Both the position numbers and the translations under genes were made by a program. From assembly GCA_029204225.1 (NCBI GenBank), contig CM055095.1, forward strand, positions 25,340,503 through 25,404,502: 64,000 nt of DNA, given 5' to 3'. Origin of the DNA: Diphasiastrum complanatum (Eukaryota > Streptophyta > Lycopodiopsida > Lycopodiales > Lycopodiaceae). Positions 1-64,000 of this stretch are shown here, piece by piece (position 1 is the stretch's first letter; every line of letters starts with the position of its first letter). Below the pieces are notes generated by a model, which saw only the letters and a program-made list of their open reading frames with translations, made no database searches and was not told the DNA's origin.

Positions 1-919
1 CTGAAAGCTTCATCACGAGCACTGGAAGCCAACCTGGCGCCACGCCAGACTGGACAGCCATAAACAGGTAACGTCCACCCAAGCAAGCCATCCAACTCAG
101 CCGACAGGTTAGAGCCCGTTCCCCAAGAGCTTAACCCATTCACGTTCATGCAAGGAACACTCAGAACCACAAGCCGCGACAGATATGGAAACAACCAGTT
201 GCTGGACCAAATGGTCCCGACAACATACCGCTGGCGCCACGGACCGAATGGTCCCGACGACATACCGCTGGCGTCCCGGGATACGACCCTCAGCTATGTG
301 CCAACTTAAAAATTTGGAAGCGGCCTTACAACTGGCGCTTTTACCGAACACTGAAACCCAGAAGGTAATCAGAGTTAGTTTGAGGAAAATCCCACTTTAT
401 TGATAAATCTGAGAAGGTTACATTTCAAGTGTGTGACCGACCCTAGTCTCCGGGCGCTAGCATGCCAAGGCGAGAGCCATGACAACATTCCAGCAAGGGA
501 GGCTGAGACTTGGTTGGAGCTCGCCCTGAGTCGCAACCCGCACTCCCCTATAGTATTGGTGTGATTCGGCACCCCCCCTCATACCAAGCACTCTACCCAA
601 GCTGGTAAAGCACGTTTTTCTCTCTCTAGGATTTTCTCTTTCTAAAAAGTCATTTTCTCTCTCTAGATTTTATTGATCCCCAGGCTTCCTTTAATCATGC
701 CTAGATCGTGTGAGGTGATTGCACATCGATCTGAGCTCTCTGGACTCCGCTAGAACCGATCAAAGATTTTCAGCCATAGGAACTTGGCGCCGGTTGGATT
801 CTGGTCACAGTGGCGCCGGGAGCGACGCCGGCAGTAGCAGCAGGGGCGCTGCTGGCACCGGGGACATAGCTGGCACCGATGGCGTCGGAAGTAAAGCTTG
901 TAAAGGTAGCTTTACAACA
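1..919. repeat. Left copy of a GC-rich direct repeat, probably an LTR cut by the window edge
   Basis: This stretch is about 97% identical by eye to 3792-4696, with one small indel of roughly 15 bp near its end. Both copies stop at the same ...TTTACAACA and then diverge, which fits an LTR ending in CA. The start lies outside the window. It carries several TGGCGCC motifs (for example near 30, 230, 784 and 813) and a short internal duplication around 205-275. I see no tRNA-Met primer site after 919, so a plain 3.8-kb segmental duplication is the alternative. Confidence 0.6.
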
Positions 920-1503
920 TCCACCCCACCTTTATAAAATCTGATGTCCTCATCAGATGTCAGATTAAAGTAAAGGTGTCTCCCAATTAAAATAACTATA
1001 CATTTAAGCTAATTGGCACAGTACTCAATTTACTGGCCACTTTTTATTAACATTGAAGCTGACACACCACAAGTCGGAGACTCAGCTCTTTGTACTGAAA
1101 GATTACATAACTTGAAAATATATCTTTGTCTGGGAAAAGCATAGATTTGATATCGCTTTCGTAAAACCCAAAAACCTTATTAACTGGTGACAGAGGCCTT
1201 TCTTTAAAATGTTCGCCCCTGTCGCTTCTGACTTTCGACTTTGGAACTCCTTTGAGCTCCTGATTTGTCCTTGATGCACTTTGCGTTGAGCTCCCTGAGC
1301 TCCAGATTTGTTCAGTTCCGCACAGGTATCAGGGCTCCCTGAGCCAAAGGATTTATCGTTTGATTGCCCACTTTATGGTCCACTCCGTGCCTTGTTGCTT
1401 TTGCACCTTGATTTCTTTCCTTGTCCCAGCCTGATCTTGATACTTTTCCATCTTGGCTCTTTAAGGTAGGCAAAGATTGAGTAATCCGCAATGTACCTCT
1501 CAC

Positions 1504-1880
1504 TTAGCTTGAAGTAGCTCTTTGAATAGCCCAAATGTAACCATTGACCTCGTGGAAAGCCAAAGGGTCGCACCAGTTTGATCCGCATCCGAACTATCTC
1601 TTCGCGTTTGTTTGAAGCACCATGTCCGTCATGCAAAACTTGACTATCACAATTCCATCACTGGTCAGTTGCCTCACAGTCAAAACAAGAAGTGTACATC
1701 GAGCTTGGCTTCAAGTAGCTCTCTTTGAATCAGACACATGCACCCAGAGGTTGCACTAGTCCGATCTCAACGCGAACTGTCCCTTAGCGTCCGTTCGAAA
1801 CACCAAGTCTCTCATGCAAGACTCAACTTTCACAGTTCCTTCATTGATCAGCTGTCTTACACGTAACACAAGCTAGTGTA
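1504..1880. repeat. Diverged tandem duplication, period about 200 bp
   Basis: Copy 1 (about 1504-1697) and copy 2 (about 1704-1880) both run from an AGCTTG.AGTAGCTC start, through CGAACT..C and TCATGCAA.ACT, to an ACAAG..AGTGTAC end. They have clearly diverged, so the duplication is older than the 252-bp one downstream. Confidence 0.6.
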
Positions 1881-2250
1881 CTCATATGTTTCCTCATCAT
1901 TGCTGGTCCAGAGAAAGCCTATAACAAACTTTTCTTTCCACAACAAAACCTTGTCAACTTATTAGGTCCAAAGTTCGCTAGTCTCCTCGTGTGAGTATGG
2001 CTAGGTCACCTTGAATTTGCCCCCATTTTGATCAGCTTTCATTCAAAATTTGCCCCAAGAGAGAGATGTATGTGATAGTTCCCCTCCACTTATAAAATCA
2101 GCTGATCGGACTTAGGGTAGAGTTCTTCAGACAAAAAGCCTTTCCAACACTTTGCTTCCCATCTGCTAGGATTATGGCTCGATCCAACTTGTTGCCAATC
2201 TCTGAAGAGGATCCTAGTCTTTCCCCTTTTGAGGAAAAACCCAACTGATA

Positions 2251-2754
2251 CTGGATATCACCCATGCTCAGTGAGTTTCAGTTCCGAAGGTGGCCGTCCC
2301 AAAATGAAGACCAACTACTCCATAGAAGATCTCCCCTGAAATTGCCCTTTTCAACTTTTGACTTCCTACTTGCGTCTGGTGGGCGTTGTCGCAAATGAAA
2401 CTAACCCAAGAAACAGGCTAGCCATCCATCCTTTGCAAACATTGAGTCATTTCGTTGCCGTTCACGTGCGAGTACTTGAACTGCAAATCCGCCCCACAGA
2501 TTCTGGATATCACCCATGCTCAGTGAGTTTCAGTTCCGAAGGTGGCCTTCCCAAAATGAAGACCAACTGCTCCACAGAAGATCTCCCCTGAAATTGCCCT
2601 TTCCAACTTTTGACTTTCTGCTTGCGTCTGGTGGGCGTTGTCGCAAATGAAACTAACCCAAGAAACAGGCTAGCCATCCATCCTTTGCAAACATTGAGTC
2701 GTTTCGTTGCCGTTCGTGCGAGTACTTGAACTGCAAATCCGCCCCACAGATTCT
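2251..2754. repeat. 252-bp near-perfect tandem duplication
   Basis: The unit starting CTGGATATCACCCATGCTCA occurs at 2251 and again at 2503. The copies differ at only a few positions by eye, so the duplication is recent. ORFs seen here on either strand are repeat shadows with no recognisable domain. Confidence 0.9.
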
Positions 2755-3006
2755 GTAGTCCTCTTTGTTTGATGGTATCAGCCTTCAAAAGAAAAGGTTC
2801 CTTCTCAAGCCATCAGCTCCTTGTATCACAAGCAATCATGCAAACCAAGCAAAGCACGAGTACTAAGACTCACCACGAATACATACAAGTAAGACACTCA
2901 GGCAGGTTTACTAACAAGTAACAAAGACAAGGTCCCCCTTTGAGATGGTCCTGCTAATTACAAATCGATCACGAAATCAGCCCACATAGGACACCCCTCC
3001 AACTAT

Positions 3007-3400
3007 CCGTGCTTTCACCATTAAGCAGCACATTGCCTCAGTCATGCCCCACCACTTTTTGGTCGATAGCCCTTATAGCTAAACAATCGGCAGCTATCCC
3101 GCACCGGCAGCTAACCACCCGTGCTTACACCCGAATTCGAGCAGCATCTCTGTATCAATGGTTAACCCGTACAGATCAAATATGTCGCCCCGCACCCCAC
3201 AAGGTACAGACCGTGCTTTCACCTCCCTAGGCAGCACTTTGCCTCATCCGTCCTACGTGCAGACAGCGCCAGGCCCGAACCGCGAGAACTGACCGTGCTT
3301 ACACCTCAAGGGCAGCACCTTGACTCATCAAGTCCCCTGTTCTGCCGACCACCCCGACCGTGGACGCACCCGTGCTTACACTGTGGGCAGCACCTTGCAC
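3007..3400. repeat. Four degenerate copies of a CCGTGCTT..GGCAGCAC motif
   Basis: A motif of the form CCGTGCTT(T/A)CACC, 5-12 bp, GCAGCAC.TTG..TCAT is seen near 3007, 3208, 3293 and 3370. Spacing is irregular, so it is a dispersed motif or a worn tandem array rather than a clean satellite. No function is assigned. Confidence 0.55.
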
Positions 3401-3791
3401 AACAGTTGTCTTGATGAACCCCAAACCATGGCCATTTTTGTGAGATCCGCATAGCTGACCGGCCAGTTGGCTCTCATACCACATGTAGCGTAGGCATCCC
3501 AAAGGGAGCCGGAAACCACGACTTAGCTTCCCAGCCTTCAACTCTTGCCATCCAAACCCACTTGACATACAAGCAGCCAACTCACCAATAACGATCAGAC
3601 TCAACTTGAAGTTCCGAAAACCAACATTGAGATCCAACCTGGTGCCACGCCAGATCGGGGGTCCCGATGTGGGTGACTACCCTCCAAGCAAGCCGCCCGA
3701 CATACATCAAACTTAACCAACTCGAAGCTTCGTTACAAACGAGTAACATCCATTCCAAGCAAGCGGTCTGACTTACATCAGACTTAACCAA

Positions 3792-4696
3792 CTGAAAGCT
3801 TCGTCATGAGCGCTGGAAGCCAACCTGGCGCCATGCCAGACTGGACAGCCATAAACAGGTAACGTCCACCCAAGCAAGCCATCCAACTCAGCTGACAGGT
3901 TAGAGTCCGTTCCCCAAGAGCTTAACCCATTCACGTTTATGCAAGAAACACTCAGAACCACAAGCCGCGACAGATATGGAAACAACCAGTTCCTGGACCA
4001 AATGGTCCCGACAGCATACCGCTCGCGCCACGGACCGAATGGTCCCGACGGCATACCGCTGGCGTCCCGGGATACGACCCTCAGCTATGTGCCAACTTAA
4101 AAATTTGGAAGCGGCCTTACAACTGGCGCTTTTACCGAACACTGAAACCCAGAAGGTAATCAGAGTCAGTTTGAGAAAAATCCCACTTTATTGATAAATC
4201 TGAGAAGGTTACATTTCAAGTGTGTGACCGACCCTAGTCTCCGGGGCGCTAGCATGCCAAGGCGAGAGCCATGACAACATTCCAGCAAGGGAGGCTAAGA
4301 CTTGGTTGGAGCTCGCCCTGAGTCGCAACCCGCACTCCCCTATAGTATTGGTGTGATTCGGCACCCCCCCTCATACCAAGCACTCTACCCAAGCTGGTAA
4401 AGCACATTTTTCTCTCTCTAAGATTTTCTCTTTCTAAAAAGTCATTTTCTCTCTCTAGATTTTATTGATCCCCAGGCTTTCTTTAATCATGCCTAGATCG
4501 TGTGAGGTGATTGCACATCGATCTGAGCTCTCTGGACTCCGCTAGAACCGATCAAAGATTTTCAGCCATAGGAACTTGGCGCCGGCTGGATTCTGGTCAC
4601 AGTGGCGCCTGGAGCAGCAGGGGCGCTGCTGGCGCCGGGGACATAGTTGGCACCGATGGCGCCGGAAGTAAAGCTTGTAAAGGTAGCTTTACAACA
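3792..4696. repeat. Right copy of the GC-rich direct repeat, probable LTR
   Basis: This matches 1-919 almost throughout and ends at the same ACAACA. The close match suggests a young insertion or duplication. Downstream sequence (4697 on) is unrelated to what follows the left copy, as expected for an LTR border. Confidence 0.6.
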
Positions 4697-4750
4697 GAGC
4701 CATTGGGTGACACTCATGTCAACTAGTACCATACCAACGATGGCTATCTT

Positions 4751-5176
4751 TTGGAAGTCATTCATGATCATGTGCTCCAAGCCTCCGCTCACCTTCTTAA
4801 TAATTACATAATGCTTGGGAACCTAAGGAAAGAGAGGATCTTATTTCAGATCCTCCATTGTCTGGTCAAGTCTAACTATGAGTTAGTAGACAAGAGAACC
4901 ATACAGCCTTATGACTGGTTTAAGACGATCTTTGAAGAACTGAAGAGGGCCATAAAGAGTAACACCAAAAAGCAGTTCGTTGCTGGCTATCTTCTATCCT
5001 CCTTAGCCACCTCATACTTAGAAAATAAGGTTCACGGGTTTCGTGTTGATTTTGTGTTAGCTATTTATGAGCTAGCACCAACTGAAGTATCCCACCCGAC
5101 ATCAACCTCTCAGAGTCGCAGGCGAGTACACAACGAGATTGTTTCACCCCACTTGCCTCCCGCGTCTCGTCGATGA
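4751..5176 (+). CDS. Unidentified 141-codon ORF
   Basis: This is an open frame of 141 codons with a predicted helical, charged product. It contains a stretch around residues 45-100 (YELVDKRTIQPYDWF, then EELKRAIKSN) that reminds me of N-terminal domains in ORFs of plant mobile elements, but I cannot name a family. Residues after about 110 are Ser/Thr/Arg-rich and look non-conserved. It sits just after the GC-rich repeat and before a worn copia gag, so it is more likely part of an old element than a host gene. Confidence 0.35.
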   Translation: MEVIHDHVLQASAHLLNNYIMLGNLRKERILFQILHCLVKSNYELVDKRTIQPYDWFKTIFEELKRAIKSNTKKQFVAGYLLSSLATSYLENKVHGFRVDFVLAIYELAPTEVSHPTSTSQSRRRVHNEIVSPHLPPASRR

Positions 5177-5259
5177 ACTCAACCACCAATGTCAACTACG
5201 CAAACACTCCATGCTACTACTCGCTCTGATCTATCCATTCTCCCATCCTCTGAAGCTAG

Positions 5260-5720
5260 GATGGAGTCCTAGCTCGAGTTAAATGAACTAATGGACATTG
5301 TCTCAAGTGTGGAGGAGCAATTGAGGTGTGACAAAAGGGCTAAGAGAGCTCTCCACATCATCAAACCGAATTTTACTAATAAACTTCATAAAGAAGTTAG
5401 TAAGTGCACATCTTGAAGTGACCAATGGAATGCGTCGAAGAAGGTTTATGAATCTAAGTCTACTTCTTCCAAAGTTGCCAAAAGGAAGGAGTAAATGCTC
5501 ACACTTTATCTTAAGAGTCAAGTCTTTGAATGATGATCTAGCATGCATTGATGAAAACAGTAAAGATGTTGAACTTGTTCAGGTTATGCTTAATGGATTG
5601 TTGGATAGTCATGCTAATCTTGTTTAAAGCTTTGCCATACAAAAGACTTTGTTGTCATGAAGACTTTGCAAGAGGTTTTGGTGGCTACTAGTTACAAAAC
5701 TCATTGAAAGTATTTGACAG
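5260..5720 (+). mobile_element. Ty1/copia gag fossil (UBN2-type region)
   Basis: The plus frames show pieces of the copia gag core, for example RVKSLNDDLACID and ELVQVMLNGLLD. These match the same region in the better preserved elements at 45.1-47.5 and 50.4-52.8 kb. It has several breaks, no pol and no LTRs nearby. It is old. Confidence 0.7.
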
Positions 5721-6444
5721 GCACCCGAAAGCTTAAATGAGATCTACTAGATGTTGATAGTAATTGGGCCATAAACTTTGAACAAGGCGTGTTTTTAACA
5801 TTTTTGGCAAGTGGATTTTTTTTTCCGAAAGATGTCTAACATGCTAGTTTGTGATATTATTCGATTGTCATAACTTTCAAAAAATTATAAAGTGCAAACT
5901 AATGTCCAAAAGTTTTACGACAAAAAATTATGTTGCCACTATTTTACAAATTTTGAATGCTTTATTCTTTATGGTTTAGATTCTACAAGAAAGAATCTGC
6001 GCCGCAAACATGGGGTGTTTCGTGTATTTTGTAGGTATGTTTGACTTTCTACTTTTTTTTGTCTTCATATTTTTGTTCTCCAGCTATTTTATCATAGTGA
6101 TGTTTCTATAGTTATGTTAAATTGACTTTGCTAGTAGTTTTAGTAAAATAGTGATGTTTCTATAGTTATTGTGTTAAATGGACTTTGCTAGTAGTTTTGG
6201 AATGGTTTTGCTAGGTGGTGTCACGATAATGATTTTGTTATATTACTTTGCTAGTTAGATTTTATAGTGATTTTGCTAATACAAAATGATTCTTCACTAA
6301 TTTGTTATAGTAGTATTGCACTAATATTGTTATAGTGATTCACATACGTTACTCTACAATGATTATGGAAAATACCATGCTAATATCGAGGATTCTTGAG
6401 ACATTCATAAAGCTTCCAAATAGAAAAACCCACTAGTCCATCAC
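5721..6444. other. AT-rich intergenic DNA, nothing recognised
   Basis: There is no coding signal. Around 6105-6215 the phrase GTGATGTTTCTATAGTTAT and its flank recur twice, a small local duplication. Confidence 0.5.
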
Positions 6445-6600
6445 AGTGTGTGTATGGGTAGAGTTGTTGATTGCCACCGGAAAGGTGTAGGCTCGAATCC
6501 CGACCACTTTCTAGTGACATCTAAGGGGCTTAGCTCCGTAAACGACATTGCCAAGGTTGTATATATGTTGTATATAACAATCACTAGTTGTTTAACATGT
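6445..6600 (+). mobile_element. tRNA-type SINE-like copy 1
   Basis: TGGGTAGAGTTG (about 6455-6466) resembles an RNA polymerase III box A. GGCTCGAATCCC (about 6490-6501) is a good box B. The spacing suits a tRNA-like head. The copy ends at ACTAGTTGTTTAACATGT. A second copy lies inverted 150 bp downstream. A degraded tRNA gene is the alternative, but a second copy that shares the non-tRNA tail argues for a SINE. Confidence 0.65.
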
Positions 6601-6752
6601 ATGCAAAAGAAATAGCTTACTATAAAAAGATTTCATTTTTATCACATTAAAAGTTGATATATTATTGTCAGACATTCAAATCTTATGTGATTTTTTTAAC
6701 ACACATTGGCCTGCTTTGTACATAATTTTAATTGGTATGATTTTTTTTGGGA

Positions 6753-6919
6753 ACATGTTAAGCAACTAGTGGTAGGTTATATACTACATTTATACAACCT
6801 AGCAATGATATTTGGGTAATGCCATGTAAGGGGCAAGCCATTAAAAAGTTACTTTGCACCCGGTAGCATAAACAACTCTACCAATACACCCTGTGTACCC
6901 ATACACCTTTGCTGTGATT
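6753..6919 (-). mobile_element. tRNA-type SINE-like copy 2, inverted
   Basis: Read on the minus strand it repeats copy 1: ATCACAG, GTATGGGTA, GGTAGAGTTGTT, CACCGG-like, CTAGGTTGTATA, then CACTAGTTGCTTAACATG. Box A is kept; box B is worn. It lies 160 bp upstream of the D27-like start codon, so it may sit in that gene's promoter. Confidence 0.6.
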
Positions 6920-7075
6920 GCAATTTGGTATAATCAGAAGAAACAATTAAGAGAGCTGTAACATTTTGGTGTTTTGGAGGAGATTTCATGGATGGTAAAG
7001 GATTGGTGCATAATGCTTCCCTACTCGTTTGGGCTAAACCTATAAAGCCAAAGCCAAGGATTTGAGCCAATTACA

Positions 7076-7348
7076 ATGGCCTCCCTCTCTCTTGCCTCTC
7101 ACTTCTCATCTTCACCTGCTACTGCCCTTGCTTCCTCTTCCTACTGCTCACCCCATTACTCAGCTTCTCATCAATTTTCCCATGTGACTACTGCTTTTGT
7201 CTGCAGCAGCAAATACTTGCCCATCACCCAGCCCTCTCGTCCCATTTTTGTTCAGAAATGTAGCTCCAAGGAGCCACCATTGCTCATTCATGAGCTGGGA
7301 GCCTTCGATCGTCTTCTGCTAACCCTGTTTCGAGACAAAATGGTGCAG
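7076..7348 (+). CDS. D27-like: D27-like exon 1 (transit peptide and first helix)
   Basis: It encodes 91 codons, ending ...LFRDKMVQ, with the donor GTGTGA in phase 0. The ATG at 7076 is the first in frame and opens directly into the Ser/Ala-rich plastid-type leader. The mature domain begins about residue 63 (CSSKEPPLL). Confidence 0.9.
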
Positions 7349-10300
7349 GTGTGAACGCGTCCCTATGTGATCTTCCCTTTAGTATGCCATGCAGAAGTTC
7401 GATATATTGAATTCGAAGTGGGTTTGCAGGAGTAGGATGGCTCTATGTGATCTATTTTTATCATGTCATGCAAAAGTTCTATATATTGAATCCATGAAAT
7501 GGGTTTGCAGGAATGGGATGGCCCTATGTGATATTTTTTCTGATATGCCATGCAGAAGCTTTCTGGATTGAATTTATAAAATGGGTTTTGTAGAACAAAG
7601 GATGGGTTTGCAGGAAGTAGGATAGCACTGTGTGATCTAACTTTTGTGTCATATTGAATTCATGAAATGGTTTTACAGGAAGTAGGATGGTATCGATTTC
7701 ATGAGGTGTTTGTGCAGGAAGTAGGATAGCACTATTTGATCGAAGTAATAAAAAGGGTATTGCAGGAAGTAGGATGGGACTCAAAAAAGGAAGGCTATGA
7801 TGGGCTGATTGAAGTATCACGACATCTAATGGCAAAATATAAAACAAGTCCACATATTGAAGAAGCTACAGTTTGTATTATCTTCGACTTTATCTGTTCA
7901 TATTGAATTTCGATTCCAAATAATCAGCATTTCTGTGAAATGTGATGCTAGTTGAAGAAGCATTTTTCTGATTGAATAATGTAGGAGTTTTAATGGCTGA
8001 GGCACAATTGTGTGAGTGGCTATGTCCCTATCTGAATAGGTGAGGATTTTGAAATCTTTGTTCCCTTCATTCTTGCTGCCATTGTTTCGGAGGCTCATTG
8101 TGCCTCTGGCTGGTGGAAAAATTGCTGCTGTGATGACTGGTATGCTTCAGACCTCCAAATATGTATTGCAGATGTAAAATATCAGCAGTAATGTTTGTAG
8201 CTGATTCAGAATGGAATTCAAGCCTTACAAATGATGCATGATTTGTTGGGAATTAAGCATCAAAAACAAGTGATAGTGTTCGAATATAGCCCTATTGGTG
8301 GAATATAACTTCTGTTCTCCCTGCTCTTAGTCACTCAAAATCTTGTCTTGGAGATTAGCAACACTGCTAATCTCCGAGGAGCAAAAGACAACATAGAGAG
8401 CTAAATCAAGGTGATCTAGCTCTAGTTATCCATGAGGTATTAGGGCACAAAAGGGAGAGAACGGTAGTCATTATTATCCATCTTTAGAAGAAGGTTTCTT
8501 TGTAGTTGGAAGCAACAATTTGCATAAGCAGACATTTGTAGCTCATGTAAAGAACCTTCCAATTAAAAATAAATGTCTGTAGGTGAATGTTAGTAATGTC
8601 ACCCTCTTCTATTTGGCAAATCTATTTGCTCTCTTCTCAGTTACAAGCTAAGATTCACTAGCTATGCTAGAAAGCAGGACTTAAGCTAGAAAGCATGAAG
8701 AGAATGCTTAAGGAGGCTAAAGAGGAGCAATCATCATAAACTGAATAAAGGAATACAATGCTGCCCTACTTATACCCTCTCCCTGAATCAAATGGAGGAT
8801 TCAAAAAAAGGGAGGGAAAAGGATTTGGAGGGAAAATAGTGCGCCCTCCCAATAGGAGGACCCCCACTCCAAATCAATGTGACCCAGTCCTAAAAATATA
8901 ACCAAATAGGGCCCAAGGCCAGTATATGAATAAAAAGGGCCTTAGGCCTGCTTATGCATGATAACAATAAAAGAATGGATGCGACGACTGTAATGAGCCA
9001 AGTCCATAACTCTCCCCTGCAGAAAAACAAAGCCCTCCACCGGCTAGCAAGCATAATGACTATCTAAAACAATAATGTAAGCATGCTAAATACTGAAAAA
9101 TCACGAACTAATGGAAATACTGATGGAGAGGACATAAGTCGTCACAACAGATACCCCAAAAGCATCATAACTGTGTAAAGCAAGTACTAAGCAAATACAA
9201 CAATAAAGAATAGTCATAGCTAGCCGAATCATGAAGCAGAGAGAACATCTACAATGACATCTGTAGCAGAGGAGAGAACTAAAGCCATGAGGGCTCGAGC
9301 CTGATCTGCCAATAATGGTGTATGCTAAAACACATCAATAGGCTCCCAAGTGGCCTTCTCAAGAGGACAAAGGCATGAGACTTCTCTAGTAACGAATGAA
9401 GCGGAGCAGCCACTGTGGCAAAATACTTAACAGGACGACGAAGATGGGTTGCCATACCTAAAAACATACGAACAAAATGAACATCGGTTGGGACAGGCCA
9501 ATTCTCAATAACCTGAACTTTCCGAGGATCAAGACGAATACGTCCACCACAAATAAGAAAACCTCGATTTCAGCCACGACAAAAGAACATTTGGACAATT
9601 TGGCGAACAGTTGATGCTTAATAAGTAATTCAAACACAGAATTTAGATGTTTTACATGATCAGACAAAGAAGTACTAAAAACAAGAATGTCATCAAAATA
9701 AACTAAGACACAAACACCTAAAAGAGGATGTAAAATATTATTCATAGCATTCTGAAATGTCGGTGGACCATTTCGAACACCAAATGGAAGAACATGAAAT
9801 TCATACAAACCCAAATGAGTACGAAATGCAGTCTTATGCTCATCAGAAGGACGCATCCTAATTTGGTAGTATCCAGAACGTAGGTCAATTTTGGAAAAGA
9901 TGGAAGAAGTGCCAAGCTGATCAAAAAGGTCATCCATGTGAGGTATAGGATCCTGATTACGGATAATCAGCTTGTTTAAAGCACGATAGTCAATGCAAAG
10001 GCGTTTGGTTCCATCTTTTTTGGCAACAAGGAGGACATGAGCACCAAAAGGACTGTGGCTGAACCTCATCACGTTCATCTTTAGACATACGATATGGAGC
10101 ACGAGAGGGTGGGGTAGCACGAGGAATAAGATCAATATGGTGGGTGACATCTCGTAATGGTGGCAGAGACGTAGGTTTTGAAAAGACCACAAAATACCGA
10201 TGCAATAAGTCAGAAATCACCTGAGGAAGAGGACCCATGGATGGAGTAGGAGGAGCAGCAACTGATGTACTCTGAATGATAAAAAGAGCTGCACCTTGAG

Positions 10301-13300
10301 CCTTTGGCAGACTACGCATAAACTGCTTCCTGGTAACCAACTGATAGTCACCCTGGGAATCAATACCAGAAAGTAAATGATGCCGACCAGCATGTGTAAA
10401 AGACAATGTCTGCTGAGAAAGATCCACATCAACAGTACCAAGGGATGAAAACCAATCTGCATCAAGAATAATGTCATAGCGCTCCAGAGGAATAATATAG
10501 AAATCTGCCTGTCCAGAGAAGTCACCAATGCTATAGTCCAAGCCCTGAAACATCTGAGAGCTGATAAAAGTATGTGAGTTACCAACCTCGACACTGAGAG
10601 ACTGTGTAGCAGAAATAGGTGTAGCACGAATTCTGGTGGAAATGTAACTGCTAATAAATGAGTGTGTACTGCCCGTATCCACCAAAGCAATATACTCTCG
10701 TCCCAAAATGCGAACACGTAACCGAATAGAACGAGGACCAGGACGCCCATCCCAAGTAGCATAAGCAAGTTGCGCATGGCAAGCGGCAGAAGCAGGATCA
10801 TCAGGAAGTGGGTCAGCCGACTCATCAACAGAATGTGGGTCAGGAGTATCAAGAATCTGGATATAAACATCAGAATCATCAGGAGTGAGAGTTTCATGGT
10901 AAAAAACAGCGGTAGGAGGACCAGGAGATTGTCGGCAATCACGGGCGAGATGATCTGGACTCTTACAGCGATAACAAAGGCGCTTCTGCTGAATCTCAGC
11001 GAACTCTGCGGCTGAATAACGACGAACAAAGGCAGGGCGAGGTGTAGAAGGGCGAGGGGGAACGGTAGTAGAAGAAGCCAAAGTAGGAGAAGCAGTGGAA
11101 AGAGGGCGAGAAAAATGAAAAGAAGTGGACAACTTAGGATACTTATGCTGCAGGGTGGTAGCCAGGGAGATAGCATCTGAGAGAGTAGGAGGCCGAAAAG
11201 AGGAAACATCATATCGTAAGGAGCCTCTAAGACTAGCAATAAAACGTGAAATAAGCTCTGTAGGATGAAGATCAGTAAAAAGGTAAGAAAGCTCAGTAAA
11301 CTGATCAATATAAGCAGTCAAATGACTAGTATGGCGAAGGCTACGAAACATATCACGTTGGCGAACCCACCACTGTGGGTCAATCATAGCCATACGAAGA
11401 TCATGCCGAAAAGTAGGCCATGTATGTAATCCCTCACGAGTAGACTTAGAGCGATAGACACGCCGCCAAGTCTGAGCTCGACATCTAAATGTAACGCAGC
11501 CAACTGCACTTTTTGGGTTTCAGTCTTGGGATACATAAGAAAATAGGTTTCTAAATTAGAGAACCAATTTTCCAAGATATTCCCATCAGATGAACCAGAA
11601 TAAGTAGTAAGCTGGATGCGATCACAAAAATCATGAGCAAAATGAGGCTCAGGATTACCTGAAAAAGTATAAGAAGGAAATCCTGGTGGTGCGGAGGGAA
11701 ATCCAGGTGGTGGTACAGAAGACCCAAAAGGAGACCCATAAGAACTAGCACTATATGAAGGGAGACCAAACGTACTACCAAAAGCACCTCCTGAAGATGG
11801 AGATGGAGCAGGAGCCGACGTACTCAAAATAGAAAATAAAGGTGCTTTACTAGGACGATGAAGAATGTTTGGGGGGGTGGTATCCCTTCGTGGTAGGATA
11901 GTCTCAAGGCTAGAAAGAATACGATCAATACGACTCTCAAGATGATCCATGAGGGAATCAATATGTGTAAAACGATCATCTAAAGAGCTTTGCGGAGGGT
12001 CTTCTGATGAAGAAGTCGCCATAGGGACTAAGGAAGAGACAAAAACCTGAGGGAGAGGACGTTTGTCGTCACCCCAACTTAGTCTAACTTCCGAAATCAC
12101 CAAAAATGACACGTAAACAGTCAATCAAGATGGATAATAATCAGAAAATGAGGGGTTGAGAAAGTAGAAGGTTTCTAACAAAATGGAAAAATGGAAAGAG
12201 GAGGGTGTGAGGCAACAAATATGAACAGGAATAGGGGGCTGGAAAGAGCAGTATATGAGCAGAAAAGACAGCAAGTAGGTGCAAAAAGGAAGTGCAAAAA
12301 GGGCGCAAGCAATACCTGGGTGGGTGCTGATCCGTCGTTCACTCGGTAGTGCCAACAAAGAGAGGTAAAAGATGAAGATAATAGGGCACTGGGCCGCAAC
12401 TACCAAGATCCACAACATGCTGAAGAATAGGCTGAAAAAATGTGCTGAAGTAAGGTGCCGAACAGCCTCCAATCAATAGCCAAAACGGACAGCAAGTCGG
12501 TGAAAAGAACCGCTGAAAATGAGACGGTAGTAGGGCGCTGGACAATAGCTACCAAATTTGCAAAAACAATGAAAATCTGCCGAAAAAATCGACGAAAGTG
12601 ATGGGTTACTGCTAAAAATGAGATGGTAGTAGGGCGCTAGACAACCTCCAATCAATATAAAAAATGGACAACAAATCGGTGACGAAAAGTGTCGAAAATG
12701 ATGAGGTAGTAGGGCGCTGGGCAATAGCTACCAAATTTGCAAAAACAATGAAAATCTACCGAAAAAATCGACGAAAGTGATGGGTTAGCAGGGCGCTGGA
12801 CAGCCTCCACCAAAACTGCAAAAAATGATAAAGAAATCGTCGAAAGTGATGGGCAGTAGGGCGCTGGACAGCCACCACTAATCTGCAAAAATGACGGAGA
12901 AAAATCGATGAAAGTGATGGGTGGTAGGGCGCTGGACAGCCTCCACCAATCTGCAGCAAAGTTACAAGCTAAGATTCACTAGCTATGCTAGAAAGCAGGA
13001 CTTAAGCTAGAAAGCAGGAAGAGAATGCTTAAGGAGGCTAAAGAGGAGCAATCATCATAAACTGAATAAAGGAATACAATGCTGCCCTACTTATACCCTC
13101 TCCCTGAATCAAATGGAGGATTCAAAAAAAGGGAGGGAAAAGGATTTGGAGGGAAAATAGTGCGCCCTTCCAATAGGAGGACCCCCACTCCAAATCAATG
13201 TGACCAAGTCCTAAAAATATAACCAAATAGGGCCCAAGGCCAGTATATGAATAAAAAGGGCCCTTAGGCCTGCTTATGCATGATAACAATAAAAGAATGG

Positions 13301-16300
13301 ACGGGGCGAATGTAATGAGCCAAGTCCATAACTTTCTCCAACATGTTAGAATTTATGAATACATTATTATTCCAAGGAAGGGAGATAATGTCTTCCATGC
13401 ATAGTTCCTAGGCATTCTGGACAACCTCTTTGTAGACATTTTGCTTGGAACATTGGCAAACCCTCCAAATTTTTGAACAAAATGGTGCTTTTTCTAATTA
13501 GTTTTCTTGTTAAGTACACAATAAGTTTTTGATTTGGTCGCAAACATAAGAAACATGTTTTGCATGAACACTTCATATGAAACATTCTAGGCTCAAAAGA
13601 AACATGGAGCTATGATTCGATGATGGCCTCTTCTTCATGCTCAAATAGAGGTGATCACCTCCTTTTTTCCTCATGCTTTTCTCCTCATAGGGGTGAAAGA
13701 AAGCTAGAACAAAAAGCATCATAGGGTTATCAGTCCCAGCCCATCTACCAGGAGGTATGTTTGACCTCAAGTTTGAGAATGGCGACTTCAGCTTTCAGTT
13801 ATCCACAGTTATCCAGAAGTCCTGTTATCCTTGTTCCCAAGTAGTTTTCACGCTGTCAATTAGACTTGTATGTGTGCATTTTGCAAATGCAAATCATCTG
13901 TACAGCCTATCTATTAGTCTTGCACTGTCAATCTGGAGCTTGACTAAGCAGCACAACCAAGTGATGTTAATACCTGTCAAACAAGTCTCAAGTGTATTTT
14001 CAAGTAGTTTTTACTCATAATTTTCAATGAGTGTAATTTTCATAATTCTGGAAGCTGCAATTTTCTTGCGAGTAATTTTTTGATTGGTCAGGGGGAAGTC
14101 TCCATCATCAGGTCTTCCTTGTCTTAAGGCATCCCTTGGGAGCCTCAACATGAGGAAGGCCCTTGGGTGGAGACCTTCCTCTATACTTATGTACCTGTTA
14201 TGATACACGAGAACTATCAGACCCATTTCATAGTATATCGATTAATCAGAGTCAACCTGTGAGCCAACACTTCCAATAAATGAATAGTCATTTTGTATAA
14301 GGCCATCAAATGTAATAGTCATGTGCAGATACATATTTCATGTAGACAAACCAATGATGATATACACAATTTGTCAAAATTAAAAAAATTGATTATCCTT
14401 GTGGGTGTTGAGGATTTTTAGGGCTTAATAAGTACTCAACAAAGGCTGCGTATCAAAGAATCTGGAGTGAGATGTTCTAAAACACAGTTATTGAAAGTTT
14501 TCTATTTGACATTGCTAGTAACTCGACAGGATTGATTTTAAAAATCAGCTTGACAAATCTGACTTTGACTTATGGATTGAATACATGGTATGCTTTATAT
14601 GGTAGAGAAAAGGCATTGAGAAATTCACCCGTTGAGCCATGCAATTGTGGGATTGTTCATTACTTGGTGGTGAACTGCAAGCAATTTTGTCTCTGAATAA
14701 TACCTCCTTGCTTTTTGTTTACATGAAAATGTTCTGCCTATTCAGTGCTGTGAATGCTAGATAGTTATGCCCATTGACGGTGAAGTTTTTGGTTCATTAA
14801 CAGCAAGAGTGACACAAGCAACATGTCAGTGGCTGATGGGCCCTTGCAGAGTCAATCATGTCGAACTATCCGATGGATCTCTTCTTGCCAGTGGGGTATT
14901 CTTCATCTGCTGTTTATTCCTTCTTCAAGTCATGAAAGATGAGATGGTGTTTAAATAGTATAGACCTATCAATAACCATCAAACTCTATGTGTAAAGTTT
15001 ACAATTTATCTTTTTGGTAGATATCATTGACTGCTAGGAAGCCTTTTCTTTAAAAGGAGCTGTCAGTAGAAAGTAAGTATGTTTCAGCAGCTTGCCCGAA
15101 AAGAAAGTTTTGGTGTAATGCCTACTGTCCATCTTCTTTTTGAATGTCGTGTTTGTGAGTCTAGGCCACCTTCCTGGTTGTTGATTTTTAAGTTGCTCAC
15201 AAATATTGCCCTTTGGTATCCATATTAGTTAAGATCGTACATCCATTGTCATGCTTATGATCCATTGGATAATATATTCGTGGCCATAGAATTGAAGATT
15301 TTGATGGAGTGAGTTTTAGATTTCTCAGTTGGAGTTGAGTTCCAGGTTATTAGGAATAAAAATAGCAGATTGTGCTGTACAAGCTCACCTCTTTCATAAC
15401 AAGCTTACTTACTTTATGCCTGGGGTAACTTCACTATTACCAACCACCTGGAATAACTTTGATTTTGTTTTATACAGGTGTTGGTTGAGCGTTGTAAGTA
15501 TCTAGAAGAAAGCAAGTGCGCATCAATTTGTGTCCATACATGCAAATTACCAACTCAGGTTTGTGCTTAAGTAGCTAGTTTGATAGTGTGAAGCAATTCC
15601 AGCCAACAAGAAGCACTAAGCTAAAAATTTTAACTTCAAAAGAAAAGAGGCTGACCTGTATCCCCTGTCAATCAGCAGTAATGTACAACATGGTCATAGT
15701 GAAGACATTCAAGAATATGTCATAATCCTCACGCTGCCCGGGACTCCCCTTGTTATGTACCTTAACGGTACGCCCTTCAGTGACGGCCTCGCAAGGGGCA
15801 TGACGCAGGACTGGAGTTATCGACATGTCTTGGTGCCACGCATCACCATCCTAGGTGGTCACGTGTCGCCGGCAGGACCGTGCTTGATGGGACCCAGTGC
15901 ATTAGCCAGGATGTATCTCCAGGCCAGGAGATGTGTGCTAGGGAGAGCCGAGTGCGATGGCTGGTGGTATGGGACGCCAGTTATTGTAGAGGCTTGACCG
16001 GGCACGATTGTGTCGATTGCTCTTGGGCATGGGGGTGGGTCGGTTGTGACTTTACGGTTGGGTGGTTACGGTGCGTCGTCACTGGTATGGGGTGTGCGGA
16101 ACCTTCAAGGCAGTCGATGATCCTAGGGAGTTGTAACAGTTGGTATCAGAGCAGTCGATTACCTAAAAGGTGCACACGTTCCCTTTTGTGCATTTGCGGT
16201 TTGGTATTCCCTTAGGATTGTGGCTGTTCTTTTTTTAAGAAAAAAAAAACCTTTGTTTAAGCTTAAATTAAATAAAAGGTTGGATTGTGGAGGTAGGCCT

Positions 16301-19300
16301 GTTATTTCTTTCAAACAAGTTGTTCACAATTATCTTCTTCTTTCCTATTTCACAAAATTGGTTTAAAGCTTTTCAGCCAACTTTAAACTTTGAGTTAATA
16401 AGTTTTTAGAATAAAAACTTGTTGGTTGCATGGTTGTAGTATTCTTTTAAAAATCTTTTCAAGATTGAAAGATATAACATCCTTTTAAGTTTGTTGGAGA
16501 GTCTTGGAGACCCGCTGGCCTGTAAATTTGGTTGGTATCAGATTTTGAACCTGTACTTCTCTCGGGAATCCAACTTTACTTGTTGAAATCCGTACGAGGG
16601 GGAGGCTTCTGCTTTTAATTACTCTTTTATTCGTTGACGGGCCTGGCTCAGGATCTGTCCATCGGACAAGATTTCAGATAGGATTTACGAGAGCCACAGC
16701 TGATCTAAAGCTAAGCTATGAAAGCATTACATAAGCAAGACTTAAGCTATGAAAGCAGCACATAAGCAAGACTTAACCCTAGAAAGCAGGAAAGAGAGAG
16801 ATTAAGGAGACTAAAGAGAGAGATCAATATCATTAGCTGAATAACAAATGACACAGTTTCTGTACTTATAGCCAAGAGAAGCCCTAAAAGGAAGCTTCCG
16901 GTGGCTAGGGCCCAACTGGGAGGGATAATAGTGTGCCCTCCAAGAAGGCCCCCACTCTTCAGTAATATGTCCAAATGGCCTAATAATGAATAATAAGGCC
17001 AAAGGCCAACCATATAGTCTAAGTGTCACTAATGAATAAAAAAGAGCCCAAGGCCTGCCTATGCATAAAGTAAAGTAAATGTAAATGGACCCGACGAATG
17101 TAATGAGCCAAGTCCATAACTTTCCCCGACACAAAAAAAAAGACCCAACTGCCGAAAAGAAACTGGATCAAACAACAGCAAACCCTGGTGCATCAACAAC
17201 TAGAGCAACATTTGATGTAGAGGAATCAACAAGTGCAGCAAGAGCACGATCCTGATCCGCAAGTGATGGCGTATGATAAAAGACATCAATAGGCTCCCAT
17301 GTGGCCTCCTCAATGGGACGACCATCCCAATGGATCGAAAACTGAATCTGTCGGCAGCGTCGACTATGGTGAAGGCGAACCTGGTGCATGGCAGCTGGTA
17401 AGAAAGGGAACAGCTCAGGATCAACATCATGGCGACGAAGGAAACATCTCAGCCGCATCATCAGTAACCAAGCAATATGGAACAACCAGGAATGCCAAGG
17501 AACCAGAAGAAGATCAAGCAGCAACCAGGAGTGCCAAGGTATCCGTAATGCCCAAGCTAGTAGAGGATCAGCCCAAAAGATAGGGACATCATACCAAGGT
17601 ATCCAAAAAGCCCGAGAAGGTAGAACAATCCATCATAGGATACACCAAAAACGGATGGAGAATCGGATGACCCATCGGAACTGGCCGCAAGTGTAATCCC
17701 AAAGTACACACCAGGCGCACAAGTGAGGAATAGAAGAAATGCACTGGAACGAGGAACATGATCCGCAACATCAGTAGCAAGCATCGGAGCAATATCCACG
17801 TGTAGCTGGGAATGAGTATCAAAGCACATATGAGCAACACTGAAGTATATGGCGGCAACATCCCCAAAAACTATCCAAGAGAGGAGAAGGAATTCTCTCA
17901 AGGTACCCTAATGGTCTCGGAGAGGACATAAGTCGTCACAACAGGTACTCCAAAAGTATCACACAAACTCCACAAAACACTGTACAATAACTATAAGCAA
18001 CTACAAAGCACTGTACATCAACTATAAGCAACTAATGTAGTTGCATAAAGAAAACCAAGCGAGAAGAAAACTCGCTCAAGCTACTCTGATAGCCCATGAA
18101 TGCCAAAGAAATATGTCGTAGTGAAGGGCCCCAACAAGTGAAATATCCAGGGCTAGCCGAATAGCCCAAGAAGACCATAGGAAAATCTCGATATGCAGGA
18201 CCCCAACAACTGAGATATCCAAAGCTAGTCGAATGGCCCAAGAATACCATCGGAAAAGCACAGCTCGGCAACCACTCTGGAACAACATCAAAGACCAAGC
18301 TATGTGTAGCAACCAGGAATGCCAAGGAACCTGAAGTATAAAGAGATCATGCAGCAACCACGAATGCCAAGGAAACTGTGGTAGATCACCCTGACAAAGA
18401 ATAGCTGGAACAGACAATTGTACATCAACCCAAGGGATGTGCAATGCCCAAGAATGTAGAATGTCGTCATGCCAAGGGATCCATAGTGCCCATGAGTGTA
18501 AAGCAACAATACTGTCAAGTATCCTCATGGACCATGAATATACAATGTCATCATGCCAAAGGAGGCGTAGTAGCCATGAATATAAAACAACATCTAGATG
18601 AGCATGATTCACAAATGTAATAACATCATACTTAGGCATAATAGCAGAAACACCAACTAATACGCTCTGGTCTAAATATGCATCTAGAAGATCCGCATAT
18701 ACATTATGAATAGGAACTATCAACGGAGGGATAGGACACCCAACGTAGGAACCATCATGAAATGTAGAAGCATGTGACATGTGTAGTGCTACTACTGAAT
18801 GAGTAGGCAAGTCATCTAAAAGAACAACCATAGACTCATTGTAATAAGCAGCATAGGCTACAACATCTGTAGCATGGTACTCAAAAGCAGTGATAAGGAA
18901 CATAGGCTACAATATCTGTAGCATGGCACTCAGGAGCAGCACCAAGGTACTCATCATCAGTATCAACATCAGTATCAAAGCATGTAATAGCATCAGCAGT
19001 AGCAAAGGATGCAACAGTATCAAAGCAGGCTACAGTAACAAAGCACTCGGGAACTGCACTAAGGCATGTAGTATCTATAATATCAGCATCAACCTTTGTA
19101 GTATCTATAAGATCAACTTGTGAAGCATCTGCAATATCAACCTGTGAAGCATCTGCAATATCAACCTGTAGATGTGACTCAAACTCACTATGCGAGACAT
19201 GAACTAACTCAGGTAACTCAATGACTATCTCAAATAGCTCTATGACTGTCTCAAATGACGCAGGTGACTCAAATGATTGTGACTCAAGAGCTGGATGACG

Positions 19301-22300
19301 TGGAAAATGTGGCGCAGGAGCTGACTGACGTGGGAAGCCAGGGGGTGGGTTTGGTGCATAATGAACCCCACTGCCAAGCGAAGGAGAAGAGGATGGAAAT
19401 CCAAATGGAGGCCCAAATGAAGGAAAAACAGGAGCTTTACCGGGACCATGAGGCTGTAAAGAATCAATCTGTGACTGCATAGTAGCAAAGCCCGTCATAA
19501 CGGTATCGAAGCGAAGAACAAGGCCAGAAAGGGTCTCATCCATGCGACGAAACTGATCGGATAAGGTTTCTTGAGTAGTCTCACTCGGGATAGGTGAATG
19601 TGCCATAATGATAGTGGAAGGAATAGACGAAAACTTGAGAGAGCGGACTCTTGTCGTCACCCCAAATTAGTCTATTAAAACCACTATTATCACAACTAAG
19701 AAAGGACAACAATCAGCAAATGAAAAAAGTAAAAATGAAGGCTGTAATAATGCGCTGGATAGCCAGGAGGCAAGTGACAAAATTGGAGTATCAAACGGAG
19801 TCGGAATTTTGTGAAATGAAGCGGCTGGACAGCCTGCAAACAAAAGTGAAAAGAGGGCTGAAAATGGAAGGAGGAACGGACGAAAGAGATGAGGGAATTG
19901 GGCGCTGGAGAGCCTGCAAACAAGCTGGAAATGGGTGATAGAGGGTTGGAACTTGGGCGCCGGAAATAATCTGCCCAAAAAATATATATTTATATTTTTT
20001 TCCGGCCGCCAAATTTAGCGGAAGTACTTTCATTAACTATCTGCTAAAGCTCCGCCAAGGAAAATGCTTTGATGGGAGCTGGTCCTCCAAACTGTGCTGA
20101 ATGTTGCTGAAGCAAAGAGACGAAAGCCCTCAGCAAAGAGAGAAAAATCAGCAAGGAAAATGGACACCCAATCAGAAAATCAGATCTGAAATTCAGCAAT
20201 CAGGTAAGTGCTCTGATACCAAGTTACGAATAGAGCCACAACTGATCTAAAGCTAAGCTATGAAAGCATTACATAAGCAAGACTTAAGCTATGAAAGCAA
20301 CACATAAGCAAGACTTAACCCTAGAAAGCAGGAAAGAGAGAGATTAAGGAGACTAAAGAGAGAGATCAATATCATCAGCTGAATAACAAATGACACAGTT
20401 TCCCTACTTATAGCCAAGAGGAAGCCCTAAAAGGAAGCTTCCGGTGGCTAGGGCCCAACTGGGAGGGATAATAGTGCGCCCTCCAAAAAGGCCCCCACTC
20501 TCCAGTAATATGTCCAAATGGCCTAATAATGAATAATAAGGCCAAAGGCCAACCATATAGTCTAAGTGTCACTAATGAATAAAAAAGGGCCCAAGGCTTG
20601 CTTATGCATAAAGTAAAGTAAATGTAAATGGACGCGACGAATGTAATGAGCCAAGTCTAAAACTGTAGGGGACTAGCACCCATAGGTAGTACTCCCTAGA
20701 CGTGGGGGTACCTGCGTACCTGCAGATTACCAGGTACCTGTGTACTTGCGGTTCCTTTTTTTTTTTTGTGCAGGGGAGGGGAGTAATACCTCCCTCGAAC
20801 TGTCCCCTGGATTCTGATCTTGTGCGTTGGTCGGCGCTTTTTTTTTGAGGCCAGCGCGCCTGCCATCACTCGAGCATGTAATCGATGGGTAGGAGAGGGG
20901 AGTAATACCTCCCCTCACTATTGTACTTTTACTCTCATGCTGAGTTGACTGGAAAGGGAGGGGAGAAGCGCGCCTCCCCACAGCCCTTTCCATTCCTTTA
21001 TTTCTTTGATCAAAGGAAAGTTAGCATCCGTAGCACCCGCATCCCACCGTAACCGTAAACCACACCAGACCGTAGAACGCAAACCGTGGGGTTCAGAAAA
21101 ACCAATTTTTTTTTTTTTTTCCAAAAAACATCAACACCTCGGAAAATCCAAAACAATAAAAAAACTCATACCAGTACTCAATGGACCAACAAAAAGACCC
21201 TGAAATCCTAGACGATTATCCATACGAGGTAAGGTCCCCTGCAGCTGAACAAATCAGACGTCATAGATTCTACCGAATGCGGTCCCAACCCTACGACCCA
21301 TCCACATCACCTAATCTTTTTGGATTTTCAGATTCAGACTATGTTGGAGATGTAATGGATCCATTCGAAGGACAAGAACCTAATAGAGCCGAGTCCTCAC
21401 GAGCCAGAACCCATGTTCATGGTGTTGAAACATCCCATGCCAGAACCAACCTTAATGGAGTTTCTGGTACCCACGGAGCTCATCTTGATAGACGTACACC
21501 CAAGCTAGATCTACCAAAGTTTGACGGTAGTTCGGACCCTCAAAGATTTTTGCAAATCTTTGAGAATGCATGTGATTTGTATGGCGAAACATCTCCCGAT
21601 GCTATGGTCCAACTGTTTTCGATGACCATGGTCGCTAAAGCACGTGATTGGTTTTTCAACCTTGATCTTGACGAAAAGACAGACTGGTCAATTTTGAATG
21701 AATCCTTTATCAAGCGTTTTAAGCCCTTTCGCTTGATCGAGAGCCCTTTTGTCAAATTGAGTAACATCAAAATGGCCAAAGACGAACGTGTACGAGACTA
21801 TATTGAGCGTTTCAAACGCCTCAAAAGTCAAGTTCAAGAACAGCCCTCCGAACAAATGCTCATCATCTGGTTCCTAGTCGGACTTCCAAGATGGATTAGA
21901 CATGAGCTTAAATCCAATGATGAATATACGAGCCTAAAGTTAGCTATGTCTGATGCCATCAAGGAAGAAGACGAAGGATCAGATGTTGACGAATCCAGGG
22001 CTAGACGAGCACCACGTGCTCCTCTCCATGAGTCGAAGCCGATCGAGGATACCCGAGATCAGCTTTGGAAACTGTTTAATAAGCAACACCAACTACAGAT
22101 GGAGAAAAAACAATATGGTGCCCACACTGCCGGGCTACGCATCCTGTTGATGCTTGTCCTTCATATCCGCCTATCCAAGCACATACAGTCCAACAATATG
22201 AAGCACAACCATCACATTCTCGACATTCCTTGACTTATCCCGAATATCCACTAGAAAGTCTAGAACCACTAGCCATACAAGATGGCTATGCAGTTATACA

Positions 22301-25087
22301 AGGGCCATTGCACACCAGATGTTTCATCTGTGGTGAAACTGGCCACTTCATGGTTGATTGTCCAGTCAAGACCAAGTACCATGCTGAGTGTCCTGACTAT
22401 ATCAGAAAACACATTTTCAAAGACTGTCCAAAACAACCAACTAAGATCCTACCTACCCGTCACGTCAGTTATGAATCACAATAGGATCTTTACAACAACA
22501 ACACGAGCACCATAGCAACCAACAGTTAAACCTGCTGCTCAATCGAGAAGTTTCTTGTAAACTTCTGCATCACCGTCCAATACACCAGCTCCATAATGTT
22601 CTTGGGATGTCCAAGAATCAATAGATTGGTTGGTTGATTCTTGGACTTCTAACATGCTGTAGATTAGTTCTTGTTTCTTGTTTTCAATTTATGCAAGTGT
22701 AGCTCAATGTTAGTAATGCTTAGGCTCTGATTCAGTTTGTTTTTAGGAGTAGGTAGCTGTAGAATCTACTGAATGTTCATTTGGGCTACACTCTGATCTG
22801 TGAATGAGCGTTCTTGGCTTGCATCTATGTATGAATGTAAGTGCGTTCAAGAGAGTTCGACCCTGAGTAGTCCTCTGACAGGCAGGACAAAAACAATATG
22901 CTACAATGACAATCTATCCCTTCTGCCTGGTTTGGCATCGTAATATCAAGAGCACACATAACGAATGCCCTGAAGCCTGGTAACAGGCAGAATATCAAGC
23001 TTGTAGAAGCTGTAAGCAAGGACCAAAAGAACCGTAGTAAACAGATCCTCTGGATGAGGGGATCTGTAAACATTTGTGTCAACATAGGAAAGCTTTACCT
23101 TGTAAATTATTCCCTCTTTGTTCCTGATACTTTCTTGTTCTCTCTGATCTGCTAAGTTTTAGTGGCTGTTTCTCAAGAATAGACCTGTCACTTGACTTTG
23201 ATGTCCAAAGATTGGGATGCATTTATTCCTCTAATTTGAACTTAATTTGGATCTCATGTTTGATCAAATTACTTACAGAGCTGCCTTCTTCGATTGTTGT
23301 TTACACCCAAACCATAACTGCATATATCCAGCATTTCTAGACACCGTTCTTGGCCTCTTTCAAGTGCATCGTTTTCAGAGGGTGGTGCATTTTAATATGA
23401 GAGCATTAGCATTCACTGGAGAAGATTGGGCTCGCTTTTTGACCACAGTGAAATAACAATAAGATGTCTTGATATTTGGTTGGTGTTATGCTGAGTAACT
23501 CCAAAATATGATATTGCTATGGATCTTGATTATATCCGTGGAATGACTATCTTTAGAGAACCGCTAAAGCTTAGTGGTTGAAGCATTCGGAACCTTTATG
23601 GCATAATACCCTTGACGTATCTGCCGAGAAAGTTGATAATGTGGGCATATGTTCTCCTTTTGTCCTTATTAAGTTTTGGATGATGAAAAAGGATGTTCAT
23701 TCTCATCAATTTTTACCTTCTTGTGAGTATTTCAGCTCAAGACTATATTTCTGTATGACACAGTCCTTGTGGGATATAAAGCATTACCCTTCTTTTTCAG
23801 ATTTTGAAATCTTTGAAATGAACTCTAACATGAACTAGTAGCAAACATCGAATCAGTCTACTGTGTTATAAGGGCTTTTGGGTTTCAATACCAATTTGAA
23901 GATTATCTGACGCAGCAGCATATATCATTCATTATTAGCACATTTCTGCTATTGACTTATTCGATGGCCTTAATAAATTGTAGAGGGTGCAAGCAGAGTA
24001 ACATTGGAAGGGTGAGTAGAATTCTGGTTAATAGTGGCTGATAGTTTGTGAGATTCAATGGATGAATGTGAGTTTTGGACATGCACTTCCTGGAACATCA
24101 TCCTTAGTTGGATCTCAACCAGCACAAGAAAATATTCTGTGACCTGTTTGTCAGGTTGGTAGTGAGTGGTTGATGTGATCCAATTCTCACCGAGCAGAGG
24201 GGAACGCGGTGATAGAGAGTAGTGGGAAGCCTCCAAATGAGCTTCAGGGTTCCATTCTTCTTCTTATTATTTTGCTGAAATATCTAACATAATGTATGCT
24301 CCTGGTTTGATGGTCATGTTGCTTTTCCTAGTTATTTGTGTATCATGCATGGTATGCGTGCAAACTCTCTAGTTTATTTCTAATCTTGTTCCAGGTTCTC
24401 ATCTAACCGCTACCTTTAAGCACTTATGAACAGTTCCAGGAAGTCTGTATATCAAGACTCTGTTTTACTTTGGAAAATTTTGCAGTCATTTATCAAAAGT
24501 GAGATGGGAGTGCCTCTTGCAATGGAGCCTAATTTTGAAGATTTCAGCTGTCAGGTACTTCTATTCTTATTTTTTGTCTCTTTTTTACATCAGCCTTGTG
24601 AACATAGCATCTTGCCTTTCGCAAGGCATTTAGTGGGAGATAATAAAGTTTAAAAGCTCACACTATGCAAGACACCTCTGCTATGATCAAAATGATTGAA
24701 GGGGATTTGTCAAATGTGGGTTCAAAACAAATCTAGGCATATTCAGAGCTGAAAACTTGAGTAGGGATCTGATTACAAATTCTATGGTTTTATCTTGCCA
24801 TATATTATTTGGGAAAAGTTCCCAAGTTGAACTGTTTCGTTGGCATATTGGCAAACATGGATGTGCTGTCCTCTAACTCATGTAGTTGATGCTGCCAGTT
24901 TAAATTTGGTGTGGAAGCACCCCCTCCTCACATGGATGAGGCTCTTAGACCAAAATGCCTTGATGTATGTCCATCTGCAGCTGCCCGAATCCGCACTCAA
25001 ATGATTGGATCATCTGAACAATGTCCTGAGGTTCTCTCTTTCTCTCGGACTGTTAACATACATAGAATTCTAGTATTCCGTTCTTAA
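7076..25087 (+). CDS. D27-like: D27-like carotenoid isomerase family protein, seven exons over 18 kb
   Basis: Seven exons join in frame with GT..AG introns to give 302 codons plus stop: 7076-7348, 7766-7870, 8040-8139, 14804-14895, 15478-15558, 24486-24554, 24899-25087. Residues 1 to about 62 are Ser/Ala-rich without acidic residues, as in a plastid transit peptide. The mature part shows the DWARF27 family pattern: a WLMGPC motif, CKYLEESKC...C...CKLPTQ (a Cys cluster), MEPNFEDFSCQFKFG, and a last Cys pair (KCLDVC). Family members are plastid iron proteins that isomerise carotenoids; D27 itself makes 9-cis-beta-carotene for strigolactone synthesis. The wording of these motifs is closer, from memory, to the D27-LIKE1 branch than to D27, so the substrate is uncertain. 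Introns 3 (6.7 kb) and 5 (8.9 kb) are inflated by gypsy elements. TATAAA at 7041 is very near the start codon. The last 10-20 residues could instead end in a further exon. Confidence 0.9.
7349..7765 (+). repeat. Intron 1 of D27-like: tandem array of 3' splice-site copies
   Basis: A unit of about 50-100 bp recurs across the whole intron. Each copy contains (T)TTGCAGGAAGTAGGATGG or a close variant: near 7423, 7503, 7606, 7672 and 7712. The last copy, at 7760, is the true exon 2 acceptor. Shared flanks are CTATGTGAT and ATATTGAATTCATGAAATGGG. The array therefore grew by duplication of the intron end together with the first 12 bases of exon 2. Confidence 0.85.
7766..7870 (+). CDS. D27-like: D27-like exon 2
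   Basis: It encodes 35 codons, EVGWDSKKEGYDGLIEVSRH to ...HIEEAT. The acceptor is ATTGCAG and the donor GTTTGT, in phase 0. GYDGLIE is the conserved GY(D/E) segment of the family. Confidence 0.85.
8040..8139 (+). CDS. D27-like: D27-like exon 3
   Basis: It encodes RILKSLFPSFLLPLFRRLI and VPLAGGKIAAVMT, a hydrophobic helix pair of the family. The donor is GTATGC. It ends in phase 1, completed by CA of exon 4 to give Ala. Confidence 0.88.
8639..9011 (-). repeat. G1 3' LTR
   Basis: It runs AGTTAC...ATAACT on the plus strand. Termini are the inverted repeat AGTTA/TAACT, not TG...CA. The duplicated TTCTC lies directly outside. Confidence 0.92.
12430..12959 (-). repeat. G1 leader tandem repeats
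   Basis: About seven copies of a 60-110 bp unit occur between the 5' LTR and gag. Each contains the plus-strand phrase GGGCGCTGGACAGCCTCCA or a variant, followed by AAATCGACGAAAGTGATGGG-like sequence. Proline/cysteine-rich ORFs on the minus strand here are shadows of the repeat. Element G2 has a shorter set of the same motif at 19.74-19.97 kb. Confidence 0.8.
12960..13333 (-). repeat. G1 5' LTR
   Basis: It is nearly identical to 8639-9011, with the same AGTTA...TAACT ends. The expected primer site inside it is not recognisable. Confidence 0.92.
13339..14803 (+). other. Rest of D27-like intron 3, nothing recognised
   Basis: This is AT-rich intron sequence with no coding or repeat signal I can name. 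It ends at the exon 4 acceptor TTAACAG. A weak inverted arrangement of GGAAGTCTCC and GGAGACCTTCC lies near 14091-14180. Confidence 0.6.
14804..14895 (+). CDS. D27-like: D27-like exon 4
   Basis: It encodes ARVTQATCQWLMGPCRVN then HVELSDGSLLASG. The WLMGPC motif is the best-known D27 family signature. The acceptor is AACAG and the donor GTATTC; it ends in phase 0. Confidence 0.93.
15478..15558 (+). CDS. D27-like: D27-like exon 5 (Cys cluster)
   Basis: It encodes VLVERCKYLEESKC then ASICVHTCKLPTQ, with four cysteines spaced as in the family and likely to bind iron. Acceptor TATACAG, donor GTTTGT. Intron 4 (14896-15477) holds nothing notable. Confidence 0.93.
15718..16153 (+). mobile_element. 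Isolated gypsy-type LTR (G3) with primer site, in D27-like intron 5
   Basis: A GC-rich block starts TGTCATAATCC (15718) and ends TTGTAACA (16138). It is followed two bases later by TGGTATCAGAGC (16141), the complement of initiator tRNA-Met. That is the layout of a 5' LTR plus primer site. No 3' partner is visible. Leader-like sequence runs to 16677, where element G2 is inserted. The gag at 21.18 kb could be its continuation, but this is inference. Confidence 0.65.
16683..17121 (-). repeat. G2 3' LTR
   Basis: It pairs with 20222-20664 and has the outer end ATTTACGA (AGTTACGA in the partner) and the inner end CCATAACT. It shares GTAATGAGCCAAGTC and several internal blocks with the G1 LTR, so G1 and G2 are related families. 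Confidence 0.88.
18076..18903 (-). repeat. Repeat-built ORF replacing pol in G2
   Basis: This open minus-strand stretch of about 275 codons repeats two short motifs: HSWAL.IPWHDDI and a roughly 26-residue unit, SWAIRLALDIS.VG.LH..IFLW. Further copies of the HSWL.HIAW phrase continue toward 17.5 kb. DNA-level repeats (CCAAGAATGCCAAGGAA-like) underlie it. It is aromatic and hydrophobic and resembles no polyprotein domain I know. Confidence 0.7.
20222..20664 (-). repeat. G2 5' LTR and adjoining primer site
   Basis: On the minus strand it ends TTCGTAACT directly against TGGTATCAGAGC (20210-20221). This fixes the inner border and confirms that the LTR ends in ...TAACT. Confidence 0.9.
20670..21180 (+). 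other. Leader-like sequence before a gypsy gag
   Basis: The sequence contains GGGGAGTAATACCTCCC-type repeats (20775, 20897), GTACCTG repeats (20709-20745) and a run of about 15 T near 21105. It has no ORF of note. It probably belongs to the gag-bearing element downstream. Confidence 0.45.
21181..22500 (+). mobile_element. Ty3/gypsy gag fragment in D27-like intron 5
   Basis: From MDQQKDPEIL the frame shows a retrotransposon gag core: LDLPKFDGSSDPQRFLQIFE, ARDWFFNLD and VRDYIERFKRLKSQV. Near 22.32-22.36 kb it has a zinc knuckle, CFICGETGHFMVDC. It has few breaks. No protease, RT or LTR follows. It may continue the G3 LTR/leader at 15.7-16.7 kb, now split by G2. Confidence 0.85.
22501..24485 (+). 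other. Rest of D27-like intron 5
   Basis: I see no gene in this stretch. It includes a perfect 13-bp stem hairpin at 22609-22646. Short ORFs at 23.25 and 23.58 kb show no known motif. It ends at the exon 6 acceptor TTTTGCAG. Confidence 0.6.
22609..22646. repeat. Perfect hairpin, 13-bp stem and 12-nt loop
   Basis: GTCCAAGAATCAA (22609-22621) is followed by 12 bases and then its exact complement TTGATTCTTGGAC (22634-22646). It is intronic. Confidence 0.9.
24486..24554 (+). CDS. D27-like: D27-like exon 6
   Basis: It encodes SFIKSEMGVPLAMEPNF then EDFSCQ, with acceptor TTTTGCAG and donor GTACTT, phase 0. The MEPNFED.SC motif is strongly conserved in the family. Confidence 0.93.
24899..25087 (+). 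CDS. D27-like: D27-like exon 7 and stop
   Basis: It encodes FKFGVEAPP..DEALRPKCLD VCPSAAARIR and then a less conserved tail to TAA at 25085. A possible donor, GAG|GTTCTC, at 25030 means the tail after ...SEQCPE might instead be intron, with a further exon outside what I can recognise. Confidence 0.85.
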   Translation, partial: FKFGVEAPPPHMDEALRPKCLDVCPSAAARIRTQMIGSSEQCPEVLSFSRTVNIHRILVFRS

Positions 25088-25733
25088 AGCATAGTTCAGG
25101 AAAATATTTCTTACCAGGGAAACTTGGATTCCTGGGAAAAAAGAAGCGAGTACAGAAAATGTGGAAATGCCATGTTGTCACAAAAGTAAACTAGCACAAT
25201 TTCATTATAATAGTGCATGTGGAAGAGAGGATGAAAGTGATCGATGCTGAAAGAAGAGCAATCTTGTTTAAATAGAGTTAGTAAGAGTCTTCAAAATGGT
25301 CAAAAAATGTCAAACTTGGTTTGCAAACAAGTATTGCCCTTTTATAGGGGGAATATGCCATTTGATAGGGGGACTGTATTTCCCCAGATGAGGAAACATT
25401 TTCCTGGTGTAGAGAATATTCCCCCCGCTTAACGTTTTATTGAAGGCTTTACCCACTTGGGAAAAGGTGGAGTTGGGGTATATGTTGCCCCATAATCATA
25501 ATTGGTTAGAAAGCTTGCTTGTTTAGTCTTGAAGGAAAGTCCAAGAGGCAGTTCCACTTTGGGAGGTCAAAGGTCCTAGTGTAGTTTGTGATTGCATTTA
25601 ATAATTGCAGATTGGTTTTTTGTTATCATGTAACTATTTTATCCGGTTCTGCAGGTTTCCCTCAGATTTTGAAATTCTTCAGGTGTACATAATTGAAAGT
25701 GGACTTAGATCTTCCACAAATGCCAATTGGACA

Positions 25734-25736
<3 letters not shown>

Positions 25737-25783
<47 letters not shown>
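25737..25783. repeat. (CT)n microsatellite, about 23 units
   Basis: A pure CT run lies 650 bp downstream of the D27-like stop codon. The leucine/serine ORF across it is a repeat artefact. Confidence 0.97.
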
Positions 25784-25786
<3 letters not shown>

Positions 25787-26242
25787 TGATTTTCTTACTT
25801 TTAGTGATAAGCTTAAGATAGTAGATTTATCACAGTGGTATCAAGCACCTAGCTTGAGGAAGAATGAATTTCTCATGACAAGGCATTGGAGATGAAGACA
25901 AAGGAAAGAAGAAGAGGATTGTAATGCTCAAACTATCCTTAATAGTGGATCAGGCATCAACATAATGGCTTTGTCACTAGCAAAGTCATGGGGATTTAAG
26001 ACCTTGATCAGCCATGTTACAAACTTCGTTGCCTTGCAAAAGGCAAAGCTATGTGTTGATCAATGAAGATCATTAACACGATGACATTTTATACTCTCTT
26101 TGTTGTAGTGTTGTAGCATCTGTTTTTGTTTTGCATGTGATGGAGCGTTCAATGGGACCACCATCTTTCTTCATAGGCCACCTCAATGGGGAAATTTGTT
26201 CCTCTCACTTCAGCCACTTATAGGTTGAAGCAGATGGCAAGC

Positions 26243-26574
26243 CCATTTTAGCAGACACAACATTCTCTGCACTAATTGATGTGTTTTTCATGGCTCTTAA
26301 TGTGCAAGAGCCATGCAGTCATGTAACATGGTTTGCTATGACAGTCTGCAATTTTTGTGCATAGTTCTTTTGTTTTCTCTGGTTTAGATGTGTACATGTG
26401 AGGTTCCATTTTAACAGACACAACATTTCATGCACTAATCGATGTGTTTTTCATGGCTCTTAATGTGCAAGAGCCATGCAGTCATGTAACATGGCTTGCT
26501 ATGACAGTCTGCAATTTTTATGGATAGTTCTTTTGTCTTCTTTGGTTGTAGATGTGTGTGTACATGTGAGGTTT
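26243..26574. repeat. 163-bp tandem duplication carrying a hairpin in each copy
   Basis: The copies start at 26243 and 26406. Each contains a perfect inverted repeat, CATGGCTCTT, 7 bases, AAGAGCCATG (26289-26315 and 26452-26478). The copies differ at about ten positions. Confidence 0.85.
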
Positions 26575-29060
26575 CTTGTTGTGAGTGAGCTAAGTTCTTA
26601 CATGCTCTACAATGCCAATTCTTTAGCAAAACAACACAACATTCATTCAGTGCATTTTTGTGACTACCTTAGGTATAGTCTTGTGATCTCTTTTTGTACA
26701 TACGAATTGAGAAAGACAACCCCTTCGTAGGGGGTTAAGGGTAAGGGTCATACCTTCAGCAAGGTTCATAGGCTCTCACCAAGGGTTTTGTTTTTGTAGT
26801 CCTAAGTTTTCAAACCTTAATTATTCAACTTTAAATACCTCTTCCACAAGCCTCAGATTGTGAAGCTCTAAAAAGCAACATTGTTTTTGTGTCACGCTCT
26901 TATTAATTATTGTATGCATGACTAGTTTTGGCTCATTGTTCTAGCATTCGTAGACCCTAATGACCTTGTTACGAGAATTTTCACTACATTTGGTGTTAAA
27001 AATCTCCATTTTGAGACCTTAGATTTTAGCACCACAAAGGGCAAAGTTGTTTGTTTTTTATGCTTAGGTAATGGATCTGTCCAGTTTTGCTCACTTCATG
27101 AAGTGGCCTGATTTGGGCTTGACACTATTGCTCATATTTTATAAACTTTTTTTTGTGGAAATGTTGATCATTTAAAGTTAGATTGACATGTCATAGCAAG
27201 CACAGTTGCTGATTCGTCAATGTCTACTTATTGGCAAACACCGATCTGACAACTTTTTAAATTGGCCTTCTATAGGCCGTGTGCTTGTCATTTCCTACTT
27301 GTTAGTTTCTAGTGAGACTTGCCTCACAATAGCATCAATCACACATGGTCATTCTCCATATTGATAGTCTCTTATTACATCTTTGATGGTGTTGCTCAAA
27401 TGCATGCTTAATTTTGGGCACTCACATTGTGACAATTACTTCAATAATTTAGATGGTTTGAAATGTGACATGAAGCTAACAACTCTTGAAAAGAATGTGG
27501 TTCCTAAACTATCAACAAAAATGAAGGTTGTACACCTTCTTACATTGAGCACTTGCATAAAGAAGTTGGAAGCTCAAGCTTCATGAAGTATTTGCCACTA
27601 GAATGGCAAGGTGGTTCAACAATGGTTATTAAAGTGTCAATTGCATTTTGAAATGCTAGACCCTATCGAAAGCAATAAAAATTGTATATGTCGCCTCCTT
27701 AAGGATACTACCTTGTTGTGGTGGCAACGTTGTCTTAGAGCGATTTAAGGTGTTACAACAAGAGAAACTTTTCGGTTGTGATAACTTGAATAAATAAGAC
27801 CCTTACTTACATTCCATGTTTCTAAATTTACATCACTTATATTAGATAATGAAGATATGTGCAAAATATAATAGTTATATGATTTTGATGTGTCAAATCG
27901 TTGGCCTCACATCTAATTGATGCACTCAAGTAAGATCCACCTCATTTACAAGCGACCAATTTGTTGAGTGCATAATGGATTTTATACGTCTTCCCTTTTG
28001 ATTCAATTAGAGTAAGCTACTTCAAATGCTTTCAATTGTAACAATTCTCAAGAAGTGTTTATTAACAATGTTAAGCATTTTAATGACTGAACTACATTTA
28101 ACATTAAGACCCCTTGCATTATTCCAAAATTCCTTATTTCGTATCATAATCATACCTCTAGTTCCTAGTGCTCGAGCAACTCATCTTCCAAGGAAGGTAT
28201 TTTGTGCCTCTCAAAGAAATCTACCAAGGCCTCTACATCTAGTTATCAAGAGGGCCTCTCTACAATTTGTCAAGGTAACCACCACTAGTTTGAGTTTCCC
28301 AATTAAGAAGAACAAAAACCACTAGAATTGCAATATTGGGACCTATGAGTCTATTGAGTACTTTGAATGGGTTCTTACTCAATATAAGGGACCTAAGTAA
28401 ACAGGGAAGGACATGAAATCTTATGCAATCCATGACATGGTTGATGGATCATCTACTACATTGGACACTTCCATGTTTTTCCTCCAAGGTTCTATCCAAA
28501 GAACATGTATCTATTTACCGAATGGTGAATATTTTCATAGAAGTATCTTTGGTCAAGTTATGTCTCAATGTCACAATAAAACTGAATATGAATTCACACT
28601 CGTATACAATTGAGTTGGCAAATGAATTGAGTTTTGCATGTAATTAGATTGTTCAAATTTTTATTTATTTATTTCAGACTTATATGTATCAAAATGATTT
28701 TCAAACTATGCCGAGATTTTGATAATGTGACATTATATAGGGATAATTTTGGCTCTTCACTGTGATATCAACTTCAAAAGGCATGTTGTTTAATTTACAC
28801 AAGCTAGTTTGCACAATTACCACTTGTAAATGACTTTGAGGCCATGTTGTGGGATGTCACACATGCCAAAAGCATAGGATACGTTATTCTAAGTCAAATC
28901 ATTAACCTAGCTTTGGAATGGTACCTTTGGGATATGTCCAAAGAGTGCATAGATAGGGTAGAGAAAAAGTAGGAGCTAAAAATAGCATTTTTCTCATTAT
29001 TTTTGATCTCGAGACATTGACCCTTAATAGGGTGAATCAAGTGGATCTTCAGGTTAGATG

Positions 29061-30300
29061 TTAGGGTTAGGGTTTCAGGAACAGTACACAGGCAGCAGCA
29101 GGCCGTAATTTCACACGTGTGAAGAGTTTTGGAGCTAATTCATGGAGTTCAAGCCAAGATAAGCTAGGAATCAATGCATTGATTAGTAATCTAGCTTCTA
29201 GATCTTGTTTGGATCTCAAGTAGGCACTTTCTCCATCATTTCTAGGATCAAATGGGATTATTTTGTTGCATTTTTAACATGGTATTAGAGCCATTCCAAG
29301 AAATGAGCTTCACTTCATGCTAGAATCATAGATTTTGATGCAATTCAAGCATTGATTGCTATCTAGACATAATCTATGAGTAGTACCTTCAATTCTTGAT
29401 CAATTTGAGTGAAGATGGATCTAATGGTTTTTGATTTATAGGCTTTTTAGCTTCAAAATCTGAGTTGTGGTCATCTCTTATCAATTGGATCAAAGTAGCA
29501 ACAAGTATTTTGCACTTTCATCATATTGATGCTACTCGATTTGTGGAGTCTATCACAAGGAATAGTTTTCAATCAATCAAAAGGAAGATAGATCCTTATC
29601 TTTGGTACTGTAATAGGTTGTTCTTAGACTTATTGAGGCCTTAGAAATTCAATTTTGGGATCAGCCCAAAGACTTTGATAAGTGCTCATCAAGGAATGCA
29701 ATTCTAGTCAAGATTGTGTTCAATTTTTGCTTGATTTGTGAGATAGTTTGGATTGATTATTGCATGACGATTCAACCTGATCTTGTAGGAATGATTTGAA
29801 AAGGCATTTATGTGCATATGATTCCTTTTGGTTCAGGTTAGGTGAATCTTATATCCTTGTGAAGTCGAGATCAAGGAGGGGGCAATTCTAGATCCAATTT
29901 TTTATGCAAATTCAAGCTAGTTTCCATTCTTGTTGACATTCATAGATTTGATTTGGCTTAAGATCAGGTAAGATCTTATTGAGAGGTCAAGTTTTAAGCT
30001 TTCTCAAGTCCCTAGGTAGTGGGATAGTTAGTCTTTCAATCATTTATATTTTGCATCTATTCTTGTGATCAAGATCTTGTTTAAAGATAGATGGCTTCAA
30101 TGAATGCATATCTTTTGCAAGGGTGCTGCATTCAAGAAGAATCAAGTCAAAGGTGAAGATCAAGAAGGATCTTCAAGTCCAAGCTCGATCAAGCCAAAGA
30201 AGGATAAGTCAAAGATCAAATGCTACTTTTTTGGCAAGACAGGGCACTATGCCTCGGAGTGCTTCAAGAAGAAGCAATCTCAAAGTAAAGCAAACCTAGG
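29061..30300 (+). mobile_element. Ty1/copia fragment: LTR end, primer site, leader, gag knuckle
   Basis: LTR-like sequence ends TTTTTAACA (29279), followed by the primer site TGGTATTAGAGCC (29280-29292). A leader of about 800 bp follows. A plus-strand gag C-terminal piece with a zinc-knuckle-like CYFFGKTGHYASEC lies at about 30.2 kb. The fragment then abuts an oppositely oriented gag near 30.3 kb. It carries CACACGTGTG at 29112. It is broken and old. Confidence 0.75.
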
Positions 30301-32349
30301 CCAAGAGGAAGCTCTCCATCATAAATCTCTCTCCAATGGAAGCGAGCTCCCTATTTAGAGACTTGATTATGAGTACATAATCCTGTGCACTCTCCTCACT
30401 TCTCCTCATGCTTTGCAAAATTTGATTTCTAAGCTTAAGTACTCTAGAAGTGTTGCTTGATTCATAGATTGATTTTAAAGACTCCCAAGCCTCTTTAGCA
30501 CTAGTACATGCTGATACTTCTCTCAACAAATTATTGCTCACATTCATCTTCACACAATACAGTGCAACTCTAGATCTCTTCTTGTATTTAGCTAACTCAT
30601 GTGCACCTATAGGTTCATCTTCATGCTCAATCAAGAACTCATAAAGGTCTTGGAGCACCCAGAAGTGACTCCATCCTAACCTTCCAAATAACATAATTAG
30701 TAGAATTCAATCTCTCACTAGTTTTTAGAAGGTATGCTCCAATAGATCCCATCTTACTAGTGAATTTTACACACAAGAAATAGATTTGATTGACTTGTAA
30801 CTCACAAAGGTCTCACACTTGTAGTGTTTCATTCAAATTTGATTTCTAATCCAACAAATGGACTTATAATCACAGTTCTATCACTCCCTCACTGAGTTGG
30901 AATGAAGATAAGATGACGTGAAATCTACTTACAATCAAATCTTGCCAATTTTTCACTCTATTGACTACTCTTGAGAAAATCAATGAACACAATGTAGATT
31001 GAACTTTGATCCTCCCTCAGTTCTTTTCCAGAATTTTCCCACTATAAACTTATTTGAAATGCACAAATATTCAAGTAGCAAGATCCCCTTGATCTTGATT
31101 CAAAAGAACTTTTTGGAAGGATCCTACAAAACAGTGCTCAAGAAAATTGGTTTTGATTTGGATCTAAAAATTCACAAAGGTTTCACTTGGTCTTGATCAC
31201 CTCAAATTTGACTTCTAGCCCTCTCTTTGGACTTCTAGTCATAGTTCTTACACTCCCTCACAAAGATGAAATGAAGATTAGATGAGATTCTATCAAAGAC
31301 TTATCAAATCCTACCAATTTTCACCATTTTTGGACAAAAACATGACTAAATCTCCCTCACACTTTTTGATGTACTTCAAGACCTGTAAAACAAGTTTAGA
31401 GGACCTGATTTCAGCCTAGATTAATTAGATCTCATGACCCCATGTCAAAACTAATCAATGGCACTCAATCTTGGTAGCTTGTCCTAAGATTTCCACCAAA
31501 AATTACATCAACAACTTACAAATTAAATTTCTTTGGTTCAAATGAATTCCATGCATTAAATGCAGGTTCAAAGGTTTCCACACGTGTGAAAAGTACATTA
31601 TTTGCTTTTGATCAATGGTTAATGCTCTTGTACTTGGCTCTGATACCATGTGAAAGTACTGTACTTTAGGACCATAAATGGATCTACAAAAGATCCACAA
31701 GGGTGGTTGGATGCTTGCTTAACAATCTATCAAAAAACTAGACACAAAAAAGTTGATCTAGATTGGCAATTTGACAAACAACAAGCATTAACAATCAACG
31801 ACATTGATCAACAATGAAATCCGAGCCCACACGTGCAAGACACAGCCTAATGTATGGCCTATAGACTGAGAATGAAGTAGAAATCAATTTGGTTTCATTT
31901 GGATCACAAAAACTTAGTGTACATAGTGAACTAGCTTGAGATTGCCAATGAGCTCCAAAAATATTCTATCTTCTCACTATGGGAGCTTGGAATACATAGC
32001 AAATTCGACTTCCTTTGTGAAGTTAGGTGGATTTCCAGCATGTAATAAGGAAGTTAACTCAACCTTTTTGCCCTAAAATGAAACCCTAGTCTATTTCCTA
32101 GTGTCATGCTTGGTAGATAGCTAGTTGGTCAATTTTCACCTTAAATCTAGGATTTAGGTCCTATAAACTAGGAATCACTACCAAAATGACATGACCAACC
32201 CTATGGACTTGAACTAACCTATATTAGGAGTGGATTTCCATGTGGCATCTTGGCCTCACATGTGTGGAATCCACTTATGTACAAAATTTACATTATATTA
32301 CATGGTTTTTGATGAAGCTAGATTTGCCAATTTTTGGCAATTCTTCACA
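30296..32349 (-). mobile_element. Ty1/copia fragment: 5' LTR, leader and gag start, minus strand
   Basis: The 701-bp LTR (31649-32349) ends on the minus strand ...CTTTCACA against the primer site (complement of TGGTATCAGAGCC, 31636-31648). A leader of about 900 bp leads to a gag core at 30.30-30.75 kb (YKKRSRVALYCVKMNVSNN, SAKEAWESLKSIYESSNTSR). The rest is missing, and the fragment joins the plus-strand piece at about 30.3 kb. It is truncated, with a small number of breaks. Confidence 0.85.
31649..32349 (-). repeat. Copia LTR, left arm of a 700-bp inverted pair
   Basis: It matches 36630-37331 in reverse complement along its full length, with scattered differences. On the minus strand it starts TGTGAAGAATTGCC and includes the palindrome GCCAAAAATTGGC 10 bp from the end. 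Confidence 0.88.
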
Positions 32350-32739
32350 AATTGAGCCTAGTGCATAGGTTTTTCTTGATGGATTTAGATCATATAATGA
32401 TGAGAACACATGTCATTAGTAATGTTACATATAGTGTATATTTGATATTAAGATACAATTTCAATTCTTACAAAGAGAGAAATCACGATCTTACATGGAG
32501 TAAAAGTCAGATCCCGAAAATAGTATGTTATTTATTATCTCAAAAGTAGGTCCCACCTCATCATGTGCGTAAAATTCGAGGTGATGGACCATCTTAGGGT
32601 CTATATGTTAAATTTAGGCTTGCAGTAAGAGGGTAAAAGCCCTAAAATTTAGATCAAGAGTGAACATCCACGAATACCAAATGACTCTTCATTATCTTTA
32701 TCAAGAGAGCTTGAGTTTTTCTACTTTCAATACATTGTT

Positions 32740-35200
32740 TTGTGGCTGCAATTTTGACATTGTTTCATCGTCTCCACTCTGTCGTTGTTAAACAATGCAA
32801 TTTTCTATTTTCATTTTACACTTTCTTTTTAGTCTCTTGCTCTCCATCGCTCGCTGCTTTCGTGCTCGCTACCACTATTATGTCATTCTACTATCATTTT
32901 CGCCATCAAAATGGATGCAACTGCAAGCACCAGTGCAACTATCAACTGGAAAATCTATGCATCCATTCGACTTGCTTCAATTCAGTACTTACTAAATCGT
33001 TGCAAGTTGAGTAATTTGAAAGTGGATCCATCAATCGTGTTTCCAGAGATCAACACCGAGTTTGTTCACTCTATTCATACGGTGGCTAACTCTGATTTCT
33101 AGGTTACATTGCAAAATAACACCTTTACGGCTAATGAAGCTGCATTCTCTGAAGCCCTTGGATTTCCAACAAATGGGAGAACTAACGTCACCTCTAAGGA
33201 CTCCATTGATGAGGTGACTTATTTTTTATCGAACTGCTTGTACCAAGCAAAGGGTACAAGATCACCATGATGAGGGATGCATAGATGAAATTTTTCTACA
33301 AGTATGCGAACCAGGTGTTGTTCATTACTGATGCTGATGCTTCAATTTCAGCACAGAATTTTGGATATCTGCTAGATGCTCTGGCATGCCATCCAATATG
33401 CTTTGGTACTATAGCATACAAAGCATTTCTACGTTGGATCAAGAATAAAAAGTTTGCTGTAGTAGGAGCACATATCTCATGACTGTGTGACCATTTTGGC
33501 ATTCTTACATAGACAGAAGAAGGTATTTTAGCAGGAAGGATGCTGGCAGCAACAAAGACAGATTTATCGAGCCTTCTACAGGGTATCCCTGTTCCTCAAG
33601 ACCAGCTAGCAGCGGCCACAATCATGGAGGTGGAGGCCATGCCAGTATCAAGGGAAGCAGAAGAGGATGCTACTGCAAAACCCGTTACTGTAGACGGAAC
33701 TCTGGCTGTCGTCTGTATCACTGCCAAATCTTCACCGAAGCAGAAGGGCTCTGCATGCATGGATGACAAAGATACTATGTCCGATAAAGGCAAAGAGGTA
33801 GATGAGGAAGCTACTGACGCAGAGGAGGATGCAGAGGCAAATAAAGACAATCTTTACAGGTGGTACCACCGATTTTCCTTGGGTGCCAAGGACATTGTGG
33901 AGAAGATCCATGCTTATGACCTGCACATACAAGACATTATGAAGCAGATGTTCCACCAAATGGACGAGTTGAATAGCAACATCGCAATGTTATCTGAGCA
34001 AAATTCATCTATGAAAGTAGATAGCAAGATTTTAACTGAGCGAAATCGCTCTCTAGGCTGACTGCTCCAGAAGTCGAATGAGGAAGCACAACTTTTTCAA
34101 GATAGCAATAACGCACTTCAAGCCAAATCTGCCGAATTGTAGAGAAATTTTGATTCGCTGACAACCGAACTCAATAAGGTCAGTGTAGAAGAGGCTTCTC
34201 TGCAGACCAAGCTTCATGATGAAGGCATGAAGAGAATAAAGACAAAAATTGCCTTAAAACTATGTTGCAGCTCTGGTCTAATCCAGATAGATTCTTCAAA
34301 GTTGCAGTCTCTTCAAGACCAGATGCTCAAGAATTTTTGAGTTGACTTTCTGATTCCACTCGAGAATGACAAAGCAGTTGTCGAAGAGGAACTTGTTGAG
34401 CTGAAGGGGTTATCAGTCGAAACGACTACTTGCTCCGGGCCAGATGCACATGAAGAGTATTCGCAGGCCTTGGAGAAGATCAATGATTTGACAAAGCAGC
34501 TCCAGGCAACCCAAAAATGTACAGGAGTGGCAGATTACCTGGAGTATGAAGAAGCATGTATGAAAATTTTTGATCTATAGAAGGAGGCAGCAGACCTCAA
34601 ACAACAGCTTGAAGACCAAAAGCTCGATGTAGATATCCACAGACAAGACATTGTAGAAGCACAACCTAAACCAAAGCGACAGAAGAGGAATCAGTCTAAG
34701 GTATGTGCGGAACGCTTTCAAGTTTTTCCTAAAAAATTCTGGAAGTGGTGTCCTTGCATGTTAATGTTGAAATTACAATGGCATGTCGACTATTTGATGC
34801 TACCAGACACAATAGGCATGGCATTCAAGGATTGGCAGATAGAGTGGAACAAAGAAGACTTCCTCTGGTTATGGGACCAATTAAGCATAGAATAGAAAGG
34901 ATGTTTATGCTGGGCCATAATCCAAGGAAAGTTCAAAGTTATGCCATTCGGATAAGTGGAATTGTACATAGGCTCAACATTTTTGTATGCGCTGGAGTAC
35001 ATCCGAATAAAGGAGTACCAGTTTTTGTGGCATAACGACTCGAAGCAAAAGTTTTGGAGGAAGCATGCGCAGTTTAAGTTATATTCACCAGAAGGCCGGG
35101 CAAATATCGAAAAATTTGACGATGCGTCTGCTGTTGGATGTTAACATGGTGTATCCGGAGCTGTATAGTATCTACACCAATTGGGAGCGCAATTTTTCTA
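32740..35200 (+). pseudogene. Decayed coiled-coil ORF of plant mobile-element type
   Basis: Plus frames read as one worn gene. The N-terminal domain has IVFPEINTEFVHSIHTVANS, then LGFPTNGRTN and LDALACHPICFG, which resembles the plant mobile or transposon-protein domains found in many plant elements. An acidic linker follows, then a long coiled coil (33.85-34.65 kb; MDELNSNIAMLSEQNSSM, LQSLQDQMLK, DLTKQLQATQK), and a Trp-rich C-terminal region near 34.75-35.15 kb. It has several breaks. It lies between two facing copia LTRs and runs into a copia protease piece at 35.22 kb, so it may be cargo of a retroelement. Function unknown. Confidence 0.5.
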
Positions 35201-35219
35201 GTTATTTTGCAAAAATAAA

Positions 35220-37331
35220 ACACAATTTTCAGGGGGAGGAGGAGGATGAAGTAGATGTATTCTTGATGGCATGTCCATCCTCACCAACAAGCAATGGCAA
35301 TTCAAGAGATACATGGTGGATTGATAGTGGGCCCTCCGACATATCTTGTGAGAAGGACTTTTTCTCAACCTTACACTCATTCAATGATGCTAAAAAGTTT
35401 GTTTTTACTACAAGTGATGAAGAGTGTAGGATAGATGGTGTTGGTACCATCTCTTTGTATCTAGAATCCTTAATAAGTATGGATCTAGAAAATGTCCTTT
35501 ATGTACCATCAATCACCAAGTATATGCTAAGTAGTGTTGCTTTTGAGAGTGCGAGCTTGGCAAAGGAGGAGATCACTCAAGAGGAGATCTTGGCAAAGTG
35601 TGATCTTGCTTGCATTGAGGAGGAGCATCAAAAGGAGGAAGATCTTGAGGATCAACCTCAAAGCATGAGAGTTCCAAGGGAGTCCTCAATGACAATGGCC
35701 GAGTCATCAAATTGCATGCAAATTTGCCATTCAAGTGTGCGTCTTTCAAGGATGGTGAGCATTGGAGAGTCTACTATCTTTGAATACTTGTTGGATAGTA
35801 TTAGTAGACATGGAGTGACTTGTTGCTTATCTTTAACATCTATGATGTTTAGTACTCTTTATGACAAGACAATGAAATTAGATGCTTTCAAATCTTCATT
35901 TGTTGTTGATATAGAAATTTCATTGGATAACTATTTTTGTAATAGTTTGAATAGTGTCATAAAAGATGAAACACCATTTGTATTGAAAATCTTTGGGTTC
36001 ACATGCTTTGAGCATGATCATTCCAATGTAAGGACCAAAGATTATCCTATTTCAATGATAGGAAGAATGGTAGTGTTTTGCTCTTCAAGTAGAGATTGTA
36101 GAACGTTTCCCACCAAAGAAGTTGTCAATGGTGAAAATGTGATATTTCAAGAGTGGAAGATTTGTAAACTTGAAGAAGCACATTTGGATCAACACCTCAT
36201 TCAATTCATTGATGGTTTGGAGTCAAGTCAAGTGGAGGATCAAGCTCAAGATCCGAGGACTCCAAGAAGAACCTTGAGTATCAAGATGGAGTCGACTCAA
36301 TCATGTGGATCAAGCAAGGCAAGTTGTCTTTGGCAACATTATGTATGCACTTAATAGTTTATTTGATGTCTCTTCAAGTGCACAAAATGCCTTGGAATCC
36401 ATGGCTTGGCATGATGTTTAGTTTTGAAGTGTGCTACATGTATATAAACACATTTATGGAACATCTTGTAAGGGATCCTTTAAGAGAGGGTGAAAGATCC
36501 TTCATGGACGTCATTCTCTATTGGAGTCTCAAAAGTTCCTTGTTTGTAGCTAGATTTTTTAGACACTTCTAAAAGCTTTCATTCATCTATCGAGAGTTGT
36601 AAACAGATCAAGCTAAATTTGAGGAGGAGTGTGAAGAGTTGCCAAAAATTGGCAAATCTAGCTTGATAAAAAACCATGTAGTATAATGTAAATTTTGTAT
36701 ATAAGTGGATTCCACACATGTGAGGCCAAGATGCCACATGGAAATCCACTCCTAATGTAGGTTAGGTCAAGTCCATAGGGTTGTTCATTTCATTTTGGTA
36801 GTGATTCCTAGTTTATAGGGCCTAAATCCTAGATTTAAGGTGAAAATTGACCAACTAGCTATCTACCAAGCATGACTCTAGGAAATAGACTAGCGTTTCA
36901 TTTTAGGGAAAAAAAGGCTGAGTTAACTTCCTTATTACATGCTAGAAATCCACCTAACTTCACAAAGGAAATCAAATTTGCTATGTATTCCAAACTCCTA
37001 TAGTGAGAAGATAGAATATTTTTGGAGCTCATTGGCAATCTCAAGCTAGTTCACTATGTACATTGAGTTTTTGTGATCCAAATGAAAACAAATTGATTTA
37101 TACTTCATTCTCAGTCTAGAGGTCGTACATCAGGCTGTGGCTTGCACGTGTGGGCTCAAATTTCAATGTTGATCAATGCTTTTGATTGTTAATGCTTGTT
37201 GTTTGTCAAATTGCCAATCTAGATCAACTTTGTTGTGTCTAGTTTTTTGATAGATTGTTAAGAAAGCATCCAATCACTCTTGTGGATCTTTTGTAGATCC
37301 ATTTATGGTCCTAAAGTACAATACTTTCACA
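35220..37331 (+). mobile_element. Ty1/copia derivative: protease piece, odd ORF, 3' LTR
   Basis: The 429-codon frame around 35.07-36.35 kb includes a copia protease segment (WWIDSG, then DLENVLYVPSITKYMLS). Next comes a stretch of about 270 codons with no clear pol match, except a faint integrase-like piece near 35.98-36.15 kb (LKIFGFTCFEHDHSN). The purine tract GAGGAGGAG (36621-36629) and a 702-bp LTR (36630-37331) follow. No RT or RNase H is seen. It is an internally rearranged, non-autonomous element. Confidence 0.75.
36630..37331 (+). repeat. Copia 3' LTR, right arm of the inverted pair
   Basis: It starts TGTGAAGAGTTGCC directly after the purine tract and ends CTTTCACA. It is the same family as 31649-32349 but opposite in orientation. 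A third, more diverged LTR of this family lies at 38895-39340. Confidence 0.9.
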
Positions 37332-38085
37332 CAATTTAGATGGTTTTACTTTGCTTCCTTACAAGTAAGCCAAATTGGGAACCCAATAAACCAATTAGGG
37401 AACCAAGAAGCTTTCAAAAGTTTAAAGGCCAAAAAGACATGGAAAAGAGGTCTAATGTGTCACAAAGGACAAGAATAGAGATTTTTGGGAGTTCAAGTTG
37501 TTTTGATGTTTTAGATCTTCTCTTATTTATGTTTTTGTGCAAATAACCAAGTCTAAGTGATTGTGATATGGTTTTCTCGATTTCAAAGTGAGTGACACTA
37601 TTTTACACACGTAGGAAAGATGGCATTTTGTAGTCCCTTTTTACACTCCCTTGTGTCTTGCGTTTATAAGGGGTATGGATCAATTACCAAACAAATAACC
37701 GATTGTAGTAAAGATGGGAGGGTAGGATAGATGTGAAAGTGAAGAGATTTAGACAACTTAGGTTGTCTCTAACCTTAGTATAGGATCTAGAAATATAAAT
37801 CTTGAGGCTTTCTCATTCTTAGTTGCTCTTTTGTATGGCTGTGTGGGTTTTTTTTTTTTGATTTATCTAGGAATTGTTGGCTCTAAATCTTCTTCTCTTG
37901 AGGTTGGTCTTCCCAAGCGAGGTGAACACTGGAGGGAAAATCCTACCTATGGATCTTAATGATCATATCTTATTTTACAAGACCTCTTCAATTGTTGTTG
38001 ACTAAAATGTTTTACTTGGCTTAAAACAGTAACCACCAAAACACATATCCCGCTGCATTTCAACTTTGGTCAAAGTGAGAATTCT
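37332..38085. other. No recognised feature
   Basis: AT-rich sequence with no domain-bearing ORF and no LTR border that I can identify. Confidence 0.5.
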
Positions 38086-38570
38086 CTAGAAATTATAGTA
38101 TGCCTCAAGATTAATAGGATATGAAGAATTGTCCTTCTCATCCAAAAAAAAACTTTGTAACCTTTGCTTTGCATTGCCATAACCTACCATGATCACCTTC
38201 ATGGATGATGGATCTTCCTTGCTCCTTGTATTCAAAGGGACATGTACATAGCAAATGCATCCAGACTCCTTTAAGTCTTTGAGATTAGGCCTTTCTCTAT
38301 ACCACATCTCATAAGATGTTTTACCAGTGATAGAGCTGCATGGAACTCTATTGCATAAGAAATTAGCACACATGAGATCTTCTCCAAAATGATTAGGTAG
38401 GCAAGCATCTTCCCTTAGAGCCTTAAAACACTCACATCGAGTTGTATTTCTCCTCTCGACCACCCCATTTTGTTGAGGGTTGTAGAGACAAGATCATAGT
38501 CCCTTCTTGATCACAACAGCTTTTAATTTACTGGAGATATCACCATTATCACTACTAGCTAAACCGCTCT
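38086..38570 (-). mobile_element. Ty1/copia integrase fragment
   Basis: The minus frame has MVERRNTTRCECFKALREDA, ANFLCNRVP and YVHVPLNTRSKEDPSSMKVI, matching the integrase C-terminal region of elements B and C. It is broken and has no LTR of its own. Confidence 0.8.
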
Positions 38571-38894
38571 CTTAGGGACTTGAGAAGAATCACACTTTTA
38601 TTTCTCAACAAGATCTATGATGATCTTGAGTTCGATTAATATTCTAGATCTAAATAGATCCAAACCTAGCTCAATTACTCATAAATTCTTCTCCTTGATC
38701 CAAACTTTAGAAGAAGGATGAATAAACTTATACTGCACCAAAAGCACTTTAGACCATAGAAATGCCTCACAAATAAAGCTCTCTCAATTCAAGCTGAATC
38801 ACTTTGACATAATCAATCCTAAATCTATCAAAATCCAAGCCTAATAAGAATGCAATTTTGACTAGTTTTGCATTTCAAGATAAAAAATCATCAA
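38571..38894. other. No recognised feature
   Basis: Probably old element sequence between an integrase fragment and a diverged LTR. No ORF or border is visible. Confidence 0.4.
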
Positions 38895-39780
38895 TGTCAA
38901 AGTATAATACTTTGGACTTTTCTTGGGCCTATTTATAACTCACAAGAGGTACTAACGGATTGATTAACAAATAAATGCAAACTAAACATCAAAAAATGAG
39001 ATCTAGATTGGAAATTCTACACACATCGAACAAGAGCAATCTCAAATCAGTAATCTAAGTGAAGATCGAGCCCCCACACATTTGGCACGACCTTCAGTAC
39101 GGCCTGTAGACAACAAATCAAGTTTAGAACACTTAGAATATGCTTGGATCCAAATGGAAACAAGATACATAGTGCTAGAAGTCGAGGTAGCCTCTTAGCT
39201 CTCAAATATTATTCTAAGGCATTACTATGGAGAGATGATGATACATAGAAAACCTCCTCCCCAACTCGAGTTAGGTGAAAATCCAGCATGTAATAAGGAA
39301 GATGATTGAGACTTTTTGCCCTATTTTTCCATTCTAGCCTAACGCTTGAGTTTTGCCATGTTGGTGGCTAGATTGATCAACCTATTCCATAAATTAGCCT
39401 CTTCGGCCTCCATAACATGAAGCTCTGCCAATAGCCTTTTGAGCCACAAGACCTCCTTGCCCGTTAGGACCCTTTGAATAAGTAGGTTCTCGATACTGAA
39501 GCTTAGCATACCTTTGCTGGATAGTTTGAGGATTAAATGAGCAAAAGGCTGATTCATGACCCGTAGAATTGCACAGATGACAAATAGTATTTGTCATTTG
39601 TTGTTTTAACATTGGACATTCATTCATAGTATGATTGCCTTCACAAATTAAACACCAGATATTTTCATGGCTAGGAAAAGTCTTTGCAAACTTTTCAGGT
39701 TCTTTGTTCGCTTTACCATCAAATTGGTGGTGGGTTCATTGGTCCTCCTTCAGCCATAATTCCAAATTATGTTAATCAGA
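38895..39780 (-). mobile_element. Collapsed Ty1/copia element: diverged LTR, RNase H piece, gag knuckle
   Basis: 38895-39340 is a diverged copy of the 31649-32349 LTR (shared GTACTTTGG-like start, GATCTAGATTGG, CCAGCATGTAATAAGGAAG). Next to it a minus-frame RNase H piece, KEVLWLKRLLAELHVMEAEE, is fused to a zinc-knuckle region (CHLCNSTGHESAFC) and a short gag start near 39.76 kb. Most of pol is gone. It is old and broken. Confidence 0.65.
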
Positions 39781-40150
39781 TAATGAGATTGGATCTAGAT
39801 TTTTCAAACAAAAAATCCTATCTCAGATCAGATCAGATCAGGGATCTGTAAAATCTCTATCACTTGAAAATAATCAGATTTTTGATTTTGGAAAAATAGA
39901 TCTTGATCAAGCGATTGACACTAAAATAAAGCTTTTTTTTTTTTTTTCAGAATCACTATCAAATTATAATAGAATGGTTCAAAAATTTGACAAAGGCTCG
40001 ATCTGGTAAATCAGAACCTAAAAATAAGTTCAGGCGAAGGCTGACTGGACAAAGGTTCTTCACTATTATTTTTGGTAAAAAGTCACTGATCTGGTTATTT
40101 TCTGACAAATTTGATAAAATTAACCTTTGTTGACCTTATAATGAATAAAT
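39781..40150. other. Probable leader of the collapsed copia element
   Basis: AT-rich, with a GATCAGATCAGATCAG run near 39825. No clear primer site is present. Confidence 0.35.
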
Positions 40151-40995
40151 CTAACACAAATAAATATGTGGTAGAATTGGCGAAGGTTTTTGAAGGAATG
40201 CAATCTTGATATCAATATGATGGACAAATAAGGAATGTGAAATAGCTAAAGCAAATAGGAGGCGAATGGTAGACTGTTTAACCATAGAGGAGAATGTCTC
40301 TTGGTAGTCTACTCCATATTTTTGAGAATACCCCTTGGCTACCAATCTGGCCTTGTATTGATCAGCATTCCCATCCGGTTTCAACTTTAGTTTGTAGACC
40401 CATTTGCAGTCCACAATTTTTCTTCCTTAGGTGGTTGCTCCAATGTCCACACTTCATTTTTATGCATGAAGTCGATTTCCTCCTGCATTGTCTTCCTCCA
40501 TTCTTCTGATTCCTGCCTTGTAATTGCTTCTGAGTAAGTGTTATCAGACATTGGTTCTCATCGCAGCTGTTTGCTGCAACTTTCTCAGTAGCCTTCTATC
40601 GGATTCTGATAGAGCGTCTTGGCTCAACTAGATTCTTTGTTTGTTCAGATTGTACTGGTTGCTGTGGGGACTGTGGCTCTTGTCACTCAATCACTTGTTG
40701 ATCTTCTTGATCATGTAGCTCTACAGAAGTCTGCTCTCCCTCTTTAGTCCAGTCAGAGATGTAAGGAGTCAGATCAAAGAATTGATAACCAGTCTGGTCT
40801 GAATCTTCCTAGAATGTCTGCCCATCAAACTTGACATCTCTGCTTACTTGCACCTTATTGGTTTCAAGATCATACAACAACCTGTAGCCAGGTGAATTGA
40901 TTGCATATCCCACAAATATCATGGGTATTGATTTTTCATCAAGCTTGGACCTCTTTTCAATTAACACTACAACCATTAACCCTAATTCCACAATG
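40151..40995 (-). mobile_element. Ty1/copia RT and integrase-tail fragment
   Basis: The minus frame shows the RT start (DCKWVYKLKLKPDGNADQYK, ARLVAKGYSQKYGVDYQETF) and, nearer 41.0 kb, an integrase tail (IFVGYAINSPGYRLLYDLET). It is broken and partial, with no LTR identified. Confidence 0.8.
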
Positions 40996-41339
40996 ATGAC
41001 AACTTACTCTTCTCTATTTCTCCCTTTCTCTCTCACAAAAAGCATAAGAAATAGCAATTCCAATAAGCTTCAGATCCAACAATTAGCAAATACAAAGAAA
41101 ATATGAGAGATGGAGGAAAAGAGATAAAGAGTAAGGACATTCACAAATCCATTCCATAAGAAAGCCAATCTGCTTGTATAGAAATGAAGATGAAAATATG
41201 TACAATAATTTGAAACTGCTACTTATATAGGAAATTGAGGAGATGGGCGCCCCAATTCCTATTGGCTAATTCCTACCTTTCTAACTATTCAAGTTTAAAT
41301 GCTTTATACTTGTTTATTGATCCATCTTGGTTTTACTTC
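40996..41339. other. Unassigned A-rich stretch
   Basis: It separates two minus-strand copia fragments. It has no ORF, and CTTATATAGG near 41223 could be a worn LTR promoter. Confidence 0.35.
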
Positions 41340-42707
41340 AATCTATACACCCACTTGCAATCAAGTGGTTTCTTCCCTTTAGGAAGATCAGCAAGCTCCC
41401 AAGTATGATTCTCCATGAGAGCGTCATAATCCAAGTATGATTCTCCATGAGAGCATCATAATGTATTGAAGACTTTATAACCTTTGATATTTTCACCATA
41501 GCCCACAAATATACCTTTGATAGAAGTGGCATCATCTTTCTTCCTTGTATCCAAGGATTGGTGTACATAACATGTAGATCCAAAATTTTTTAGATCCTTG
41601 AGATTTGGCTTTTCTCCAAATAGACCCTCAAATGGTGTGATCCTTCCAATGGCTTGGTTGGGCAATCTATTGCACAAAAAGTTAGCACAAGTAATTGCCT
41701 CACCCCAAAATGGTTTTGTTAGAGAAGTATCTAGCCTTAAGGCTTTAGCACACTCACAAAGAGATCTATTTTTCCTCTCGACCGTATAAGGACAAGATAA
41801 CTCCCTCTTAATGCCATTAGAATAACAAAACTCTATCATCTCTCCATATCATATCTCAATACCTTAATCTTGTTATTAAGTTGATTTTCAACTAAAGTTT
41901 TGAATTTTACAAATGAATCAAACACAAAACTTTTTTAAGACCGAAAGTAAATCCAAGCATATCTCGAATGATCATCTATAGAAGATACATAGTATTTTGC
42001 ACCACCATTAGATGCTTGAGAGAAGCTATGCACATCTGAATGTATGATCTCAGAGGAGTGTTTTCTGTTGTGGTGGATCTTGAAAATGGAAGCTTATGAG
42101 CCTTTGAGAGGCTACAAGCCTCACAATGCTTTCCACATCTTGACAAATGCTTGGGGAGGCCTAGTGCAAGCTCCTTTGCACACATTAATTCCATTGCTTT
42201 GAAGTTGGCATGGCCCAACCTTTTGTGCCATAGTTCCATGTTGGTGATCTCATCCTTTGCCATGTTAACACTCTCCATTGCCACGCATCTAATTTAAACA
42301 ATCCACCTTGTTTAAATCCTTTAGCTATGCAATAATAATTCTTAAAGATGGAACAAACTCCATGCTTAAATTGTACATCAAGGCCATTATCCATTAATTG
42401 GCCAACACTCAACAAATTCTCAATCATAGATGGTACATAAAGGACATTTTCAAGATTCATCCTTTTGATGATCCCAAGTACAATGGAATAGTACCTACAC
42501 CACTTATCCTACACTCTTGATCACAAGCTGTAAAAATAAGCTTTTTAACATCATAAGAGAGTAGAGTGGAAAAGTAGTCCTTTTGGAAAGTCATGTGGGA
42601 GCTAGCCCCACTATCAATCCAACAAGATGTTGGATTTGGATGATGGTGTTGAGATGGATGCCATTAAGGATGATTCTTCTTCATCCTCATCCTCTTGATG
42701 TGAAATG
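41340..42707 (-). mobile_element. Old copia element O, left part (RT start, integrase, protease)
   Basis: Minus frames carry an RT-start piece, an integrase segment (VERKNRSLCECAKALRLDTS, ANFLCNRLPNQAIG), GAG-pre-integrase (LWHKRLGHANFKAMELM) and protease-end sequence (LENVLYVPSMIENLLSVGQL). A 36-bp tandem duplication sits near 41398-41460. The sequence stops at the AAATG duplication of element B. It has several breaks. It is related to element C by motif wording. Confidence 0.85.
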
Positions 42708-43445
42708 TGTTGAATTTCACACGTGTGGACTGTCCACTACATGTACTTGTGATCTCCTAAGGTGTGTAGATGCACCAAGATCAAGACTAGATTGAGATTC
42801 AAGATCAATCTTGAATCCTATGGCAAAAACACACTACTACATGCATTCAATCACTTCCAACTCTCACTCACACGTGTGGGAAGTATTTAAAAAAATAATC
42901 TAAGTAAAAACAAGCTGCTCTCCTCGGGTAGAGAGAGAAAATACATCAAGAGCTCTCGGGTAGAGAGAGAAAGCTAGAAATCCAATAACTCACAAAATCC
43001 ATGAAATCACCAAATCAATTGACTTCAAAATGAGGAGTACAATGATACTAGTAGGTCCACGAGCTACCACTATGCTTAACTATGATTGGACCACATTTTG
43101 TCACCTCTTGATCCTATTGGATCATTGATCTATGCACCTCTTAATTCTATTGGACTATATTCAAGCACACCTCAATTTCCTATTGGACCTCACAAGGTTC
43201 CACCTCTATATCCTATTGGACCTCTTGGAATTCATCAAACAAAAACTTTACACTTGTCTACACTCTAATTAGCAAGTGTTTAGCCTCTTACTCTATTTTG
43301 GCTCAATAGTGGCATTACAAGTGGAAATGCATAATTTGCCATCTATGCCAAATTTATTCCTATCAACATCCTACACCTAGATGCTTGATGTAAAAAACAT
43401 AAGACCCCTATATCTAACATAGATAATCTTTTTCAATTCTTCACA
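42708..43445 (-). repeat. Element B 3' LTR
   Basis: It starts TGTTGAATTTCACACGTGTG and ends CTTCACA. CACACGTGTG occurs at 42718 and 42869. A duplicated phrase, CTCTCGGGTAGAGAGAGAAA, lies near 42920-42975. Confidence 0.96.
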
Positions 43446-46400
43446 CTCCTCCTAAAAAATTATCTATGAAGATTTGGGCATTGATCTTGATATAACTCCA
43501 AGATTAGATCTATGCTTGATGAAAGCACTTTTGCTCAAAGGCTTGGTGAGTAGATCGGCAATACAAGAGGATGAGTTGACATGCTCCAAATAGATTTCTC
43601 CTCCAATAAGCTTTTCTCTCACAAAATGGTGTGCCACTTCTATGTGCTTTCTTCTTGCATGAAATATGGGATGGCAAGAGCTTGGGCCGAGATGTTATCA
43701 CACTTGATCATTGGTAGATCATCCTCCTTGATGCACTTTAGTTCCATTAATAACCTCTTGATCCAAAGCACTTCTTTGGTAGTTGTAGTGAGTGCTTTGT
43801 ACTCGGCCTCACATGAAGAGAGAGATATAGTATCTTGCTTTTTGGAAAGCCAAGATATTAGATTGCCTCCAAGAAAGATAGTGTATGCACTAATAGACTT
43901 TCGATCCATCTTGTCACTTGCAAAGTCCGAATCCGAGTAGCCAATAATGGATAGATCTTCACTTTTATAGAGTAGACCATAATCACAAGATGAAGATACA
44001 TATCTTAGAATCCTCTTGGCCATCTTCCAATGATGGATCTTAGGTTCTTGCATAAATTGACTCAATTTGTGCACACAAAAACTAAGATCGGGCCTAGTAA
44101 TGGTAAGCCAGATTAAGGAGCCTACAAGACTCCTAAAAAGTGTGATGTCCTCAAAGGATCTTTCATCACCTTTGTTAGGATCTTTTACAATTTGCTCCAT
44201 TGGAGTATCTATGCTCTTGGAATTTTCCATATGGAATTTTTTCAACATAGAGTGAGCATATCTAGATTGGCATATAAAGACATGATTTTCATAAAAATCA
44301 ATTTCTAGGCCTAGGATGTAATGTATCTCTCCTAGATCTTGCATTTTAAACTCACATCCAAGTGCTAGCTTGGTTTCATCAACTAGCTTGATACAACTTC
44401 CACAAAGAATAATGTCATCAACATAAATTAGAAGAATGACAATATTGCTATCAACAAACTTTAGATACATGGAAGGATCATAGTCACTAAGAGTAAATCC
44501 TAGTGAGATAAGAAAAGAGTTAAGTCTTGAATACCATGATCTTGGTGGTTGCTTGAGTCCATAAAGACTTTTGAAGAGCAAGCACACTTTGGACTCATCC
44601 TTGATGAATCCTTGAGGTTGTTCCATATAGATCTCCTCCTCAAGATAACCATTTAGAAAAGCATTGGATACATCTAATTGGAACACCTTCCACTTGAAAA
44701 AACAAGCAAGAAAAATAAGAATTCTTATTGTCACCATCTTTGCAACGGGTGCAAAGGTCTCCTCATAATCAAGACCATGGATTTGAGCAAATCCTTAGGC
44801 ACATAATCTTGCTTTATGCTTGTTGATGGTGCCATCATGATTGAACTTGATCCGAAGTACCCACTTGCAACCAATCACATGCTTGTTGGAAGGAGGATCC
44901 ACAAGCTCCCAAGTATTGTTGGTGATCAATGCATCATACTCTTGCTTCATGGCATCATACCACTCCTTGGTATTGACTGCCTATTGTACATTCTTTGGCT
45001 CTTCATGAGAGACATAAAAAACATAATTAGTGGAATCAAGATCCACTTGTTTGCCTTTGTCAACATATGAGAGCCTCTTAGGCTCGGATCTGTCTCTCAT
45101 GGATCTTCTTGGTGAAAAAATCCGAGGAGAGTCTTATTCAAATCTCGACCCCATCACATCATGATTGTCTTCAAAATCAATAATTGATGATGCATCCATA
45201 GATTTCTTGATCTCGGCCTCTTCAAATGATGAGTGTTGATCTTCATGAAAGACAACATCTCTACTTTCAATAACTTGAGAAGTAGAGAGTATAAAGACTC
45301 TATAGGCCTTCTTGGTGGATGAGTATCCAACCATGATCCCTTTGCATGCACTAGGATCTTTCTTCTTTCTTGTTTCCAAGGGAATATGGACAAAGCATAA
45401 GCATCCAAAAACTCTAAGGTGATCAACCTTAGGCTTCTTCAAAAATAAGATTTCATATGGTGACTTTCCTCCAAGAGCTATATGTGGGAGCCTATTGCAA
45501 AGATAATTTGCACAATTAATGGCTTCTCCCCAAAAATCTTTGGGCAAAGATGCCTCAATTCTCATAGATTTTGCACATTCACATAGAGATCTATTCTTTC
45601 TCTCGGCCACTCCATTTTGAGATGGAGAGTAGGCACAAGAAAACTCTCTTTTAATGCCTTCAAGCTCACAAAAATCTTGAAATTTATTGGAGATATATTC
45701 ACCACCTCCATCACTTCTAAGAGCTTTAATCTTGAATGAGAATTGCTTCTCTACATAAGCTTTGAAAATAAGGAAATGATCAAACACCATAGATTTTGAA
45801 GCAAGAAGATATATCCAAGTGAATCTTGTGTAATCATCAATGAAAGTAACAAAACAAGTGGCTCCTCCCTTGCTTGTAGTTGATGAGAAATGCACATCCG
45901 AGTGGATTAAATCCAAAGGATGCTTGCCTTTGATAGAAGATCTTGTAAATGGCTTTTTGTGAGATTTAGCAATAGCACAAGCCTCACAAGGCCTGATCTT
46001 CTTGGAGAATGACTTTGGCAAGCCAATAGCTTTGGATTCTTTGATCATAGAGAGCATGGATTTGTAGTTGGGATGTCCCAACCTCCTATGCCATAATTCC
46101 TCCATAGAGAGCTTGTTCACAAGAGCAACACTACAAGCATTCACATACTCATTTGGATCTAGTTTATAAATGCCACCAAATCTAGATCCTAATGCAAGTA
46201 TCTCATCATTCTTCTTGATAGTGCAAGTATCAACATTGAATTTTACATCAAGGCCATTATCAAGCAATTGGCCAACACTAATAAGATTCTTGATAAGCTT
46301 AGGTACATAAAGAACTCTAGAGAGAGAAAGAACTTTAGAGGATGCAAGCTTCAAGGGAATGTTCCCTATGCCTTCAATAGGACATTCGAAATCATTTGCA

Positions 46401-48205
46401 GTGTATATTGATTTCTTCACTCCATCATAAGGTGCAATAGAAGAGAAAGAGTCCTTGGAGCTACACATATGTGAAGAGGCTCCACTATCAATATACCATA
46501 GGCCGTCCTTCTTGAAAGGAGTAGATGAGAAACTAGAGACCATAAGAGATCCCTCTCCATCACTTGCAATAGTGTCTTCCTTCTCATTGGTAATATTGGC
46601 TTGCTTGAGTTGATTCTTCTTTTTGAAGCAATTGGTGGCATAATGACCTTTCTTGCCACAATAAAAGCACTTGATCTTCTTCTTCTTCTTGAGCTTGGAT
46701 GATGAAGCATTAGAGGAATCATCTTCGTCCTCATCTTTGTCTTTGGATTTGACTTTGTCCTTGCTTGAGGATTGTTGATGTTGGTTCTTGCTCCTCTCTT
46801 TGTGCTTATCCTTGGCAAAGAGAGCTTTGCCATCATTATGAGTGAGAGAAAGCTTGTCCATCCTCAAGAGCTTGTACTCTTGTCTTGATTCTTCTGAAAT
46901 TAGCACACTTTGGAGAGCCTCCAAACTTGGTAGCTCCTCCTTAATGGCATAGGATTGGACAAGATTATCAAATTCACTTCTCAAGCCATTGAGAATGACT
47001 TGAACTAGCTCATTTTGATTGATGGAATCACCAATACAAGCAAGCTCTCTATGAATATCTTTTACTCTCAAAACATAACTAGATGCACTCTCATCACTCT
47101 TTTGGCTACTTTGAAAGATTTGATTCCTAAGAGTGAGAAGACTAGAGGTATTCTTAGCCTCATAGATAGTCTTGAGACAATCCCAAGCTTCTTTGGCTGT
47201 TGTACAAGTACCTATCTCCCTCAATATCTCATTAGAGACATTCATCTTAATGTAGTGGAGAGCCATCCTAGCTCTCTTTTTGTATTTTTGAACCTCTTGA
47301 AGAACTTGTGGTTCTTCTTCAAGGCCAAGAACTATGTCCATCTCGTCTTGAAGGATCAAGATGGACTCCATCCTCATTTTCCAAATTGAATAATTTGAAG
47401 TGGTCAATCTTTCACTTGGTTCCAACAAGGATGAACCCATTGAAGACATTTGAAGTGAAGAAAACTCAAATGATGAACAATAAATGTTGTTACACACTTT
47501 CAATAGGATCCAATAATTGAGTACTATTTCCTCCTATGAAAGATCTTACAACAATTTGTGAATTGATTCTCACTAGCTACTCAAATCTCTCTAAAACAAG
47601 ATCTATTTCACATCAAATGATGGAGTATAGGCAAAGTTAGAATCTAACACTCTTAGCATGTGTGAAATACACTAAGAAACCAAACTGACTCAAATACAAT
47701 GATATTGCATGAAACAAAATGGCTAAGATCTCAAAACAGTGCCTAGATCACATATAGATGAGATTGGCAAGCATACAACTGTGATTTTGGATCAACCAAG
47801 CAATTTCTTGACCAAACCAAATGTGTCCACCCAGGTCTAGGTGCCCTAACTAACCCTCTTCAAAAGCTTATAACTTTTGATTGGCTCAACCAAATGGAAT
47901 GAAACTAATTGCAACAGAAACTAGACAAAAATAGCTTTAAAACAAGCTATCAAGCAAGATAAATGGATCAAACATGAGAGAGAACTTCCAAACTAAAATT
48001 GGATGTTCCTCACACGTGTCTGAGCACCTGATTCCGTACAGTATCAGGTCAGACCCAATCAATGTCCTTTTGATCTCTTTTGATCCAAGATTGAACAAGA
48101 TAGCTAGGAAAATGGGCCTTGACAACTTCTAGCTCAAGATTGATGAAAATTTTCTCACTTAGATGGATCAAAATGCATGGTAACCTTAGGTTGGATCTAA
48201 TACCA

Positions 48206-48942
48206 TGTTGAATTTCACACGTGTGGACTGTCCACTACATGTACTTGTGATCTCCTAAGGTGTGTAGATGCACCAAGATCAAGACTAGATTGAGATTCAA
48301 GATCAATCTTGAATCCTATGGCAAAAACACACTACTACATGCATTCAATCACTTCCAACTCTCACTCACACGTGTGGGAAGTATTCAAAAAATAATCTAA
48401 GTAAAAACAAGCTGCTCTCCTCGGGTAGAGAGAGAAAATGCATCAAGAGCTCTCGGGTAGAGAGAGAAAGCTAGAAATCCAATAACTCACAAAATCCATG
48501 AAATCACCAAATCAATTGACTTCAAAATGAGGAGTACAATGATACTAGTAGGTCCACGAGCTACCACTATGCTTAACTATGATTGGACCACATTTTGTCA
48601 CCTCTTGATCCTATTGGATCATTGATCTATGCACCTCTTAATTCTATTGGACTATATTCAAGCACACCTCAATTTCCTATTGGACCTCACAAGGTTCCAC
48701 CTCTATATCCTATTGGACCTCTTGGAATTCATCAAACAAAAACTTTACACTTGTCTACACTCTAATTAGCAAGTGTTTAGCCTCTTACTCTATTTTGGCT
48801 CAATAGTGGCATTACAAGTGGAAATGCATAATTTGCCATCTATGCCAAATTTATTCCTATCAACATCCTACACCTAGATGCTTGATGTAAAAAACATAAG
48901 ACCCCTATATCTAACATAGATAATCTTTTTCAATTCTTCACA
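48206..48942 (-). repeat. Element B 5' LTR
   Basis: It is virtually identical to 42708-43445, with CACACGTGTG at 48216 and 48367. Confidence 0.96.
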
Positions 48943-49030
48943 AAATGTTGCTTTGCTTGTCTTCTTGTGCCTTCTTCTTCTTGAAGCATTCTGATGCAAA
49001 GTGCCCCTTCTTTCCACAAAAGAAGCACTT
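48943..49030 (-). mobile_element. Old copia element O, middle sliver (gag zinc knuckle)
   Basis: This 88-bp remnant between elements B and C encodes on the minus strand a CCHC knuckle (CFFCGKKGHFASEC). It is bounded by AAATG on the left and CACTT on the right, the target duplications of B and C. Confidence 0.85.
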
Positions 49031-49863
49031 TGTTAAAATATCACTTCCAACTTGCTGTATCTTGTAGATCTCAAGTTATTTGAGCTTGATAGGATCTCAC
49101 ACGTGTGGAGTCTGTTCCCACGTGTGAAATAATGTACATAAGCCATTTTTATTAAGTTAGATTGGTTTTAGCTTGATCTACACTGGTGTGAAATTGACCT
49201 TTGAGTAGAATCTTGAAAATGGTCAAACTTTTTTGGACTTCCATGTGAATGAGTTATTACTCACACATGTCAAGATACCATTCACACGTGTGGATAAGCT
49301 TCTAGAAGATAAGATAGGAAGATTCCATTAGATTCTATTTTATAGGGAATATTCCTATAAATGTGGAAGACTAGCTTTTTGTTTTCTAGCCAAAGAGAAT
49401 AGTCAACTTTGGAAAATGAGCACATATGACTCCCATTGGTGGATATGAATGACTAGGCACTCTTCACACATGTGAAGGCCTGCTAGACAGTACACAGCTT
49501 GTGGATGTACTTGATCTATAATGAGATCAACCAAATCAATAACAAGTTGATGTGACATTGGCAAATTCTAGTTTTGTTGAGATTTCCACATTTGTCTTGA
49601 GTTTTGATGAATGAAATGCATTTTAATGTTAATGTACTTTACTCTCTGTAAATAGGCCATTCAGGTACTGTCCTCCACACGTGTGAGGCCACTTATCCAT
49701 GTTTTTGATCATTTGATCCATTGCTCTTGCTTAAATCATAGTGTAAAGCATCTAGATCAAGATCTAACATCTAGAACTTGATAGATCTTTGGATTAAGCA
49801 ATCCATAACTCTTAATGATTGATAGTACAATCAATATTTGTCCTTTTTCTCCAAAAATTGACA
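49031..49863 (+). repeat. Element C 5' LTR
   Basis: It begins TGTTAAAATATCAC and ends AAATTGACA against the primer site. CACACGTGTG is at 49098, 49283 and 49676, plus near-copies (for example CACACATGTG at 49465). Confidence 0.92.
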
Positions 49864-52800
49864 TGGTATCAGAGCCAAGTCTAAGAGTGATCTAAATGAT
49901 TAATAGTACTTAAGAAATCATTGACAATTTGTTGTTGTTGAGTTCTAATTGAGAGGGCGAGTTCAAAGAGAGAAGTAACATCATTGTTTTTGGTCAAGAT
50001 CGATTTGTGGGCTGCTGAAGTACTTTCCACACGTGTGAAACCATACAACAACCTTCAAATTAACTTCCATAAGTGTCTTTGACCCAAAAAAGTGCATACT
50101 AGTCCAAAATTCAAGGTTTTTAGTGCATTGTCTAGATCTAGGTTCAATCTATTGAATGCTAATGATCAAATAGTGATTTGAGTCATTGAAGTAATTCATT
50201 TTGAAGCATTAGATCAGATCTTTAAGGCTGATTTGTTCAGATATTAAGTGTGTGTGGAATATCAAACCAATTTGAACTAGAATCAATTCCTTTGTGGAGT
50301 GAATTGCTAGGATATTTGTAGTTGATCTATTATACCATCATCCAAGTTGAACTAGGATTGATTGGGCCAAGATTAGAAGCTTCTTGAAAGCTAGAAATCT
50401 ATCTTAGATCACACCTTATCAAGAGAACTTTGAGTGTCTCATAGGCTTTCGTTCAAAATGACATCCATGGGTGGATATATGCTAGAATCTAGTGAGAAAC
50501 TAACTTCCACAAACTATTCCATTTGGAAAGTAAGAATGGAATCACTACTAGTGGTTCATGATCTCTTTGATATTGTCTTAGGAGTTGAGGAAGAGCCTCA
50601 AGATCCCCAAGAACAACTAAAATACAAGAAGAGGATTAGATTAGCCCTACATTGCTTGAAGTTAAATGTAAGCAATGACCTCTTGAAGGAGGTGGCTTCT
50701 TGTACCACATCAAAAGAGGCTTGGGATTCGCTAAAGAACATTTATGAATCCAATAACACTTCAAGAGTGCTTATGCTAAGAAACTTGATCTTGCAAGGCA
50801 TGAGGGGAAGTGGAGAAAATGGACAAGAGTATGTCATAAGGATAAAATCCTTGAACAAAGAATTGGGATCTATAGGAGAGAAGATCCAAGATAATGAACT
50901 AGTACAAGTAATCTTGAATGGATTAGGAGATGAGTTATCTAATCTAGTTCAATCTTTTGCTATTCAAGACCAACTTCCATCAATTGAAAAATTGCATAAT
51001 GTTCTTGTGGCCGAGGAGAGTAGGATTCTACACCTCAAAACAAGAATGGGGTCCTTATCACTACATAATGGTGATGAGAAAGCAAACTTCACATCTAAAG
51101 GCAAGAAGAAGTCTCATCCTTTCAAGAAGATCCAAGGCAAGGAGGCCGAGGCAAAGGATGGAGCATCTACCTCCAAAGGGAAGCAAAAGAACAGAGCAAA
51201 GTTGAAGTGTTTCTTTTGTGGGAAGAAAGGACACTTTGCTTCCGAATGCTATAAGAAGAAGAATGCACAAGGGAATGAAGATCAAGGCAATCTTGCACAA
51301 GGGGAGGAGGAAGATGATGGATTCAACACATCCTTGATGGTAGCACCTACACCAACATCAAGCCAAGACTCATGGTGGATTGATAGTGGGGCTAGTTCCC
51401 ACATGCCATTCAACAAGCATTATTTCTCTTATCTACTTTCTTGCAGTGATTCTAAGAAATCAATCTACACAGCTAGTGATCAAGAATGCAAGATAGATGG
51501 CATAGGATCTATTCCATTATGCTTAGGATCTTCTAAAAGGATAGATCTTGATAATGTTTTGTATGTTCCATCCATTACAAAAAACTTGCTTAGTGTTGGT
51601 CAATCAATAGACAATGGACTAGATGTACATTTCAAGAATGGAGTGTGTTCCATCTTGAAAAATAATAAGTGCATAGCTAGTGGCATTAAGCAAGGAAGAC
51701 TTTTCAAGTTGGATGCTAATGTGGCTATTGAAAGTGTGAATATGGTTAGGGAGGAGTCGACTCAAGTGGAGCTTTGGCACAAAAGATTGGGCCATCCTAA
51801 TCTTCAATCAATGGAATCCATGGCATCAAAGGAGCTAGCTCTTGGCCTACCAAAAGCTTTCAAGAAGTGTGGCAAAGTGTGTGAGGCATGTGGCCTTGCA
51901 AAGTCACACAGGACTTTCTACAAGAGATCTTTAACAAGATCTACCTCACCTTTAGATCTTATCCATTCGGATGTACATAATTTTTCTCATGAAAGTAATG
52001 GAGGAGCTTCAATGTATGTGGCTTTTATTGATGATTGTACTAGATACACTTGGATTGAATTATTGCCTAAGAAAAGCCTTGTATATGAAGCTTTTGTAAA
52101 GTTTAAGTCTCTAGTGGAAAAGCAACTTAGTTCTTGCATTAAAGTTCTAAGATGTGATAATGGAGGAGAGTATATCTCCAACAAGATGAGAGACTTTTGT
52201 GAGATCAATGGCATTAAGAGAAAACTCACTTGTCCTTACACCCCCCAACAAAATGGGGTGGCCGAGAGGAAAAATAGGAGTCTTTGTGAATGTACAAAGT
52301 CTTTAAGACTTGATGCATCTCTACCCGTCACTTTTTTGGGGGAGGCCATAACTTGTGCTAATTACTTATGTAATAGGCTTCCTAGTAGTGCTATTGGTGG
52401 GATCTCACCATTTCAAGCTTTGTTTGGCAATAAGCCCAATGTAAAAGATTTTAAAGTGTTTGGATGTATATGTTATGTCCACATTCCTTTGGAAACAAGA
52501 AGGAAAGAAGATGCAACTTCCTTCAAAGGAATATCTGTAGGCTATAGTGAAAATAGCAAAGGATATAGGATATTTGATCCTATTCCAAAGAAAGTAAAAG
52601 TTAGCAAGGATGTCTTGTTTGATGAATCTCAAAGTTACAAGTTGTTTCCAAATTCATCTAATCTCTTAGGTGATGAAGATCTTGGAACACCCGAGGGAGA
52701 GTCTCTTGAAAGTGATCTTTTTGAAGATCAAAATTATGTGCCAAAGGAGCCGAGAAGATCCACAAGGAGCAAGGCCGAGCCTTCAAGGCTCACATACTTT

Positions 52801-54432
52801 GAGAAAGGATAGCAAAGGGAAGACACATCTCCTTCTACCTCTTACTCTTTTCTAACCATGATGCTTGAAGAGCCATCATGTTATGAAGATGCAAGTAGAT
52901 CACAAGTTTGGAGAGATGCAATGCAAGTAGAGTTTGATGCTTTGATAGATAATCAAACTTGGAATCTTGTACACCTTCCATATGGGAAGAAGCCACCTGC
53001 ATGTAAGTGGATCTATACATTAAAGTACAATAAAGATGGATCTATAAGTAAGTACAAAGCTAGATTGGTTGCTAAGGGGTTTCTTCAAACTAAAGGCATA
53101 GATTATGAAGAAACATTTGCTCCTGTAGCAAAACTTATTACCATTAGATTGATCATTTGTATTGCTACTTTATTCAAGTGGAAACTCTATCAAATGGATG
53201 TGACAAATGCCTTTTTGACTGGCTACTTGGAGGAGGAAATATACATGTTGCAACCCGAGGGCTTCATCAAGGATGGTGAGGAGGACAAGGTTTGCCACTT
53301 AAGGAAGAGCCTATATGGCTTGAAGCAAGCACCTAGGGCTTGGTACTCTAGGTTGCATGATTTTCTCTACTCTCTTGGCTTTGTGATTAGCTCTTAGGAC
53401 CCTTCTTTGTACATCAAATGTAATGATGGAAAGATCATCATTTTAGTACTTTATGTTGATGATATCATATTGACAAGAAATGATGTTGAAGGCATAAGAA
53501 ATGTTAAAGTTTCCTTGTCTAGTGAATTCAAGATGGTAGGTCTAGGACGTCTTAAGTTCATACTTGGAATAGAAGTTACTAGAGGTAGTGATTTTACTTT
53601 TATAAGTCAATCAAAGTATGCTGCTTCCATTCTTGAGAGGTTTGGCATGAAAGATTGTGAAGGGATTGACACCCCTATAGAGCAAACTTGTAAAGTTACT
53701 AATGATTGTGATGAAGCATCCTTTGAGGACATCACACTCTTTAGGAAGCTAATAGGCTCCTTAATCTATTTGACAATCACTAGACCAGATTTGAGTTATA
53801 GTGTAAGCAAGTTAAGTCAATATATGCAAGGTCCCTTGATGCATCATTGGAAAAGTGCCAAGAGAGTGCTTAGATATGTCTCTTCTACTAGATTGTTTGG
53901 CATTCTCTATCAAGGATATAACTTGTACTTGAGAGCATTTTCGGTTCAGGTTTTGCAAGAGATAAGATGGATAGAAGATCCATAAGTTCATTTGTCACTT
54001 TTCTTTGTGGAGGAGTGATATCTTGGCTTTCCAAAAAGCAAGATACAATTTCTCTTTCCTCTTGTGAAGCCGAGTACAAGGCATTGACTTCAACAACCAA
54101 AGAACTCCTATGGCTAAGAAGACTTTTGGTGGAGCTTCAAGTGCTAAAGGTTGAGGAGGTCCCTTGCATCTATTGTGACAATCAAGCTTCTCAACAAATT
54201 GCTACCAATCCGATCTTCCATGCTAGAACAAAGCATATTGATATAGCTCATCACTTTGTGAGGGAGAAGGTGCAATCCAAGGAGGTTCAACTTCATCATG
54301 TGCCTTCCTCCGAGTGCATAGCTAATATCTTAACCAAACCTTTGGCTAAAGATTCATTTTTCAAGTTAAGAAATGCTCTTGGAGTTGTAGATATGTGTAC
54401 ATTAGACTTGCCAACTTAGAAGTGAGGAGTCG

Positions 54433-55245
54433 TCTTAAAATATCACTTCCAACTTGTTGTATCTTGTAGATCTCAAGTTATTTGAGCTTGATAGGATCTC
54501 ACACTTGTGGAATCTGTTTCCACGTGTGAAAGAATGTACATAAGTCATTTTTATTAAGTCAGATTGGTTTTAGCTTGACGTACACTAGTGTGAAATTGAC
54601 TTTTGAGTAGAATCTTGAAAATGGTCGAATTGGTCAAACTTTTTTGGACTTCCATGTGAATGAGTTATTACTCACACATGTCAAGATACCATTCACACGT
54701 GTGGATAAGCTTCTAGAAGATAAGATAGGAGGATTCCATTAGATCCTATTATATAGGGAATATTCCTATAAATGTGGAAGACTAACTTTTTGTTTTCTAG
54801 CCAAAGAGAATAGTCCATTGGTGGATCTGAATGACTAGGCACTCTTCACACGTGTGAAGGCCTGCTGGACAGTACACAGCTCATGGATGTACTTGATCTA
54901 TAAAGAGATCAACCAAATCAATAACAAGTTGATGTGACATTGGCAAATTCTAGTTTTGTTGAGATTTCCACATTTGTCTTGAGTTTTGATGATTGAAATG
55001 CATTTGAATGTTAATGTACTTTACTCTCTGTAAACAGGCCATACAGGTACTGTCCTCCACACGTGTGAGGCCGCTCATCCATGTTTTTGATCATTTGATC
55101 AATTGCTCTTGCTTAAATCATTGTGTAAAGCATCTAGATCAAGATCTAACATCTAGAACTTGATAGATATTTGGATTAAGCAATCAATAACTCTTAATGA
55201 TTGATAGTACAATCAATATTTGTCCTTTCTCTTTGAAAATTGACA
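54433..55245 (+). repeat. Element C 3' LTR
   Basis: It matches the 5' LTR with scattered substitutions and two visible indels. CACACGTGTG is at 54694, 54847 and 55058. Confidence 0.92.
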
Positions 55246-55880
55246 CACTTGTACTTGGATTTGTCTTTCTTACCTTTGCCCTTTGAGCTTGAAGGTTCAT
55301 CCTCCTCCTTGGCTTCCTTTTGATGATTCTTCTTAGCTCCATTGGTCTTCTTCTTGCCTTTGAATGAGAAATTTGCCTTCTCATCTCCATCCTATAGTGA
55401 CAAGGAGTTCATCCTAGCCTTTGTGTGGAGCATCATACACTCTTCAGCTACAATTACATTATAAAATTTATCAATTGTAGGCAAAATGTCTTGGATGGCA
55501 GAACTTTGGACCAAATTTGTGAACTCATCACCAAGGCCATTTAGGATCACTTGGAAAAGCTCATTATCATGAATCTTCTCTCCAATAGAGGCTAAATCTT
55601 TGTTGAGAGATTTGATTTTAAGCACATAATCTTGTGCATTTTCCTCACTTCTTCTCATGCTTTGCAAAATTTGATTCCTAATCATGAGTACTCTGGAAGT
55701 GTTATTAATTTCATAAATGGATTTCAATGAATCCCATGCCTCTTTGGCTGATGTACAAGAAGAAACTTCTTTCAGAAGATCAACTCAATTTTGTCAATTT
55801 TTGGACAAGAAATGGCTGATGTTTTTTCAAGACCTGTTAATCACTTTAAGAGGGCTTGATCCCAACCTTAACTAATTATA
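55246..55880 (-). mobile_element. Old copia element O, right part (gag and leader)
   Basis: The minus frame contains the gag core (MKSIYEINNTSRVLMIRNQI, ELFQVILNGLGDEFTNLVQS) and a Lys-rich linker, then a shortened gag start and leader-like sequence resembling 31.3-31.4 kb. It begins at the CACTT duplication of element C. It is broken. Confidence 0.85.
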
Positions 55881-55989
55881 TTCAATGTTTTATAAACTTC
55901 ATAAAACCATCATAATAAAAAAATGAAACAACATTTCAAAACAACACATGATTTTTAAAAATCCAAATATCATAAAAATACAAAATGGC

Positions 55990-57340
<1,351 letters not shown>

Positions 57341-58985
57341 TTATGGAATAGTCCTAATATGGTAGACAACCCTCGGATATTCGAGATTGTTGATTAAGCC
57401 TCAATCTAATATTATGTCAAGGCTAGTTTATAACTAATAACCTTGAGAGGACATCATTTCAGATGTATTATAATTAAAAAAACAATATAAAATTTTAATC
57501 TTGCAGATTTTTATGTCTTTATTTTCATAGCTAATATTTTTTTTTTGAAAAGTTTAAAAAATTAAAATATCATATGTTGGTCCCACAATGTTGTAACATA
57601 TGTTGTAATTTGTCGGTCCCACAATGCAAGTCACTCATGGTTTTCATGTGTACAAGTTAAATTTCAACTCATTTGCCATGACTTTTCATGACTTTTCATT
57701 GGATGGAGTGAGGCCTGCAGTGCAGGTCACCCTGAGGTGCATTCCTTAAGTAGAATCGAGATTGAACACCAATACCAATGCAATATAATGTAGACTTAAT
57801 GAAGACAATAACTTAAGCTAGATAGCTTTAAAGATTCTTGAAACTTAAGGGTGGACTTGTGATTTGAATATCCATACTAAATAGTAAATCTCTAATCAAG
57901 TGTCACCAATAGAATAAAGTGCTCTTATCATTTTACAAGCTAAAAGGACCATCAAGGACCATCAATATTATGAACCCTACACAATAATCAAATTCATCAA
58001 TTTGCATCAATATCATGAATCATTAAACTAGCACTATGTAGTGAATATTTAATGATCAATCAAATACTAAACTAATTCACCAACTACACTAAATAAAGAC
58101 TGTTTGACTTCATTAAAAAGGTAAAATCTACCTCAAAATAAACTTTGAGTGAGAAATGAAATGTCAAAAATTCAATGCTTCATTTCTATAACAATTATTT
58201 ATTGCAAATCCGGAAAAATCACTCTAATAATTTTAATGATACTTTGATGCATCTTTTAAAAATATTTTGAAAAATATCCAAAAAGTACCACTTAGTCTAA
58301 TGTGGCAGGTGTCTTTTATGGTATACCAAAACATTCATACCACAACATTCTTGTTGTTTTCTCAATTGAAGTGTTTTGTATTGTACTTATTCAGTGACTT
58401 AATTATTGTATCACTGAAAAGAATATTGGTCATTCACAATGATGTGGTTGAATAATGCTTAAGATAGAGTCCCATCAAGAGTACATCCATAGCACATAAG
58501 AATATTCATAGCTATGACCGCAAGCCCAATGCTCAAAGAATCACACATCAAAGTGCCATATCCATTTTGCTACTGATCTGAGATAGCTGAATGTGAATTC
58601 AAGTTTTTTCATAGGAATAATAAGTGCATATGAATTTGTATACCGTAATGAGATATTAGAAGATCAGCAGCTCATTTTGTGCTGAACTCTCACCTTTATT
58701 CTAATGATCATATACTTTTCCGGAAAACCAAATTACCGACTGCCTTGATTCACATGTATGACATTGCAGCTTATGTCTACTGATATTGCAGCTTATGTTT
58801 ACTGAGATACAGAAATATGCTTATTGTGTATAAAGCTAATACTTTTTTTCTCGCTCCAGTGCATGAGGTGTGCAGCTGAGCAACAAACAGGACATTATAC
58901 TAGTAACTGTACTGGCTATCCATTTGAAATCTGCTGTCAGCTGCGGATCACAGTATGAGCAGCAGCACTTAGCTGATCAGTGAGA
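57341..58985. other. Intergenic, includes the 3' side of the Root_cap gene
   Basis: I see no gene. Small tandem repeats occur near 57571-57637 (GGTCCCACAATG twice) and 58773-58810 (CATTGCAGCTTATGT-type). TTTATT at 58695-58700 reads AATAAA on the minus strand, 285 bp after the Root_cap stop, and could be its polyadenylation signal. Confidence 0.5.
58695..58700 (-). promoter_or_regulatory. Candidate polyadenylation signal AATAAA for the Root_cap gene
   Basis: This is the first exact AATAAA I noticed downstream of the stop on the minus strand. Plant signals are loose, so this is only a candidate. Confidence 0.3.
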
Positions 58986-59794
58986 TTAGCGACGGCAGAC
59001 AATGCCACGGCCTCCTGCGGTAGCTCCACCCAGTTCACTAGCACAAGAGATGGATGCAGGGTGCGTTGGTTCTGTGATGCTATCTGCCAAGGAGGCAAGA
59101 GATACTGAAGTAGATTTGAATTTTGATACAGCACAGTCGGGTTTCATCAAAGCCGACGCTGCAAAGTTGGATTCCCCTCCCATGATGGGCATGGCTACTC
59201 CCACCTTGACTGGGCTGCGGAAGGATGGCGCGTAAGTTTGGCCCAGCACGCCAGTCACATCGTCGGACAGGCCAAAAAACTTGAAGTTGATCTCCAGATG
59301 AGCGAAGCAATCCTCAGGTGTAATGCCATACCCGTGGATGCGGGATTCTTCCTCCAAGATGGGAACAACACGAGCAATGAGCTTGAAGCTCCCTGGCAAC
59401 TCCACAGTCATCGCATTTGTATCTGCAATGCGACTGATTTTAAGCTCAGCTGCATCCAGTTGGGATGCCCATGAAGCTCCCCTTTGCGCAGGAAGCAGCA
59501 CTGGGGTAGTGTCAAGGGTGAGAGTGATCTGATCCAGGGAGTCATCCCATATGGCTACCTTATTTGCACCGATGTAGAGCTGGTGGGATCCGAACATGAT
59601 GCCCAGAGACTGCACCCAAGTGAAGTCGCGTTTCCTGCCTGCTTTGCTTTTGCCGATGAAGTGGGCATTGATATGGAGGTTCGTGTCCGAGACAATGCAG
59701 AAGTCTGCGTCCTTTTTGCCATGGAAATAGAACATGATGCCATCGCCGCCGATGAAACGAGGATCCTGACACACAGCCCCAGGCTTGTCGCAAG
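58986..59794 (-). CDS. Root_cap gene exon 2
   Basis: From ACDKPGAVCQDP to ...GIVCRR and TAA, with one open frame of 269 residues containing all conserved Root_cap segments. Confidence 0.94.
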
Positions 59795-60167
59795 CTACAA
59801 AACATAAAACCTTCAAAATCTACAAATATTTGCATGTTGCATGCACTGATTGCATATGGCTTGCATGCATACAATATGAAATTGCATGCTCAGTTGTGAT
59901 ATGAACAGATATGTAATCTATAGATAGACTTAGCTTGGATTATGACATATGTATATTTTGATGGAGATGGGGTGTCTTACCGCAAATAGGCTTGCAGTAT
60001 GTGCAGTCGACTTCGCATTGTTTGGGGCAAGCAGCTGGGCACTTCTGCACCACTCCATAACAGCCTTTGAAGTATGGATCGGAACAGCTCGACGTCCATG
60101 CATCAGCTGCAGGCAACAGAAGACTTGCACTCACCAGCGCACACAGCAAGAGCACTATGGTATGCAT
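58986..60167 (-). CDS. Root_cap / LEA-related family secreted protein, two exons
   Basis: Exon 1 60167-59981 and exon 2 59794-58986 join (donor GTAAGA, acceptor TTTGTAG, phase 1) to give 331 residues. I chose the ATG at 60167 because it opens directly into a signal peptide (MHTIVLLLCALVSASLLLPA, cleavage about residue 22-23). Residues 26-71 are Cys-rich (CSDPYFKGCYGVVQKCPAAC, CEVDC..CKPIC). Then come the family's conserved segments: DPRFIGGDGIMFYFHGKKDA, DTNLHINAHFIG, FTWVQSLGIMFG, IWDDS, and the Root_cap core at about 198-250 (FKLIARVVPILEEESRIHGY, ITPEDCFAHLEINFKFFGLS, GVLGQTY). VAMPIMGG..F..S.L..PDC follows. The last 50 residues are Ser/Ala-rich and unconserved. Members are secreted plant proteins first described from root caps; the biochemical role is unknown. 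The gene appears intact. Confidence 0.94.
59828..59873. repeat. Intron copy of a 46-bp inverted repeat
   Basis: This lies within the 186-bp Root_cap intron (59795-59980). It is the reverse complement of 62081-62126, with about two mismatches. It is rich in GCATGC/TGCATG motifs. Confidence 0.88.
59981..60167 (-). CDS. Root_cap gene exon 1
   Basis: It encodes the signal peptide and most of the Cys-rich domain, ending ...CTYCKPIC plus one base. An in-frame ATG 40 codons upstream (60287) would place a non-signal sequence before the signal peptide, so it is disfavoured. Confidence 0.92.
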
Positions 60168-61500
60168 GCTACTAGACCTGATAGCTACAATGATAAATCC
60201 AACTGAACTCTCCACAGCCCCCACAGCACCAAATTCTATGACAGACTCAAAGAAAATTGGATGCTGCTCATTGCAGACTATCAGCAATGAATTGGGCTTA
60301 AATGGTGTTCAACTTTCCTTATCTCATCACACGTTTTCGAACCAGACGAAACTGATCACGGACTCTACAGGGCTACAGGCTATTCTTTGCTGGAGGTTGG
60401 AGGCTTGGAGCTTCCCCAATGCAGGCCGCTTGCAGCTTTGTGCGATAAAGGTAGTAAGTACACGAGCTGTATGCAAGGCAAGTGGCCCGTGGGTTGTACT
60501 CTTGTCAGATTGAGAGTGCTTTCATGTGATCCACTGAGAAAGTCAGATTCTATACACACTATACTTTAGGCCACTAGATCAGCTTCATACGACCTGCTTT
60601 TCAGTACATGAAATAAAACTGTTGTTGATTACCTCCTTAATTATGTTATTTGACGAGGAAGACAAAAACACAACTCTGAGCTATTTCTCAGTGTCTCACG
60701 CTTCCTGTCTAAATTTCTACCTGTGCTCGTAAAGAAGTTTCAAACCAGAACAAAACCCGCAAGATTTCTATGAAAGCAGCAAAAGTTTAGAATAAAACCT
60801 CAAAATGTGATATCTACAACTAAAACTAATTGATTTTGACCATTTAAAACCTGCAAATTTAAAAATGAAGCCCTTAAAATTAAAAAAATTGACCTGTCCA
60901 TATCAGGATCAAAACTGGCATAACAAATCAGGATCAAAACTGGCAATTGCTATCAATCATCTCTCTAATTTCGTGTACATCTCACGCGGGTCAACTTGTC
61001 ACATGTTCCTTTTGCTAAAATGACAGCCGGCATGATCCCCAACCTATGTCATCCACCATATTCCTATTGTCCCCATCACCAAGTCAATGTGATACAATAG
61101 TGTCATAGAAACTAATGGACTCCTATGATTGCTTAGCCTGAAACGGTGACCTGTAAGTGTTTGAAAGTGATGACATCTCCATATCCCACTCTCTCAATAA
61201 AACAAATTCTATCCAGATTTGGATATCATGATCCACTTACTAGTGAATTTTTTGATCACAAGAGACCTTGTGGCAAGACCTAGAGTTTTGTTGAGCTTCT
61301 TTGGAAAGGATGGTTGTGCCAAGACCTAGAGTTTTCTCAAGCTTCTTTGGAAAGGATGGTTGTCACCATGAGTAGTAAAATCTCTCTATTTATTTAAGGG
61401 CCATTACTCTTGTTTTTCTTGTAAACATCATCACGTCTTAAGTTCATGAGACCTCAAAAGGTAATTTCTTTTCCATTTTTTTTAAAAAACTTAGCAAATA
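60168..61500. other. Upstream region of the Root_cap gene
   Basis: It contains no other gene. TATA placement on the minus strand is not clear. CAAATCAGGATCAAAACTGGC repeats near 60900-60943. Confidence 0.45.
61272..61363. repeat. 46-bp tandem duplication
   Basis: Unit G(G/C)CAAGACCTAGAGTTTT...GGAAAGGATGGTTGT at 61272-61317 and 61318-61363, with a few differences. Confidence 0.88.
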
Positions 61501-61636
61501 GCTAAGACATTTTATCAAGTATGTAGGAAACTTGATATGCGATATAAAAACCATGATGATGTACAACATAATATTGAAATTCATGTAAATGCCGATTTTG
61601 GCAACTTAAACCAAATATGGGGGAACTTAACTTTTG

Positions 61637-61710
61637 GACACACATGCACATGGGCGCACGCGCACATACACACGCGCGCGCATGCGCACACACACACGCG
61701 CACGCGCGCG

Positions 61711-61746
<36 letters not shown>

Positions 61747-61759
61747 CTCTCTCTCTCTC
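61637..61759. repeat. Compound CA/CG/CT microsatellite
   Basis: A mixed (CA)n and (CG)n tract with ACACGCGCGCGCATGCGCAC-like runs is followed by (CA)n and then (CT)n. Most of it alternates purine and pyrimidine. ORFs across it (Cys/Val/Ala/Arg or His/Thr) are artefacts. Confidence 0.95.
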
Positions 61760-62149
61760 ATGGATAATACAACATTTTTAGCCTACTTTTCCCTTCTCAA
61801 ATTGTAGCGTTGCGGAATCACTTATGGACCAGGATTTATAATGGCAAATAACCTTGTTGAAACCCAAAAACCTTTTTTAACTTGTTCATGTGAAGATTAG
61901 TAAAATATTATCTTCCTATCTCGAGTTTGGGGCCATGTCCATGGTTATTCCCATTGTAATCTATGTTGTACATAAAAGGTATGTGAATTGAGCACATAAC
62001 CTTCTAGAATAGGTCGAGTTTGAGTTAGGTAGATTCAAATTTGATGACATGCAAAAGTTTAGATAGCATGCAATGTCTTTTTGTATGCATGCAAGCCACA
62101 TGCAATCAGTGCATGCAACATGCAAAGTGGTTTATGTGATGTACACATG
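61760..62149. other. Intergenic stretch with a CATGCA-rich inverted-repeat partner
   Basis: No ORF of note. 62081-62126 is the outer copy of the inverted repeat found in the Root_cap intron; nearby sequence to 62215 is also rich in ATGCA/CATGC words. Confidence 0.6.
62081..62126. repeat. Outer copy of the 46-bp inverted repeat
   Basis: TTGTATGCATGCAAGCCACA...TGCAACATGCAAAG is the reverse complement of 59828-59873, with about two mismatches. Confidence 0.88.
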
Positions 62150-64000
62150 TCCACATGTCTAGCCAATTTTATGAGTTGACATGCAGTACATGCAATATCC
62201 ATGCATGCAGTTACACATGTGGATCTCTGGTAGGTGAGTTAACTCAGTTAAGTCGACTTCCCATGCAACTCCACTGTAGGAATTCGAGTCTTTTTCATGT
62301 AGGGAAATCTTGGCATGTTTTGCCATATTGTGAATAATGAGATTTTGGTGTTTTGGACTCATTCTCTCTGTACCCGAGTTTTCTATCATTGATTTTCTCT
62401 CTCTACTTGAGAGCAGCCTGTTTTTCCCATATGGAGCACTTAGAATTACTTCTGACATTCAATTCTCATAGTAAGAAGTTAGATTTTTCAGTCAGATGTA
62501 TGCCATTGTGCCCTTGCCATAGATTTTTCAAGTATACTATTATCTGATCAATCTTGTGCAATCACACCACCTCAGTAAGATCCTGTAAGGTGTGTGGTGA
62601 AGTTCACACGTGATAAAAACTTCACATGGTATCAGAGCTTCATGCTTTGAAGAGGTGAGGGTGTATACATCAGATCAACAGTGCTTTTGCTTGTAAGAAC
62701 TTAGATTTGGGAGAGGGATTCAAACTCGTTGAGAAACAAGCTATATGTGGATCAAAACGATCCTGATCTGCTCTAGCAGGGCCCTGTATGGACAGAGAGC
62801 TCACACGTGTGAAATCAGCCCTCATTAATTGAGTGCTACTTCTCAAGGATTAATCCAAATTTGATGTATAGGTACTAAAGAGTAGAATGTGTTTCTCAAG
62901 TTTCTAAATCAATTTGATTTGTTTTCAGAAGAGTTTTAGGCAATCAGAGAGTTTGAGAGAGTACTCAACTCGTGGGATATGCCAAAGTGAGCACACATCA
63001 GTTCTTTTTACCAATTTTATCAATTTTCACCATCAATCAAGTAGAATTGGATAGAAGTGAGTATTCTGAGGTCTTAGACTTTCATTTCACACAAATTACT
63101 GTGTTTGAGTTGAAAGTAAGTTCCTAGAGAGTTTTTTAGTTCTTTGAACTCGTGGGAGAGATAGAATTCTTACTTGCATGTGCTTCATTTTTGTGACTAA
63201 AGCAAGATCCAAATTCAAGATAGATTGATTTTCTGTGTTGAGAGTTTGTTCTCACAATCAGTTGCTAGATTTCATAGGTTGGATCAACATCATCAGTGTT
63301 AGATCCTAGGTTGAGATAGCAAGCAACATCTTTCAACTCCATCTTTGTCATTACTAGAATTTCTCATAGAGAGGATTTCTTCATTTGGTTCACATTTCTT
63401 GGAGCATAGTGAGAGATTAACGACACGTCCGATGGATCGGGTTTATGTTTGAAGGCTCGTTCACGTCCGACGATGGATGCATCCGATGGAGGGAAGGCGT
63501 TTCTGGTTTATCCGATGGGATTAGTGCGAAGGCCTGGCTTATTGAATATAAATCAGAGGCCTTCAATCCGATGTGTTAATTTGATGTGCATCATGGATTG
63601 GATCAAAATTTATACGGATTTCATTAAAAAGGAGAAAACCCTTAGCATGGTTGAAAAGATTTATATAGACCTCTCAAATTATGCTAAACGAATTGCTGCT
63701 GAAGAAAGGTTTTGTAATAAGCATATTCGAAAAGTATTTGTCTGTCTGGAAAAAGAAAATGGTGACTCTTCTGCTGATACCCCTATCCCTACCACTGCTC
63801 CTACTTCACCTCACCCTTTGATATTTACCGAAGTCCTTGATGAAGACAATGCTTCTTAGTTAGAGTCCTTTTCACAGGAAATCTGTGATGTGGGAAATCA
63901 ATCTACCTTTGAATTTTGTCAGGCCAATAGTTGTCAAGTATCGTTGGTACCGAGTCGTATCATTGAGTTTAAATCTGCAAAGACTGCTTATAAACTTTAA
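62150..64000 (+). mobile_element. Start of a copia-type LTR element, runs off the window
   Basis: An LTR end, AAACTTCACA (62626), is followed directly by TGGTATCAGAGCTT (62627), a tRNA-Met primer site. A leader with CACACGTGTG at 62812 follows, then an ORF at 63449. The LTR start is not defined. No gag or pol domain is visible before the window ends, so the family rests on the LTR end, primer site and leader style. Confidence 0.6.
63449..63859 (+). CDS. Unidentified 136-codon ORF in the last LTR element
   Basis: The product has a basic start, a helical middle (IYTDFIKKEKTLSMVEKIYI, AEERFCNKHIRKVFVCLEKE) and a Pro/Thr-rich tail (TPIPTTAPTSPHP). No CCHC or UBN2 gag motif is present. It may be a gag-position ORF of a non-standard element or unrelated cargo. 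Confidence 0.35.
   Translation: MKARSRPTMDASDGGKAFLVYPMGLVRRPGLLNINQRPSIRCVNLMCIMDWIKIYTDFIKKEKTLSMVEKIYIDLSNYAKRIAAEERFCNKHIRKVFVCLEKENGDSSADTPIPTTAPTSPHPLIFTEVLDEDNAS

Follow-up and report, generated by a model that had tools for sequence, protein, structure and literature searches.

A recurrent G-box palindrome in the LTRs and leaders of a Diphasiastrum copia lineage: candidate core of a cis-regulatory array for a BES1/BZR1-type factor

Why does one 10-base palindrome, CACACGTGTG, recur in the retrotransposon sequence of a 64-kb stretch of Diphasiastrum complanatum DNA (the whole stretch analysed, hereafter the window), and what might read it? A preliminary description had reported 14 exact copies, far beyond chance, all in LTRs or untranslated leaders and all containing the G-box core CACGTG, and had proposed that unrelated elements may have converged on one host regulator. 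We have followed the word through the window, the elements that carry it and the genome.

Results

Abundance of the palindrome

The window holds 14 exact copies of CACACGTGTG against 0.01 expected from dinucleotide shuffles, and 20 sites against 0.85 expected when up to one mismatch is allowed (Table 1). LTR pairs and distances to the primer-binding site place every one of the 14 in an LTR or a leader, as previously described, and the G-box core is indeed inside the palindrome; thirteen of the 14 coordinates given earlier were right, whereas the last copy is at 62802-62811 and not at 62812. The copies do not amount to 14 independent events, because LTR pairing shows four sites counted twice (42718 with 48216, 42869 with 48367, 49283 with 54694, and 49676 with 55058). 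Ten distinct sites result, the copy at 54847 being the partner of a decayed one at 49465.

The enrichment extends to the whole genome, where the preliminary description had suggested looking for it: the palindrome occurs 86,555 times and its reversed word 1,886 times, a 46-fold difference. Together, the window shuffles and this genome-wide control rule out chance or base composition as the source of the copies. GACACGTGTC, a related palindrome with the G-box, has 6,144 sites, a fourteenth as many, and exceeds its reversed control 7-fold. Of the 37 G-boxes counted in 200 kb of arbitrary loci, 12 belong to CACACGTGTG; adding the window makes it 26 of 62. The variant CGCACGTGTG occurs in 5,413 copies against 2,149 for the reversed control; for CACGCGTGTG, with the same kind of change but inside the G-box, the figures are 1,524 against 2,930. 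When 86 sampled sites were sorted into 22 groups with non-aligning flanks, the word common to them came to about 14 bp, YYCACACGTGTGRR. The flanks are strongly informative no further than +2: the outward base is a purine in 41 of the 44 half-sites at +1 and in all 44 at +2. Some of the groups have a CCGTAC word near the palindrome.

Table 1. Palindrome sites, LTRs and primer-binding sites in the 64-kb window
Feature	Position	Strand	Remarks
Exact site, U5 position, 29-kb fragment	29112..29121	.	168 bp upstream of primer-binding site
Primer-binding site, 29-kb fragment	29280..29291	+	1 mismatch to TGGTATCAGAGC
Exact site, leader of minus-strand copia element (31-kb)	31579..31588	.	60 bp downstream of its primer-binding site
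Primer-binding site, 31-kb element	31637..31648	-	LTR 31649-32349
CpG-decayed copy CACATGTGTG, LTR of 31-kb element	32257..32266	.	
CpG-decayed copy CACACATGTG	36713..36722	.	Inside inverted partner LTR 36630-37331
Element B 3' LTR	42708..43445	-	Exact sites 42718, 42869
Element B 5' LTR	48206..48942	-	Exact sites 48216 (20 bp before primer-binding site), 48367 (171 bp before)
Primer-binding site, element B	48194..48205	-	2 mismatches
One-mismatch near-copy, element B leader	48011..48020	.	185 bp downstream of primer-binding site
Element C 5' LTR	49033..49863	+	Exact 49098, 49283, 49676; near-copies 49117, 49465; TATAAAT at 49356
Primer-binding site, element C	49864..49875	+	Exact TGGTATCAGAGC
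Exact site, element C leader	50028..50037	.	164 bp downstream of primer-binding site
Element C 3' LTR	54435..55245	+	Exact 54694, 54847, 55058; near-copy 54500
Primer-binding site, 62-kb element	62627..62638	+	
Exact site, 62-kb element leader	62802..62811	.	175 bp downstream of primer-binding site

The elements that carry it

Element B encodes Retrotran_gag_2, Pol_BBD and rve domains, with RVT_2 in a second ORF; the gag-integrase ORF of element C has the same domains as that of B, and its reverse transcriptase is of copia type by tblastn. The elements thus show the features of Ty1/copia: gag, integrase before a copia reverse transcriptase, LTR pairs, and TGGTATCAGAGC or a near form of it after the LTR, a primer-binding word that we take to match the initiator Met tRNA. 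A tree was built from hand-picked gag-integrase-RT fragments (19, reduced to 18 copia fragments by leaving out L021 as too short). In it, five motif-less fragments (L012, L019p, L019m, L023m and L028b) form one clade with support 0.984, apart from all bearers, and L014 sits among the bearers yet has only a two-mismatch relic. By their sequences, the motif bearers qualify as one copia lineage.

Their LTRs had been called otherwise dissimilar, which was an overstatement: LTR ends align at 64% over 343 columns between element B and the 62-kb element, and at 61% over 297 columns between the 31-kb element and element C. Convergence of unrelated elements is likewise rejected as it was put forward. 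The bearers are copia relatives set apart from motif-less copia, many U5 and leader sites stay at a set distance from the primer-binding site, and the U5 word falls in one alignment column. Descent of every copy from a single ancestor that already carried them all, the outcome that had been set against convergence, describes half of the picture; a single ancestor with the full set of copies is not required, because those in U3, beside the primer-binding site and at +60 are missing from some families.

Position relative to the primer-binding site

Genome-wide, a site stands 160-190 bp upstream of the primer-binding site in 8,493 pairs (control interval, 61) and 157-187 bp downstream of it in 4,368 (control, 36); the intervals were picked after viewing a sample, and large families weigh heavily in these pair counts. 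Across families the set places are about 168-215 bp upstream in U5 and about 146-186 bp downstream in the leader, with further copies in some families in U3, adjoining the primer-binding site, or at +60. In 11 U5 stretches of 46% mean identity the word occupies one alignment column, its constancy within the aligned U5 and leader sets being built in, since these were chosen by the exact word. The window and 20 arbitrary loci together give 27 primer-site candidates not selected by the exact word; at the U5 place, seven of them have the word unchanged, three have a one-mismatch form, and L014 has the two-mismatch relic. Taken together, the set distances, the single U5 alignment column and the lineage tree make the U5 and leader sites look inherited, whereas the additional copies in U3 and elsewhere were apparently gained later.

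The word is not a feature of every element with a TGGTATCAGAGC primer-binding site: none of 20 exact primer-site words taken in listing order, with the motif ignored, carries CACACGTGTG within one mismatch in the stretch that runs from 650 bp before it to about 260 bp after it. Four of the first 24 primer-site words listed do carry it, and those four are also known from the motif search. Placement upstream of a TATA-like word, as predicted for a factor-responsive LTR promoter of the ONSEN kind, was seen in element C, L043 and L047 among the 13 scanned; no site has it in B, W29k, L003, L022b, L028 and others of the 13, five of which have no TATA-like word at all. U5 and leader sites fall in probably transcribed sequence, as a role in RNA would want, and this counts against a reading as DNA.

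Discussion

We rate at slightly better than even the reading that one Ty1/copia lineage inherited a cis-regulatory array with this palindrome at its core, an array that a BES1/BZR1-type dimer would read as DNA. The ~14-bp word keeps its set U5 and leader places across families in which the remaining LTR and leader sequence has largely diverged. A homodimeric host factor of this type would recognise each half-site separately in the double-stranded DNA and thereby control when and where transcription of the element takes place, with SBP/SPL factors as possible partners at GTAC; copying of the element would then have spread the sites. In favour of this reading we count the genome-wide excess over the reversed word, the short reach of the flank information, the confinement to set distances and to one lineage, the sites upstream of a TATA-like word, and the excess of CGCACGTGTG, which the published list of strong BZR1 sites also includes. 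In PMC12668046, the 'perfect' BIL1/BZR1 site (CA-CACGTG-TG), also used as an assay probe, is CACACGTGTG letter for letter, the palindrome fits the 10-bp definition of a perfect BZR1-binding sequence, and in Arabidopsis such sites accompany down-regulated genes. The host DNA-binding factor of the preliminary description therefore survives as the likeliest reader, and its naming as bHLH or bZIP can be sharpened to BIL1/BZR1, because the whole 10-mer is a top site published there and GACACGTGTC is 14-fold rarer.

The main rival, which we judge unlikely, is that a self-complementary 10-mer near the primer-binding site serves dimerisation or packaging of the genomic RNA, or a long-range stem around that site. 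U5 and leader sites do flank the primer-binding site at set distances, and RNA folding of L043 predicts that its U5 and leader copies pair with a mean probability of 0.91. Such pairing of copies was predicted in one of four folded stretches with two exact copies (eight stretches were folded in all), so a U5-leader stem is rejected as a general feature; W62k, W29k, L022b and L028a each have a single site within one mismatch. Decay-form counts lean towards RNA: TG forms, in which a duplex would retain its U-G pairs, outnumber CA forms at the U5 place (1,452 against 867). Expansion of one family could also cause this excess, and some places, such as C1:137300, are in both counts. In a covariation test in which the core cannot vary, the sites having been selected by it, flanks show reverse-complement symmetry, and the two informative offsets do not covary as Watson-Crick pairs, which number 9 of 22 at offset 1 (11.3 expected if independent) and 11 of 22 at offset 2 (12.8); the combination C..A makes up 6 of the 22 at offset 1, and offset 3 has a slight excess of Watson-Crick pairs (8 against 5.5 expected). 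An RNA stem would accept any complementary pair and would not call for a single word across 22 contexts. Some sites also lie upstream of a TATA-like word, though such an RNA contains U3 as well, at its 3' end.

The same array could have another G-box reader, a bHLH (PIF, MYC, BIM) or bZIP (ABF, GBF, HY5) factor, which we regard as distinctly improbable. The CACGTG core is common to both families, the CpG-decayed form is still an E-box, and the excess of CGCACGTGTG suits any G-box reader, BZR1 among them. Against such a reader stand the scarcity of GACACGTGTC beside CACACGTGTG and the outer CA..TG, which the published BZR1 assays single out (PMC12668046). Very improbable, in our estimate, is a word of no present function that hitch-hiked from one ancestor and was multiplied by copying. 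The bearers are one lineage, copy number alone can yield 86,555 sites, and constancy in the aligned sets follows from selection by the exact word; but 22 non-alignable contexts share ~14 bp, several sites per element lie at non-homologous places, and of the 27 primer-site candidates not selected by the word, seven still have it exactly at the U5 place, three with one mismatch, and L014 as a two-mismatch relic.

If BES1/BZR1 reads the array, mobile top-affinity sites in the tens of thousands would link transposon activity to a growth hormone, and genes close to them could have been rewired. The spread of the lineage probably scattered that many copies of the word through the genome. More tentatively, and with the odds in our view against it, the sequence data would fit a whole lineage that came under the control of the brassinosteroid factors BES1/BZR1 by way of the inherited U5, leader and U3 array. 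With its tens of thousands of copies it would have become the main genomic store of top-affinity BZR1 sites and could serve as a factor sink or a source of new hormone-responsive promoters; the palindrome may also have a second role in RNA near the primer-binding site. One exact word at several set places through a lineage with diverged surrounding sequence looks like the natural footprint of its controlling factor.

That retrotransposons carry host control words is already known. The open-access literature, with subscription papers mostly outside the search, yielded no earlier report of CACACGTGTG or TCACACGTGTGA in such a context, nor one linking BZR1/BES1 or G-box palindromes to such an LTR lineage, one paper being available in part. 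The BBRE of BZR1-BAM proteins has the same core word as CACACGTGTG, and we know of no transposon link for it. PMC8008075 names the BBRE element, and the portion of its text that was available does not contain the word itself. The 'perfect' BIL1/BZR1 sequence C(G/A)CACGTG(C/T)G (structure 5ZD4; PMC12668046) is identical over 10 bp, a homodimer site made of G-box and BRRE halves; there it lies in host gene promoters, here in the LTRs and leaders of a retrotransposon lineage, and the outer YY..RR preference is seen here and not taken from that paper.

As in ONSEN/ATCOPIA78 with its heat-shock elements and in Tnt1 with its U3 boxes, copia LTRs known to carry sites for activating host factors, the LTRs described here carry putative host factor sites. 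Unlike in those elements, the word also stands at set places in U5 and leader in many families, and a hormonal factor rather than an HSF would be expected to read it. Retroviral dimer-initiation palindromes likewise occupy the 5' untranslated region, not far from the primer-binding site; the present palindrome differs from them in occurring also in U3, in having flanks that do not covary as RNA pairs at the two informative offsets, and in appearing as one word at several places per element.

Results

The 10-base palindrome CACACGTGTG, built on the G-box core CACGTG, occurs in 14 exact copies in the window against 0.01 expected from dinucleotide-keeping shuffles, and 20 window sites lie within one mismatch of it (0.85 expected). 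The fourteen copies of the preliminary description are thereby borne out, and its coordinates stand for all except the last copy, which lies at 62802. Once LTR pairs are matched, the copies reduce to 10 distinct sites. In the 1.745-Gb genome, the word is present 86,555 times versus 1,886 times for the reversed word. The related palindrome GACACGTGTC has 6,144 copies (control, 838), and the form with a single CpG decay, CACACATGTG, has 35,805 forward and 35,973 reverse (controls, 1,090 and 1,032); intact sites make up 55% of intact plus CpG-decayed sites. In an arbitrary sample of 20 loci of 10 kb (at 10 Mb on the chromosome-size contigs C1–C16 and at 40 Mb on C1–C4), 6 loci contain 12 copies. 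Each of the 12 has a copia protein match no farther than about 850 bp away, which says little because such matches are present in 15 of the 20 loci. The word accounts for 12 of the 37 G-boxes in these 200 kb and for 26 of 62 when the window, chosen for the word, is added; among palindromic 10-mers of the combined set, AT repeats alone outnumber it.

The extent of the site was read from the flanks of 86 of 87 sites in the window and loci L001–L068, most of which lie within the initial 1.65 Mb of C1; L002, which overlaps L001, and one near-end L022 site were excluded. With the word masked, these sites sort into 22 groups, no two of which align by blastn in their 60-bp flanks (20 groups with 100-bp flanks). 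Reading outward in one member per group, the first outer base is a purine in 41 of the 44 half-sites, as is the second in all 44; farther out there is a weak bias at most (A or G at +3 in 28 of 44). This gives a full site of about 14 bp, YYCACACGTGTGRR. Watson–Crick matches between the two sides occur in 9 of 22 groups at offset 1 (11.3 expected), 11 at offset 2 (12.8 expected) and 8 at offset 3 (5.5 expected). Symmetry combined with independent variation of the halves is what would be expected of a site read by a protein dimer on double-stranded DNA.

The word keeps regular distances from the primer-binding-site word TGGTATCAGAGC. U5 copies lie about 168–171, 188–189 or 209–215 bp upstream and leader copies about 146–186 bp downstream, with additional copies at +60, 19–29 bp upstream and, in U3, farther upstream still. 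Among the sites that depart from this pattern are those of L059 (−195), L063 (−311) and L065 (+234). Through at least one member, 14 of the 22 groups could be placed (five in U5, three in the leader, one adjoining the primer site, one at +60 and four farther upstream), and 8 are unplaced. Genome-wide, the word lies 160–190 bp upstream of an exact primer-binding site in 8,493 pairs versus 61 at 110–140 bp (equal width), and 157–187 bp downstream in 4,368 pairs versus 36 at 72–102 bp, in intervals that were picked after the sample was seen and exclude the 209–215-bp class, and in counts of a kind dominated by large families. These pairs correspond to at least about 10% (upstream) and 5% (downstream) of the 81,101 exact primer-site words in the genome. 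The word within one mismatch was found at none of 20 exact primer-site words taken in listing order regardless of motif, and at 4 of the first 24 listed primer-site words. A looser set from the 20 arbitrary loci and the window, requiring CA just upstream and allowing two primer-site mismatches, gave 27 candidates, 15 of which carry the word within one mismatch (10 exactly); without the window, the figures are 10 of 18 (5 exactly). In these 27 candidates, selected neither by the exact word nor by its distance, the U5 place has the exact word in 7 and a one-mismatch form in 3.

A TATA-like word was found upstream of the primer-binding site in 8 of 13 scanned elements (Table), and none was found there in the window elements B, W31k (31 kb) and W62k (62 kb) or in L026 and L034. 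Because TATA-like words lie upstream of them, the U5 sites are probably inside the transcript.

Positions of TATA-like words and of other features in the window and genome
Feature	Position	Element or remark
TATA-like word	346–378 bp upstream of primer-binding site	L003, L016, L028, L043, L047
Second TATA-like word	767 bp upstream of primer-binding site	L043
Second TATA-like word	731 bp upstream of primer-binding site	L047
TATA-like word	508 bp upstream of primer-binding site	Window element C
TATA-like word	546 bp upstream of primer-binding site	W29k (29-kb fragment)
TATA-like word	764 bp upstream of primer-binding site	L022b
Direct repeat pair	1–4696	Copies about 900 bp long and 96% alike, at a spacing of 3.8 kb; word absent; most GC-rich part of window
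Weak copia gag match	5252–5657	Follows the repeat pair
Tandem duplication	2240–2755	Period about 252 bp, 95% alike
Tandem duplication	26243–26580	Period about 163 bp, 90% alike
Inverted LTR pair	31649–32349 and 36630–37331	One family, 94% alike, around about 4.3 kb
CpG-decayed word	32257 and 36713	One in each inverted LTR
AT dinucleotide run	55993–56122	Pure, about 130 bases
Root_cap-domain ORF	58986–59819	Root_cap is a plant domain, which points to a plant genome
U5-to-primer-site stretches	G000:C1:17764069–17780698	Alike over 80 bases; successive stretches spaced by about 5.45 kb, later ones inverted; resembles a tandem array, a nested array or an assembly artefact

Among about 2,080 six-letter words tested within 60 bp of the site, the most enriched is CCGTAC, in 5 of 22 groups versus 0.19 expected (P = 1.1e-6), followed by ACAGTA, GATCAA, AGTACG, CAGTAC, ATCAAA and AAGTAC (P 5e-5 to 2e-4); as the comparison used 1,638 background windows from arbitrary loci, not LTRs, LTR composition may contribute to the enrichment. 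GTAC is the core recognised by SBP/SPL factors, and the GTAC-type neighbours suggest a composite site with a GTAC-binding factor.

From the window and the arbitrary loci, 19 copia elements were picked, 18 of which are in a tree of gag, integrase and RT fragments. One clade (support 0.984) consists of all five motif-less elements (L012, both of L019, L023 and L028b); outside it are the bearers, elements with a decayed or near form of the word, an unplaced fragment, and L014, which retains nothing but a two-mismatch relic at −199. The word falls in a single alignment column in 11 U5 stretches (pairwise at most 80% identical, mean 46%) and likewise in six leader stretches (52%), sets selected by the exact word and rough distance, a choice that makes the word constant by design and leaves its shared column only partly informative. 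We infer that the U5 and leader sites were inherited within one lineage, the extra sites being gains. The proposed distinction between ‘unrelated’ families fails, as the LTR ends of B and the 62-kb element still align at 64%. Taken together, the array of one word is real, very strong and lineage-specific, and we hold it very improbable that the word is without function.

Discussion

According to PMC12668046, C(G/A)-CACGTG-(C/T)G sequences are the strongest recruiters of BIL1/BZR1, for which structure 5ZD4 is cited; binding drops if the centre is altered or if both outer dinucleotides are, with CATGTG the best centre variant, and the probe site used, CA-CACGTG-TG, is identical letter for letter to CACACGTGTG. 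Conservation of the DNA-binding domain across land plants is stated in PMC9478962. On balance, we lean towards a BES1/BZR1-type reader that would act on the word as DNA through putative binding in the host. The variant CGCACGTGTG, also on the list in PMC12668046, has 5,413 genome copies (reversed control, 2,149), whereas CACGCGTGTG, in which an A-to-G change breaks the G-box, has 1,524 (control, 2,930). This excess fits BZR1, but equally any G-box reader; that another G-box factor reads the word seems to us improbable.

An RNA-level role of the palindrome near the primer-binding site is rather unlikely, yet deserves some weight: self-complementary U5 and leader sites lie on either side of the primer-binding site, the two exact copies of L043 pair in the predicted fold with a mean probability of 0.91, and, of the two decay forms found in the U5 position, the one that would keep U–G pairs numbers 1,452 versus 867 for the other, counts in which a few places enter both and whose excess one family’s expansion could explain. 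Such a role is at odds with pairing of the copies in just one of the four stretches with two exact copies (eight folded), with the lack of covariation between the flanks at the first two offsets, and with elements that have one site only; some sites, moreover, lie upstream of a TATA-like word (−581 and −766 in element C, −403 and −553 in L043, −783 in L047). A double role, as DNA and RNA, is possible. Under the BES1/BZR1-type reading, the array might act as a brake as well as an activator, because PMC12668046 associates perfect sites with down-regulated host genes.

In the open-access literature searched, we found no earlier description of a set multi-place layout with an exact hormone-factor word. 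The array is of a known kind, that of LTRs carrying host factor sites, and that layout, extending across many families, together with the exact hormone-factor word, makes it a variant of that kind.
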